Part shown: one piece after another, positions 1-64,000 of the stretch
How the letters are laid out: each line of letters starts with the position of its first letter
Position numbering within the stretch: position 1 is the stretch's first letter
NCBI GenBank assembly: GCA_947172415.1
Contig: OX359190.1
Span: forward strand, 2,356,001-2,420,000
Direction of reading: 5' to 3'
DNA from: Chondrosia reniformis
Lineage: Eukaryota > Porifera > Demospongiae > Chondrillida > Chondrillidae
Length of the DNA stretch: 64,000 nucleotides
Translations under genes and position numbers: made by a program
Notes under the pieces: model-generated
Seen by the model: the letters and a program-made list of their open reading frames with translations, nothing else
The model's database searches: none
Told to the model about the DNA's origin: nothing

Positions 1-1035
1 TGAAGAAAATTAAAATTTGCCCTATCTCTCACCATACATTAACTTTGTATTCCAGAAGTTAATGTACATTGAGTACTGTAACTCTATGAAACGAAAAGAT
101 ATGAAGCTGTGACTTTGTGTCAGCATTCACAGACACCTATGGAGTATGTCCAAAGAGATTTTTAAATTTTGATGGAATTTAAAATTTGCCCTATCTCTCA
201 CCATACATTAACTTTTGTATAACAGAAGTTAATGTACATTGAGTACTGTAACTCTATGAAACGAAAAGATATGAAGCTGTGACTTTGTGTCAGCATTCAC
301 AGACACCTATGGAGTATGTCCAATAAGATTTTGAAATTTTGATGAAAATTAAAATTTGCCCTATCTCTCACCATACGTACTTAACTTTGTATTCCAGAAT
401 TTAATGTACATTGAGTACTGTAACTCTATGAAACGAAAAGATATGAAGCTGTGACTTTGTGTCAGCATTCACAGACACCTATGGAGTATGTCCAAAGAGA
501 TTTTTAAATTTTGTTGGAAATTAAAATTTGCCCTATCTCTCACCATACATTAACTTTTGTATAACAGAAGTTAATGTACATTGAGTGCCGTAACTCTAAA
601 GATATGAAGCTGTGACTTTGTGTCAGCATTCATAGACACCTATGGAGTATGTCCAATAAGATTTTGAAATTTTGATGAAAATTATATAAAATTTGCCTTA
701 TCTCTCACCATACATTAGCTTTTGTATAACAGAAGTTAATGTACCTTGAGTGCTGTTACTCTATCAAATGGAAAGATATAAAGCTGTGACTTTGTGTCAG
801 CATTCACAGACACCAATGGAATATGTCCAAAGAGATTTTGAAATTTTGATGGAACTTAAAATTTGCTCTATCTCTCACCATACATTAACTTTGTATTCCA
901 GAATTCAATTTACATAGAGTGCTGTAACTCTATCAAATGGAAAGATATAAAGCTGTGACTTTGTGTCAGCATTCACAGACCCCTATGGAGTATGTCCAAA
1001 GAGATTTTGAAATTTTGATGGAACTTAAAATTTGA
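1..1035 (+). repeat. ~170-bp satellite array, block 1
   Basis: Six head-to-tail monomers of about 165-173 bp. Each contains TTGCCCTATCTCTCACCATA, then a TTAATGTACATTGAGTGCTG stretch, then GTGTCAGCATTCACAGACAC and an AT-rich GATTTTGAAATTTTGATGG join. Monomers differ by scattered substitutions and small indels. The array runs off the left edge of the window. The same monomer forms the arrays at 9.7-15.65 kb and a lone piece near 19.7 kb. No coding potential is seen. Confidence 0.95.
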
Positions 1036-2005
1036 ATGGTCACACTAGGGAGAGGGTAGAAGGAAGTGTCAGGTGAGCTGGGACTAGTAGTACTGTTATT
1101 GAGTGTCATGTAAAGGGACACTCGTTAGCTGAGACACCACTAGTATATTCTTGTATATTCTTGTATATTGACTGAGGTCACGGATAAATTACTATATATA
1201 GAATATTTCCCATCACTTTCTGGAGTGTGTTTATCTATACTTTAGAGAGTGCTGAAATAGCAGACTAGAAACTCCAACTGCTCTTTCTAGTTACTAGTAG
1301 AGCTCTCTACTTTAGGTGTCTCTCTGTGGCCATGTTGGGTGCAGCCTACGTGCTGAGGTTCCTTGACTGGTGATGGCAGAGGAGGGACACACCACACGAC
1401 AGGCTGTGACTGCCTTACCAAACCCTCCCCCACCCAGGGACACACAGATAGGATTGTCTTAATAGTTGCTAGGCAACCATCTAAAACTAATGTTTTCTGG
1501 TGTTTACAAGTCCAGAGTCTTTTTCCTGCAAATGTGTGTTCTATGTGCCACAGTTGCCATAGCAACCCCACCCCCTCACTACCTCAGGATATGTCTATTG
1601 CTACTCATGTATCATTCCTCACGTTCGACAGCACCAATCTTGTCCTCTGACACAACTACCTACACTGGAATGGCAATGTATTAGATTATACACTTCCAAC
1701 ACATAGCTACTGTATATAAATATCTCTATTGAAATGGGGCAATAAATATTTCTTTGACTCAATTTCTATGAAACATGTTATTTAATTTTTATTAATTTGT
1801 CCATTTTCAATTGAACAAAGTGACATTGTACTGGAGTGGGTGGTAGGTTACCAAATAAGGAAAACACTTGACTAAAATTTGTAAATAAACATATAAATTG
1901 AAATTGAAATTGAAACTGAATAAATCATTGTACAACTAATAATTGTAATAATTTCTATAATTTAAATAAATGTTCACAGTTAACAAACTTGTTCTCTAAA
2001 AGTTC
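1036..2005. other. spacer downstream of TRIM-NHL copy 1, with a duplicated flank
   Basis: No gene is recognised. The stretch 1121-1305 (TTCTTGTATATTGACTGAGG through CTCCAACTGCTCTTTCTAG) recurs at about 6740-6935 beyond the second TRIM-NHL copy, so the duplicated unit extends past the coding sequence. Short overlapping open frames at 1287-1684 on both strands show no recognisable domain and are not called as genes. Confidence 0.6.
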
Positions 2006-4189
2006 TCAAAGTAGTACTACTCTACTGTTACAATCTGCTATGTAAATGAGTCCATCACTATCAACTGCTACTCCACGAGGACCATCCAATCCAATATCAG
2101 TCACTTCATGGACACACTGTCCATCTTGTGTGAAGATGCTGAACTTATTAACACCAAATGAAGCTACCATTATATGTCCATCACTTGTGACTGTTATACC
2201 TCGTGGACCCTTCACAATGCCATTACCAAACTGCCTAATAAACTGACCATTCTGCTGAAACACTTGAATGCGATCATTATTACCATCTGTGACATGCACC
2301 AAATCATCAGGTGTTATGAGAATGTAAGTTGGGTGATTAAACTCTCCTTCAGCTTCACCCCAGTGCCCAAACCTGTACAGGAATGTACCTTCTTCTGTAA
2401 ACACAGAAACACAATGACCTCCCCACTCTACCACAAATATATGTCCCTCCTTGTTAACTGCCACACCTAATGGATAACTAAGTTGACCTTCATCTTTACC
2501 TTTTCCTCTAAACTGCCTTACAAATTCACCAGCTGCTGTGTAGATACTGATGTAGCTATTCCAATAGTCACTAACCATCACATTCCCTGTTCTACTTAGT
2601 GCTATTCCATACAACCAAACACCATTCTTGACTTTGAAGCTTCTTATAACTTGACCTTGTCTGTTTAGGATAGTCACTTGTCCACTGTTATCTGAACAGT
2701 ATAGCAAACCATCCGGACCTACTGCAACACCCAAATACTCAGAACCTGATGGATGCTTGAACTCCTGCTTGACTGCAGTAATTACGCTAGCACCAACTAC
2801 CTCCACCTCTACTGGACTGCCTGCTACATCATGTCCTCCAACAGTCACACTCAGATGGCACTTCTCTGATGGAACACTCACGAACTGCACCTCATATGTG
2901 CCATTTCTCATGTCAGCTACTTTACCAAACACAGGAACACCTGCTGTCACAGGACGAAGGACAGCCAACACTTTCTCTCCTCCTCTGCATTCATTGCCTC
3001 TCTTGTCTCCTGTCATCACCTTCAACTGCAATGGAGGTTTCCTAGGAATTCTTGTTCTGCAGGTAATGACGTTATGTTTCATTTCCACTCCTTCCATAGT
3101 GCAGTTTGGTGGATGGGGACTGTGATGGATGCTTCCGAGTGATGAGATGTACTTTTCTGCTTCTTCTCGATCACAGCTCTTCAGACCAACAGAAGGTTGA
3201 ATGGAGGCTCTTGGCATTGAGATACTGCTGCTGAGAGATGACATGCGACTGACAATCTTCTTTGTCACTGATAACTGCTCTTCTGTTGTACCATTCAAAC
3301 TCATCTCTTCTGACAGGCAATGGAATGCATCAAGCTTTTTCAGGCTGATCTTTAATTCTCTCTCGCGTCTCTCAAGTTCTCTTCTTCCCTTGTCTTCTGC
3401 TTCCCTCACTTTAGCAGCAAGACCATCACAGCGGGCTGTCACCATGGCAAACAGCTACTCCTTCATTCCACCAATCTCTCCTAACGCATTCTCAGACTGC
3501 TGTTGGAGACTAGCTTTTCTGTCCTGCACTTCTTGGAGAGCAGATCTGATTGCCTTCCTTTGAGTCCTCACGGATGAAAGACACTGCGTCAGAGTGGTCT
3601 TGTTGGACTCTCCCAGCTTATCGTCAATGTACGACACTTTGTGGGAACGATGTGGTTCGATAGAAGAGCAAATGTGACAAATCATTTCTTCACACGTGTG
3701 ACAGTAAAGTTTGCAATTCTCTTTGTGTTTGGAGCATTTGAACAAATCCTCTTTCTTACCGCCTTGCTCAAACATTCCTTGCAACGGCTTCATTTCGTGT
3801 TTCTTGAAGACTTTTCGAGTTTTATGAAGATCGACGCATTCCTGGCAAATGAACGCATCGCAAGTCGAGCAGAAACTTACGGCCGATCTCTCTTCTTCGT
3901 GTTCCTCCTGACAGATGACGCCTTCCTTCCGGTACTGGTTGCTCAAAGCCTTCCTCAGAGCGAACGGATGGTCAGAAAGATCCTTGAGGGACAAGGAGAA
4001 CACTTCCTTGCAAATCTTGCAGGAGACGCTGCGATGGAGAATCTTCTCTCGACATTCTACCTTCTCGCACAACGCTAACGAGTGGAGACACGGTAGACAT
4101 TTCAACTCTTTTACATTCTCTCCGCAACTGACACAAGAGAGACTAAGCTCGCTGGACTGAAGGGCTGGGACCGCTGGAAGCTCCGCCAT
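2006..4189 (-). pseudogene. TRIM-NHL protein copy 1 (RING, B-boxes, coiled coil, filamin, NHL) split by an in-frame TAG
   Basis: An intronless reading frame closely related to the copy at 7143-9323. It starts MAELPAVPAL at 4189 and reads through the RING (CVSC, LPCLH, CKIC), two B-boxes and the first part of the coiled coil. It then meets TAG at 3455-3457, codon 245, where copy 2 has CAT (His). The same frame stays open after the stop to 2006: rest of the coiled coil, filamin/Ig-like domain and six NHL repeats, about 479 residues from the next Met. Only this stop breaks the gene; no frameshift is seen. Full-length family members combine an E3 ligase module with an NHL beta-propeller that binds RNA or protein. 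Without readthrough this copy gives a 244-aa RING/B-box protein. It may be a young pseudogene, a truncated gene or a readthrough gene; the open downstream frame argues that the stop is recent or tolerated. Confidence 0.85.
3455..3457 (-). other. in-frame TAG dividing TRIM-NHL copy 1
   Basis: On the minus strand the reading is ATG AAG GAG TAG CTG TTT GCC; copy 2 reads ATG AAG GAG CAT CTG TTT GCC. The two copies are colinear on both sides, so this is a nonsense change of two bases rather than an indel. The +1 base is C, which is compatible with some readthrough but is not a strong readthrough motif. Confidence 0.9.
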
Positions 4190-5180
4190 TTGCAGACCTC
4201 GCCTAGTTGCTGTATTCGGTAAATGTTAATTCTATCTGTTATTTGTCTAATTAAACAGTTCAGTTGTTACTATTTTGGTACTTTATGGTTTATGTAGCAA
4301 TCTATAGATCGATTTTAATTAAGCTTTATTGTTTATGTAGATCGATTTTTAATAGTATTTTGGATTATGTATTGTGATATACTAATAATTTTAACCATGT
4401 GTGCTTAAAACTATTTAAATTGTCCAACCTGTGAGTTGTGAAACTTTATAGATCAATTTTAGTTAAGCTATAGCAATGGACATTTCAGTAACATTTCCAT
4501 AAAGCTCATTCAAAAGCAGAACTCCCTTTACTCTATAAATAACTTTAGTTACAGAAGTTTGATTCAAGTAACAGGAAGTATGTCATTCTCATCAGAATAA
4601 AATGTAAAGAGCTGTGATCTAAAAAAGTAACAGAATGGATATTCCTCCAACACTTGGTGGGCGTGTCCCAGGAAAAATATTAACCTCTCCACCTCCACAT
4701 ACACAACAGGTACTAACTGAAATCATGTGTGCTTAAAACTATTTAAATTGCGTAGGAATGTAGAAGTCAATGTTCATTCTATAGGATGGTATCAAAAGTT
4801 GTTTATAGAAAAAATACAAGTTTTTAGAATTACATGTACAGAGTGTGCAATTGTGTTATTTATTATCTGTAAAGAGACTGTATCATACAGTATTAATTGG
4901 AGTGATTTGTATGGTTTAAAATTGGTTTGAACAAAGAATCTTTTAAATGTTTGTGGCAATTATTTGACATAAACAATAGCTCCATTTAGAGTTTGTTACA
5001 GGTCAAGTGTGTGGAACCAATTAGTAACTGATTAGCACCTGCTAAGGCTAACCATACAGAAGTGGCTACTGAAATTTAAGTGCTTTACTATCCACAACAC
5101 TTTTACGTGAATTCATCCATTATTATTTATAATTCTGACAACCAGTATAGATTTGCGTCTCGTATAGCAATGGCCAATTT
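4190..5180. other. TRIM-NHL copy 1 upstream flank and AT-rich spacer
   Basis: The first ~200 bases (ACCTCGCCTAGTTGCTGTAT, then TAGATCGATTTTAATTAAGC) are paralogous to 9324-9530 upstream of copy 2, so promoter and 5' leader were duplicated with the gene. The rest is AT-rich. Apart from the weak exon candidate at 4635-4709, no gene is visible. No further PSMD6-like exons were found here. Confidence 0.55.
4635..4709 (+). CDS. possible first coding exon, unrecognised
   Basis: ATG opens 25 codons (MDIPPTLGGRVPG, then KILTSPPPHTQQ) that end exactly at a CAG|GTACTAAC donor-like site in phase 0. The composition is protein-like in otherwise AT-rich DNA. It does not match the N-terminus expected of PSMD6, and no partner exon was found, so it could be chance. 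Confidence 0.2.
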
Positions 5181-5189
5181 ACCTTTTAT

Positions 5190-5545
5190 ACTTGACCACT
5201 CCCCCTCTTGTCCTTGACCACTCCCCCTCTTGTCCTTGACCACTCCCCTCTTGTCCTTGACCACTCCCCTCTTGTCCTAGACCACTCCCCTCTTGTCCTT
5301 GACCACTCCCCTCTTGTCCTTGACCACTCCCCTCTTGTCCTTGACCACGCCCTCCTCTTAGTTGACCACTCCCCTCTTGTCCTTGACCACTCCCCTCTTG
5401 TCCTTGACCACGCCCTCCTCTTACTTGGCTACTCCCTCTTGTACTTGACCACACCCTCCTCTTAGTTGACCACTCCCCTCTTGTCCTTGACCACTCCCCT
5501 CTTGTTCCTGACCACGCCCTTCTCTTACTTGACCACTCCCCCTCT
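5190..5545. repeat. ~21-bp C/T-rich minisatellite before a PSMD6-like exon
   Basis: About 16 imperfect units of CCACTCCCCTCTTGTCCTTGA with variants ending TTAGTTGA or TTACTTGA. The array stops about 20 bases before the AG of the exon starting at 5564. On the plus strand it acts as a very long pyrimidine-rich tract upstream of that acceptor. Its open frames on both strands are a result of the repeat and are not genes. Confidence 0.9.
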
Positions 5546-5563
5546 ATTTATATTCCTGGACAG

Positions 5564-5911
5564 AGACCTCTCCAGATTTGTGGCAATGGGACGTTTGAAC
5601 TGCAGAATAGACAGAGTAGCTGGAGTAGTGGAAACTAACAGACCGGACCAGAAGAACTACCACTATCAGGTGAGCACTACTAACGTAAGGCAGACCCTCC
5701 AGTCCTCCATGTTTTGTTGAGGCGAGATGTCAGATCTAAGAAATCTAATAGTCTTGAAGTCTTTAAAGTCTTTATTTTTGTGGTTACTCCTTCCAGTGTA
5801 CTATATACATGTAACATTTCCTTCTTCTTGTCCTCTCATTAGGCAACCATCAAGCAGGGAGACCTGTTACTGAACAGATTACAGAAGTTGAGCAGGATTA
5901 TCAACATTTAG
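5564..5911 (+). CDS. PSMD6: 26S proteasome lid subunit PSMD6/Rpn7, last two exons only
   Basis: Exon 5564-5669 encodes [20 protein letters not shown] then [16 protein letters not shown]. After a GTGAGC...TTAG intron, exon 5843-5911 encodes [20 protein letters not shown] then NI and TAG. This is the conserved C-terminus of Rpn7/PSMD6: end of the PCI winged helix, then the C-terminal helix that joins the lid helical bundle. The family protein is about 390 aa; only about 57 residues are here. The acceptor before 5564 is phase 0. The upstream exons are not between the TRIM-NHL copies. Either they lie left of position 1, which would put TRIM-NHL copy 1 antisense inside a PSMD6 intron, or this is a 3' fragment stranded by the duplication. 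The exons themselves look intact. Confidence 0.88.
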
Positions 5912-6061
5912 CAGTTGTTTGACTCTTAAAACTTTGAACTGTCTCTGTGATAATCATAATTTTAGAGTTGTAATGTTCAGTTGACAAATATATAATACAT
6001 TTACATACTGAATGCATATTTGCAATATGTGAAACAAGTATTTCGAGTTTAAAAAACTCGT

Positions 6062-6629
6062 GGGGCGCCAGGCGCCCCTAAGTAAACGCGAACTACCTGA
6101 GCCCTTTGGGTCCGGTAAACCGTCCTTGCGCTGCAGGTATCGCAGTAGAGCCATTTTGGCCGCGCTCAGCTGTGTTGCGTTTACAATACGTAGATTGAAC
6201 AACGTGTTATTATTCGTTGTTAAAAATATTTCGTGTAATAAATTTTCGTGGTTTGAGCCAACAACGAAAATAATTTAACAACGAAAATTTCCCGAATTAC
6301 GGTACTTGGCTGGTTCTCATAAATATCCGGTTAACCGATTTCCGATCAACTCTTGTTGGCCGTCAATTTTTCAACGCCATATCTCGTAGAAAACGTTTTT
6401 GCGCAAGCTTTACGTTACATAGTATTAGTAAGGGTGGTTTTTAAGTCCATTTCGTTCGCTCAATGTTCTACGCTAAGGAAGAGAAAGCTAATTTTAAGCT
6501 AGAAAACGAAAGCTAGCCGAACGTACGCCATTTTTGACAGATATATTATATATACATACAAGACTACGAACAGGAAGCCATACGTTAACATAATTTCTGA
6601 AAACAACATAGGGGCGCCTATGGCGCCCC
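6062..6629. mobile_element. MITE-like element bounded by GGGGCGCC palindromes
   Basis: The ends are short perfect palindromes: GGGGCGCCAGGCGCCCC at 6062-6078 and GGGGCGCCTATGGCGCCCC at 6611-6629. They enclose about 530 bases of richer, non-coding sequence in AT-rich surroundings. No transposase is seen. Such self-complementary ends suggest a non-autonomous foldback or Helitron-like element; the class is not determined. Confidence 0.5.
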
Positions 6630-6734
6630 AAAAATTGATTTTTATAAGTTAGTCCTGTGCAAGTTATAATATAAGTGACGAAATGTTGTAAGTTTTTTTA
6701 AGATTTGTTATTCCCTTGAGCTGTAGATTGTATT

Positions 6735-7142
6735 TATTGACACTCGTCAACTGAGACACCACTTGTATATTCTTGTATATTGAAGGGGAAATAATAGTTA
6801 TAATTGACTGAGGTCACATATAAATTACTATATATAGAATATTTCCCATTACTTTCCGGAGTGTGTTTAGCTGTACTTTTGAGAATGTTGAAATAACAGA
6901 CTAGAAACTCCAACTGCTCTTTCTAGTTACTACTACTGATGCAAGGTATTGCGGTGGCTGTCCAGCGGGGCAATGCGGCCGCAGTGAGGGGCACTTCTCC
7001 CCCAACAGACAATGTTTTTATTTGACTATTTAGAATGATTATGCACATTATTATTTTATTTATAATATATATATTGAACTTTAAATTGAAACTGAATAAA
7101 TTTAATAATTTCACAGTTAACAAACTTGTTCTCTAAAAGTTC
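6735..7142. other. duplicated 3' flank of TRIM-NHL copy 2
   Basis: Bases 6740-6935 repeat 1121-1305. AATAAA signals on the minus strand occur at 7055-7060 and 7017-7022, roughly 85 and 120 bases past the stop of copy 2, and are plausible poly(A) signals. No other gene is seen. Confidence 0.55.
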
Positions 7143-9323
7143 TCAAAGTACTACTACTCTACTGTTAGCAAAGTCTGCTATGTAAATGAGTCCCTCACTA
7201 TCAACTGCTACACCAACAGGACCATTCAATCCAATATCAGTCACTTCATGGACACACTGTCCATCTTGTGTGAAAATACTGAGCTTATTGGCACTCCATG
7301 AAGCTACCACTATATGTCCATCACTTGTGACTGCTATACCTTCCGGATCCTTCACAATGCCATTACCAAACTGCCTAATAAACTGACCATTCTGCTGAAA
7401 CACTTGAATGCGATCATTTCCTGTATCTGTGACATACACCAAATCATCAGGTGTTATGAGAATGTAACGAGGGTAATTAAACTCTCCTTCAGCTTTACCC
7501 CTGTGACCAAACCTGTACAGGAATGTACCTTCTTCTGTAAACACAGTAACGCAATCACTTCCACACTCTGCCACAAATATATGTCCCTCCTTGTTAACTG
7601 CCAAACCAAATGGATTACTAAGTTGACCTTGATCTTTACCTTTTCCTCTAAACTGCCTTACAAATTCATCAGCTGCTGTGTAGATACTGATGTAGCCATT
7701 GTTGTAGTCACTAACTATCACATTCCCTGTTCTACTTAGTGCTATTCCAAACAATCTACCACCATTCTTGACTTTGAAGCTTCTTATAACTTGACCTTGT
7801 CTGTTTAGGATAGTCACTTGTCCACTGTTATCTGAACAGTATAGCAAACCATCCGGACCTATTGCAACACCCAAATACACAGAATCTGATGGATGCTTGA
7901 ACTCCTGCTTGACTGCAGTAATTACGCTAGCACCAACTACCTTCACCTCTACTGGACTGCCTGCTACATCATGTCCTCCAACAGTCACACTCAGATGGCA
8001 CTTCTCTGATGGAACACTCGCAAACTGCACCTCATATGTGCCATCTCTCATGTCAACTACTTTATCAAACACAGGAACACCTGCTGTCACAGGACGAAGG
8101 ACAGCCAACACTTTCTCTCCTCCTCTGCACTCATTGCCTCTCTTGTCTCTTGTCATCACCTTAAAGTGAAGAGGTTTCTTGGCAAAGCTTCTACTGGTAA
8201 CGACGTTATCCTTCACTTCCACTCCTTCCATAGTGCAGTTTGGTGGATGGGGACTGTGATGGATGCTTCCAAGTGATAAGATGTACTTTTCCACTTCTTC
8301 TCGATCACAGCTCTTTAGACCAACAGAAGGTTGGATGGAGGCTCTTGGCATTGAGATACTGCTGCTGAGAGATGACATGCGACTGACAATCTTCTTTGTC
8401 ACTGATAACTGCTCTTCTGTTGTACCATTCAAACTCATCTCTTCTGACAGGCAATGGAATGCATCAAGCTTCTTCAGACTGACCTTCAATTCTCTCTCGC
8501 GTCTCTCAAGTTCTCTTCTTCCCTTGTCTTCTGCTTCCCTCACTTCAGCAGCAAGACCATCACAGCGGGCTGTCACCAGGGCAAACAGATGCTCCTTCAT
8601 TCCACCAATCTCTTCTAATGCATTCTCAGACTGTTGTTGGAGACTAGCTTTGCTGTCCTGCACTTCTTGGAGAGCAGATCTGGTTGCCTTCCTATGAGTC
8701 CTCACGGATGAAAGGCACTGCGTCAGAGTGGTCTTGTTGGACTCTCCCAGCTTATCGTCAATGTACGACACTTCATGAGAATGGTGAGGCTGGATTGATC
8801 GACAAATGTGACAAATCATTTCTTCACAAGTGTGACAGTAAAGTTTGTAATTCTCTTTGTGTTTGGAGCATTTGAAGAAATTCTCTTTCTTACCGCCTTG
8901 CTCAAACACTCCTTGTAACGGCTTTATTTCGTGTTTCTTGAAGACTTTTCGAGTTTTATGAAGATCGACGCATTCCTGGCAAATGAACGCATCGCAAGTC
9001 GAGCAGAAACTTATGGCCGATCTCTCTTCTTCGTGTTCCTCCTGACAGATGACGCCTTCCTTCCGGTACTGGTTGCTCAAAGCCTTCCTCAGAGCGAACG
9101 GATGGTCAGAAAGATCCTTGAGAGACAAGGAGAACACTTCCTCGCAAATCTTGCAGGAGACGCTGCGATGGAGAATCTTCTCTCGACATTCTACCTTCTC
9201 GCACAAAGCTGACGAGTGGAGACACGGTAGACATTTCAACTCTTCTACTTTCTCTCCGCAACCGACACAAGAGAGACTAAGCTCGCTGGACTGAAGCGGT
9301 GGGACCTCTGGAAGCTCCGCCAT
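7143..9323 (-). CDS. TRIM-NHL protein (RING, B-box1, B-box2, coiled coil, filamin, six NHL), intact copy 2
   Basis: A single open frame of 726 codons without introns. RING: C19-x2-C22, then LPCLH (C34, H36), C41/C46 and C57-x2-C60. B-box 1 lies at about 93-131 (CQEEH...CSTC...CQECVDLH) and B-box 2 at about 152-185 (CSKHKE...CHTC...CHIC...H). The coiled coil spans about 195-310, a filamin/Ig-like domain about 362-462 (DGTYEVQF, GGHDVAGSPVEV), and six NHL blades about 470-726 (repeats of GxAV..DG.I.V.D...). This is the TRIM2/TRIM3/TRIM71 layout: a predicted cytoplasmic E3 ubiquitin ligase whose propeller recruits RNA or protein. Orthology to one vertebrate member cannot be decided. The start ATG lies in GTAAATGGCGGAG. 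The lack of introns and the tandem partner suggest retroposition followed by local duplication. Confidence 0.93.
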   Translation of the reverse strand: MAELPEVPPLQSSELSLSCVGCGEKVEELKCLPCLHSSALCEKVECREKILHRSVSCKICEEVFSLSLKDLSDHPFALRKALSNQYRKEGVICQEEHEEERSAISFCSTCDAFICQECVDLHKTRKVFKKHEIKPLQGVFEQGGKKENFFKCSKHKENYKLYCHTCEEMICHICRSIQPHHSHEVSYIDDKLGESNKTTLTQCLSSVRTHRKATRSALQEVQDSKASLQQQSENALEEIGGMKEHLFALVTARCDGLAAEVREAEDKGRRELERRERELKVSLKKLDAFHCLSEEMSLNGTTEEQLSVTKKIVSRMSSLSSSISMPRASIQPSVGLKSCDREEVEKYILSLGSIHHSPHPPNCTMEGVEVKDNVVTSRSFAKKPLHFKVMTRDKRGNECRGGEKVLAVLRPVTAGVPVFDKVVDMRDGTYEVQFASVPSEKCHLSVTVGGHDVAGSPVEVKVVGASVITAVKQEFKHPSDSVYLGVAIGPDGLLYCSDNSGQVTILNRQGQVIRSFKVKNGGRLFGIALSRTGNVIVSDYNNGYISIYTAADEFVRQFRGKGKDQGQLSNPFGLAVNKEGHIFVAECGSDCVTVFTEEGTFLYRFGHRGKAEGEFNYPRYILITPDDLVYVTDTGNDRIQVFQQNGQFIRQFGNGIVKDPEGIAVTSDGHIVVASWSANKLSIFTQDGQCVHEVTDIGLNGPVGVAVDSEGLIYIADFANSRVVVL

Positions 9324-9700
9324 TTACAGACCTCGCCTAATTGCCGTATTCGGTAAATGTTTATTCTATCTGTCTGTTGTTTGTCTAATTTTAGTAATCA
9401 GTTCAGTTGTTACTATTTTGGTACTTTGTGGTGTATGTAGCAATCTATAGATCGATTTTAGTTAAGCTTTATAGTTTATATAGATCGATTTTAGTATTTT
9501 GTTTTTGTGTTACTGAAATCATTCTTAAAATTTGTTAGAACTTGCGTTAGTCTCGTGCCCAGCCCCACTTCCGCAATAATGGCCTGCGTAAGGTGGGTCT
9601 GGCACATTTCGCCGCATTTCTTGGTCTTGCTGACTCAGCATACCAGGATTCTGGCGGGCCAATCAGATTGCTCGAAAATATTATATATATATAGAAAGAG
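9324..9700. other. TRIM-NHL copy 2 upstream flank, then an unrecognised GC-richer insert
   Basis: 9324-9530 matches the 5' flank of copy 1. At about 9545-9665 there is a GC-richer stretch (CTCGTGCCCAGCCCCACTTC through GGCGGGCCAATCAGATTGCT) unlike its surroundings, probably an element fragment. No coding signal is seen. Confidence 0.45.
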
Positions 9701-11030
9701 TGAAGTAACTCTATCCAACGGAAAGATATGAAGCTGTAACTTTGTGTCAACATTCACAGTCAGCTATGGAGTATGTCCAGAGTTTTTGAAATTTTAATGG
9801 AACTTAAAATTTGCCTTATCTCTCACCATACATTAACTTTGTATTACAGAAGTTAATGTACATTGAGTGCTGTAACTCTATCAAACGGAAAGATATATAG
9901 CTGTGCCTTTGTGTCAGCATTCACAGACACCTATGGAGTGTGTTGAATGAGTTTTTGAAATTTTGATGGAACTTAAAATTTTCCCTATCCTCACCATACA
10001 GTAACTTTGTATACCAGAAGTTAATGTACAATGAGTGCTGTAACTCTATCAAACGGAAAGGTATGAAGCTGTCACTTTGTGTCAGCATTCACAGATACCT
10101 ATAGAGCATGTCCAATAAGATTTTGAAATTTTAATGAAAATTAAAATTTTCCCTATCTCTCACTATACATTAACTTTGTATACCAGAATTTAATGTACAA
10201 TGAGTGCTGTAACTCTATGAAACGGAAAGGTATGAAGCTGTGACTTTGTGTCAGCATTCACAGACACCTATGGAGTATGTCCAAAGAGATTTTAAAATTT
10301 TGATGGAACTTAAAATTTGCTTTATCTCTCACCATACATTAACTTTTGTATAACAGAAGTTAATGTACATTGAGTGCTCTAACTCTATCAAATGGAAAGA
10401 TATGAAGCTGTGACTTTGTGTCAGCATTCACAGACACCTATGGAGTATGTCCAAAGAGATTTTGAAATTTTGATGGAATTTAAAATTTGCCCTATCTCTC
10501 ACCATACATTAACTTGGTATTCCAGAATTTAATGTACATTGCATTTTGAGTACTGTAACTCTATGAAACGAAAAGATATGAAGCTGTGACTTTGTGTCAG
10601 CATTCACAGACACCTATGGAGTATGTCCAATAAGATTTTGAAATTTTGATGGAATTTAAAAATTTGCCTTATCTCTCACCATACATTAACTTTTGTATAA
10701 CAGAAGTTAATGTACCTTGAGTGCTGTAACTCTATCAAATAGAAAGATATAAAGCTGTGACTTTGTGCCAGCATTCACAGACACCAATGGAATATGTCCA
10801 AAGAGATTTTGAAATTTTGATGGAACTTAAAATTTGCCCTATCTCTCACCATACATTAACTTTGTATAACAGAAGTTAATGTACATTGAGTGCTATAACT
10901 CTATCAAACGGAATGGTATGAAGCTGTCACTTTGTGTCAGCTGCAGCATTCACAGATACCTATAGAGCATGTCCAAAGAAATTTTGAAATTTTGATGGAA
11001 TTTAAAATTTGCCCTTTCTCTCACCATATG
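9700..11030 (+). repeat. ~170-bp satellite array, block 2
   Basis: About seven to eight monomers of the satellite seen at 1-1035, same orientation, with more divergence between units: small insertions such as CATATGGAAC-type slips and local GCTGCAGCATT duplications. It ends at an inversion point near 11025-11045 (CCATATGTACGTACGTAAGG) where the sequence continues as a reverse-complement monomer. Confidence 0.92.
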
Positions 11031-12390
11031 TACGTACGTAAGGTGAGAGATAGGGAAATTTATATGTATCCATCAAAATTTCAAAAACTCATTTAACATG
11101 ATTTATGGAGGTCTGTGAATGCTGAGACTAAGTATTAGCTCATATCTTTCCATTTTATAGAGTTACAGCCCTAAATGTACATAAACGAAGTTAATGTACG
11201 TAGCTATTTACGTATAGACAGAATATATTTAAAAACATTTTTGGAGCTACAGTTTCTTTAAAAACAGGATTTAGCATATATATTGAAATTTGAATCTGTA
11301 CATTAAGCTAAAACTTAAGTTTGGAATTAGACTAAGCGTAATTCATATAGCGGTGTCAGTTAAAATGTCGATCATAAACATTAATATCGTCAAGGCGATA
11401 AATATCGGACCTAGCACTATATCTAGTTTTCTCTATCATGAAAAGTCGCTCTCCTCCCTCCACCAAGACACATACAGGCATTTATCCATTTGCCAGAGTT
11501 TTGAGATGTATTGGAAATACTGCGTGTGTGTGTAAAATTGCTTGGAACGATTTACTGGTCTGGAATTAGAGTGGAATAAATTGACGATTTCTCGAAAATA
11601 ATTGGGATCAGAAAAGTCGTTCTCCTCGGCCCATCAAGACACTTACTGGATTATTTCCGCTTTCCCCAGTTTTCAGATGAACCACAAATACTGCCTATGT
11701 CTTTAAATTTGCTTCGAACAATTCACCGATCTGGAAATAACGAGAAATATATAAAAAAAGCTCCAACCACAACCGTTTTCTTTGGACAAAACTTCATATA
11801 AATAGAAGCCAAAAACCTTATATAGTAGGCCTACCTGGACACATCTCTATGGTGGTTGCGGTTCCCATAGGGGTTGGTAGCGCTTAGACTCTGAAGCTGT
11901 CTCCTAATCGGTTGGTGCCATAGAGACGTGCTCACCAATAATCCGGATTTCGGGGGGGTTCCACGTAATGTGGGATTGGCATCTGATATCTTTAAGGATT
12001 CATATGAGTCGGCCATATCGAGAAGAACTGGTTCTTCTCACGCAAGTGACACCCAAAGCTCAACTCGACAGAGCGTTACCACCGATCCCGGCCTCTGAGC
12101 GTCGTGGATGGTAGCGTTCGGTATGGTCCAACTTTTTTTCTTTGGACTTTCGTTGGCCGTCGATTGGCAAAATTTCACTTTAACCAGATCCATATATTAT
12201 ATATGGATAGATAGTGCTTCAATAACAAGCAAGTGCTACACAGTGCATTTCCCAATGTATAAAATGTTTTAAAAAGTCTTCTAGATTTTCGGATATAGTA
12301 TCGAATTTTATCTATAAATACACCTATAAATACACCTTCTAACGGTCGGCCATATATGGTATTACGCAATTTTCTCTAATATGTTACATT
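11031..12390. mobile_element. ~1.35 kb segment inside the satellite, copy A
   Basis: It begins with a reverse-complement satellite monomer (GTGAGAGATAGGGAAATTTA through about 11200) and ends where forward monomers resume near 12390. Its interior includes a GC-richer block (11835-12160) also present at 14182-14505 and, diverged, at 16425-16790. Inverted monomers at the two ends resemble long terminal inverted repeats, so the satellite may derive from this element's ends. Open frames inside (for example 11290-11535) have no recognisable domain and are not called as genes. Confidence 0.6.
11835..12160. repeat. GC-richer conserved block, copy 1 of 3
   Basis: It shares with 14182-14505 (near identical) and 16425-16790 (diverged) the motif ATCGGTTGGTGCCATRGRGA followed by GTGCTCACCAAT, and a later GCGTTACCAMCGATC..GGCC. 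In copies 1 and 2 the block is followed by a T-run then CTTTGGAC. Conservation of short blocks in diverged surroundings suggests a functional part of an element (promoter, LTR-like or structured RNA). The class is not recognised. Confidence 0.55.
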
Positions 12391-13377
12391 AACTGTATTA
12401 ATGTAACTCAATCAAATGGAAAGATATGAAGCTGTGACTTTGTGTCAGCATTCACAGACACCTATGGAGTATGTCCAATAAGATTTTGAAATTTTGATGG
12501 AACTTAAAATTTGCCCTATCTCTCACCATACATTAACTTTGGTATAACAGAAGTTAATGTACATTGTGTGCTGTAACTCTATCAAATGGAAAGATATGAA
12601 GCTGTGACTTTGTGTCAGCATTCACAGACACCTATGGAGTACGTCCAAAGAGATTTTGAAATTTTGATGGAAATTAAAATTTGCCTTATATCTAACCATA
12701 CATTAACTTTGTATTCCAGAAGTTAATGTACATTGCACTGTAACTCTATGAAACGAAAAGATATGAAGCTGTGACTTTGTGTCAGCATTCACAGACACCT
12801 ATGGAGTATGTCCAAAGAGATTTTGAAATTTTGATGAATAATAAAATTTGTCTTATCTCTCACCATACATTAACTTTGGTATAACAGAAGTTAATGTACA
12901 TTGAGTGCTGTAACTCTATCAAATGGAAAGATATGAAGCTGTGACTTTGTGTCAGCATTCACAGACACCTATGGAGTACGTCCAAAGAGATTTTGAAATT
13001 TTGATGAAATTAAAATTTGCCTTATCTCTCACCATACATTAACTTTGTATTCCAGAATTTAATGTACATTGAGTGCTGTAACTCTATGAAACGAAAAGAT
13101 ATGAAGCTGTGACTTTGTGTCAGCATTCACAGACACCTATGGAGTATGTCCAAAGAGATTTTGAAATTTTGATGAAAATTAAAATTTTGCCTTTTCTCTC
13201 ACCATACATTAACTTTGTATTCCAGAATTTAATGTACATTGAGTACTGTAACTCTATGAAACGAAAAGATATGAAGCTGTGACTTTGTGTCAGCATTCAC
13301 AGACCCCTATGGAGTATGTCCAAAGAGATTTTGAAATTTTGTTGGAAATTAAAATTTGCCCTTTCTCTCACCATATG
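12391..13377 (+). repeat. ~170-bp satellite array, block 3
   Basis: About six monomers of the same satellite between the two 1.35 kb segments, ending at the same inversion point (CCATATGTACGTACGTAAGG). Confidence 0.92.
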
Positions 13378-14735
13378 TACGTACGTAAGGTGAGAGATAG
13401 GGAAATTTATATGTTTCCATTAAAATTTCAAAAACTCATTTAACATGATTTATGGAGGTCTGTGAATGCTGAGACTAAGTATTAGCTCATATCTTTCCAT
13501 TTTATAGAGTTACAGCCCTAAATGTACATAAACGAAGTTAATGTACGTAGCTATTTACGTATAGACAGAATATATTTAAAAACATTTTTGGAGCTACAGT
13601 TTCTTTAAAAACAGGATTTAGCATATATATTGAAATTTGAATCTGTACATTAAGCTAAAACTTAAGTTTGGAATTAGACTAAGCGTAATTCATATAGCGG
13701 TGTCAGTTAAAATGTCGATCATAAACATTAATATCGTCAAGGCGATAAATATCGGACCTAGCACTATATCTAGTTTTCTCTATCATGAAAAGTCGCTCTC
13801 CTCCCTCCACCAAGACACATACAGGCATTTATCCATTTGCCAGAGTTTTGAGATGTATTGGAAATACTGCGTGTGTGTGTAAAATTGCTTGGAACGATTT
13901 ACTGGTCTGGAATTAGAGTGGAATAAATTGACGATTTCTCGAAAATAATTGGGATCAGAAAAGTCGTTCTCCTCGGCCCATCAAGACACTTACTGGATTA
14001 TTTCCGCTTTCCCCAGTTTTCAGATGAACCACAAATACTGCCTATGTCTTTAAACTTGCTTGGAACAATTCACCGATCTGGAAATAACGAGAAATATATA
14101 AAAAAAGCTCCAACCACAACCGTTTTCTTTGGACAAAACTTCATATAAATAGAAGCCAAAAACCTTATATAGTAGGCCTACCTGGACACATCTCTATGGT
14201 GGTTGCGGTTCCCATAGGGGTTGGTAGCGCTTAGACTCTGAAGCTGTCTCCTAATCGGTTGGTGCCATAGAGACGTGCTCACCAATAATCCGGATTTCGG
14301 GGGGGTTCCACGTAATGTGGGATTGGCATCTGATATCTTTAAGGATTCATATGAGTCGGCCATATCGAGAAGAACTGGTTCTTCTCACGCAAGTGACACC
14401 CAAAGCTCAACTCGACAGAGCGTTACCACCGATCCCGGCCTCTGAGCGTCGTGGATGGTAGCGTTCGGTATGGTCCAACTTTTTTCTTTGGACTTTCGTT
14501 GGCCGTCGATTGGCAAAATTTCACTTTAACCAGATCCATATATTATATATGGATAGATAGTGCTTCAATAAAAGCAAGTGCTACACAGTGCATTTCCCAA
14601 TGTATAAAATGTTTTAAAAAGTCTTCTAGATTTTCGGATATAGTATCGAATTTTATCTATAAATACACCTATAAATACACCTTCTAACGGTCGGCCATAT
14701 ATGGTATTACGCAATTTTCTCTAATACTATATTAA
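13378..14735. mobile_element. ~1.35 kb segment inside the satellite, copy B
   Basis: Nearly identical to copy A at a constant offset of 2,347 bp. I saw only a handful of differences, for example AACAAGC versus AAAAGC, and one T fewer in the T-run. The near-identity compared with the variable monomers around it points to recent duplication of a unit containing one segment plus a satellite block. Confidence 0.75.
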
Positions 14736-15650
14736 CTATATTTATGTAACTCTATCAAATTGAAAGATATGAAGCTGTGACTTTGTGTCAGCATTCACAG
14801 ACACCTACGGAGTATGTCCAATGAGATTTTGAAATTTTGATGGAATTTAAAATTTGCCCTATCTCTCACCATACATTAACTTTCTATACCAAAAGTTAAT
14901 GTACATTGTGTGCTGTAACTCTATCAAACAGAAAGATAAAAAGCTGTCACTTTGTGTCAGCATTCACAGATACCTATGGAGTATGTCCAAAGAGATTTTG
15001 AAATTTTGATGGAACTTAAAATTTGCCCTATCTCTCACCATACATTAACTTTTGTATACCAAAAGTTAACGTACATTGAGTGCTGTAACCCTATCAAACG
15101 GAAAGTATGAAGCTGTGACTTTGAGTCAGCATTCACAGATACCTATAGAGCATGTCCAAAGAGATTTTGAAATTTTGATGCATATGGAACTTAAAATTTG
15201 CCCTATATCTCACCATACATTAACTTTTGTATACCAGAAGTTAATGTACATTAAGTGCTGTAACTCTATGAAACGAAAAGATATGAAGCTGTGACTTTGT
15301 GTCAGCATTCACAGACACCAATGGAGTATGTCCAAAGAGATTTTGAAATTTTGATGGAACTTAAGATTTGCCCTATCTCTCACCATACATTAACTTTGTA
15401 TACTAGAGTGCTCTAACTCTATCAAACGGAAAGATATAGAGCTGTCACTTTGTGTCAGCATTCACAGATACCTATATATAGAGCATGTCCAAAGAGATTT
15501 TGAAATTTTGAACGAACTTATAATTTGCCCTATCTCTCACCATACATTAACTTTGTATATCAGAAGTTAATTTACATTGAGTGCTGTAACTCTATCAAAC
15601 GGAAAGGTATAAAGCTGTGACTTTGTGTCAGCATTCACAGATACCTATAT
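14736..15650 (+). repeat. ~170-bp satellite array, block 4
   Basis: About five further monomers, more diverged and with short internal duplications such as CTATATATAGAG. They break off within a monomer at about 15645, where unrelated sequence begins. Confidence 0.9.
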
Positions 15651-15920
15651 ATTCTACGCTTTTCTATCCTGACAGAATTAAAACGAACTGTCTAACCTCG
15701 ATATTTAATGATTCATTCCCTAATGCAGAGCACATTACCTAGTTCGCCATAAACGATCAAGTCCAAGTTAACTGCACCTTCAGGCAAAGCGCCTTCCAAA
15801 ACCGATTGTTCTTTGTTTTTGAATGTTTTTATTTAACCTTTTGCATTAGAACGACTAATATCTCGAAGCCATCGAAAAACAAACTTGGAAAGCCCGACGA
15901 CCGTACTAAGGAGTACTATA
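15651..15920. other. unassigned stretch
   Basis: Non-repetitive as far as can be seen, with no open frame of interest and no recognisable element. Nothing is called here. Confidence 0.4.
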
Positions 15921-16228
15921 CGGAGAAATGTATAATAAGTATGGCTGGTGCTTAACATACGGAGAATTGTATAATAAGTATTGCTGGTGCTTAAGATTTT
16001 ATACAATAATAGTGTTATAGTTTATATATTAAGCTGGTGCTTAACATACGGAGAAATGTATAATAAGTATGGCTGGTGCTTAACATTTTATACAATTATA
16101 GTGTTATAGTTTATATATTAAGCTGGTGCTTAACATACGGAGAAATGTATAATAAGTATGGCTGGTGCTTAACATTTTATACAATAATAGTGTTATAGTT
16201 TATATATTAAGCTGGTGCTTAACATACC
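15921..16228 (+). repeat. tandem repeat with GCTGGTGCTTAACAT units
   Basis: About three to four imperfect units of 85-115 bp combining ATACGGAGAAATGTATAATA with AGTATGGCTGGTGCTTAACA and TTATACAATAATAGTGTTAT. The CTGGTGCTTAA core also occurs in every unit of the unrelated-length array at 18640-19450. Confidence 0.8.
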
Positions 16229-16424
16229 ACTTTTGTATATATACAAGTTAATATCTGGTCATTCATAAGAGCACCGGTAGTACAGTGAAGCGAGAAGCAA
16301 GCCTACAATACCACCAAATACGCCAAAAGTTGGATCGACTACGAGGGCAATCGTTTTTTTCTCTTTTTTCACTTTCATCATACAGAGTTGAGTATAAATA
16401 GTCCATTTTAGCATGACCATTCAG

Positions 16425-16790
16425 GCCTACCAGCGTGGAGCCTCGGGTAAGGGAGTAAGTCCTTACTCGTTGGCTTGGTAGTGTCTAGGTTCCGTAGCTG
16501 CCCTGTATCGGTTGGTGCCATGGGGATGTGCTCACCAATTATCGATTTATCGATACAACGGAACCCGGGGAGGGATAAGGCCGGTTCTGTCACTCTGTGA
16601 CTACCAAAGCCGAAACTGCACGAGTTAGGCGTTACCAACGATCCTGGCCCCAGACGACCAGCGATGGAAGGACGGCTCGCATTGTGGATGGTAAACGTGA
16701 ACTCCCTGCGTCGAGCAAAATCCAAGTCACACCTCCTCGTGGTGCTCGACGGTAACAGCAGTCTCTGCTGGCTAACGTGACTGGTCTTTT
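16425..16790. repeat. GC-richer conserved block, diverged copy 3
   Basis: It matches 11835-12160 in short islands: ATCGGTTGGTGCCATGGGGA, TGTGCTCACCAATTATC, GCGTTACCAACGATCCTGGC, ending before a T-rich run. A 105-codon minus-strand open frame (16408-16725) lies here but resembles no family and is not supported as a gene. 16791-17000 beyond it holds nothing recognised. Confidence 0.5.
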
Positions 16791-17004
16791 TTCTTTTATC
16801 TTTGCTGATTATTGTAAAAGATTTGGAAACCGTTCCAAACGCTGTTTTTTTCCTTTTTTTTTTCTTATTGTCAGCATATCGGCATTACTTTGGAACCACC
16901 CACTGAGTATCCAAACACACTTGGGACGCGCTTTGTTATTCATAACGCTAGAAACTTTAAAGTAGTTTGTGTATCGTGACAAATATGAATCCACATTAAT
17001 ACAA

Positions 17005-17280
17005 TTTGTAAAAGAAGAAGGGAAGTGTGTTCCTCTACCAGTCCACAGCTAAGAGTGGCAAGCACGCTGATCCGGCGTGGCGGGTTGCTTGGCAAGAGAA
17101 CGACGTGGATAACAACCTCAACTTCTACTCAGTGTCCTCTGATGGCAGAGCCAGAGTACGTAGTATGGATAATAGTTAAGGTATGTGATGACAGAGTTGT
17201 ATATACGTAGTATGGACAATAGTTATTACTTAAGGTATGTGATGCCAGATGGTAGAGTTGTAGTATGGACAAAAGTGAAC
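17005..17280 (+). pseudogene. DNAI1: axonemal dynein intermediate chain 1-like exon, frameshifted and locally duplicated
   Basis: The plus strand reads [20 protein letters not shown] then [20 protein letters not shown] then SDGR, matching the WD region of DNAI1/IC78 (GKHTDP.WQV.W..DDLD.NLNFFSVSSDGRV). The continuation expected after SDGR (VV-W...VK|GT) exists, but in another frame: VVWIIVK with a GTATGT donor at about 17180. The 3' part of the exon is then repeated in degenerate form twice, at about 17188-17235 and about 17247-17280 (DGRVVVWTKVN). The functional protein is an outer dynein arm component of motile cilia. A frameshift, local duplications and absent middle WD exons suggest a relic, although a sequencing error cannot be excluded. 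Confidence 0.68.
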
Positions 17281-17470
17281 GTGTACAGTATATGTACAAC
17301 TAAGCCTGTTTCTGTTGATGGTGGTACATGGTAAACGCCAATACTTGGGAAGGTTTGTGGATGCCTATTGATCCTTCTTCTGCTTATGATGAGTTAAAGA
17401 TGCATTATAAGAAGGAATGGTTTTAGTAGGTTGATCCTGATGGCCTAATTTAGAGGATTGAAAGCTGTGG
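17281..17470 (+). other. short stretch with an unassigned exon-like frame
   Basis: At about 17347-17427 the plus strand reads WEGLWMPIDPSSAYDELKMH then YKKEWF and TAG. It looks protein-like but I do not recognise it, and no splice acceptor could be fixed. It could be a remnant of another exon. Confidence 0.2.
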
Positions 17471-17835
17471 AGTGATGGTTAGGCTTGGAATGATGGTTGG
17501 GCTTGGAGTGATGGTTAGGCTTGGAGTGATGGTTAGGCTTGGAGTGATGGTTAGGCTTGGAGTGATGGTTAGGCTTGGAGTGAGGGTTAGGCTTGGAGTG
17601 AGGGTTAGGCTTGGAGTGATGGTTAGGCTTGGAGTGAGGGTTAGGCTTGGAGTGAGGGTTAGGCTTGGAGTGAGGGTTAGGCTTGGAGTGAGAGTTAGGC
17701 TTGGAGTGATGGTTAGGCTTGGAGTGAGGGTTAGGCTTGGAGTGATGGTTAGGCTTGGAGTGAGGGTTAGGCTTGGAGTGAGGGTTAGGCTTGGAGTGAT
17801 GGTTGGGCTTGGAGTGAGGGTTAGGCTTGGCCTTG
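17471..17835. repeat. 18-bp minisatellite TGATGGTTAGGCTTGGAG
   Basis: About 20 units of TGATGGTTAGGCTTGGAG and TGAGGGTTAGGCTTGGAG. The 18-bp period keeps open frames on both strands (124 and 140 codons) that are repeat artefacts. The array sits where the central WD-repeat exons of the DNAI1-like gene would be expected. Confidence 0.95.
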
Positions 17836-18393
17836 CATACATGTAATTAATATACATTGTGCTTGGTGGCACATTTCTCCACCTGATTTACAGAACAAGC
17901 TAAGATTTGAAGATGCGTACGTAAAGGTGTAGCTTATACGTATAAGTAATTCTTAAAACAATAAATGTCCTTTTGCTAAGGAATATACATACGTATATGT
18001 ATGATGGATTTCTCATACATCTACGTAATTATTAAAGTGTCTGCATAACTGATGTAACCACATTTCAGGTGTTGCAAGGTAGAAATCCACTAAATACGTA
18101 CCTTTTATGAACTGCCTCATAATTAGGTGCCTGGCTAACTAATTAAACAGAGATGTGCTATTTACATGCAAACATACGTATGTATTGTGTACATACGTAT
18201 GTACATACAGCCAACCTTATTAAGTACTACGTACGTATGTACATATGTATGTACGTATATATGTACATATATATGTACATATATATTGGCAGCTTAATTA
18301 AGTAATGATGTACGTATAATGTATATATACTTGTAAGTATATTAGGATAGTATATACTTGTGTGCAGAAATTGATGTGTTTTCTCCCCTTCAG
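17836..18393. other. AT-rich spacer with alternating TACGTA/ATGTAC runs
   Basis: No gene was found. Between about 18170 and 18320 there is a dense series of ACGTACGTATGTACATATGT-type palindromic words and ATATATGTACATATATATGT, likely slippage-prone low-complexity DNA. Confidence 0.5.
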
Positions 18394-18549
18394 AGGATCC
18401 CATGTTCATGTATGGCTTGAACAGTGGTGAGTGTGACATTGCTTGGTCCCACTTTGCCTCAACTGTGTTTGCTGCCTGCACTGCTGATGGGAAGGTGTTT
18501 GTGTTTGTTCTCAACATTAACAAATATGAACCACTTTGTGTACAACCAA
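18394..18549 (+). pseudogene. DNAI1: axonemal dynein intermediate chain 1-like exon (late WD repeat)
   Basis: After a pyrimidine-rich acceptor (TTTTCTCCCCTTCAG) the exon reads [20 protein letters not shown] then [20 protein letters not shown] then [11 protein letters not shown], ending in phase 1 at A|GTAAGT. This matches the DNAI1 segment with a D(V/I)AW motif and STVFAA.T.DGKV.VFDL..NKYE..C.QP. The exon is open with good splice sites, so it may once have been, or still be, used. No following exon is visible before the tandem array, and about 250 residues are missing between this exon and the one at 17005. Read together they are a gene fragment. Confidence 0.7.
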
Positions 18550-18639
18550 GTAAGTCACATGACATCATCTGACTAGCAATGTATTGCATTATATACATCG
18601 CTATGTAGCTGTCATCTAAACTATACTGAAAATGAAATG

Positions 18640-19450
18640 ACACATTGCAGCTCCTAAAGGGCTCCTGGTGCTTAACCCACGTTTTGGCTTAAGCACCGGC
18701 AAGCCTTGTACTATTACAATATGCAATTGAGGTGACTTGAAATGACACCTTGTAGTTCCAATAGGCCTCCTGGTGCTTAATCCAATTTTTGGCTTAAGCA
18801 CCGGCAAGCCTTGTACTATTGGAAAATGCAATAGAGGTGACTTGAAATGACACCCTGTAGTTCCTATATGCCTCCTGGTGCTTAACCCACTTTTTGGCTT
18901 AAGCACCGGCAAGCCTTGTACTATTGGAAAATGCAATAGAGGTTACTTGAAATGACACATTGCAACTCCTATAGGCCTCCTGGTGCTTAACCCACGTTTT
19001 GGCTTAAGTACTGGCAAGCCTTGTACTAATGGAAAATGCAATAGAGGTTACTTGAAATGACACATTGCGGCTCCTATATGCCTCCTGGTGCTTAACCAAC
19101 GTTTTGGCTTAAGCACCGGCAAGCCTGGTACTATTGGAAAATGCAATCGAGGTGACTTGAAATGACACCTTGTAGTTCCTGTATGCCTCCTGGTGCTTAA
19201 CCCACGTTTTGACTTAAGCACCGGTAAGCCTTGAACTATTAAAATATGCAATCGAGATGACTTGAAATGAGACCTTGTAGCTCCTAAAGGCCTCCTGGTG
19301 TTTAACCCTCTTTTTGACTTAAGCACCGGCAAACCTTGTACTATTGGAAAATGCCTTAAAGGTGACTTGAAATGACACATTGCAGCTCCTATAGGCCTCC
19401 TGGTGTTTAATCCACTTTTTGGCTTAAGCACCAGATAATCATACATCTGT
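18640..19450. repeat. tandem array with paired GGTGCTTAA/TTAAGCACC motifs
   Basis: About seven units of roughly 105-120 bp. Each holds CCTCCTGGTGCTTAACCCAC, GTTTTGGCTTAAGCACCGGC, AAGCCTTGTACTATTGGAAA and GACTTGAAATGACAC. In most units GGTGCTTAA and TTAAGCACC can pair as a 9-bp stem with a loop of about 13 bases. Long minus-strand open frames here (106 and 153 codons) follow the repeat period and are not called as genes. Confidence 0.9.
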
Positions 19451-19694
19451 AGGTTTAGTAGTTGCAGACCCAAACTGTTCCCATTTGCTTTCTGGTACTT
19501 AAAATACACTGAATGTTAAGCATCGTCTACTTGTACATGTGGATGAAGAATGGGAGCAGCATATAGGATATAATTATGGAAAATTGTATGCATATGAATT
19601 CACGGTCTTATTTTAAAGCAAAAAATACGGACTATATATTGTTTATACATGCGAGCGCGTATTGGAGTTGTGTCATTGCATGGCCTACGTGCTG

Positions 19695-19815
19695 CTAAAC
19701 CTGGCTGCAATGTATATATGGAGCATGTCCAAAGAGTTTTTGAAATTTTGCTGGAACTTAAAATTTGCCCTATCTCTCACCGTACATTAACTTTGTATTC
19801 CAGAATTTAATGTAT
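19695..19815 (+). repeat. isolated ~170-bp satellite monomer fragment
   Basis: TATATGGAGCATGTCCAAAG through TTTGTATTCCAGAATTTAAT matches the join between two satellite monomers. A single displaced unit 4 kb from the array is consistent with mobility of the monomer-bearing element. 19510-19694 holds nothing else recognised. Confidence 0.8.
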
Positions 19816-19832
19816 ATATAATACACTTAATA

Positions 19833-19838
19833 TTTATT
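19833..19838 (-). promoter_or_regulatory. AATAAA poly(A) signal for NFU1
   Basis: AATAAA on the minus strand, 41 bases past the NFU1 stop codon at 19879. Confidence 0.6.
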
Positions 19839-19878
19839 ACAAGTTTAATAGTATAGCTACTGATATAAGGTCATGAAA

Positions 19879-22800
19879 TCAATTTTGTTTATCTGATAGT
19901 TGAGATTCAAGTCTATTCAAAGCAGCTTTGTTGTCCTCATCAAGTTCGTCCTCAACCTACAGTATGTACAAGTAGACAAGTACATGAAAGAAAATATAAA
20001 GAAAAACAGTTTTTGTAAAAATCATATTGTTTACAAATTTCACGTCACACTATGTATGTATGAAGGGGAATATATTCAAGGTTTCATTCGGGGGGGTGGG
20101 CATTTGCCACTCCCCCTTGCTAAAGAGTTGCCCCCCTTGGATTGAGGGCGAGGAGGGGCATTCCCCACCCCCCTTGGATTTAGGTTGCCATTTAACTATT
20201 TTAACAAGGTATGACACTGCCCCTGAGAAAATTTTTAAAGTCAATTTTTGCCCCCTTAAAATTTCTGGATGAAACCCTGATATACATTATATGTATGAAG
20301 GGAAGTATGCTGATCGATAAAGTCTTACTTGTTCCACACCTTTGACTGCTGGTATGTAGAACTGAAGCATGTTTTCCACTCCCATTTTAAGAGTTCCAAT
20401 GGAACTTGGACATGAAGTACAGGCACCCTAAACAATATTACAGAACTGGAGGTGTACAAAATATATGTAATTATCTCTGTTGCTGGGGCAACCGCCTGTG
20501 TTTAAATTTCGTAACCGTGATATAACAGGATTTAAGAAGCTATATACTGCATCGGCTTCTTAAATTCTGTTATATCCATGCCCAAATATGGTAAACTAAG
20601 ACGTTTCTACTTGGGGGGTGGACAATTCTCCTTACATTTAGGACAGTTGGAGTAGTCAGGGCAAGAGCATTCTATAAAGTCGTCAGCACTTAAGCAAAAC
20701 CAACCAGACGCTAGATGAGCCATCCTGAAAGTCCCATTAAATAGAAAAAAGTTTCTCATTATTGCTGATGAAGACCTATGGGTCGAAACACAAGAGAAAG
20801 GTTCTGCACAGGTGAGTCCTCTTCTCTCTTTGAATGAGCATAGATTAAAGACAAGTATTCCCTTGTAGAGACCGTTCAATCTAGCTCGATTTTCGTTGCA
20901 GATAGCTCCAATAAACTTATCTATCATAATAAACACAACTAAATTATTCCCTATCACATAGCTCATGATGTACATGTATTATAAGGATACCACATTAATT
21001 CTGCGCACTAATCATCCCCTCTATCCCATATCCAGAAGTCGTAATGAAGCTCAATTCTGTCACATTTGAGTAACCATTTGAAGGACCTATGACACTCAAA
21101 TGTCTATCATCCATCGATGGCAAAAACTAAGTAAACGACGTCATGAAGACTAGAGTTCCTTTAATCGATCACAGGGGGGCAAAAAAGCTTTTTTTGCTTC
21201 AGGCTTTAAGTAAAATCTGCTTAATCCAGCCACCTAAGGACTTACATCATTGCCTACTGCATGAAATGGATGACTGGATTGTCTACCAGTTTAAAAGTAC
21301 AAATATACTGTAGTTGTGAATTTGTGGGACTTGATTAAAGCAATTGGTTTAAGTTGGCAATCATCATAAGGAGGCAATAGGATTACTTCACTGTAGTTTT
21401 CAGTAGTACAATGAGAACATGAAACACAGCATTCTAAGATTAGTCAAAAGTCTTAAGTTTTCATCCTAGCCCCTCCCTCTCCCCACCCACTCCTAACTCA
21501 CCATTTTAGAGGGGAAAAAGGAAAGAAGCAATTATTGACAAACAAACAAGAAGCAATTGCAATTATTGACAAACAAACCATAGCTTGTTTTAGCTACAGG
21601 TGCCCTAACAAGGAGCTATGATTGCCAACGTGGAGAATGATGATGACATTGATGCTTAAAGATCGGCTTTAGATCTTAAAGTTCACCTGTCTTTTCCAAT
21701 TATGTTTCTTTGGAATTGGAACTAAAGATTGATACAGTTATCAGAGAAACTCCTTGTTTCAACACTACACCCTGTTTTTTTCTCGTCCTGCTGAGGGTCA
21801 CATGACAGGAAGTCTATAAATAGAGGCAATTTTCCCACTCAACCATCAAGAAGATCCCTAGGTTCGAAACGTTTGACGAAGAAACGAAAACAAACTGCGT
21901 TTTTAAATGCTCAAAAGTTGAAGGATGTACCATCCCAAAGACTACACCCTCTTGTGTCATGCGTTTCCATCAACCGTATCACTCTCTTCTGATCAACTTA
22001 AACTCATTCGCTTATACTTACCTGAAGTTTTAACTTCACAATACCCTCTTCAAAGCCAACATAAACTATATCTCCACCGTCTTCCTGTACTGTAGGCCTG
22101 TCAGAAGGAAAACAACAATTATTATTATGTGGACACTAAATATTGCTTTAATTTTTAAATTGAAGGTTTGCTTAAAATAGTAAATAGTACAATGAAATAC
22201 TCTAAATCCCTTTATTTAAGCGGAACCAAAAGTTAGTGAAACTGGATTTACCCCTACATAGCGGAATTTAATATTAGCGACTTACAAAATGCATGGAAGT
22301 TTTGTTAGTTAATTACAGTAATAAATAATTACAGTAGTACTCTATTTAGTAGTAATACTATATTTAGCGAACTCTAATTTTAGCGGTAAATGTCAAATCG
22401 CTAATATAGCTAAATTTAATAGCACGCTAATAATAAGGGATTTACAGTACTAGTCCTTGGTATTGCAGTGAAAATTTCATCCAACAGACATTCAGTTGTG
22501 ACAACCCTATTTGTTCTTTACTTGTCAGAGACATTAGGAAGCAATATTTACACATACCAAAAGAGCTAGTGGATTAATGATTATATTTAGTTGCACTGTC
22601 ACTGCCATTTTGTTCTCTCGTCCTGTATAAAAATGGCTACAGCAGCTTATAAGTCCTGATCGCTTAGTAACTACCCCAAAACCTGTTGCAGACACACACA
22701 CAACAAACCTGATTCGAGTGTCTAAGAGCTCCTTTATCATCAAAACAGTTTCATCATCATCTTCTGATATTGCTACATACGTAGTAAAATAATTAAGGTA

Positions 22801-25800
22801 ACTAGGCAACAAACAAAATGGAGAGATTGTAAGTGGATACTTTCTGAGACAAGAAATATCTTAACTATAACATCTTAATCATGGTTGAATGGATACACAA
22901 ATTATTAACCACATACATAAGAGGAGGAAGAGTACGCAGGCATAAAAAGGCATTAATTCATATTCAATTTGCAATGAGTCATTTTATTAATTTGAAAATG
23001 AAAAAATGCTAAATTTGCAATATTTTAATATATGGCACAAAATTATAAATAGTTACATCTCTATACAAGGTAGGCACGCCATAACTACGTACGTTCAATG
23101 TAGATTTTGTAATTACGTAGTTAATAATACACATTGGCTTTGATACAACAAATGTTTATATGTTTCAAGATATTTACTTAATTTTTATGCATAGTTAAAC
23201 AAATTGCTTTAAGAAACTGATTTAGATCTTAAATCTACTACGTACGTAAGTAGTTGGCTTGTTGCTAGGTTACCTGTATCCGCTGACTGTTCAACACTCT
23301 CTTGCACAACTGGCAATCCACTGGCAAAGAAGTCCATAATTGTGGCATAAATATTTGGCTTCATAGTTGACCATTCGCCCTCTTCCTGCTGTAGAACGAA
23401 ATACAATAGAGTATAAAATATTGGTTAATAGAATAAGGATTTCTTCTAACTGTGTCGAACTTATCTTTGGAAAGGGTCATCTTTCGACTTTGGGAGCGTC
23501 TAGAGACGCAGTTTTTTTGGTTCTTCTTCAGTCACTGAAGAAGACCTCCAGGGTCGAAACATTTGGCAGAAAAAACAACCAAAAAAACTGAATTTCTAGA
23601 CGCTCCCAAAGTCGAAAGATGACCCTTTCCAAAGAAAAATATTGGTTCTTCACTACATACTGTATTTGTCCAAATAGAGGCCTTGGTTTGTTCCGGCCAT
23701 TTTGGCCCAACCTCCATTTGGAGAGCTGGTTTCTAAGGGACAAACTCAGCTTGTTTACAAGGCTCATACAAACAAATGACATCCATTGGAAAGGAAAAAT
23801 GGAATAAAAATTGTATCCTCATCCAAAGCTCTATAGGATTTGCCTAAGTTATATGAAATCTAGGAAAATAATGGTTTAAGTTACTCTATTCATATGCTTC
23901 CTTAGCTTCGTATGCATGGCAACCACATTTATAGGAAATTGGTAGCACAAATCATTCATGTCTTCACTTATGTTATTTGTACATATATAGACAGTCTACA
24001 ATGGTAGTATACAGTACTTCCTCGGTTATCCGAACACCTTGGCAAACCACTTCACTCAAGTCTGTTCAGAAAAGTGAATTAGTCCGGATAAGTGAAATAG
24101 CATTGCATAATACATGCCAAGGATTCACAGAAGATCAAGATAAAGAAAAAGACAAAGACTCCCAGGATCACTGATGAAGGGTGGAGTTCCCGGAAACGGC
24201 TGTCTGACCCAGTGGAGAAGAAGATGAAAGAAGGGAAAAAAAGGAAGAAAAGACTCCTGTATCTTCATACAAAGCTCTCTTCAGGTTTAGTTCCCCTATA
24301 GGCTCTTTTACAGAATAGGCATAGCATGTAGGAAAATGGTATCTTAGATTTTTCATGTACGTACACTTGTATATAGATACAAAATCTTCAGCTTCTGCAC
24401 AATGTTTAAAATGTTCCTCTTTTGCTTACTCGCTGGTTCGCTCATTTTCTGCTATTATAATCCCTACTTGTTCACACCAAACGAATACGAATTATGTACT
24501 GTATGACTCGCCTATAACAGTGACATCACAAAAAAAATGGTTGACTTTTCCCATCGCCGTTCGGACAATCGAGGAAGTACTGTATAGTCATAGGCGTCGG
24601 AGCTGGGGCGTCTGGGACGGTTTTGGCTGCCCCACTTTTGCTCCACTCCTCTTCTTTTTAACAAAAGCTTATAGCTTGTCAATGTGGCAAAGATATATAG
24701 CCAACAATAGTACAACTTATTGTTATCAATGCTAATAGTAAGGCCTCTCCACTTTGTAAGTGCTTCTGACGCCTATGATAGTACATGGTATAGTATATAG
24801 TTAGTCTAGGGTGGATGCTAGAAACACTCACTTTAGAAACGGTGATGTAATCTGTTCCAAAAAAGACACTTTTTACTCCGTCCAATCTAAAGATTTGCCT
24901 ACAGCATTGATAAAGTACAAGATGTTGTAGACCCGGTGATAATCAAACCACAAGTGTCTTAAAGAGCAGAATGATGTTTGCAATCATGAGGTTTTAACTA
25001 AACTAATAAAACCTGAAGTGGGTCCAACGACAATGGACTGACCGTGCAAGTGGTGACACGACAGCTGCTGAGTGATTCGGAAAGTCCATGGTTCCTCTTT
25101 CCAAAACAGGCACTCCAGGAATAAACTTGAGGCTGTTGGGATTTGGTGTGGTTTGTGTTTGAATGAACATTGTGCGTGCTAGGCATAGGAGAAAAGGGTG
25201 CATACAGAAGCATCGAAGAAAAGGGGTACTAACGTCTTAGACTAGAAACATTCTTGTTAAAACTGTTCATATACGTATTTTACATACGTCTAAACTACAA
25301 CATATTATAAAACATACAAAAGTGTATCTTATAGTATATATACGTACAGGGTTTGCTTTAGGAAATATTAACAAGAGGGTGGGGCAAATACAGTATACAC
25401 AAAGATAAAGATTCCCAGGGTTACTGATGAAGGGGAATTCCCAGAAACAGCTTTCTGGCCAAGTGGAGCAGAAGAAGAAAGAAAAGAAAAGACTCCGGGA
25501 CCTGTATCTTCATCCAAAACTCTCTCCAGGTTTAGTTCTCTATAGGCTTTAAGCATTACATGTAGGAAAATGGTGTATTAGATTTTTCACGTCTTTGAAA
25601 TTGGCCATATCTGATGTACAGTCTTGATGAGATCCACCAATCAACAAGTACAATTTACAAGTTTTGAATTTACAAATTTCAAAGTAGTACAGTTTTGAGG
25701 GAGTCCCTAGTTCAATGTTTGTTTGGTATTAAAATTGGCAGTTGGACTTTCTTCAAGGAGGAGGGGAGGGAGAGGGGGAGGGGAGGGGTACTTAATTTAA

Positions 25801-26329
25801 TTAGTACAATGCACTTCCAAAGCAATAGAAAAACACTTTAAATTCATTATTGCCAAGAGTTACTTCACATATATCTTAGCAAGCATAATGTATGAAAACA
25901 TATTATGTACATATTTAATTACGAAGTATAATGAAAAGAAAATATAACAATTTTCTACACAAATTAACACTCTATACTATATATATACATATATCCTTAC
26001 TTTGACATTTGTGTATTGAAGATGAATTATCATTTAAACGTAGTCTTCCTGGTAGGTATGTATTAGTCACAGGAGCACAAAGCGTGAATGAAGACCTTCC
26101 TCTTCGACAACTGGTCAATAACAAGATAGTTCACATGACTTAGAATGCGAATTATAAACGTCTTAGTTAATAAAGCGTAATTTATGCATGTACAGATATT
26201 ATACAGAGAAGATATATAGAGATCTTACTTATACATAACTGTCGGAATGGTAGTCACTGTTTTTATCTGAACTTTATTTGCTTCAAAGAAAAATAAGCCT
26301 AATCTCAAGCTCAGTCTACTGGCAGCCAT
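19879..26329 (-). CDS. NFU1: mitochondrial NFU1-like iron-sulfur cluster scaffold, complete, 8 exons
   Basis: Exons: 26329-26229, 25228-25043, 24898-24832, 23388-23274, 22772-22709, 22097-22022, 20427-20329, 19956-19879. All joins are GT-AG and phases agree, giving 786 nt or 261 aa (human about 254). Exon 1 ([19 protein letters not shown]) is basic, aromatic and acid-poor, like a mitochondrial presequence, with a good ATG context (AAAATGGC). Next come the Nfu N-domain ([55 protein letters not shown]), a linker ([20 protein letters not shown]) and the NifU C-domain ([47 protein letters not shown]). The cluster-binding CxxC is CTSC. NFU1 helps deliver 4Fe-4S clusters to lipoate synthase and complex II in mitochondria. 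Introns hold the repeats listed separately. Exon 1 is the least certain, but its phase-2 donor matches the TTAG|TACC acceptor. Confidence 0.94.
20085..20283. mobile_element. short TIR element in NFU1 last intron
   Basis: About 200 bp starting TTCAAGGTTTCATTCGGGGG and ending TTTCTGGATGAAACCCTGAT. The ends are imperfect inverted repeats of TCARGGTTTCATYC. The interior is unusually G/C-homopolymer-rich (CCCCCCTTGGATT twice). There is no coding capacity, so it is MITE-like. Confidence 0.65.
20518..20576. repeat. 22-bp arm hairpin
   Basis: GATATAACAGGATTTAAGAA-GC pairs with GC-TTCTTAAATTCTGTTATATC across a 14-base loop with one mismatch. It lies in an intron of NFU1 on the opposite strand to no known RNA. 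Confidence 0.7.
20765..20789 (+). other. hammerhead-like core CTGATGA-A-GACC/GGTC-GAAAC
   Basis: It reads CTGATGA, A, then GACC TATG GGTC, then GAAAC, in NFU1 intron 7. TTTCTC (20748-20753) and GAGAAA (20793-20798) could pair outside it. One extra A separates the core from stem II compared with the classical hammerhead. A diverged relative with a broken CTGANGA lies at 21844-21871 (AGATCCCTAGGTTCGAAACG). Confidence 0.4.
22197..22452. mobile_element. ~250-bp MITE with ACTGTAAATCCCTTATT ends, copy 1
   Basis: It starts CTCTAAATCCCTTTATTTAA and ends AATAATAAGGGATTTACAGT, flanked by TA on both sides. The interior carries repeated TTAGCGA/TCGCTAA words. An inverted copy lies at 60733-60986. Terminal inverted repeats and TA flanks fit a Tc1/mariner-type non-autonomous element. 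It inserted in an NFU1 intron. Confidence 0.85.
23465..23638. mobile_element. foldback element with hammerhead-like motif in its loop
   Basis: Arms of about 60 bp: CTTTGGAAAGGGTCATCTTT through CTAGA...AGTTTTTTTGGTT on the left, and its near-perfect reverse complement ending GATGACCCTTTCCAAAG on the right. The loop contains CTGAAGA-A-GACCTCCAGGGTC-GAAAC (23534-23560). Related pieces bearing CAGTTAGAAGAA ends occur near 54450-54570 and 63740-63960. It sits in NFU1 intron 3. Confidence 0.8.
24010..24100. mobile_element. pogo/Tigger-like terminal sequence
   Basis: CAGTACTTCCTCGGTTATCC followed by GAACACC and, about 50 bases later, TAGTCCGGATAAGTGAA. This resembles the ends of pogo/Tigger-type elements (CAGT...CTCGGTTATCCGAAC). 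It is only a short internally deleted piece. Confidence 0.5.
24121..24358 (+). repeat. HR repeat copy 1, complete, with hammerhead-like core
   Basis: Begins GGATTCACAGAAGATCAAGA and ends ATCTTAGATTTTTCATG. Hammerhead-like region 24161-24214: CTGATGA at 24171-24177, stem II GGG/CCC, GAAAC, then ACGGCTGTC with predicted cleavage after 24204. Its 11.1 base is G where other copies have A. It is followed by a purine-rich run and CTCTTCAGGTTTAGTTCCCC. Confidence 0.85.
25396..25592 (+). repeat. HR repeat copy 2, slightly diverged
   Basis: CTGATGA at 25424-25430 with stem II GGGG/CCCC and GAAACAGCTTTCTGG. Stem I GGGTTA/TGGCCA keeps several pairs. One stem III base is changed (T for G at 16.2), so activity is doubtful. 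It lies about 165 bases upstream of NFU1 exon 2 (acceptor at 25228). Confidence 0.8.
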
Positions 26330-26881
26330 TTTTAAATTGTGTATAATCGTAACACAATATATCGAATCGATCTCCTTTTTTCTTTTATAGTCTGCTAAAA
26401 TATAGACTCTACATTCGTTATTTAAATCAATATTCTCCGAATATAGTGCATTCTCCAATTCAACATACATTCCAGTTGAAATACATTATGTATTATATGT
26501 ACCAGTAATTACACAAATTAACATGATACAAAAGACACTCGGAAATAGAAATGAGATTACAAAATATAGATTTCGTGTGAATTGCCGGGAAAATAGCATG
26601 GTTAGCTACAAGTGTACTGAAGTTTAAATAGGATACACTACAAAACCAAATGTCTTTATTTGGAGGAAACTAGTTAAGCAATGTGATAAAAAATAAGTGA
26701 TTATAATTGTCCCGTAAGGCTGGTGGATTTTAACTTGTGTGTTGAATCGATGCAAAATGTGTCGACAGCACTGCAAAAGTAAAATTATAGTGCCAAGAAT
26801 GTATGCCAAGTGTGCAGTCCAATTCTAATGGACTGAACAAGTAAATTAATTTTATACATTAGAAGTCAGAATATCAGGTCA
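26330..26881. other. NFU1 promoter region and Pax 3' untranslated region
   Basis: Only 552 bases separate the NFU1 start codon from the Pax stop codon, both genes on the minus strand. AATAAA on the minus strand at 26655-26660 is the likely Pax poly(A) signal, 222 bases past the stop, leaving about 300 bases for the NFU1 promoter. No TATA box was confidently identified. Confidence 0.6.
26655..26660 (-). promoter_or_regulatory. AATAAA poly(A) signal for the Pax gene
   Basis: Minus-strand AATAAA within CCTCCAAATAAAGACATT, downstream of the Pax stop at 26882. Confidence 0.55.
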
Positions 26882-29800
26882 TCACGCCACAGGCTTTGTT
26901 TCAGTCTTGAAGATTCCGGGTGTTCCAAAAGCAGGTACAGGCATCATGGTAGGGATACCGCAGTTTAGTCCGCTTGTGTACATTGGCCAGGCCTCTTGTC
27001 CTTCTGTGGCCAAGGAGGGAGGCCTCGTGTTGGGTGAAGACACGTAGCCATTGATGTCCATTCCTGGTGGCATAACGAAGGATGATATGCCATTTTCTGT
27101 GTTTGATAGCGGTGGGGTTGGAAAAGGGTTATAGTTAGGTTGGTCCCCAATAGCGGGACTGACTGGAAGTTTTGTGGTCAAGTATGCTCTTGCAGAAACA
27201 TTAACAGCTACATAGGAACAAAGAGCAAGAATTAATGAATTACTGAGACATACAAATTTCATTTAATGTAAAACTTGTTTCTATAAACATTTTCTTGTTT
27301 TTTGGATGTATCTTATAATAATTTTTTTTATAATAGTCATATAGAGGATTCCATTACTGTATAAAATATACTGAGTTTCAGTTAATGTATTGATATTTAA
27401 GATGTACCGAGTTTCTGCAATGTATTACCTTTAATGTAATACTAAGGAATACAGGATTTATCACTTTAAATCAGAATATTCCAGAAACAACAATGCATGC
27501 TATCAAATATCTTTATTAAAACAAATACACTGCCATTGTGCAAACCTTAAGTGCTATATCAACATTAGATAATATTGAATAAAGTTAATTTGATTAAATA
27601 AATGTGCTAACTACGCTGTCTCTCCGGATATAACTAAATGATAGACATTATGTTTTTAGAATAGTCATTCAGTTCTAGAACTTTCTGCAGGCAATTCTAA
27701 ATATATCCATAAAGGCCACACATACCCATAAAGGCCACATGTACCTATAAAGGCCACATGTACCTATAAAGACCACATGTACCTATAAAGGCCACATGTA
27801 CCCATAAAAGCCACATATACCTATAAAGGTCACATGGACCCATAAAGGCCACATGTACCTATAAAGGCCACATGTATCTATAAAGGTCGCATGTACCCAT
27901 AAAGGCCACATGTACCTATAAAGGCTACATGTACCTATAAAGGCCACATGTACCTATAAAGGCCACACGTACCTATAAAGGCTACACGTGCCATAAAGGC
28001 GTACCTATAAAGGCCACACGTTTCCATAGAGAATTGGCTTTGAATACAAGTGACCATCTAAAACATTAATAGCCAGCACAAATGCAATGAAGAGCCAGAT
28101 AGATAGCTCATTTCTCAGACATTATTCCAATGTACTGTATGATACTCCTACTAATATCAAGCAATTAGTCCCCTAAATCAATACATTGTCCTATTCCCAA
28201 GCTGAAACGTCAGATTGGCTGCAAACCCCTCTATCACCTGATGTGGTCAATATCATACAAACTGGAATACAAATTGTGTGTATTTATAGTACAGTTGCCC
28301 CATTGGCTACAAATGTGCTCAGTAAAGCTACTGGCTAGAGGTGGCGGTTGGAATGTGGGGGTCAAAGTAAACAATTGACAGCTAACTGAATGAAAGCCAT
28401 TAAGATGGGACAAAGACTTGTCATGCAGTCTAGCCTATTGGAAATTTGAACAAACTGTTGCAAAACCATCTTTACTGTACAAAAACCATGCCTTTAGCAG
28501 TGAAGAGGGGGCAACACTAGTTTACCAAATGAGGCTTAAAATGGACACAGGGTCGAGCTACTCATGCATGCTCCTAGAGAGTCAACATGGCCACTGCTGT
28601 TAAAATCCCCCTGACCGACAAATTAATTCATGGAACTCCCACTAAATATTAAGTAATTATGGCGGTTAATTGTTGAGCTTGCCATAGTGTTGTGAAACAA
28701 GAAATTTAAGACCTTTCGGTCTGTGAACCTTCATCAGTTGAAATGACACAATAGGTTACGAGTAGGGATGTGAAGGCACAGCTTCATTATAGGCTTTAGA
28801 TGGTAAATCCCCTATTTAATGGTCTCTAGATCTCTTAATATATACGTACGTATGTATGTATGTCATAATATTATGTATAAACTTACTGGGAACTGAGAGT
28901 TGGTGGTTTGGCTTTGATATTGAATATGAGGCAGATTCTCGAGATGTGGGGACCTTTGGAGAATGGTTGGGAGATGTGTGAAAATCAGACTGCTTCATCC
29001 AGTACTTGTAGTATGCCTATGGGTATTTGTATAAATTGCAAATTTAATGCAAAGTCATATAGCTAAATCTATTGCATATACATTATGTACAATTTCCATA
29101 ACTATAAAAGGTAAAAATGTCTTATATAGGAGAGATACGTATGTCAACATACAGATCTACCTATTGTCACCCTTTATAGGATAAAGAAATGCATTATACT
29201 TGTATATATTCGTGTACTTATTTGTATAGGGCAAAGTCATATAACTAAATCTATTGCATATATGTAGGTAGATCTATATGGACGTATCTCTCCTATATAA
29301 GACATTTTTACCTTTTATAGTTATGGGAATGTATTATATTATAAGCCATTGTCAACCTTTATAGATAAAGAAATCCATTTTATTTGTACTTGTGTACATT
29401 CCAAGAGAAATTTAATGCCATATACGTACATGTATACACATTATTACTCCACACCACCAACATATGTTCATATATAGAGTATATTATAATTTATAATGAC
29501 ATTATGCTCAGCATTATTCTATTTATTAAAGAAATCAGTAAGTCCGCTGGACAGATATGTTGCTTCATTGTTAAAAGTTTAAGGTGATCTTAAATGAATA
29601 ATGATTCCTGGATACATGGCAACAATAGTATACACAACTATGACATATCAGATAAAATATATATTGTTTACTAATTAAGGATTTTGAAAAAATTAGGTAC
29701 TTTGCACCCAACTGGAATCTATTACATAATATAAAGTGGTTTTGGTATAGGAAACATAGTTAAGAGGAACTGCATGACATCAATACTGATGAAATTGTCT

Positions 29801-31327
29801 AATTTTGTCTCTGCAGGACCCCATTTATAAGGTTGTAATTAGAGTGGTGACTTGATTGTTTAAAGGTATATAAAAGTAAAATATAGTGTGAAGTTTGGGA
29901 CGGGATTAATATGGCCACTTTAAGAAATTGACATTCCTAGAAAGGTTTCACCAGGTTGAATGTAGAGTAAATTTAACAGTACATTTGAGGTCAAGGACAT
30001 ATTTACACATATTTACACACCATTGAACCTATAAAACTAATGGATCTGACTATTGTCATTTTATATTACCATTACTATTACTAATTGACTGATGTCACTC
30101 TATTGTTATCACAGTACTGCTATGAAAATGAAGAAATAACCAAATTTTAGCCTTTTAATTGCAGGATACTATCAGCCTATTACCCGTATCTTGTAACCTA
30201 AACCATATTTAACCATACAGAGCAGACTAGCTCCATGTAGCCCTGAAATGGGTCTGAAAACTGAATAACCATAATGATTATGCTCGGTTATTCTGTCACA
30301 GTAGATATGTTAGGAAATCCTTTACCTTTATAAATTCTTAAAGATGTCGTCATACTGAGAATAGGAAATATGATGATATATGCAGGTCATAAATCTACTG
30401 ACACATAAGAAACACTATATATATAGATATAACTATAATATGTATGTCAGATGTATGTATATATACATAAATCAGACATATTTATTATAGATGTGGAGAA
30501 ACTATTACAACACTAAATATGTAATTACATCTAGCACTGCTAAGTATATGTGCATATATGTAGAGTATATTTCTTAATAGATTTGAGGTCAGGGAGGGAC
30601 ATGTTTATACATATTTATATACCATTGAACTTATAAAAATAGTTACATTAGTGAAGTCATGTGAAGTCGTGGGAAAGAAATAAAAGATCTAAACAGAAGT
30701 ACAAATCTCTCAGGTTTAGTTCTCTATAGGCCTTTACTATAAAGTAGAGCATGTATAGCATGTAAGAAAATTGGTGTATTAGATTATTCATGTTATAGCA
30801 ATGCCCTATTGTACTTCATCTTTTGATGTGTGTTGGTATTCAACCCTATCTTAGGAGGTTTTCAGGTACATACTTAATTGCTAAACCAGTATGACACTTA
30901 CAGTGCAATGATTATGCGCACTGTCAATGATGCAGAAAGGAATCTAAAAGTTAGAATCACATGGTACTGGTTCAACAGCTGGACTATGTGTATGTATGGA
31001 TATGTTAATCATCACAAGTTCCAATGAATTAGGAAATTAAGGGACTTCTGTACTGTACAAAGAGCATCTGTGATTACAAGTTAAATTAGTTCATCACAAC
31101 AAGGCCCACAAAAGAGAAACCTAGCATCACCGATGGAGACAAAAGTTAATTACACTGAAAGGATTCATTTTCTGGCCAAAACATGCTAGTATATAAATCA
31201 TATAAAGCCCACGCATATTAGACACACTGGATGGCAGATGTTCAATTAGTTCTAGTCTCACAGTTTAAGGATTGACTGATTTAACTCATATATATATATA
31301 TATAGAGGTTATAGTATATGTATGTAT

Positions 31328-31361
<34 letters not shown>

Positions 31362-34300
31362 AATTATTATATATACTATAAGCTCTATAGGATTGTCCTA
31401 AGTGTCATCAGTCTTATGGGTTGAAGTCTTTATAACACAATCTGGTATAAGCCCTTAAAATCTTACATAAAAGCTATTCAGATTTTCAGCTATTTCTTGT
31501 ACAAAGTGTACAAATTTGTACCCTTTCAATATAAAACTGTATACACTTGTACAAGAAACAGCTGCAAATTCTGAATAGCTGCTATTTAAGATTTTAAGGG
31601 TTTGTTGTTTTATATTTTCTTAGCCTCAAATGCTTGATGCTTGGTAGGAGAGTGGTAACTTAGATTAGAAGAGATTGGGCAAAATTGCCTGAACTAACCA
31701 CCTATTTTAACAATGGTAATATTAGGTTGCCTATGATTGACCTTTAAGTGATCTTCAGTTGACCTTTAGGTGACCTTTTCAATAGACTATTCCTCATCAT
31801 TCTATATTGTTTTCATTAAGACAATAAAGTATCACATTACCATTTAATGCATCCAAATTAGAATCTACAAATCAAATTTTATCCCATAATACTAATAATA
31901 TTATATTAGTGAGAGGGCCTATATATATAATAGAGAACCTGTCAGATATACTAGCAGAAGTGGTAATTACCTGGAGACATGCGTCTAACAATGTGATTAG
32001 TTCACAATCACTAGCATCAGATTGGAATGTGAGCAGTATGGAGGGGGCAGGACTGAATTAGTATGGTGACTATTCAATGCCTGATTGGTTTAGCTAAGCT
32101 TGAATAAACAGCATGGGAATTTTATATTTCCTTCCCATTTGGCACTGACAGCTGAACTAAGGACAGAAAGCATTCCCTATACATACAGGCTTCAAGTATA
32201 CTAGCAGTATACATACATATAGGATTCATCCGTAGACTGGAGTGTCTAGTGTAATGGACTCCAAAGCTTGCAGATAGAACTTGTTTATATGCTTCATAGT
32301 CAGTATACGTACGTATATAGCTCCAAAGCTCAGCTTTCAATGTACCAATGGACAGTGCATGATACTGTATAAAGTGAAGTAGTAGAGAGCATTTGTTGTA
32401 AACATTTTGTTAGTCATTGCTTTATTAATTGAACACCAACAATTAATTGTCTGAAGATTTCATTCCAGAGCTCTTCAGGTTAATAATACAAGCCAATCTA
32501 AATAGTGAAAGGGTGACGTACGCATGTAGATGATGTGTAATGTGTGCACTGTCTACTGAGTAATTCTCGTATGTGGAAACTGTTGTGGTTTTGACTATCT
32601 AGTTGCAGATATGTATATCTAGCACAGTATATAGCTCAATGACTGCCAGTGACTGACGTACATGTCTTTTGGGTAGCTTGCTCATTATAATAGGATACCG
32701 ACAGTTAGCAGGAAAACCATACCCTGCATGCTAACGTGGTCAGAAGCGCTATGCATGAAATACCTCTTTGCAGCAAGTCATTGCAGCTAGCCTAAAATTG
32801 TATTCATGTAATAATCAATTATTTTGACTATATAAAAATGATACATTAAGGATTCACAAAAGATTCAAGAAAAAGACAAAGATTCCCAGGGTCACTGATG
32901 AAGGGGTAAAATTCCCAGAAACAGCTGTCTGGCCCAGTGGAGCAAAAGAAGAAAGAGAAGACTCCTGTATCCTCATCCAAAGCTCTCACCAGGTTTAGTT
33001 CCCTATAGGCTTTTTAATTTATTACAAAGTAGGCATAGCATGGAATTTTTCGAATGATGAAGACATCAAAGCTTTAAGAGATCAGCTTCAGATCTCCTTA
33101 TTTTTCATGCCTATGTATGTACATATACGTACTAGCAACATTACAAAAGGTGCCCAAATATTGTAGTATGACCTGTTTCCCTCTTTCTTGTCACTTATTT
33201 ACAGATTATTAGGTAGCCTAATAACCATGAAGTGCCTATCTACTTTAGAAACTGATTACCACACAAATCTTAATTAAATTAGTACTATAGCCCTAGTTTA
33301 TATTAAAATCTATGGAAAGACTTTAGCATAAAAATTACTACATCTCAAGGCTTTCAATTTAATAAACCAAATGATGGGTGACCTGGGAGTATATTCAGGA
33401 TGTGGCTATATTCAATCTTAACTATGTTATATCATGTATACAATACCTATGTGAAAATATTTCTGGCCAAATTAGGTAAAACTTGTTTAATGCCGAGATA
33501 ATGGTTAAGTCTATAAATCTTAATTGATTATTGTGTACCTGAACTTGATGTTCCGGTAAACCTAGTCTGGAAGCAAGCTCCTGTTGACTGCCTAAGTCAA
33601 GAAAGTGACCGGAGGCAAAGCTTCTATCCAAGTCAATCATTTGAGCTTCTGTGAGAGTGTCCAGGATTGATTCACTACAAACTGAAGCTGAATCTAAAAA
33701 AATAACAGAACAGGTAAATATTCCATTATACCTAGTATGTTTACACATTGGATTATTATGGACTGAATAATGTACATCTAAAAGTAACTCGCTACTTCTA
33801 AAGCTCATCTTAAAAATGTCAAAAGTCAAATTCATGAACAGGCAAATGACAGGATTCACAGAAGATCATAATAAAGAAAAAGACAAAGACTCCCAGGATC
33901 ACTGATGAAGGGTGAAATTCCCAGAAACAGCTGTCTGACCCAGTGGAGAAGAAGATGAAAGAAAGGAAAAGAAGAAAGAAAAGACTTTTGTATCTTCATC
34001 CAAAGCTCTCTTCAGGTTTAGTTCCCCTATAGGCTTTTTTACAGAATAGGCATATCATGTAGGAAAATGTTATCGTAGATTTTTCATGTATGCATGTCAT
34101 TGATACATGGCTACATTTAAACAGCAAACCTACACAATGCAGAAAGCACACTCTAAATGGATTATGAGATTATACCTTCTGAGTTTTCTCAAGTGTAGTT
34201 TTGAGGGCTTCTGGTTTATTTATATGTATTATAGTAACCTTATAAACAACACAGTTGAAGCCTGTCTTAAATACTAGATTTGCAGCAAATCATATTAGAA

Positions 34301-37300
34301 AAACCTTAAAATCATATGTACAACCACACTGTGTACGCTAAGTTATACAATACTATCGGTTTCCTGCACACAGAAGTTTGTTAACAGAGAAATAGCTATA
34401 TAACTCAATAGCTACCTATGTTGAAAGCTTTAATTATGTAACACTTTGAGGTTGTAACTAATTTTGACTCTGAAAATTACCCTTCCACTATTAAGATGGA
34501 GAACAGTATGACAGAATTGTCTCACTAAATTAGGTCAATATCCTGATTGGGTTCGACCACAAATATGCAAATATCAACAAAGATATCCATATGTAGGAGC
34601 AGCAGGCTAAAGTCACACGGAAAAGGACCCATATTTCAACAAATAGGATTATAGAGCGAGGAATAGCTTTATAGACATCTGACTATATACATATAGGACA
34701 TATTATGATATGAGAAAAGTGAGACTACAGTTGATAAATTGATAAATATTGATTTTTAAGATTAGTAGCACCTTAGAAGCATTAGAATATATTTGTAAAT
34801 AATTTGTTAATTACATGATAATACGTATATTATATACAGTGCAAGTTACAATATATATATTACATACAGAAGGATTCACAGAAGATCAAGATAAAGAAAA
34901 AGACAAAGACTCCCAGGATCACTGATGAAGGGTGGAATTCCCAGAAACGGCTGTCTGACCCAGTGGAGAAGAAGATGAAAGAAGGGAAAAGAAGGAAGAG
35001 AAGACTACTGTATCTTCATCTAAAGCTCTTTTTAGGTTTAGTTCCCCTATAGGCTCTTTTTACAGAATAGGCATATAGCATGTAGGAAAATGGTATCTTA
35101 GATTTTTCATACGTACATGTACATGCAAGGTTAGTAGGTCGTTGTAGATACGAAAACTTAAAAATATAATATTAGTGGATTATTATTTTTACTTTAGCCA
35201 TGGATGTTCAGGTAAAGAGAATACCCAATAATTCAGCACAATTGTATAGACTGTATACTGAGTGTTAGTGACCTGTATATGTGGCACTTTCAGAAGCCAA
35301 GTAATGACATTATTTATAATAGTAGACCTTATGAATCCATAAGACATTACCCAGGGAGTAGTGTTTGTCTCACTTTATAGTACTCAGTGAAATGGACTGA
35401 CAAGATCTTAAACTATAAATAGAAATATATGATCCATGGAGCCACTGGCCAAATAACTGACCAATCACAGAGCCATGGAAATCAAATATCTTAATAACAA
35501 AACAAACATTTTCAATTCATAAGACATTCCTAACTTCTGCAATAACATTTACTTTCTTATTTTAGCTGTCAACTAATTTTGGGAGCCATTCCTGAAAGTG
35601 ATCATAGAAATAATAAACTAATTATGGTCAAACTGAATATCATGAGTCAGTTAAAGCAGGTATAAGTTAATATTCAGCTTTCACTCAGAGAAATTAGCTG
35701 TGGGTAATCAGGTCAAGATAGTTAATATTGAGTTTGTAATGTGCAAAATCAACCAACTGTACAGCCACGATGTTCTTTAAGGAAGTCAAGTGTTCCAAAT
35801 GGAAATAGTTTGCACTGTGGTAATGTTCTTATAATTGGACAGTTTGTGGTTAACTCAAATGCTCATACAGTACATACATATGCAAATACACATAACTTGA
35901 AATCTTTCAAATCAATAATTGATCAGTACCATTGAATTCAAAGACTCGTAAAATTGATAATTACTCATGCAATAGCATACATGGGTACAACAGAATTCTG
36001 TGACCATACAGTGCAGAAACAAGTATTGGACTAAAAAATATGTCATTCGGTACGTTTATATACATTGCCTAGTAATTAGATTAATAATTGTAAAGAGTAT
36101 TAAATGCATCTATAATGACACCAGATTTATCCAAAGCTGATACACATGAATGATAAAGAAAGATTGGCCTTGCGGCCCAAAGAACATGTGTAGCGAATAA
36201 TCATCTAAAGAAAGTGAATACAAATTGGCCTCACAAGAGATTAAGTTTCCACCAGTCCTAAATTAAACTTTGTTATGATTCAATCAAAATGAAAATCCAG
36301 TATTAATGGTTAAGCCTTGCTTTGGAAATTTAATATGAAAATGCTATTAAAAGGGTGCATTGGTAATTCTTAAGGTGTTAATTTGAATTATACTCTACCA
36401 CAGGAACTTGAGATCAAGAGTTCTATCCCACGCAAAACTTTAATTCAGTATGATAATTGCATAATCCTAAACTGATTAGAAAACCCTATTGACCTTCAAC
36501 TAATCAATAATGTAAAATGCAGAAGAAATCATAACATTCTGTGTGGTATATAAATAGTCACATTCAGCACTGGTAAGCTATTTACATATTAGAACACTGA
36601 ACTAATTATAACCTACACAAACGTATGAGGTAGAATACCTAAACAGTATATAATACACAGGGGTAGACCCTCTAATCCAAAACGGTGGATCTCATAGCCA
36701 ACCAGAAGAATTGGTGTGTTTCCTAGGCAACCATAGAGAGATGGGATTAAAAAGCTACAAAATGTAATTCTAAAGAATTCAAGTGATATTAACTCTACTG
36801 CAGTATCATCATCTTCCTTTACTGGTATAGCTATGAATATAGTTACTATATCTCAGAAGAATTTCAATAAATTAAGAAGCAATTCCTTGCATACATAACA
36901 TTAACTGAAGAATGCAAGCATAAAAACAGTCAAAAATAAAATGTTTCAAATGCTACTTCTATTATCCTATAAAGAGGAGCATTCTAAAACTCATTAGTGC
37001 GCATCCAATATTGTTAACAAGGTGGTTTCCTAAATTCTTGAATGTAAACGTAACTATGATACTTCTACAATAATATGGACCAAATTTTGTGTTGCCAGAT
37101 GCTGATGGACAACACCATAAGTATAAACATAATGGTGAGGTTTAGCTGAGAAGAAGTACATAATGCACAAGCCATATATATCTGGCTTCTGTTGCCATAG
37201 TAATGTGTGAATCTGCATAGTCTTTATTCAAGTCTTTAGACAGCAAATCAAATCTTTACAAAAATTCAATTAAGTAAACAAAAATTGATAGTATATAGAA

Positions 37301-40300
37301 GAGGATTACATGATGCATTTTGAAATGTACCTAGAAACATGGAGATAACCAGCTGTTGTACAGTGGCTTCAGTGTCATCCAACAAGGTTTTGCTCCATAA
37401 AGATTACCTTGTTAAATTCCAATCATTCAGAGACTTACAGAACATAGGATAATTGTTGTGGTTTGCTTATCACTTCTAAGTACAGCACATGTCATGTTGT
37501 CTGCTATCATGAAGATGTCAGACAGGTCGGTATATTTAATTCATAAATTAAACAAAACCAAAATGATTAAATTATTGAACTATGCAAACACTACGTATAT
37601 ACTTTTAATATTATGTTAATACAAAACCAATTTAGAGCAGTTGCATTTAATATACACCAGGACATCCTGCTAATAGTCAATGTTTCTTTAAGATGAAAAT
37701 AAGTTCATCACAAAGAAAGAGCAAATATTTGTCAAAAGGAATTACATTATCTCAACCAAGCACAAATGGGATAATTGTGGGCCAATTACCACATTAACTC
37801 TATGTAAGCTAACAGACCAATGGAAGTGTAGATAGTAATCTGTAGTGGCTTAGTGGTTCAAAAGGAATCTATCCACCTAATATCTTGCACTCCCCACATC
37901 CTTCATTGGTCCTTATTGTTGCACAATTCCTTCTAGCACATGACTCCACCCCATAGGGGTGAAACTGTAATCATGAGGTTCTGGTGATGCATTCTAGCTA
38001 TCAGTATGTTCAAATTATAGTTAAGCATGTAAGTCTAGTCTCTCGGTTTGTGAATGCCTTTGAACAATGGTTAGTTAGGATTGCTTTCCAATCTCAAAAC
38101 CAGTACTCCTCTAAAACAATGAATTTAGGTACACAACAGTATAGAGGTTTTAGAGGTGAATTCATTATCTTCATATTTCCATACTAATAAACATATTAAT
38201 CTTTCCAATGAATCATAACCTTAGATTATTAGCCATTAAAAGTAAGTTGTTTGTTAATATTAAATGGTTTCAGCCCCTCACCAGCCATTTGCTATATCAC
38301 CTGGTGTAAAGGCCACAATCTGGTCAATGAATATCATTAATCAGATCATGAATACCATTTAGCATTACCCACTAATATTCTGGGAGTTATGTACAGTACA
38401 TACTAGTCAAATGCTGATACTTAGTATTGTTATTATTACGACACCCCTGTGCACCTGCCATGCACTCTCAACATGACTAAAAGGATTACATAAAGTGGTA
38501 CACTCTTGAAGGAGTCTTTGTCCGAGGACTCACAAAAGACCAAAAAAGACAAAGATTCCCAGGGTCACTGATGTAGGGTGGAATTCCTAGAAACAGCTAT
38601 CTGGTCCAGTGGAGAAGAAGAAGAAGGAGAAGACGTATCTTCATACAAGGCTCTTACGAGGTTTAGTTCCTATGGACTATAGATAGACATTCTATTCTAG
38701 AATACCTACAAGATGCAGAAAATGGCATTTTTGATTATTCATGTACATGTTTGCAAGGGTTGCAAATGCCTTCTATGGGATGGATAATTACATCAAGCTT
38801 AAGGCATATTAAACTAGGAAACAGATCAGATAATTTCAAACGAAGTACTTTAAACTCAACATGTAATACAAACCAAAATATAAATAATGAAATACATTAT
38901 AACTGACGCAGCAGCAATACATACATAATAATGCTGATATATCCAATTAAACAGCAATTTTAATGATCAAATAAAACTTTTTAAAGGAAATAATATTGAT
39001 GTCACATGGCAAGGGTTCCAAAGAAATACAGAAAGCATTCCAGAAATACCAAGCAGTTTAACAATAATAAGCATATTAAGCAACCATTATTGTGTGGTCA
39101 GAGTACAGGTTGATTAGTAAACTGTCATACCATTTTATCTGCATCAGGAGCAGGAAGATCATATCTCAAAAATACTTGACATTAGGAAAATTTCTCAATC
39201 AAGCTAAATCAAGAGCATTAATGGTGCTTCTATAGAAAACTCAAGGCTGTTAATGAGGTATTGACACATGTATTTGCACTTCCATGGTTTCATGATATAG
39301 AAGTGACCTGGAATCTACTTTATGGGATAGATTACATAAATATTGACAGTTTCTGGACCAATCTTGGCGAGAAAGTGCAACTGAAAGTGTATTATATTGA
39401 CAATGCATTCATTTTAATGTCTCAAGAATTAAAACAACTGTAATGTAAATCCATTTGGCATTAGCACTTTGGCCTCAGCAGTAACATTGAGTAAGAAAGT
39501 AAGTCTTGTGTTAGAATAATTGAACTTCTAGTAACATAAATATTATAATTATAGTGTCAGTACATCGCAAGGATTCATAGGAATTACTACTAGCCACATA
39601 TGGCTCTTCCTACTTCCTGAATGATGTCACCTTTCATGTCAGTTACTAAAAGGTACAACTCTTGCAACATCTTCATAGAATTTAATTTCCTTTTATAGGC
39701 ACTAAAAGTAAGCATTTTGGAAAACCAAACTCACAATTATGTTACTCATGCTAACACATGTATATGGGAGACAAGGTTACATTACATGACAATGATAATA
39801 GAATATAGGCTTCATCCAACTGCATGGTCAACCTTTGATTGGGATGGTACAGCTAATATGTGTAAGAAACTACTTAATCTAAAAAACAAAACATACATAC
39901 ATCAAATTAGGGAGAGTTATGGAATTCGGTCAAACTACAAAAAAGATTTCAGTTAATCCTTTTGGACCACAAATTAGTGATATCTCACAATTTAAGACAA
40001 AGAATCAAAAACTAAGGTTGCTGTAGTGGTTAACATTAGAAAGACGATGCATTGCTATGTCACGGTATAGTGCTTGTTAGTATTACATAATTAGGTGTAA
40101 CATTGCACTGTGACAGCTGTAGTTGTTGTACTACATGTCAATATATACCAATATTTCTCTAAGCAACACTCACCTTCATACTCTGAATTATCAGCCACCG
40201 AGTCGGCCTTTTGGATATTTTCACTTCCCGAGTTAGACAACCCACCGCAGGGACTTTGACTGCAAGACCTTCCCTCTGATACCTCGTAGGATTTAATTTG

Positions 40301-41921
40301 CTCGCATGCTGAGCTGTAAGGAAGTCGCGTGTACAGTTGGGGCACAGTGGCTGGATAAGATGTAGGAGGACCCGACATAACTCTTGTGAAGCTTTGAAAT
40401 GAATTTCCTCCTGTAGCAGCTGAGGGAGGGAACATGGTGAATGAGGATGCAGCTGCTATTTTATCTGATGCATATCCAGAGGCAAAGTGTAGATTCCCGT
40501 GATGTGTTGTAACTGGGGGAACTGAATACTCTGGTGGAAATGTTCCCATGAATGTCTGAGGCTTCAGAATGGTACTGGAAACTGCGCCATAGGTTTGTTG
40601 AACAAATGGCTTACTGGCAGTAAGAAACTCCTGTGTGTGGCTTAGAGGATAAGTAGGGTCTGTTGGCATGTGGTGGGCTGGTAGAACGTTAACAAATGAT
40701 CGCTGATGTCTAGCTTTAGCCTTCTCTGTGGCCCTTGTCCTAACAATTCGATTTATTGAACTGACAGATGGCACGTTGTTCTTATCACAAACACCATCCT
40801 GTAAAAGTCTATCTCTTATTTCCCAAGCAAAGATGCTTGGATTTTCATTCTTGTAATCTTCAATTTTATTTACTACCTTTGGGGTGGCAACCTTCGGTTT
40901 ACTTCCACCAATAATGCCTGGTTTAATAGACCCAGTTTCGTAATATCTGTATAACAATAAGATGCATGTTCATTATATAAAAATCTTATTCTATGATCCA
41001 ACACTAATAACAGATTCAAAAGTTAGAGCACAGAAAACCTCTCAAAATATTGTAAATATAACTTTGGCTTAAAAATAAAATGTCTAATTTACATATTGCT
41101 ATGTATTCTTTGAAAGGGTACTCTAATTCTCTTGAAGAAGAGAATGTAGTATTGATGATATTCATGACATGGAGGAGGATGTTTGCAGCAAACATGGTAT
41201 TAGAGATATGAAAAAACATGTCACCATCACCATGACGACCAATGCAGGACCAGACTACTTGGCTTTGGTCTCAGTGACAGTAATAAGATGGTCACAGCAT
41301 CTGTTCAACTCTATACTCCCTGGTATCACAGAAAGTGGAGCCAGTAATCATAGGAAACTCTAAGTGCTAGTAATGCATGTTCTGTATAGTATGTATTACA
41401 TTGGCTTGCTGTCTAGAACAGACTATCGAATATAGTACTGTTGAGATTAAACTTACCACTCTAAGCTTAAGAATTAACTAGAGAAGACGTTTGATAAGGC
41501 AAGACTGATGTAATTTGTCGTTTCTAACCAATGACATGTCTTCAGATGCCCCTGTGGGTTTTACAAGTTTTATAACTCCTGAAACAGCGAACTAGGATCT
41601 GATGGAGACTTTGAGCGCCAAAGCGGTTGTGTTAATTTATGCAGTACAGCATATTCATTGTCAGGTCAACCACAATGCAAACAAACACTGCTTTATGCAA
41701 GAGAGTAGCGACTAAGTAGACTAAGTAGCGACTCACCTTCCAAGAATTTTGCTCACACAACCGTGAGACACTCTAAGCTGTCTGGAAATATCGCATGGAC
41801 GAACGCCAGCATGGGCCAGTTCGACGATCTTCCTGCGAACCGACTCCGGTAGTGGCCTGCCGTTTACAAAGATACCACCAAGTTGGTTTACTCCACTCTG
41901 ACCAGAAGATCCCTTCGCCAT
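26882..41921 (-). CDS. Pax2/5/8 (PaxB)-like transcription factor, complete, 5 exons
   Basis: Exons: 41921-41737, 40946-40174, 33693-33539, 29016-28887, 27207-26882. Junction phases 2, 1, 0, 1 all agree, giving 1,569 nt or 522 aa. The start is [10 protein letters not shown]; an upstream in-frame extension is possible but unlikely. The paired domain, residues ~7-133, is near-canonical: [59 protein letters not shown], then [43 protein letters not shown] Ser/Pro/Tyr-rich linker follows; no octapeptide (YSINGILG-like) was seen. A degenerate homeodomain lies at ~325-385, then a Pro-rich tail ending KTETKPVA. Pax proteins are nuclear sequence-specific DNA-binding regulators of cell fate. The PaxB assignment rests on paired-domain similarity and the presence of a homeodomain. 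Introns of 6.5 and 4.5 kb flank the homeodomain exon. Confidence 0.93.
27705..28030. repeat. ~18-bp minisatellite in the last Pax intron
   Basis: About 17 units of CCTATAAAGGCCACATGTA with variants (CCCATAAAGGCC, GGCTACACGTG). It lies in the intron between exons 4 and 5 of the Pax gene. Confidence 0.92.
28714..28737 (-). other. hammerhead-like core in a Pax intron
   Basis: Minus strand: CTGATGA, A, GGTT CACA GACC, GAAA. Stem II is four pairs including one G-U. No convincing stem III or cleavage site was found. It is a probable remnant. Confidence 0.35.
28887..29016 (-). CDS. Pax exon 4: altered recognition helix and start of the tail
   Basis: The exon begins GCATACTACAAGTACTGGAT ([12 protein letters not shown]) directly after an ATAG acceptor; the codon just before is an in-frame TAG, so the exon cannot start further upstream. 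Joined to exon 3 it gives VQ-AYYKYW where a homeodomain has VQ-(I/V)WFxNRR. It ends in phase 1 at CCA|GTAAGT. Confidence 0.85.
29094..29328. mobile_element. inverted repeat with ~45-bp arms
   Basis: CCATAACTATAAAAGGTAAA through GGAGAGATACGT at 29096-29142 is the reverse complement of 29284-29328. A direct copy of GCAAAGTCATATAGCTAAAT also occurs at 29049 and 29230. It is probably a foldback MITE. Confidence 0.8.
30690..30792 (+). repeat. HR repeat copy 3, 3' part only
   Basis: AATCTCTCAGGTTTAGTTCT through GTGTATTAGATTATTCATG. The 5' half with the hammerhead-like core is absent. Confidence 0.7.
31292..31380. repeat. AT microsatellite with AAT/ATT inverted runs
   Basis: ATATATATATATATAG, then (AAT)n followed by (ATT)n and ATAATTATTATATATACTAT. 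The AAT and ATT runs are complementary and would form a hairpin. Confidence 0.85.
31450..31606. mobile_element. inverted repeat with ~55-bp arms
   Basis: CCCTTAAAATCTTACATAAA through TTTCTTGTACAAAGTGTA is the imperfect reverse complement of TACACTTGTACAAGAAACAG through TTTAAGATTTTAAGGG. The loop is about 40 bp. Foldback/MITE-like. Confidence 0.75.
32850..33050 (+). repeat. HR repeat copy 4, complete, best-paired hammerhead-like core
   Basis: Begins GGATTCACAAAAGATTCAAG. CTGATGA is at 32895-32901. The purine-rich tail (GAGCAAAAGAAGAAAGAGAA) and CTCACCAGGTTTAGTTCCCT follow. The hammerhead region has its own entry. Confidence 0.85.
32884..32940 (+). ncRNA. putative type I hammerhead ribozyme (HR repeat copy 4)
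   Basis: Order: CCCAGGGTCA, CTGATGA, A-GGGG-TAAAATT-CCC-A, GAAAC, AGCTGTC, TGGCCCAGTGG. Stem I pairs GGGTCA with TGGCCC (six continuous pairs including one U-G). All invariant core bases CUGANGA and GAAA are present. Stem III is the palindrome ACAGCTGT, which has no room for a loop and would work between two molecules, as in known short-stem-III hammerheads. Predicted cleavage follows GTC at 32929. Weak point: positions 10.1 and 11.1 are A and A instead of the usual G-C pair. Confidence 0.55.
33539..33693 (-). CDS. Pax exon 3: homeodomain helices 1 and 2
   Basis: Reads [52 protein letters not shown] with the first codon split from exon 2. It aligns without gaps to paired-type homeodomains (L16 and F20 kept, ELA.RL.L.E..VQ kept). 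The usual basic N-terminal arm is replaced by SVCSESILD, with acidic and no arginine residues. It ends in phase 0 at CAG|GTACAC. Confidence 0.88.
33852..34090 (+). repeat. HR repeat copy 5, complete
   Basis: Lies 159 bases from the Pax homeodomain exon, in intron 2 just upstream of its acceptor. CTGATGA at 33902-33908, stem II GGG/CCC, GAAACAGCTGTC, predicted cleavage after 33935, stem I GGATCA/TGACCC. Its ACAGCTGT palindrome is perfect. Confidence 0.85.
34871..35110 (+). repeat. HR repeat copy 6, complete
   Basis: Begins AGGATTCACAGAAGATCAAG; ends ATCTTAGATTTTTCATA. It can be taken as the reference copy of the family. The core is given separately. Confidence 0.87.
34911..34966 (+). ncRNA. 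putative type I hammerhead ribozyme (HR repeat copy 6)
   Basis: CTGATGA 34922-34928; stem II 34930-34932 with 34940-34942; GAAA 34944-34947; stem III ACGG/CTGT 34947-34954; predicted cleavage after C34955. Stem I: A921-T956, C920-G957, T919-A958, mismatch, G917-C960, G916-C961, mismatch, C914-G963. The A-A at 10.1/11.1 replaces the normal G-C. The internal mismatches in stem I are compatible with the loop contacts of natural hammerheads but may equally be decay. Confidence 0.5.
38527..38750 (+). repeat. HR repeat copy 7, diverged
   Basis: The core reads CTGATGT (A9 changed to T) and GTC is replaced by ATC, so it is predicted inactive. Stem I nevertheless pairs fully, GGGTCA with TGGTCC. Confidence 0.8.
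40174..40946 (-). CDS. Pax exon 2: second half of the paired domain and linker
   Basis: From [11 protein letters not shown] (Arg codon split with exon 1) through the RED subdomain to [20 protein letters not shown], then about 180 residues rich in Ser, Pro, Thr and Tyr ([37 protein letters not shown]). The second part looks like a transactivation linker. It ends in phase 1 at GAAG|GTGAGT. Confidence 0.93.
41737..41921 (-). CDS. Pax exon 1: start codon and first half of the paired domain
   Basis: Encodes the PAI subdomain from [16 protein letters not shown] to GCVSKILG with Arg62 split across the intron. The exon boundary within the paired domain (ILGR|YYETG) is an ancient Pax intron position. 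Donor AG|GTGAGT. Confidence 0.92.
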
Positions 41922-43699
41922 AGTTCTATATATCTTAACAGTTACTCTGTAGAGTTTGGGAGAAATTTGTAGCGTAACTGATAGATGTGGATTAAGCTGT
42001 CGATCATGCAAGACTAGCGATGCAACTGACAGTGAAACAGCGGGAACACTTACCGCGCCGGTAGGTACCAGAACACTGTAAAAGAGTAAATGAATTGTGA
42101 AGACCGCTCCACCTATCGTCATTTTATACAATTTCCAAAGAGAATTTTTATTTAACCACATAGGCGTTTACAGCTGTATAGACGTAATATGTTAGTATGC
42201 ACATTATCGTTTCCTATTAACGCGAAACAAAAATCGGCTAACATATTATAATAAATACTTGTATCGTTGGAAAAGTAATCGCAATACTCCTGGAGTTCAA
42301 TTTTATGTCCAAGGCTAAAGGATTGACTGCATTTCTCAACTGATCATGAACCATCTTGATGTGGGCTTCATGGTGTGTACTATGATCCTCAATGATAAAT
42401 ATTGGGCTTTGTATGAAATTAAATTTCTATTCTTTATTAAAAGGTTTATATGTAACAATTACATCAGCTATATAAGGTATACATAAAATTATTCTATGAT
42501 TCTAAATGTATACACTACATGCTTCTTCTAATAACTTAAAGCTGAAAATCTTAAGCTACATAATCATTGTATCTATATGAAGTATGTTATATGATCAATG
42601 ATTATATAACAAACTCTAACTTGCATTAAAGATCTAGAATTTCATGGCAAATGAAAATATAATGCTATATATCCAGCCTATATATAATATCTTAAGCATG
42701 GCAATACAAGACGAAATTTTCGCGAATTTCGCGAATGACTTCAAGTTCGCGTATATATATGGTTTTCATTTATAACTGGAATATTAATCTTCATTGGACA
42801 TAATCAATGTTTTTACAGTTCGAACAGCGGGCATTTCTCTTCTGCACGAGCAATAAAGGAGCTCGAGCATTTCCACTATAAAAATATAGGTTTAGATCCA
42901 ACAGTCTCTGTTCTGTATATATCTGCATGTTGCAATGAGCTGGAGACATTTACCCAGTGTCCTTTTTAATTTAGTAATTACTGGAAATTAAGATAATGTA
43001 TATTACAGTGTGGTCAACAGTGTATAATTGTATAATAATGTAATAGCTCAACTAACATAATTATTCTGTATATTAGACCATGCATCCTTTCCAATTTTCA
43101 AAATGGGTGGATTATCATGAATGTAGATCACAAGTAACCAGAGCTAGCCAGGAGTCACTTTAATCTGATACCGTTTTGCCTTGTTCTTTTCTCTTAATCC
43201 ATCTACATAGCTATATAAATAACCATCATTTTTATTGAGCGGATCATGTGATAAATATTAGAAATAAGTCAGATTCTTGGATGGGCCGTAAAGTATGCAG
43301 AATCACACAACATGCACTGAAGTACAACCTCAATTAATCATTATACATAATTGACAAAAACAACAAAGTGAGACAAAAGGTGATTACATTGCCATACAAA
43401 TGGCATTATGCGAGGTGTTCACATGAGGGGGAGATACTGAAAAGTGAGCCAGTGTATAATAAACTTGACTATCATAAATGAAACCATAAAGGGAAGTACA
43501 AGCAAATGGCAATGCAATGCATGTGAATTAATTAACAATTAGAAGATGTTACATATATAGAAAGCCTTAAGGATTACTGAAATAATGAACAAAAATAAGA
43601 AATTTGTCAAAAAGCTTAACCAAAAGATTGGAGGAAAAACAAGGACAAAGTCAAAATATATAGATGCAAGAATAGTCTTTGGGGGACAGTTGATGGAAC
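41922..43699. other. spacer between receptor 3' end and Pax start
   Basis: 1.8 kb holding the Pax promoter and the receptor 3' UTR. It includes a CpG-bearing palindrome, TTTTCGCGAATTTCGCGAAT, at about 42717-42736. No clear AATAAA near the receptor stop was found; the nearest minus-strand copy is around 43230. No gene is seen. Confidence 0.5.
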
Positions 43700-44014
43700 T
43701 CATATGGTTGTCTCTCGAGTCTCTAGCAACCGTATATTTTGAGAAACAGAGGATCTAGGTCCCAGTAATCGCGTGGTGGACCCTACAGTTGACGAAGAAG
43801 CACCTGAAGTGCTGGACAGCGGTAGTGTGGTCCTACTGTGAAAGTGCAAGTTGTCGTAGCTGGGCAGTGTTGGCGTGGGGTAGGGTCGTCCTGCTGGGCT
43901 TGAGTAAGCTGGAGGTATGTTGTGCAATACTGCTGATGACACAAGAGGATTCACAGAGGAGGGGGATGGTGAGTCTACTGAAGCATAATCAGACACGCCT
44001 CCTGAACCTGACAA
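43700..44014 (-). CDS. receptor last exon: Ser/Thr/Pro-rich tail
   Basis: 105 codons from [20 protein letters not shown] to [14 protein letters not shown] and TGA, entering in phase 0 after TATGCAG. It is low-complexity and Ser-rich, without a recognised domain. It is assigned to the receptor by phase, strand and distance; that link is the weakest of the gene. Confidence 0.7.
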   Translation of the reverse strand: MSGSGGVSDYASVDSPSPSSVNPLVSSAVLHNIPPAYSSPAGRPYPTPTLPSYDNLHFHSRTTLPLSSTSGASSSTVGSTTRLLGPRSSVSQNIRLLETRETTI

Positions 44015-47000
44015 CTGCATAGAAAGGAGAAAGTTGGATGTAAAACGACATAGAAGAGTGCTCTTCATCTGGCTAGTAGGAAACAGTAATAACTATATAT
44101 ACACTTTATACTTGATGTATTTTGTATATTACAGGTATATATGAAAATTATGATTTCTGTTAAGATGAAATTTCTGTTAAGACGAATTTTTTTAGTGGTC
44201 CCAACCATTTCATCTTAACAGGGTTCAACTGTATGTATTACATAGAAGGACGAATATACGTACATAATATACGTATATACACATTCCAATCTGGTTAGGT
44301 TTAACAATAACAATGACAAAAATTAGCAATAAGATGTGAATTAGATTAAGTTGATTTCTATTAGCGAATACAATATAAGGCTTCATTTTACTGTCATTAG
44401 GTTTCAACGTCAGGCTGTCTTGAAACAGTTTGTCAATAACAGTCAAGCACCTGATAAAATGGATTGCTTTGGCTGGATTGTGAAGGTTTGAATAAGAACA
44501 ATCAAGAATTTGTCATCAAACGGCACATGGACACCTTTTGTTCCGAGTACTAATGCAACTGCATTCCAGTTTGCTAATTAATGTGAGGCAGACTATGGAG
44601 TAGGTTTATTTATTTAAGGATGGAAAGCTTAGCAATTCAATTAAGACATTAAGACTACTTCACAGATTACATTACTACTGCTTTGATGCAATACCTTAGG
44701 ACCACTTACGGTGACCATTTTGTTAGCATGACTAGTGCTGTATTGAAAATATTAGTCTAATGTCCATGTTACATACTGTGCTAGACCAGTGGAGGCAGTA
44801 GGTCCATCTAAGAGACCAGTGGGTCCATCTAAGAGGCAGTGGGTCCATCTAAGAGGCAGTGGGTCCATCTAAGAGGCAGTGGGTCCATCTAAGAGGCAGT
44901 GGGTCCATCTAAGAGGCAGTAGGTCCATCTAAGAGGCAGTAGGTCCATCTAAGAGGCAGTAGGTCCATCTAAGAGGCAGTAGGTCCATCTAAGAGGCAGT
45001 GGGTCCATCTAAGAGGCAGTAGGTCCATCTAAGAGGTAGTGGGTCCATCTAAGAGGTAGTGGGTCCATCTAAGAGGCAATGGGTCCATCTAAGAGGTAGT
45101 GGGTCCATCTAAGAGGTAGTGGGTCCATCTAAGAGGCAATGGGTCCATCTAAGAGCCAGGGGTCCATCTAAGAGGCAGTAGGTCCATCTAAGAGGCAGTA
45201 GGTCCATCTAAGAGGCAGTAGGTCCATCTAAGAGGCAGTGGGTCCATCTAAGAGCCAGGGGTCCATCTAAGAGGCAGTAGGTCCATCTAAGAGGCAGTGG
45301 GTCCATCTAAGAGGTAGTGGGTCCATCTAAGAGGTAGTGGGTCTGTCTAAGAGACCAGTGGGTCTGTCTAAGAGGCAGTGGGACATTATACTACTAAATG
45401 AATGTTTATTTGTAATCAGTGAGGACATATTTGATCCTAATTTCATTAGCTGCTAAATTATCTCTTCTTGGTATACAATAAACACTTGACAATGCCAGCT
45501 CCATACACCTGTACTACGTACTATGTACCGCAAAATAATAAGCTAACTTCAAATTGAATAACCAAAATCTACACAACACACGAAAGCAAAGGATCCAAAT
45601 TATTTATCAGTCACTGACCAGCATTACACTGCCGATGGGGGATAGAGACAGGAGACTACTGACGGGTGAAGAGAGACAGGTGTTCCTTAAATTTTTAAAA
45701 CTAAATTATACCAAACAACTAATTATTAATATACGTATGTACTGCTGTTCAGAAAGGTGTTGTTTTAGTGTAGTACAGTTTATTAATATTACCCATAAAA
45801 CCCATAATTAAGGGCACTTTCTTTATAGCCTTGATCACCATTAAAGTTATATACGTAAGTATCCTAATTTATCGAGACTCAGCAACAATTGTATTTAAAA
45901 ACAAATTGAACCTTTCGACCCGGAGGTCTTCATCAGCATAAATAAAATAAAGTTATATATATATATACGTAAAAATAATATATTTTCTACTTTGAGAAGG
46001 CAATAAGAGAATAAAGAATGAATGCTACTGTACATTTGGGTGAACTACCCCTCTTAACTACTAACTACTCTATCTGGAGGATAATTGCCTAATGTGAAGC
46101 AAGATAATTTTTAAAGAGAATTTTAAAGTGCTTCAATGTTGTCATTGTCATTGAGAGATGAAAAGCTTACAATGACACAGTAAAATTACTCAACAAGTGC
46201 TATGGACAAATGGGAAAGTTTAGAAAAGGACGCCTGTCAACTTAAGACATACAATTTGAAATTGAATAAACTGTCACTGATGCAGAACTCTGTCAGCAGT
46301 CAAGCTTTCAAGCATGCACTTACAATAACCACACAAGGCATAGAAGTCATACCAGAGAGACACACAGAAATATTCCAATATAAGGAGACCATTATATAAG
46401 AGATTTTTTATTTGTCTTGCTGTTTGGCAAAAACCTTTGTGAAGTCACTGACACTCTCAATAACAAAGCAGAGGCAGAACTAATTGAATGATCAGTTGTA
46501 ACTACTGGAAGTATGGTATAGCAGTCTCCAATGGCTAACCGGTTCCCTATTCTATATACACACCCAACACATACAAAAATCACTAACATTTGACTTCCCA
46601 TAGACAGAGATAAGTTAGCCATATTTTCAGGGAAAAACTATTAATTTTCTACTGCAGTACAATTGCCTATGTAATTTGTAATCGATATAGTTTTCTGCTA
46701 ATCAGCAGTAGCTAAATTGGGCTTATTGTTGACAATAATATTTATGTATATATTGGTACATACGTACCTTCTTTCCATTGTCGTCGTGATTGAATGAGCT
46801 ATGATTGGAGTTTGTGTCAACTCCACTCTCTTTACAGCTATCACCACTGGAAAATTTGTCAGTTTTTATAGCACGACTCAAATCAGAGAGTCGCCTCTGG
46901 ACCAGAGACACTGGAATACGACCTTCAGAATCCCTGTCCCAGCACTCGCTAATGGTATTCATGACGCTATCCATAATCTGTAAAAAGGAATAACATAAAT

Positions 47001-50000
47001 TAAATAAATGGATTACTATGATATAGTGTAATTTGCACTGTACGTACGTATATCCAATCTGTCAATAAATAAAAGTGTAAACAATGCATTATCAGTATTA
47101 CTAATTTTATCAGTGTCATGTACCAACTGCATCTCTAGATGCTCAAAATATCAGAAGATGAGCTGTCTAGGAGGTCAGTTACATATGCAGGCGTAGCTTG
47201 AGGAAATTCATAATCTATTCATAATCTATCTAAGGGTGGAATTTCCGGAAACAGCTGCCTGGCCCAGTGGAAAAGAAGAGAAGGAGGAGAAAACTCTTGT
47301 ATCCTCTTCCAAAGCTCTCACTAGGTTTAGTTCCCCATAGGCCTTTACTCTAAAGTGGATGTACATAGTATGTAAGAGAAATGACATATTGCATACAGGC
47401 AGTTAATAGTAGTCCCAAAAGGCCTGGATATCAATCAGAAGGGAATGACACACCTGCGGCTTCTTAAAGCATGATATCTATGACTACATCACCGAGTAAC
47501 ACCACTCTTTAAAGTCCCAAGATACAGTGTAGCATGAAATGGTAAGTAACACTAGTGTGATCATTATGAAAACGAGCAATTGAACCTGGCAACACTAAAT
47601 ATGACATCATCATCAACACAATCCTTAGCGGTGGAGTGTCACGTACAGGCCACTGAGATGGAACTTTAGAGAGTGGATCAGTTGAGAAAGTCAAGGAAAT
47701 TAGAACCAACAGAAGCTGGGCATAAATTAAGAGAACATTTAATTGCTCACTGATCCAAGACTATCTACTATATCTAACAAATAATACGTTCTCTGCCATC
47801 ATTAGTGGACTCTGGTTTGATTTCAGCTTAAAATCAGTTTTAATTCCATAATACCTCTTAAACAAACTTGAGTTCAAATAACAATAAAACAAAAATTAAT
47901 AGTATACAATAAAACCAGACAATTGGAGGTCTATAATGGTCAGGGGCAGTTTTGATCTTAAAGTTCTCTATTTTTTCCAATAAGTTAATTATTAAGAAAA
48001 CACGGTGTAAGTTCAAGAGATGCTGAAATTCATTTACTCCATTTGATATCAGCTGCTATGTTCTAAACATGTGTTTGTATACAAGAGTAGAATAAACTAT
48101 TGGCAGCTCCACTCTAAATCAAACAATTATAAACCTTCTTGGTATGACAAAGTTGGATGAAACAGTTGTGGTTTGATTATCTATTAGACTATCAGTACAT
48201 AACTGTCAGATTGTTTCCTAGGAGGATGGCTTAATAGATGCTATTCAGATTCCCCACTTTGAATGTGCACAGTGAATTGAATTTTTTTTTAAACGACATT
48301 CAGCCAACCCACTAACAGAATGACACATATCAAATTATGAGAGGGCGGGGTTTACTTTTATTGAGAGGATATGTCACCATGAACATTTTCAAATGAAAAA
48401 TATCCTAATGTAACGCTGGCTGGATATTATGGAAAAGATGTGTTTACGGAATTAAACATTCACTGGTCCATGTCCTGTGTAGGAAAGACGGTTCTTCGGA
48501 TGAAAAGATGAGGCAACCACACTGATCCAACCAAGGTTTTCTGGGTTTCCTTATAAGGCTGTGACTTAATTTATCAATTAAACAATTAAAAACATCACCC
48601 ATTAACACACCAATACATTTTACATTAACTCCACTAATTGCTTTAAGGCTTTCAAACTGCAAATGTTGCCAAAAGAAATATTAAAGAGGAAAGCATTTGC
48701 CACATTCATTAATGAAGACCTATAATGAACTATTACTATATAAAATGTACAGTTTTTAATCTCCATGGCAAAATTTGAATCTGGGCAACTAGTGTTTGTA
48801 CTGTGAAAGGTTTGATAAATATTCAGGTACACTCCCTGAGCAAATATTACTAGATAAATGACCAGTTTTTAATCTCCATGGCAAAATTTGAATCTGGGCA
48901 ACTAGTGTTTGTACTGTGAAAGGTTTGATAAATATTCAGGTACACTTGCTGAGCAAACATTACTAGATTAATGAAGGCCCTATTCCACAGAAATGCCATA
49001 CTGAGAACAGTTGATTTAAACCAGACAACCTCAAATATCTAAACAGATTAGGAATGCAATTGTTACTTAAGATACATCTGCATATTAATTGAATGTTGAA
49101 AAATTTGATTGGAAATTTCCTGTGTAGAGACTATATCAGTCTCCACACAAGAAATTTCCAATCAAATAAATACAATGATTACCACATTTACATAGTAACT
49201 ATTATACAAATAATATGGTATTGCATGTGTTTTCTCAAGAACTACTCAACAAATTTAACAATTAGACCAAAGTTAATAATACAGGAGTCTTTAGTATCAC
49301 ATTAATTAGTATAGGATGTATATAATGGATACATTACTATATACAGCACACTGATTAAATGAAATATGGAAATTAGACAGAGTGGAGAAGAAGAAGAGAA
49401 GAATGAGAAGACACTTGTATCCAAAGCTCTCACTAGGTTTAGTTCCCTATAGGGTTTTACTCTTAAGTAGATGTAGCATATAAGAAAAATGGTGTGTTAG
49501 ATTATTATTCATGATCACAGTCTTAAAGTCTATGGGCAGAAAAAAAAGGAAGAAAAATACACTTTGATTTAACCAAAGATACCCAGGGAAACCAGAAGGA
49601 ATGATGAATCCTTCTTAATGTCAGCATTACCCAATCAATGGTAACAGTCAGGTACAATCCTGAGCCACGGAAAGGAAGTTTAGTCATTGACTGACTCAAT
49701 GATGGTACTGCAAGCTACTGAAACCACTTTAGCTTAACTACTTAATATGTGCATGAATGTCTAGAACTGCACTCTATAAAGATATAGTGACATCCTGATG
49801 TTATAAAACAAGGGGGCTTCAAGTATTGTTAAAGCAGGAATGTACTAACTAGAACATAAATGACAAGAAGACCAGGAATGTGTAAAAACTCTAAATTGAT
49901 TAATCAACTGTTGACAGGTTAATAAACAAACTAATAACCTTTACATAGACTGTTATTTACGTACGTACGTATATGGGTATAATATATACATACATGGTTA

Positions 50001-53000
50001 TAATTCATTCAAATAACATTTCCCATATTATAGTTATAGTCACAATACAAGAAGACATGAAACGGCTGTCTGACCCAGTGGAGAAGAAGATGAAAGAAGG
50101 GAAAAGAAGGAAAAAAAGATTCCTGTATCTTCATCCAAAGCTCTCTTCAGGTTTAGTTCCCATATAGGCCCTTTTACAGAATAGGCATAGCATGTAGGAA
50201 AATGGTATCTTAGATTTTTCATGTAATGTACACTGAGTATACAAGAACAGAAAGCAGTATCCCTAACCTTGTAAATAAACACAAATATGGAACAAAACTG
50301 TCACAATTTCCTTCCTAAAGTATCAAATAGGCCTTTCATTGTATATTGCTATTAAGACATGCGCTGCTTACATTAGTAGTAGCTTGGCAGTGAAGCAACT
50401 AGCAGAAGAAGCTATGTTACTATATACCAAAATAATGATTTCATCATAAAAAGCTTACGTACAAGTACAGTAGGTAAATGGGAATTTTACTTCTCTTAAC
50501 AATATACTGCCTGTTCCAAAGGTTACACTTTGGTTCTAAGGGTGTAATCATTTCTAAAATTAATTCTCATAACTGAGCTTTTGAATTAGAAATGTATCTA
50601 TAAGCCAAACAATGCATTGTGCAAATCACATGGGAGATTTACTTCAATCAATTCTTACATTCATATCATCTTTCTGAGAACTTTTATCATGAAATAACAT
50701 TAGACCAATCAGATGATAGAAATCAGTAAGAATCAGAAAATCCATTATTAAGATTGTAACTCCAAATAAAATTTCAAATTCCTCACATTAATATACAGCA
50801 GATAATCAAATCAAATAAGAGATAGCGTGGTACTAAAAGATTTCTCCATGCAAACAAGTAATGGAACAATATAGTATAGACAAAGAAGAAATATTCATGT
50901 AAAAAGATTTTTTAAAATTTTCAATAAAGACTATTTAATCGACAAATTAATAGTATCACACAAGCAATGAGTAATAAAGTATTTCATAATAGAAACCATA
51001 TCTATGCCACTTGATTTATATAAATAATCTAGATAGACGTATCTAAAATTCTACAAACAATAAGACCCAACCAGATCCAACAACACGTTTGCCTGAACAT
51101 GTATCAGATATAAGTAAATATTGACATTTGTTTATAAATAAACAAAAACAATACAACTTCAGAGTCAAAAAGATAGGCAAATGCAGCAGTTGTAAGGACT
51201 TTAGTGTCCTGTCATAGGAAGTGTTACTGTGTGGTACGGTAGGATCAGATACAGAGTAGCCTCACTTTAAATAGGGTCAGATCCTACAATATTGAAGTTG
51301 ACAAAAATTTGATTGGCAAAGACAGACATTAATTTGACCAGGAGACAGACATTTGATTGACCAGGAGACAGACATTTGATTGGCCAGGAGACAGACATTT
51401 GATTGGCCAGGAAATAGACATTTGATTGGCTAGGAGACAGACATTTGATTGGCCAGGAGATAGACATTTGATTGGCCAGGAGATAGACATTTGATTGGCT
51501 AGGAGACAGACATTTGATTGGCCAGGAGATAGACATTTGATTGGCTAGGAGATAGACATTTGATTGGCTAGGAGATAGACATTTGATTGGCTAGGAGATT
51601 GACATTTTATTGGCCAGGAGATAGACATTTGATTGGCTGGGAGATAGACATTTTATTGGCATTATTAGACAACTGGAAGAAACATGTGAAATTGAGATCA
51701 GAAAGACACATCCAGTTGAGGGAAAGTTAGGTTGATTCCTGGATATACCATGAAAACACCCAAGAGAGGAGCCACTGCTTATTCAGAAGACAACCTTCCT
51801 CAGGAATGTCAATAAATAGGATACAACTAGTGTACTAGGATGAAGCCCTTTCAATTCTTAGAAACATCAAAGGTTTCAATTGGCCTGATATGCATCGTTT
51901 GCCATATCTGCTTTTGTTTTTAACATTCAGCTTCCTAAACACAGAGTGACCTTACTGTATAAGACAATCGGAATTATATACCATTCTATAACCGTCAAAT
52001 GAAGTAATATATCCCTCGGCCTGTTATTTACATACTTTCTTGGCTGCAAACCTTTTCAGGGCTAATGGAGGTAGAATGACCATAATAATGGGCTGACCTT
52101 GAGGAAATTGGCTAATTCTAAAGCTGGTTGTTGAAAGGGGAAATATTTATGGATAAAACCATAAATTATCAAAAACATTTTTCCTACGTCATGACTTTTA
52201 TAGATATGCCATTTATATATAGAGATTGTGAGATGGTATTGGTATACAGTGAACAAATATACTATTAATATTCTTAAAGTTATTATTATAACAACTACTA
52301 GCATTACTACTAATACTAATAATTGGTAGCTATGTTACAAGTTTATGGACAATACCAGTTGAACAGGATTATAGATCAGATTAACACTAATCATACCATT
52401 CAATTAAATCACCATCTGTGTATACCTGTAATACGATACAATTTGATAAATACTCGAGTAATCAGGTTATTGGTATAAACGTCACCAGGACCAATTAACG
52501 TATAATTGTGTGGGCGTAGGATAAACACAGTAATAGAATGTCTTAACATTTGAAACCAGCTTACTGGCTACATTCGTAGGATGTACAGCGTCTTCCACAT
52601 TACCAACTAGAATTTAATTAGTATTGGATAGATGGTTGCCATGGTGACATTACCTGCTACAATCACTACAACATTTTTAGTCTATTGTCTCAGTATGTTG
52701 TCACTAATGAGTGATAAAGACTTTAGAGATTACCACTTGTACTTAGTACGTATATACATACATACATACATACACATACTCTTTTATGGAGCTATACACA
52801 GTATATTTAGCAACTAGGCTACAAGTCTAGTTGCTAAATTTATACTGTGGAGGTCCTGTGGACTTAGAGGTCCTTGTTTAAGAGTACCTATTGATGAAGA
52901 AGATCTACAAATTGATACATTTGATTACTTTATTGCTAGGTCAATTAGAAGATTTAGTCAAATCCATGAATGCATATAGCAGAAGCATACCTTACCAAGT

Positions 53001-56000
53001 TTCCTATATGTACATTTGTATGTAAAAATGATCCATATTAATGAGGCCTACCAGCACGATAGCAAACTTTATAACAAAACAGTAGTCACATTTTTTTCTT
53101 AAAGATGTATTTTACAGTTAAAACCATTTAGCCAGTGTTTTCTGTATTCAACACGTAGATTTTTAATATAGTGCAGGAAAAACTAACATTTAACATACGT
53201 ATGTCATAGCATTGAATATTAGAAAATATGAAACCTCTGATAAAAAAGACATTAGTGTGTGGTTTTAATCATGGCAACACCAATGGTGATTAGCTATAAC
53301 CATGGCAACACCAATGGTGATTAGCTATAACCATGGCAACACTAATTGTTAAACTCCAGACAATCATTTACCTGCAGCTTGTAAACAATAGAGGAAATTC
53401 GGCATTGGGGTATGCAAAGCTATTCAACTGTTTAACCAAAACACTAACATGTTTTTGACTTTTGGTAAAGTGATACAGAGGGTAATCTGGTATTTCCAAC
53501 TTGATAAACTTCAAAAGAAACCTATAGATTAAACACTATATAGTGTCTAATCGAAAGGGAAAAACTTAGTTTTTACAGCTTCTAGCAGTATACAGATACA
53601 CATATGTACATTGCAGCAGGTTGATTACTATACACAATGCAACCTATTTTAGAAAGATAATATTCAGCTCGTCATAAATATAGTATTTCGCTCATGATAA
53701 CTATACAGGAAGGTTGCAAGAGTTCAGAGCAGTATACTACATACATATATACTTGCAAACACATTTGAAGTACCAATCTTTAAGACTTGAAAAATCAGTG
53801 TCTATCATTTCAAGAAGCTGTCTCAATGCTTAAATAGGTATATCTAGACATTGACTGTATAGTAAAAATCACTTTGGGATATTACACACCTAACTAACAA
53901 AGTGACTAAAGACTTATTAGGATACAGAGATCCGAATAAATAGCAACCAGTGATCACCTCCCAGTCATCCAAGATGTCAAAAAATTGGCACAAGAACCAC
54001 AGACAGCTGTTTTTCCTCCTTAGAGCAAAGGACATTTGGATACAAACTACAATCAACTATGTACCAATTTCGTGGAAAAAATACGGGAACTTTAAGATCT
54101 AAAGTTGATCTTAAGCATTGCTATATAATCATCATCAAACGCTGGATATTACCCTTGCCCCCTTTGACTCTGGTTCCCATCAAGTGAGCTTTGGTTCCAC
54201 CCATTAGCTCATTGCACTCCTCAGGAGACATGAGTGGGCAGGGGGAATATCCAGAGTTTAATGAGGACGATACCTATTTCCTATTTATACTGAATTACTG
54301 TATTTACCTGTATGTAAATATTGGTATAATGAGAGTTGTAATTGCTTGGTGAAAGAGTAGATCTTGATGCTGGGTACCAAAGAGTTTCATCAGTAAGAAG
54401 CAAAGCGGGAGCCAATGGATGTAAAAAAGAACACATACGAAGCAATTTCAATCACTGAAGAAGACCCTCAGCGTCTTACAGTAGGAAAAGACTGCATCTC
54501 CAGACATTAAAAAGTTCAAAAACTGAACCTTTCAAAAGATAGGTTTGACACAGTTAGAAGAAATTGTTAATCTATCAACAAGTAAAGCATCCTGTTTTAT
54601 CTTTATGTTGGTGCGCTTAGACCTTTCGAATGAGTGGTACGTTACCCAAAGGATAATCATGTTTTCACTGTTTCAGATGACTACACAGCGAAACTACCTT
54701 GACTTTCAACGGACGGTATGAAAGCACTTGTGACAAGCCAAGTATAACATGCAGTTTCACTCCGCAAAGGACTTTCAGTAACTATAACTACAATTAATGT
54801 AATCTAATATTATACTGACAAATATACATGTAAAGGGTGCATCAACAACCAATTAAATTGGAAACCTCAAATATTCAATAACTTGTCAATGAAAGGCAAA
54901 ATTGCTGAAAGTAGGAAATAGCACTGTTTGACTTTTAACAAAACTAAATTAGTAGTCTTGTACCTTAACACAATCAAAAATAATCCTAAAAACATAATAT
55001 AGTTGCTGATATGATGTAAATAGATATTTCCAGGCTTTACACACATGCTTATGAATATTGCATCACTATAGTAGATGATTACAAAACAATATATCCAGGG
55101 TCATATTGCATCATTCACATGTAGAATTACGCAATAAAGTGAACATATTGAGCAATAACTATACTGCCAATTAGACTAAAATAGGAACACTCTACTACAA
55201 AAATGAAAATAATTTCAATAAAACCCACAATCATCCAATAATCATTGTCTCAGATGTTCTGCATTGCAATTCACCTTACCATGACATTAATAAAGCCTTT
55301 TAAATGACATGGAGTAATTGATTGTAACTAGGTTCAGGATGCAATTCAGTTTCATAATAATTATATTGATTCACATATGAAATCAACAGATTGGGGTACA
55401 TTCACAAATAATATTTATAGCTTAAAAATCATCCTCATATCATTAGAGAGTACAAAGGGGCCAGATATACATACTGTTTTAGGGTAGCACGCCTTTAGGT
55501 GCTGAGGTGACCATATGTAATTGAATAAACACAACTTTTCCTTGAGCATCTCTGAACCAAGCTTTCCTGTATTACTAACTAAGCTACCCTCCTTCCACCT
55601 CTCTCCATTCTCCTTCGCATCCCTCCTTCCATCCCTCTCACACCCTGACCCTCCCTCTCCTTCCATCCCTCTTATTCCCTGCTTCCATCTCCCTTAAGCA
55701 CTCTCTGTTCTTTCCTCCTCCTCCTCCTCCCATTTCCTAAACTACTTGTAATTACAGACTAAACAAATAAATTGCTAAAGACAATGAGAGAGGAGCTGCA
55801 CACTTGTCAGGTTTCCCACAGATCAGATATTCAATTATCATAATCACCACCTTTCACTAATAGCCTGCAGCACATTTATATACACATATACACATACATA
55901 TACATATACACACATACATATACATATACACAGTGCAAGTTATAATATACTAAGGTAATCTAAATAAATAAATAATCTAAATAAATAAATAATTAATTAT

Positions 56001-59000
56001 ACGTATATATATACATATAATAACCACATACACACACATACGTAGGTTCACTAAGGTCAGGTGTTCAGTGATGTATTATATAGTAGATTAAAAAGGTAGA
56101 TGGGTTGCGCATACTGTATGTACATCCATGGACAAAAATGGCCGACAAGTGAGGTTGAATTGAATTTCATATTAGCTTGGGGGGGGGGGGCTATTAAGAT
56201 ATATAATCATTAATTGGAATACATTCTGATATCTCCTAGATGAGGAGATGTTAAAAAAGTAAATTAGATTTTTCATGTATTATTTCAAAAGGTCTCTTGC
56301 AATAGCAGTGTCTTTTCCATAACTATTATTATTATTCATTGCCACTTTGTCTATATTATTTGTCCTGTATTACTTGGATGCTTTAGTAGCTTAGATGGAT
56401 TGTTTCAGAATAGAGTTAGCTAAACTGTCTCCTTCTTCGTACCATAACTAAGACATATCTTAACAAACTGTAAAATGCAAATATTATCCCAATTTTCATT
56501 TTTGAAATCATTGTATGTATGTTTTATTAATAAGATAATCGGTTTTGCGATATTAAAAGTGTTAAAATAATTGAAACTACTAGCACTACAATATTAGTAA
56601 ATTTCTATTGTATATCTCACTGCAGTTTTTATTATTAAAAACAAGATACTGCAGTTCCAATTTACACAAAATGGCTTCCTTCACTCAACAGGAAGTAAAA
56701 ATCCGTAACATACCTCGTTTGTCATCGTGTAGTGCTGAAACTCTGGTCTGTATCCATTGACAATATTCGACATCTCGTCAATGGATGGATGAGAACTGAC
56801 CATCCCTTCATAAGGTTGCATATACTGTGCTACGATAGTGCCTAAGGAAGAGAAAGTTAGAACCCTCAAAAAATGAAGTTAGAAGTAGTGCCTACAACAG
56901 TAGTTAGCACATCTGGAAAAAGATATCAAAACAAGAAAGTGGCATACTGAAACTTAACTATGCACATCACTTCTATGTTTGGGCGCATCATACAAAGTAA
57001 GGATAATGCACCCAAACAGATAATCACACCACTGTTGATTCATTAGGTGTTAATTGATAATACATTAAATAGGGCGGCCATGTTTTTTTCTGGCATTCGC
57101 TACCTTACTCTCTCATAAACTGATTTGGAGGCAATCACTGGTTGCCATTTTAATAGAACTTTATCCGCTGGCTCAAATTAAACATAATTTAGTGTGAATG
57201 TTTCAACTTGAATGCAGTGGTAAATTTAAGCAAGTGAATGTCTTAGAGATGTAGTCGTATTACTTACACCTTGTTGAAGTAAATATACCTTGCACTGTGG
57301 TAGTTTTACCACATACATACATTTTCTTAAGCAATGATCTCAACTGGTACATTGTATTAAGGATTTTATTAGTTGACTTTTAATTGTATTTTTTGCTAAT
57401 TAGTGTTGCTGTATTAGCTATAAGAATGGACAAAGGTCCTTCCTCCCGGCATCCCATATTTGGAACAATAACCACTACATTCTCATATAACAATAACCAT
57501 AATATCCGCTCAAACAAATCGATGGTTTTTCTAAAAAATTATCACTTTGGTCAAAATTGTCATTCCTCTATGTATTTGTCACACCCCAACTAGTTACCAA
57601 TTTAATTCTAAATACGTAACTCTTTTCCTCTAACCTTTACTCAATAAAAATTACAACAATTACCTCACATCCCATCTTTAAGATGTTTAAATCTAAACTT
57701 TATTAGAAATGTAAATAGCACCAGTTCTGGAAAAGAATGAAAGAGAGACTCAGCTTGAGCTCATTTTCCAACTAGATTAGGTACCTCTAATACATCCTGT
57801 GTAACCATGACAACGGATGTACAGAAGCTAAACCAGCTTGAGCACTGGGGAAAATGTTTGGTCTGTTTCAATTTAAAATGGTTGAGAAACCTTCAACTTT
57901 CAAGTCTCATGTAGCACTCTGTATGTAAACATTATGCAATTATTTTATGAGAAATGTTTGACTTTTTGAAAGTGAATATCGGAAAATGTTGCACTAATCA
58001 GTAACAATTGCGTGTTCAAAATCCCAATTGTACTAACTAACAAACACTTAAGGACTAATAACAAACAGAACAGTCTCCTTATATACTTATGAAAAGGTAT
58101 ATATTTGAGCATCAGCAACATTTATTTTTGAAAAACAGAGATTTGAACGTTTTCAACCCGTAGGTCTTCTTCAGCAGTGAACGCAACAAATATCCCTTAT
58201 ATACTAATGTATATCATACAATTGGTGCGCGTACACACTTCATTTGGTGTGTGAATCTTATTGAGTTAGTTTTCCTTTGTACATTTCAAATTTAATGCTA
58301 CATTTGTCTAAAGTGTTAGAAAATGGCTTCCGAAATGATACAATTGGTATTTGCTTGGTAGAATTCTTCTTGCATTACTTCTTGTTGAGGATGTTTCACC
58401 AAAAATATTAGATGACAATGATAAACAGCTGAAAAGCTCTCACCATAGCTATTTACGTAGTTTAGTTTAGCTGTATAATTTTTAGCTCTTAAAAATTGAC
58501 ACGACTGGCAGGGAGTTTATTTTGATAATATTAGACAATGAGCAAAGCATAAATAAAATTAGCATAACAGTTGCAAAATATGATTTAGCTTAAAAAGACC
58601 AAACTTTCATTCTAGCACTATTTAGTGCTGATCACGTGACCTCCAGCCAATGGGATCCTTCAGAGAGGTCACATGACTAACATTATTTAAACCTGACACT
58701 AAATACCCAATGTATGGTATATTATCATAAATAACGATAGGGTCTTACTTGGGTTGTTGCCAGGGTTACATCGCACTGTCATCTCCCATAGGACCAAACC
58801 GAGTGCATAAGCATCAATACTCAGGAATGCTTCCTTCTTAAAGCTGATGGCTCCCTGCAATACTTCAGGACTCATGTACCTCACAGTACCGACCTATGTA
58901 CGAATTAGACATGTACGTATATATGAGCCAAGGATTCACAGAAGATCAAGATGAAGAAAAAGACAAAGACTCCCAGGATCACTGATGAATGGTGGAATTC

Positions 59001-62000
59001 CCAGAAACGGCTGTCTGACCCAGTGGAGAAGATGAAAGAATGAAAAAGAAGGAAGAAAAGACTCCTGTATCTTAATCCAAAGCTCTCTTCAGGTTTAGTT
59101 CCCCTATAGGCTCTTTTACAGAATAGGCATATAGCATGTAGGAAAATGGTATCTTAGATTTTTCACGTATATATGGACTGATGCCGTCAATTACAACAGT
59201 TGTGTTTGCTTTATCAGTTCTTTGGATTAGAAATAAGCCTTTGAAATTGATGTCAATAAAGGGCTATTCTACACAGATGTTGTCAGTAATACATATACAA
59301 ATGAATACAATTTACACACACATACATGATAGCAATTACTTAGTACCTAGTACTTAATAATTATGGAATATGTAGCAGTTCCTATTATGTATGCATGTAT
59401 ATAGACTAGTCTATGAGTTATTGTGTCACAAAGTATATTACCAGAGGCAATATACTGCAGGACAGTAAAATATTTGGACATAAAGAGATCAATGAGTTTT
59501 TGGGTCATTGTTCAGACCGGACGTTGCAATCGGTAATCAGTAAAAAGTTATTATCACTGCATGGTGACGTCATTCAAGTGGGAACGTTTGTTCAAATGGT
59601 AGTCGTGAGTGCTAACTGGTTACCGATTGCAATGTCTGGTCTGGACAACCAACCCATAAAGGAGAAGTTTGCCTACCTGCACATGGCAATCAGAAGGGTT
59701 TTCCCCTGACACTAGCTTGAGGGCCAACCCGAGATCGCTGATGCAACACTCCCCATCACTCTTCACCAGTACATTTCTACTTTTGAAGTCTCTGTGAGCA
59801 ATGGAGGGTTTTACAGTGCCATCCCTGCGTATTTCACAGTGGAGATGAGCCAACCCAGCAGCCATACTGACTGCCAGGTTCAAGAAGGACTGGAAATCCA
59901 GAATTTCCCTTTTAAGGTAGTCTTGAAGGTTGCCATAGTAATGGTATTCGGTAATCAGCCAGTATGTTTCATCAGGGTGCTTTTCATGAGCTATGTACTG
60001 CAATAGGTTGGGATGAACTATGTCATCTATTTTGTACATAGCAACCTCGTGCATCCAACTGGTGAGACCATCCTCGGGGAACACTTTAATAGCGACGTGT
60101 CTTCCTTCCCGCATGGCTTTCCACACTTTGGCAAACCTCCCCTGCCCTATTCTGTCCATCAGAATGCATTCGACGGACGTCTGGGACGTATCAATAATCT
60201 TGGTCAACTCTGCATCATTGTTTGCACCGTTACAGTTGACTTGATTAATCCTCACTCTCAATCTTAAAAGGTGGAAATACAAAATAAATATAACTACCAT
60301 ATATGGGGAATTGAATGCCTGTGCCTAAAATGTGAGATTGCACAATTTGCCTGTATGTGTAATCTTTTGACATGTATTGATATGTCACCTCAGTAATTGA
60401 CAGAGTAAAGGTTCGTTGCTACATTTGATATATGGTAGTTGAATATTAGTTGAGCGTTTTTACTGCAGCTGAGCGAACTTGAACAATTATTGGAACGTTT
60501 TAGTCCGTAGACCTTCCTCGGCCAATTATTAATAAGAATAACAGTTACACTTGAGAGACAGCACTTAAAAACACAAATCAGGTGGGGAATGATGTCATAT
60601 GATGTCATAAGGTGTAATACTGCTAAAAATAGTTACTGAATTATATTACAAATAAAGGGCTTCCACAGGTCACTTAGGATCAGGCTATCATCCTGATTGA
60701 CAGTTCTTTGAGAAAATCTCTGGATTTTTATTACTGTAAATCCCTTATTATTAGCGTGCTTTTAAATTTAGCTATATTAGCGATTTGACATTTACCGCTA
60801 AAATTAGAGTTTGCTAAATATAGTATTACTACTAAATAGAGTACTACTGTAATTATTTATTACTGTAATTAACTAACAAAACTTCTCTGCATTTTGTAAG
60901 TCGCTAATATTAAATTCCGCTATGTAGGGGTAAAATCCAATTTCACTAACTTTTGGTTCCACTTAAATAAAGGGATTTACAGTATATATTTGTATTATTC
61001 AACTGTCACCTCAGTAATTCCGTATATTAGTCTGTATCCCTTAAGTTTTATCCTTTAACCACATTATTTTATTTATAATTGTAATTTGGATAAATCGCCA
61101 TATATTACCAACACATTCAATTTCCGATAAACAATAGGAGTAATGTAATTAATAAAACTTGATTTGATACTACTGTATTTAAAGGATAAAACAGTGACTA
61201 CATATGTACGTATAAGCACACAAAACAACCGAGTAATTCGAGTGCAGAGAGCGGCAGCTTAAAGAGTTTCTTTAACTCAAATTACTTGTGTTCTGTTTGA
61301 GGGGCAGCAGTGACAAGAGTTTAGTCTACTTACTGCTTGGTCTGTTTTCTTGCATGATTTATGCAGATCACACTAAGAATGAGTGTAGCCACAAAACAGA
61401 TGATAATAACAATTGTTATTGCAATGAAAATATATCGTGAGTCTTCCTCAGCTGCTCCACTTGTAGCTAAAGAGGAAAAAAGAAAAAAGAATTGAATTAT
61501 GATGCAATCCAACCTTGTAGCTAAGAGAAAAAAAGAAAAAAGAAAAAAGAATTGAATTATGATGCAATCCAACCTGGTATATAACTTACAGAGAGGAATG
61601 GTAGCTGGAGGCTTTGGAGTGGAGCCATTATGTATTACATCATACCCATCCTCATTGCACAGGTTGCCCTGGCAACAACATCTATAAATTCCAATATCGG
61701 TAGGGTCGCTGAAGGTACAATTTGATGTGCGACAAGCATCAGTGATAGTTAACAGACAACCCCTGTTGGTAACCTCGATAGCTTCACTTCCAGATCTTCG
61801 TCTTACAGACTGAGCAGTGGAATAGCAAGCGTGGGAACTTTTGTGAGGGTCCAGTCCGTGTACCTGTATGGCGACGTGTTCGCTGCATACCACATGGCCA
61901 TTGACGCACACCCAATCATTGGTTTCCTTGTCAAAGCTGCAGTTGGTGTATTTGCACAAGAGATGTTCTGCAATAAGAGAAAATATATTAAAGACACTGT

Positions 62001-63371
62001 TCGGCAGGATTAGGTATAGTAAATTTTTGTTGCTGATTGCTCAACTGAAGATTAATCTCTACAGGTACAAATTTCTACTACACTCTGAAATTGATACATT
62101 CTTATACATTGACATTTCTTCAGCATTAAGAGACCGTAGTTTAATTCACAGAAGAGAATACACAGGGGCCAAAATGGCAAACAACAAAAGTCTTACTAAA
62201 CTGTGTTGGTCAAAAGATGGTCAAAAGGTCAAAAGAGGACTGATCTAAAGATAAGTTAAAGCAGTCAGAAGAAATCCTCACTCTTAGCATGAAATATTTA
62301 CCTGAAGTGATGTGGCCCGGAATGACCGGATACACAGGATGGTCCGGATGCAACACTGGATCCTTAATATTACAGTAGTCTGATGTGCAACAACAGAAGG
62401 CACTAGTCGTGGGAGTGTCATCATTACCAGTAGTTGAGAGTACACAATCTTCATTGCACCTGGTTATAAGAGAGAGGTGGGTTAAAATGAGATTTCTTTT
62501 AGGTATGTATATACTTTACCGGCCTCAAAAAGGAAGCCTTTAGGCACCATGGCGCCAAATTTTTTGAGGAGCACAATTTTCGTGGATTGGCCTTCCCCAA
62601 GTTTTTGCAGAAATAATTTTTGTGGATGGAGAGCCTCGTGACCTTTTGAAGTGTTTGTTGATAACAGTAATTGTAATATTATGAGGTGTCATCGCAATGC
62701 TGAAGGATTTCAAAGGGGTGAATCGTGCTAAAGACGTGTAGTCTAGAGATGACAAGTGAAAGCTTCAGTGTGGAGGTAATGGTGAGCGACTATCATGTGA
62801 ACAAAGACAAATACTGCCAAAAATTTGCAGAGTACAATTTTCGCAGTTGAAAACTCATCTGCGAAAAACGCAAAAGTTGTGCTAGTCAAATATTTGGTGC
62901 CATATGGTATGGTATGGGAAATGCCCGAAATGACTGTCTGAAACAAATGCTAGGGTAACCATGGAAACATACATACATAGGTATTCTTTCTAATTAAGAA
63001 ACTTTAACACTGAGTACTGTATTATGATTGCCCGTTAGCTAATTAAGACCTCATGAATCAAATTTGAAATCAGCATTATTTAAATAGATACGTAGTAAAA
63101 ATGAAATGAAGGGGAAATCAAGAGATGTTGCTATAGCAACTGTAGCTTAGTTACAGAGTACTGGTTGTGGTCTGCTTATGAGTATTTCAGACATCAAACA
63201 CTCACTCAAATGTTGGATTGTAAGCGCAGTAACCTGTGCGATGAGTAGCAGTCCCATCTGGATTTATATTATACAACGAGACACATATAGGATCTTCACT
63301 GGCATTATCGCAAGCCTGGTATTTGCATTCGGGGTGTACCTCATCAAATTCAAAGTTGCATATTAAAGTAT
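43700..63371 (-). CDS. type II TGF-beta/activin/BMP receptor Ser/Thr kinase with two extracellular modules, 5' end missing
   Basis: Exons: 63371-63206, 62459-62302, 61967-61590, 61466-61334, 60262-59677, 58893-58749, 56841-56714, 46977-46768, 44014-43700. All phases agree; 739 residues are visible. The first exon here enters in phase 1, so a signal-peptide exon lies upstream, probably beyond the window. Layout: three-finger module 1 ending CCCTSDYCN, three-finger module 2 ending CCCQGNLCN, a transmembrane helix ([20 protein letters not shown]), then the kinase with [32 protein letters not shown] and [18 protein letters not shown]. There is no GS box before the kinase, and HRDFKSRN plus [14 protein letters not shown] are typical of type II (ActRII/BMPR2) receptors. 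Family members bind ligand dimers and phosphorylate type I receptors. A Ser-rich tail of about 140 residues follows. Confidence 0.92.
44143..44232. mobile_element. TIR element fragment with TTCTGTTAAGATGAAAT repeats
   Basis: TTTCTGTTAAGATGAAATTT twice in direct order, then CATTTCATCTTAACAGGGTT inverted. It looks like one end pair of a short DNA transposon. Confidence 0.45.
44796..45382. repeat. 20-bp minisatellite GGGTCCATCTAAGAGGCAGT
   Basis: About 29 units of GGGTCCATCTAAGAGGCAGT with AGGTCC, GGTAGT, GGCAAT and shortened GCCAGG variants. Variants are clustered in blocks, suggesting higher-order duplication. It lies in the last intron of the receptor gene. Confidence 0.95.
45912..45936 (-). 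other. hammerhead-like core in a receptor intron
   Basis: Minus strand: CTGATGA, A, GACC TCC GGGTC, GAAA. All core bases are present except for the extra A; stem III and cleavage site are unclear. Confidence 0.4.
46768..46977 (-). CDS. receptor exon 8: end of kinase and start of tail
   Basis: [40 protein letters not shown], then a polar Ser/Asn/Asp stretch. The E-C-W-D-x-D-x-E-x-R motif closes the type II kinase domain. It enters and leaves in phase 0. Confidence 0.9.
47225..47395 (+). repeat. HR repeat copy 8, 5' truncated
   Basis: Starts inside the hammerhead-like region (GGGTGGAATTTCCGGAAACA, then GCTGCCTGGCCCAGTGG); CTGATGA is lost. The downstream part to CTAGGTTTAGTTCCCCATAG is retained. 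Confidence 0.75.
48749..48950. repeat. 113-bp direct tandem duplication
   Basis: CAGTTTTTAATCTCCATGGC through GGTTTGATAAATATTCAGGT occurs at 48749 and again at 48862 with almost no change, indicating a recent duplication. Confidence 0.9.
49098..49167. repeat. hairpin with ~28-bp arms
   Basis: AAATTTGATTGGAAATTTCC-TGTGTAGAGAC and GTCTCCACACAAGAAATTTC-CAATCAAAT are inverted with a loop of about 7 bases. Its strong self-complementarity suggests a foldback remnant. Confidence 0.8.
49376..49513 (+). repeat. HR repeat copy 9, 5' truncated
   Basis: Starts at GACAGAGTGGAGAAGAAGAA and continues through CACTAGGTTTAGTTCCCTAT to the ATTCATG end. The hammerhead-like core is missing. Confidence 0.72.
50050..50222 (+). 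repeat. HR repeat copy 10, 5' truncated
   Basis: Starts GAAACGGCTGTCTGACCCAG, exactly at the GAAAC of the core, and is otherwise close to the reference copy. Confidence 0.78.
51310..51662. repeat. ~22-bp minisatellite GACATTTGATTGGCCAGGAG
   Basis: About 16 units of GACATTTGATTGGCCAGGAG plus AC or AT, with GGCTAGG and GGCTGGG variants. The 89-codon minus-strand open frame across it is a repeat artefact. Confidence 0.94.
52796..52848. repeat. hairpin CACAGTATA...TATACTGTG
   Basis: CACAGTATATTTAGCAACTA-G pairs with CTAGTTGCTAAATTTATACT-GTG around a 9-base loop. Nearly perfect arms of about 21 bp. Confidence 0.8.
53257..53350. repeat. 36-bp tandem repeat
   Basis: About 2.5 copies of ATCATGGCAACACCAATGGT plus GATTAGCTATAACC. 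Confidence 0.85.
54454..54476 (+). other. degenerate hammerhead-like motif
   Basis: CTGAAGA, A, GACCCTCAGCGTC followed by TTACAG instead of GAAAC. The adjacent sequence to about 54570 (GACACAGTTAGAAGAAAT) matches the foldback element at 23465. Confidence 0.35.
56714..56841 (-). CDS. receptor exon 7: kinase C-lobe
   Basis: [43 protein letters not shown]: the C-lobe segment equivalent to Y-M-L-P-F-E...HPS-x-x-x-M in activin type II receptors. Enters phase 1, leaves phase 0. Confidence 0.9.
58148..58176 (-). other. hammerhead-like core with AACGTT stem III
   Basis: Minus strand: CTGAAGA, A, GACC TAC GGGTT, GAAAACGTTC. The AACGTT palindrome could act as a short dimeric stem III. It is in a receptor intron. 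A more decayed relative is at 60492-60521 (GGTC TACG GACT, AAAACGTTCC). Confidence 0.4.
58749..58893 (-). CDS. receptor exon 6: activation segment
   Basis: [48 protein letters not shown]. The APE motif is SPE. Enters phase 0 after ATAG, leaves phase 1. Confidence 0.92.
58930..59167 (+). repeat. HR repeat copy 11, complete
   Basis: Lies 37 bases upstream of receptor exon 6 in the host gene's sense. CTGATGA 58982-58988, GAAACGGCTGTC, stem I GGATCA/TGACCC. Stem II is weakened by one change (TGG for GGG). Confidence 0.85.
59677..60262 (-). CDS. receptor exon 5: juxtamembrane and kinase N-lobe to DLG
   Basis: 196 codons from [12 protein letters not shown] through the Gly-rich loop IGQGRFAKV, the VAIKVF lysine, [36 protein letters not shown], the catalytic HRDFKSRN and [10 protein letters not shown]. 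One large exon carries both the N-lobe and the catalytic loop. DLG replaces DFG, as is common among type I receptors. Confidence 0.93.
60733..60986. mobile_element. ~250-bp MITE, copy 2 (inverted relative to 22197)
   Basis: Starts ACTGTAAATCCCTTATTATT and ends AAATAAAGGGATTTACAGTA. It is the reverse complement of the copy at 22197-22452 with few changes, inside the intron between receptor exons 4 and 5. Confidence 0.87.
61334..61466 (-). CDS. receptor exon 4: transmembrane segment
   Basis: [10 protein letters not shown], then a hydrophobic run [20 protein letters not shown] followed by basic HARKQTKQ, the expected stop-transfer topology. Enters phase 1, leaves phase 2. Confidence 0.92.
61467..61589 (-). 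other. 123-base intron made of two tandem copies with duplicated acceptor
   Basis: Two ~61-base copies of GGTTGGATTGCATCATAATT, a T-rich run and TTAGCTACAAG follow each other. The distal acceptor (CTCTTTAG|CTACAAGTGG) is the one used here; the inner copy carries an equivalent TCTTAG|CTACAAGG. The intron is also open in the reading frame. Confidence 0.75.
61590..61967 (-). CDS. receptor exon 3: extracellular three-finger module 2
   Basis: A whole activin_recp-type domain in one exon: [60 protein letters not shown]. It resembles ActRII spacing closely (GC.L....C..., FCCCEGNMCNE). Enters and leaves in phase 1 (378 nt). Confidence 0.93.
62302..62459 (-). CDS. receptor exon 2: second half of three-finger module 1
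   Basis: [30 protein letters not shown], then a Pro-rich linker ([16 protein letters not shown]). Enters phase 2, leaves phase 1. Confidence 0.9.
62520..62940. mobile_element. probable TE remnants in receptor intron
   Basis: Two AT-rich pieces with repeated AATTTTCGTGG/AATTTTCGCAG and GCAAAAGTTG words (62540-62640, 62790-62900). Weak inverted character and no coding capacity. Confidence 0.35.
63206..63371 (-). CDS. receptor exon 1 in window: first half of three-finger module 1
   Basis: [55 protein letters not shown]. Cysteine-rich, enters phase 1 after TTTTTGCAG, leaves phase 2. An upstream signal-peptide exon was not found before the window end. Confidence 0.88.
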
Positions 63372-64000
63372 CTGCAAAAAGAAGAAAAAGAATTTAAAGA
63401 TGGCCCGAAGTGATTAAGTAAAAATCAGCAAAAATTGAACGTTGAACAGGTGGATGGACTGTAGAGCGAACGGGTTTTGGAACTATCGTCAAATTCTTTC
63501 CTAAACAACAATAAAAGCTTTCACAGCATTATAGTGTGTACATTAACACCTTACGGAAGAATGTACGGACAGACAATGGACGGACGGTGAACGGTTTCTC
63601 TAGAATGGATTTCTATCAATTAAATATGGCAAGGCCTATGTACACTGGTACACCCTTGGATGTTCAGTTTTTGCTGATTTGTACTGTATTTTCAAATGAT
63701 TAATTACTTTTCTACTACAAGACTTTCATCAGAAAGTCCACAAGTATACATACAATATTTGCCATGGTTCTTTGAGCGTCTAAAGACTGTTTCTTGAGAA
63801 ATCGAATGTTTCAAACCAGGGGGGTCTTCTTCAGCCACTGAACAACTACTAGAGTCGCTGCAGAGGACCCCAGTTGAGTTGAGTCAAGAAACTAAATGGT
63901 GCCTTTCGATGCTCAAAAGACTTTAAAATTGGAATTCCTTTAAGATGATTCTGGTGCAGTTAGAAGAATCTCCTACAACCACATGTAAGGAATTGCTACA
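63372..64000. mobile_element. upstream intron with foldback-element remnant
   Basis: 63740-63960 resembles the 23465 foldback family: GAGCGTCTAAAGACTG..., then on the minus strand CTGAAGA, A, GACC...GGTTTGAAAC (63808-63835), and near the edge GTGCAGTTAGAAGAAT. No signal-peptide exon is recognised. Confidence 0.45.

Follow-up and report, generated by a model that had tools for sequence, protein, structure and literature searches.

A Penelope-like element of the sponge Chondrosia reniformis with a hammerhead-like motif in its leader and an excess of copies that start at the predicted cleavage site

Leader copies in the 64-kb window

A dispersed repeat of ~240 nt in the genome of Chondrosia reniformis carries a motif that resembles a hammerhead ribozyme, which raises the questions of what kind of element the repeat belongs to and whether its motif has cut RNA in living cells. 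The window, i.e., the whole 64,000-nt stretch of DNA that was analyzed, was searched by blastn with positions 34869-35110 as the query. This recovered all 11 copies of the dispersed repeat described in the first-pass annotation, each on the + strand, and its seven copies with a hammerhead-like core were likewise confirmed, as the core region is retained in seven of the 11. The copy at 34869..35110 (core 34916-34961; predicted cut 34955/34956, corresponding to q87/q88) is the source of the q1-q242 numbering of the leader, as we refer to the repeat below. Other copies with a core include a near full-length one at 24119..24356 (core 24165-24210; predicted cut 24204/24205) and those at 33851..34087 (core 33896-33941; predicted cut 33935/33936) and 58930..59165 (core 58976-59021; predicted cut 59015/59016), the latter with an 11-nt direct repeat, ACGTATATATG, on its two sides. 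Three are older: a diverged copy at 25401..25589 (core 25418-25461; predicted cut 25455/25456), a B-type copy at 32848..33042 (core 32889-32935; predicted cut 32929/32930) and a copy with the variant CTGATGT at 38543..38670 (core 38562-38607; predicted cut 38601/38602). Two copies are truncated into the core, at 47232..47346 (within stem I / CTGATGA) and 50059..50222 (start near q76), and two begin 3' of it, at 30712..30791 (5'-truncated, leader 166-242) and 49388..49506. The pattern CTGATGA..GAAAC had seven matches in the window versus 0.31 expected from shuffling, six of them in the ~240-nt repeat and one (20765) unrelated. No leader copies lie head to tail in the window: the two nearest starts (49388 and 50059) are separated by 671 bp and the others by ~1 kb or more. 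Pax, TRIM-NHL and kinase domains were also detected, as befits animal DNA.

A Penelope-like element contains the repeat as its leader

The ~240-nt repeat belongs to a Penelope-like element, being the leader within its pseudo-LTR. L129, a full-length copy from another part of this genome, comprises a TATATAAGG box, a leader, an unbroken ORF of 973 aa and a second leader, with the two leaders 3501 bp apart, and a second leader pair with the same spacing is present on C1. The ORF contains, in order, an N-terminal GIY-YIG endonuclease, a CxC motif and C-terminal reverse transcriptase (RT) motifs. The leader therefore belongs to an element with an unbroken GIY-YIG/RT ORF, and we revised the earlier designation of the repeat as a small non-autonomous element with no RT near.

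In P0001, the GIY-YIG domain was matched at residues 102-135 with 22.0 bits, slightly below the cut-off of 22.6, and there was no RVT_1 match at E<=1, the RT being assigned by alignment with homologues. When P0001 was aligned with 16 of its 67 homologues, the CxC cysteines (C395xC397) were invariant throughout, alongside the RT motifs. GIY-YIG preceded RVT_1 in all three homologues scanned (P0003, P0005 and P0022), with GIY-YIG above the cut-off in each of them and RVT_1 only in P0005. A sequence search against the PDB produced 0 matches, and a scan of viral contigs produced 14 pattern matches and 0 relatives. In two relatives, L150 and L151, the pseudo-LTRs are terminal direct repeats; neither had an Rfam match, their pseudo-LTRs contain no core of this kind, and the three loose CTGANGA..GAAA matches in L150 lie outside the pseudo-LTRs. 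The endonuclease that precedes the RT within a single ORF, the CxC motif between the two and the pseudo-LTR/tandem arrangement give L129 a layout that we take to be that of the 'Naiad' type of Penelope-like element, a type also defined by its position in the RT phylogeny and by an insertion-in-fingers domain.

The family is large: genome-wide there are 1322 exact 29-nt cores and 2191 3'-end words with up to two mismatches. The 3' end of the copies is fixed. Among 67 distinct 3'-anchored copies on C1, 27 begin at the leader start, 10 extend further, into the element, and 30 were classed as 5'-truncated, the truncations being spread along the whole leader with a diffuse cluster at q157-164 (8/30). 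Promoter-side sequence was found upstream of the leader in 33 copies, and the flanks are often TACATG/TATA-rich as judged by eye. The leader was also considered as coding sequence, but its 61-codon open frame lacks an initiating ATG and is interrupted in older copies. We propose that transcripts begin ~30 nt past the TATATAAGG box and that the RT of the element initiates within the transcript, where the leader ends in U-rich sequence (q~242), and proceeds toward the RNA 5' end. Many products would then be leader-only insertions extending from the transcript start, and it is because of this internal start, together with copying to the transcript start, that SINE-like repeats of 240 nt would be formed.

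The motif has a hammerhead-like core with a non-canonical stem II

The first-pass annotation had proposed a type I arrangement of a hammerhead-like core with a near-palindromic stem III, and this description agrees with the repeat, in which CUGANGA, GAAA and NUH follow one another in that order. A loose descriptor (the core, a 3-bp stem II, a short stem III, NUH and at least five of six stem I pairs) matched four window copies. When random sequence (3.54 Gb) of the same dinucleotide composition as the window was searched, this descriptor had 22 matches, and one if a G-C pair was required at 10.1-11.1. That pair, the standard closing pair of stem II, is absent from the repeat: in a sample of 93 copies with distinct sequences, positions 10.1 and 11.1 were A in fractions of 0.99 and 0.97, respectively, and the earlier caveat about an A-A at this location was thus correct. 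The Rfam covariance models, which had been suggested as a check, did not support the assignment, as no hammerhead model reached the gathering score in the window and none had a match at E<=10 in window positions 24000-39000 or in L129.

The same 93 copies also contradict the proposal that the stem I arms vary together, given that double-changed cells numbered only 3 of 556 in stem I, with 0 of 277 in stem II and 0 of 279 in stem III. One stem I pair is an A.C mismatch in 63 of the 93 versus G-C in 24, and at the adjoining pair U.G (27) has given way to U-A (60); the catalytic bases were conserved no better than their neighbours. Members of the young subfamily have the A.C mismatch in stem I and no hammerhead fold. 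Two copies of the 47-nt core of the 32848 copy formed a double hammerhead when folded together. It is important to note that a double hammerhead was the minimum free energy dimer in only 5 of 35 distinct cores, and that the energy of the B-type dimer was not below that of shuffled sequences (142 of 300 shuffles reached it).

Copies of the leader start at the predicted cleavage site

The cut predicted from the motif is GUC/UGACCC, between q87 and q88. In order to determine where copies begin, words ending at q109 were counted genome-wide for starts q83-q89, in the TGACCC type. The counts were 1313, 1297, 1204 and 1192 for starts q89, q88, q87 and q86, and 1160, 1147 and 1128 for q85, q84 and q83. 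The loss at q87, the base that immediately precedes the predicted cut, is therefore 93, a minority of the 1297 word-bearing copies, and the losses at the five other bases are 16 (q88), 12 (q86), 32 (q85), 13 (q84) and 19 (q83). Since q87 is conserved at 0.98 in the 93-copy sample (q85 at only 0.90), ~26 of its losses are expected from substitution; in addition, as the counts were limited to q83-q89 and the TGACCC type, a similar one-base peak may exist elsewhere in the leader.

Inspection of the 94 listed places with a base other than C at q87 revealed 19 with a changed C87, 60 that are copies starting exactly at the cut with unrelated flanks and 15 with leader sequence joined at q88. Among the 60 there were 52 distinct flanks, two of which look leader-derived by eye. 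Starts at q88 were also apparent in smaller samples: five of 79 distinct copies on C1 start there (two start at q84 and three at q46, two of the latter with leader sequence upstream), as do 2 of 14 older-type (TGGCCC) anchors. The 3'-anchored C1 sample counts against cleavage, with only 2 of 30 truncations at q88, one of them leader-joined. The predicted cleavage site has an independent genomic signature. Of the first interpretation, the core, stem III and the cut site are supported, and covariation of stem I and the non-autonomous status without an RT are not. A second transcription start at q88 was rejected because, by eye, there is no TATA box or YR initiator step there, and a splice AG was not seen either.

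The explanation that we favor, and consider reasonably probable, is that the repeat, as the leader of a Naiad-like element, contains a non-canonical hammerhead-like motif that cuts some of the RNAs and run-off of the RT at the cut yields the copies that start at q88. Cleavage would occur in a minority of RNAs at GUC/UGACCC; the motif, a non-canonical type I hammerhead with A.A at 10.1/11.1 and a short near-palindromic stem III, would probably act as a dimer or with help from a protein. Reverse transcription off the new 5' end would produce copies starting exactly at q88, and in some insertions the enzyme may jump to a different leader on reaching the cut end. As for the broader implication, that a degenerate hammerhead is active in vivo within a Naiad-type element whose RT uses the cut RNA as template, we put it slightly above even.

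Alternative explanations for the q88 starts

The main rival to cleavage is that the RT stalls or switches template at an RNA structure, such as an intermolecular stem III, in the leader of the Penelope-like element, an explanation that we judge unlikely but worth weighing. Stem III lies directly upstream of q87, truncations occur all along the leader, including the diffuse q157-164 cluster, and the motif of the young subfamily makes a poor hammerhead. Structural stalls of RTs, however, usually spread over a few bases, whereas the excess here is confined to one (93, versus 12 and 16 on either side), and a stall should precede, not follow, the copying of the 3' strand of stem I. Moreover, the excess falls exactly on the site that was predicted beforehand from the motif, and microhomology of TG with the target is not an explanation, given that for another TG start nearby, q84, the loss is only 19 (at q83).

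It is improbable that the likeness to a hammerhead is coincidental and that the q88 starts have another cause, such as an RNase cutting site or a source lineage that was itself truncated. Such a coincidence would fit with the lack of Rfam matches and of covariation and with the non-canonical closing pair, but the descriptor matches in random sequence are few, the 52 distinct flanks argue against one truncated source lineage, and the older TGGCCC type shows q88 starts as well. A small non-autonomous retrozyme mobilised in trans, as first proposed, or an independent SINE, is scarcely credible despite the many leader-only ~240-nt copies with a hammerhead-like core, because the ORF-bearing L129 includes this leader, promoter-side sequence precedes it in the 33 copies noted above, and the window copies are dispersed while metazoan retrozymes are tandem, as described in PMC7229834.

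Comparison with known systems

Penelope-like elements with an N-terminal endonuclease (Naiad/Chlamys) were reportedly described by Craig et al. in 2021, and the sponge family resembles them in having GIY-YIG first, a CxC motif, the RT last and pseudo-LTRs, and also in the TACATG/TATA-rich look, by eye, of many copy flanks. To our knowledge, however, Naiad/Chlamys elements have been reported without canonical hammerhead motifs, whereas the sponge leader carries a hammerhead-like one. Cleavage by this motif, if correct, would extend hammerheads to a class of elements not known to have canonical ones, with a closing mismatch that is expected to weaken or abolish activity; in dozens of insertions beginning at the cut, the genome would then preserve a record of ribozyme activity. 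Counting the starts of genomic copies makes old insertions a readout of RNA cleavage, and as it needs a genome sequence alone it is applicable to other hammerhead-bearing elements. Our literature searches found no paper on Penelope-like, Naiad and hammerhead together and none on the hammerhead ribozyme and Porifera, and among the papers listed for hammerhead ribozymes and sponge none was, by its title, about sponge animals; this is not proof of absence from print.

Canonical Penelope-like elements have minimal type I hammerheads in their pseudo-LTRs (PMC7761336), reportedly described by Cervera & de la Pena 2014 and Lunse et al. 2017. The sponge motif shares with these the pseudo-LTR location, a weak or missing helix III and a proposed action as a dimer (PMC7761336), but differs in its A.A at 10.1/11.1 and in the permuted domains of its element. 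Similarly, PMC11167929 describes for Poseidon PAc of Anolis carolinensis a pLTR-ORF-pLTR layout, an internal RT start that gives a fixed 'tail' end and a hammerhead upstream of that end, features shared with the sponge element. In the experiments reported there, the Anolis hammerhead cleaved only with protein added, hammerhead mutants left insertion unaffected and none of the reads had its end at the cut site (PMC11167929); in the sponge, by contrast, genomic copies start at the predicted cut, ~155 nt before the 3' end of the copy. The size range, type I order and dimer-prone stem III are also shared with metazoan non-LTR retrozymes, as outlined in PMC7229834, but those are short tandem repeats (~150-450 bp) with a hammerhead and no ORF, whereas the sponge element is dispersed and ORF-bearing. 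In one of them, the axolotl hammerhead HHR_Amex2, helix II likewise has a mismatch at its base, U U (PMC7229834).

Structure of the parent element

With window 34869–35110 as the blastn query (numbered here q1–q242), 11 copies of the leader repeat were found in the window, all on the + strand and seven with the hammerhead-like region, in agreement with the eleven-copy dispersed repeat described in the first-pass annotation. Across the 117-Mb, 15-contig genome there were 1322 exact hammerhead-like cores and 2191 leader 3'-end words (up to two mismatches). The sampled copies mostly end, on the 3' side, at or near TTTTTCA, and 5' truncation is frequent among them; this identifies the + strand as the RNA sense of the leader. 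Many copies begin at (A)GCC|AAGG, and others extend upstream past TATATAAGG into coding sequence.

The window copies are leaders from an element whose autonomous form lies elsewhere in the genome, based on a full-length element, L129 (contig C5, 8044200–8048400, minus strand), that carries a leader, an ORF and a second leader. Its leaders are 3501 bp apart, a spacing shared by a second leader pair on contig C1. The anatomy of the element, its fixed 3' end and the copies that begin at the leader start are read directly from these sequences. A GIY-YIG domain lies close to the N-terminus of the unbroken 973-aa ORF (22.0 bits versus a cut-off of 22.6). There was no RVT_1 match at E ≤ 1 in the product itself, and its reverse transcriptase (RT) was recognised by aligning it with 16 of the 67 homologues found, and in this alignment C395 and C397 (CxC) and RT residues including G753, P755, M756, G757, P762, D799 and D800 are invariant. 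In all three homologues scanned with Pfam, GIY-YIG (above cut-off) precedes RVT_1, which is above cut-off in one of them. The earlier statement that no reverse transcriptase is near therefore holds for the surroundings of the window copies and fails genome-wide, where the L129 leader flanks an RT-bearing ORF. This N-terminal-endonuclease Penelope layout is that of the Naiad type, and makes the element Naiad-like by domain layout. Two DNA relatives, L150 (JAAETN010000659.1) and L151 (NYSS01000008.1), likewise carry direct repeats of this kind at their ends; they lie in contigs filed as bacterial MAGs (Maribacter sp. and Planctomycetota), which are probably eukaryotic contamination in those records.

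Sequence and folding of the hammerhead-like motif

The leader motif, GGRUCA-CUGAUGA-A-GGG..CCC-A-GAAAC-RGCUG-U-C-UGRCCC, has the type I hammerhead order originally proposed for it. A loose descriptor matched four window copies, and 22 sites in 3.54 Gb of random sequence generated with the dinucleotide composition of the window; a descriptor requiring G-C at 10.1–11.1 matched one site in the same amount. The A-A that had been raised as a caveat at these positions is nearly universal among 93 leader copies (A at 10.1 in 0.99 and at 11.1 in 0.97). An Rfam search of the kind that the first-pass annotation proposed found no hammerhead match across the window at gathering score, nor at E ≤ 10 in window 24000–39000 or L129. 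The annotation's claim that the stem I arms vary together was not upheld in the 93 copies: one pair in the young type is A.C (63 copies; G-C in 24) and another is U-A (60) instead of U.G (27), and there was no compensatory change, with 3 of 556 cells double-changed. The core bases were conserved no better than their neighbours in these copies, and the pseudo-LTRs of L150 and L151 have no such core, three loose CTGANGA..GAAA matches in L150 being outside them.

No hammerhead fold was obtained for the young-type core. In the older-type monomer MFE, stems I and II form, but the core CUG pairs with CAG. The older-type dimer MFE is a double hammerhead, which was found in only 5 of 35 distinct cores; the energy of the older-type dimer was no lower than in shuffled controls, of which 142 of 300 reach it, and a longer segment taken from a real copy, at locus L137, did not fold this way. 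Judged on the motif evidence alone, its status as a hammerhead would be doubtful.

Minimal type I hammerheads are known in Penelope-like element pseudo-LTRs, with their role described as unknown (PMC7761336). Unlike canonical hammerheads, the leader motif is without the standard closing pair, an Rfam match or compensatory change, and because these three tested features fail it is not filed as a hammerhead. "Hammerhead-like motif of a Naiad-like element" describes it best. The Naiad type has been reported to lack canonical hammerheads.

Copies starting at the predicted cleavage site

In the mechanism that we propose, Pol II would start ~30 nt after TATATAAGG, and RT would initiate internally at q~242, a site proposed by comparison with the Anolis element (PMC11167929). 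The motif would cut the RNA at GUC|UGACCC (q87|q88), with dimerisation or a protein as possible aids; the Anolis hammerhead needs protein for cleavage (PMC11167929). If RNAs are cut there, RT copying them is expected to run off at q88, their new 5' end, and could jump from the cut end to another leader RNA, giving leader-joined copies.

Fully specified words of the TGACCC type, all ending at q109 and starting at successive bases from q89 to q83, were counted 1313, 1297, 1204, 1192, 1160, 1147 and 1128 times, i.e., losses of 16, 93, 12, 32, 13 and 19 from q88 down to q83. The loss at q87 is ~3–8 times that at the other bases; q87 conservation (0.98 in 93 sampled copies) predicts ~26 losses by substitution versus the 93 counted, and q85, with its loss of 32, is conserved at only 0.90. 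There is, then, a one-base excess of starts at q88 within q83–q89. The sharpness of this excess to one base, exactly at the site predicted beforehand, argues against the main alternative, that RT stalls at an RNA structure and no cleavage is involved; in favor of a stall are the poor folding of the young type as a hammerhead, the small share of copies affected (93/1297) and a base-by-base profile confined to q83–q89 of the leader. Taken as a genomic signature, the excess suggests that the leader motif works like a hammerhead.

A listing made with a slightly different word gave 94 places with non-C at q87. A script assigned 19 of them to copies with the core upstream and the C changed or deleted, 60 to copies with unrelated flanks (52 distinct; by eye, CAGGAAAAGCTGG and AATTCCCTGTCTG among them seem to derive from the leader) and 15 to copies in which leader sequence is joined at q88. 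These exact joins occur genome-wide, e.g., at locus L079, and use ten junction positions by manual count; small duplications may account for two of these, q89 and q90.

On C1, 98 places with the q89–109 word were reduced to 79 distinct copies by collapsing identical upstream stretches. Five of these start at q88 and two at q84; alignments of the rest begin at scattered positions, and leader sequence upstream of the starts at q15 and q30, and of two of the three at q46, makes these look like internal deletions. A 3'-anchored sample from C1, of 90 loci and 67 distinct copies, yielded 30 starts scored as truncations, at least three of which (L030, L045 and L079) have leader sequence upstream. Two were at q88, one of them leader-joined, no other position had more than two, and eight were within q157–164. 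Of 14 older-type copies, two start at q88. In the sample with readable subfamily, 5 of 26 middle-type (CATCCAAA) copies begin there, and the youngest type gave one candidate, the leader-joined L079, and one C deletion.

Other features of the window

An HDV-like self-cleaving ribozyme was identified at 16710–16782 (+) by Rfam RF02682 (HDV-F-prausnitzii; 47 bits versus a gathering score of 44), with RF00094 at 29.4 bits, under its cut-off of 50. Pfam gave no match to any of the six ORFs tested in 17450–20975. Outside the leader repeat, a hammerhead-like core, CTGATGAAGACCTATGGGTCGAAAC, at 20765–20789 (+) is by eye without the short stem III and NUH and is probably chance or another element. A minisatellite-like array of 19-bp period is located at 27650–28048. 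Positions 29092–29330 and 31462–31590 hold a long inverted repeat and a stretch with sub-threshold matches, on both strands, to several miRNA families, which is probably a MITE-like palindrome. Host genes at 2006–9323, 40091–40957 and 59620–60300, all on the minus strand, place the host among the animals by their Pax, TRIM-NHL and kinase domains; they comprise B-box/filamin/NHL (TRIM-like) ORFs, a paired-box (Pax) domain and a protein kinase domain.
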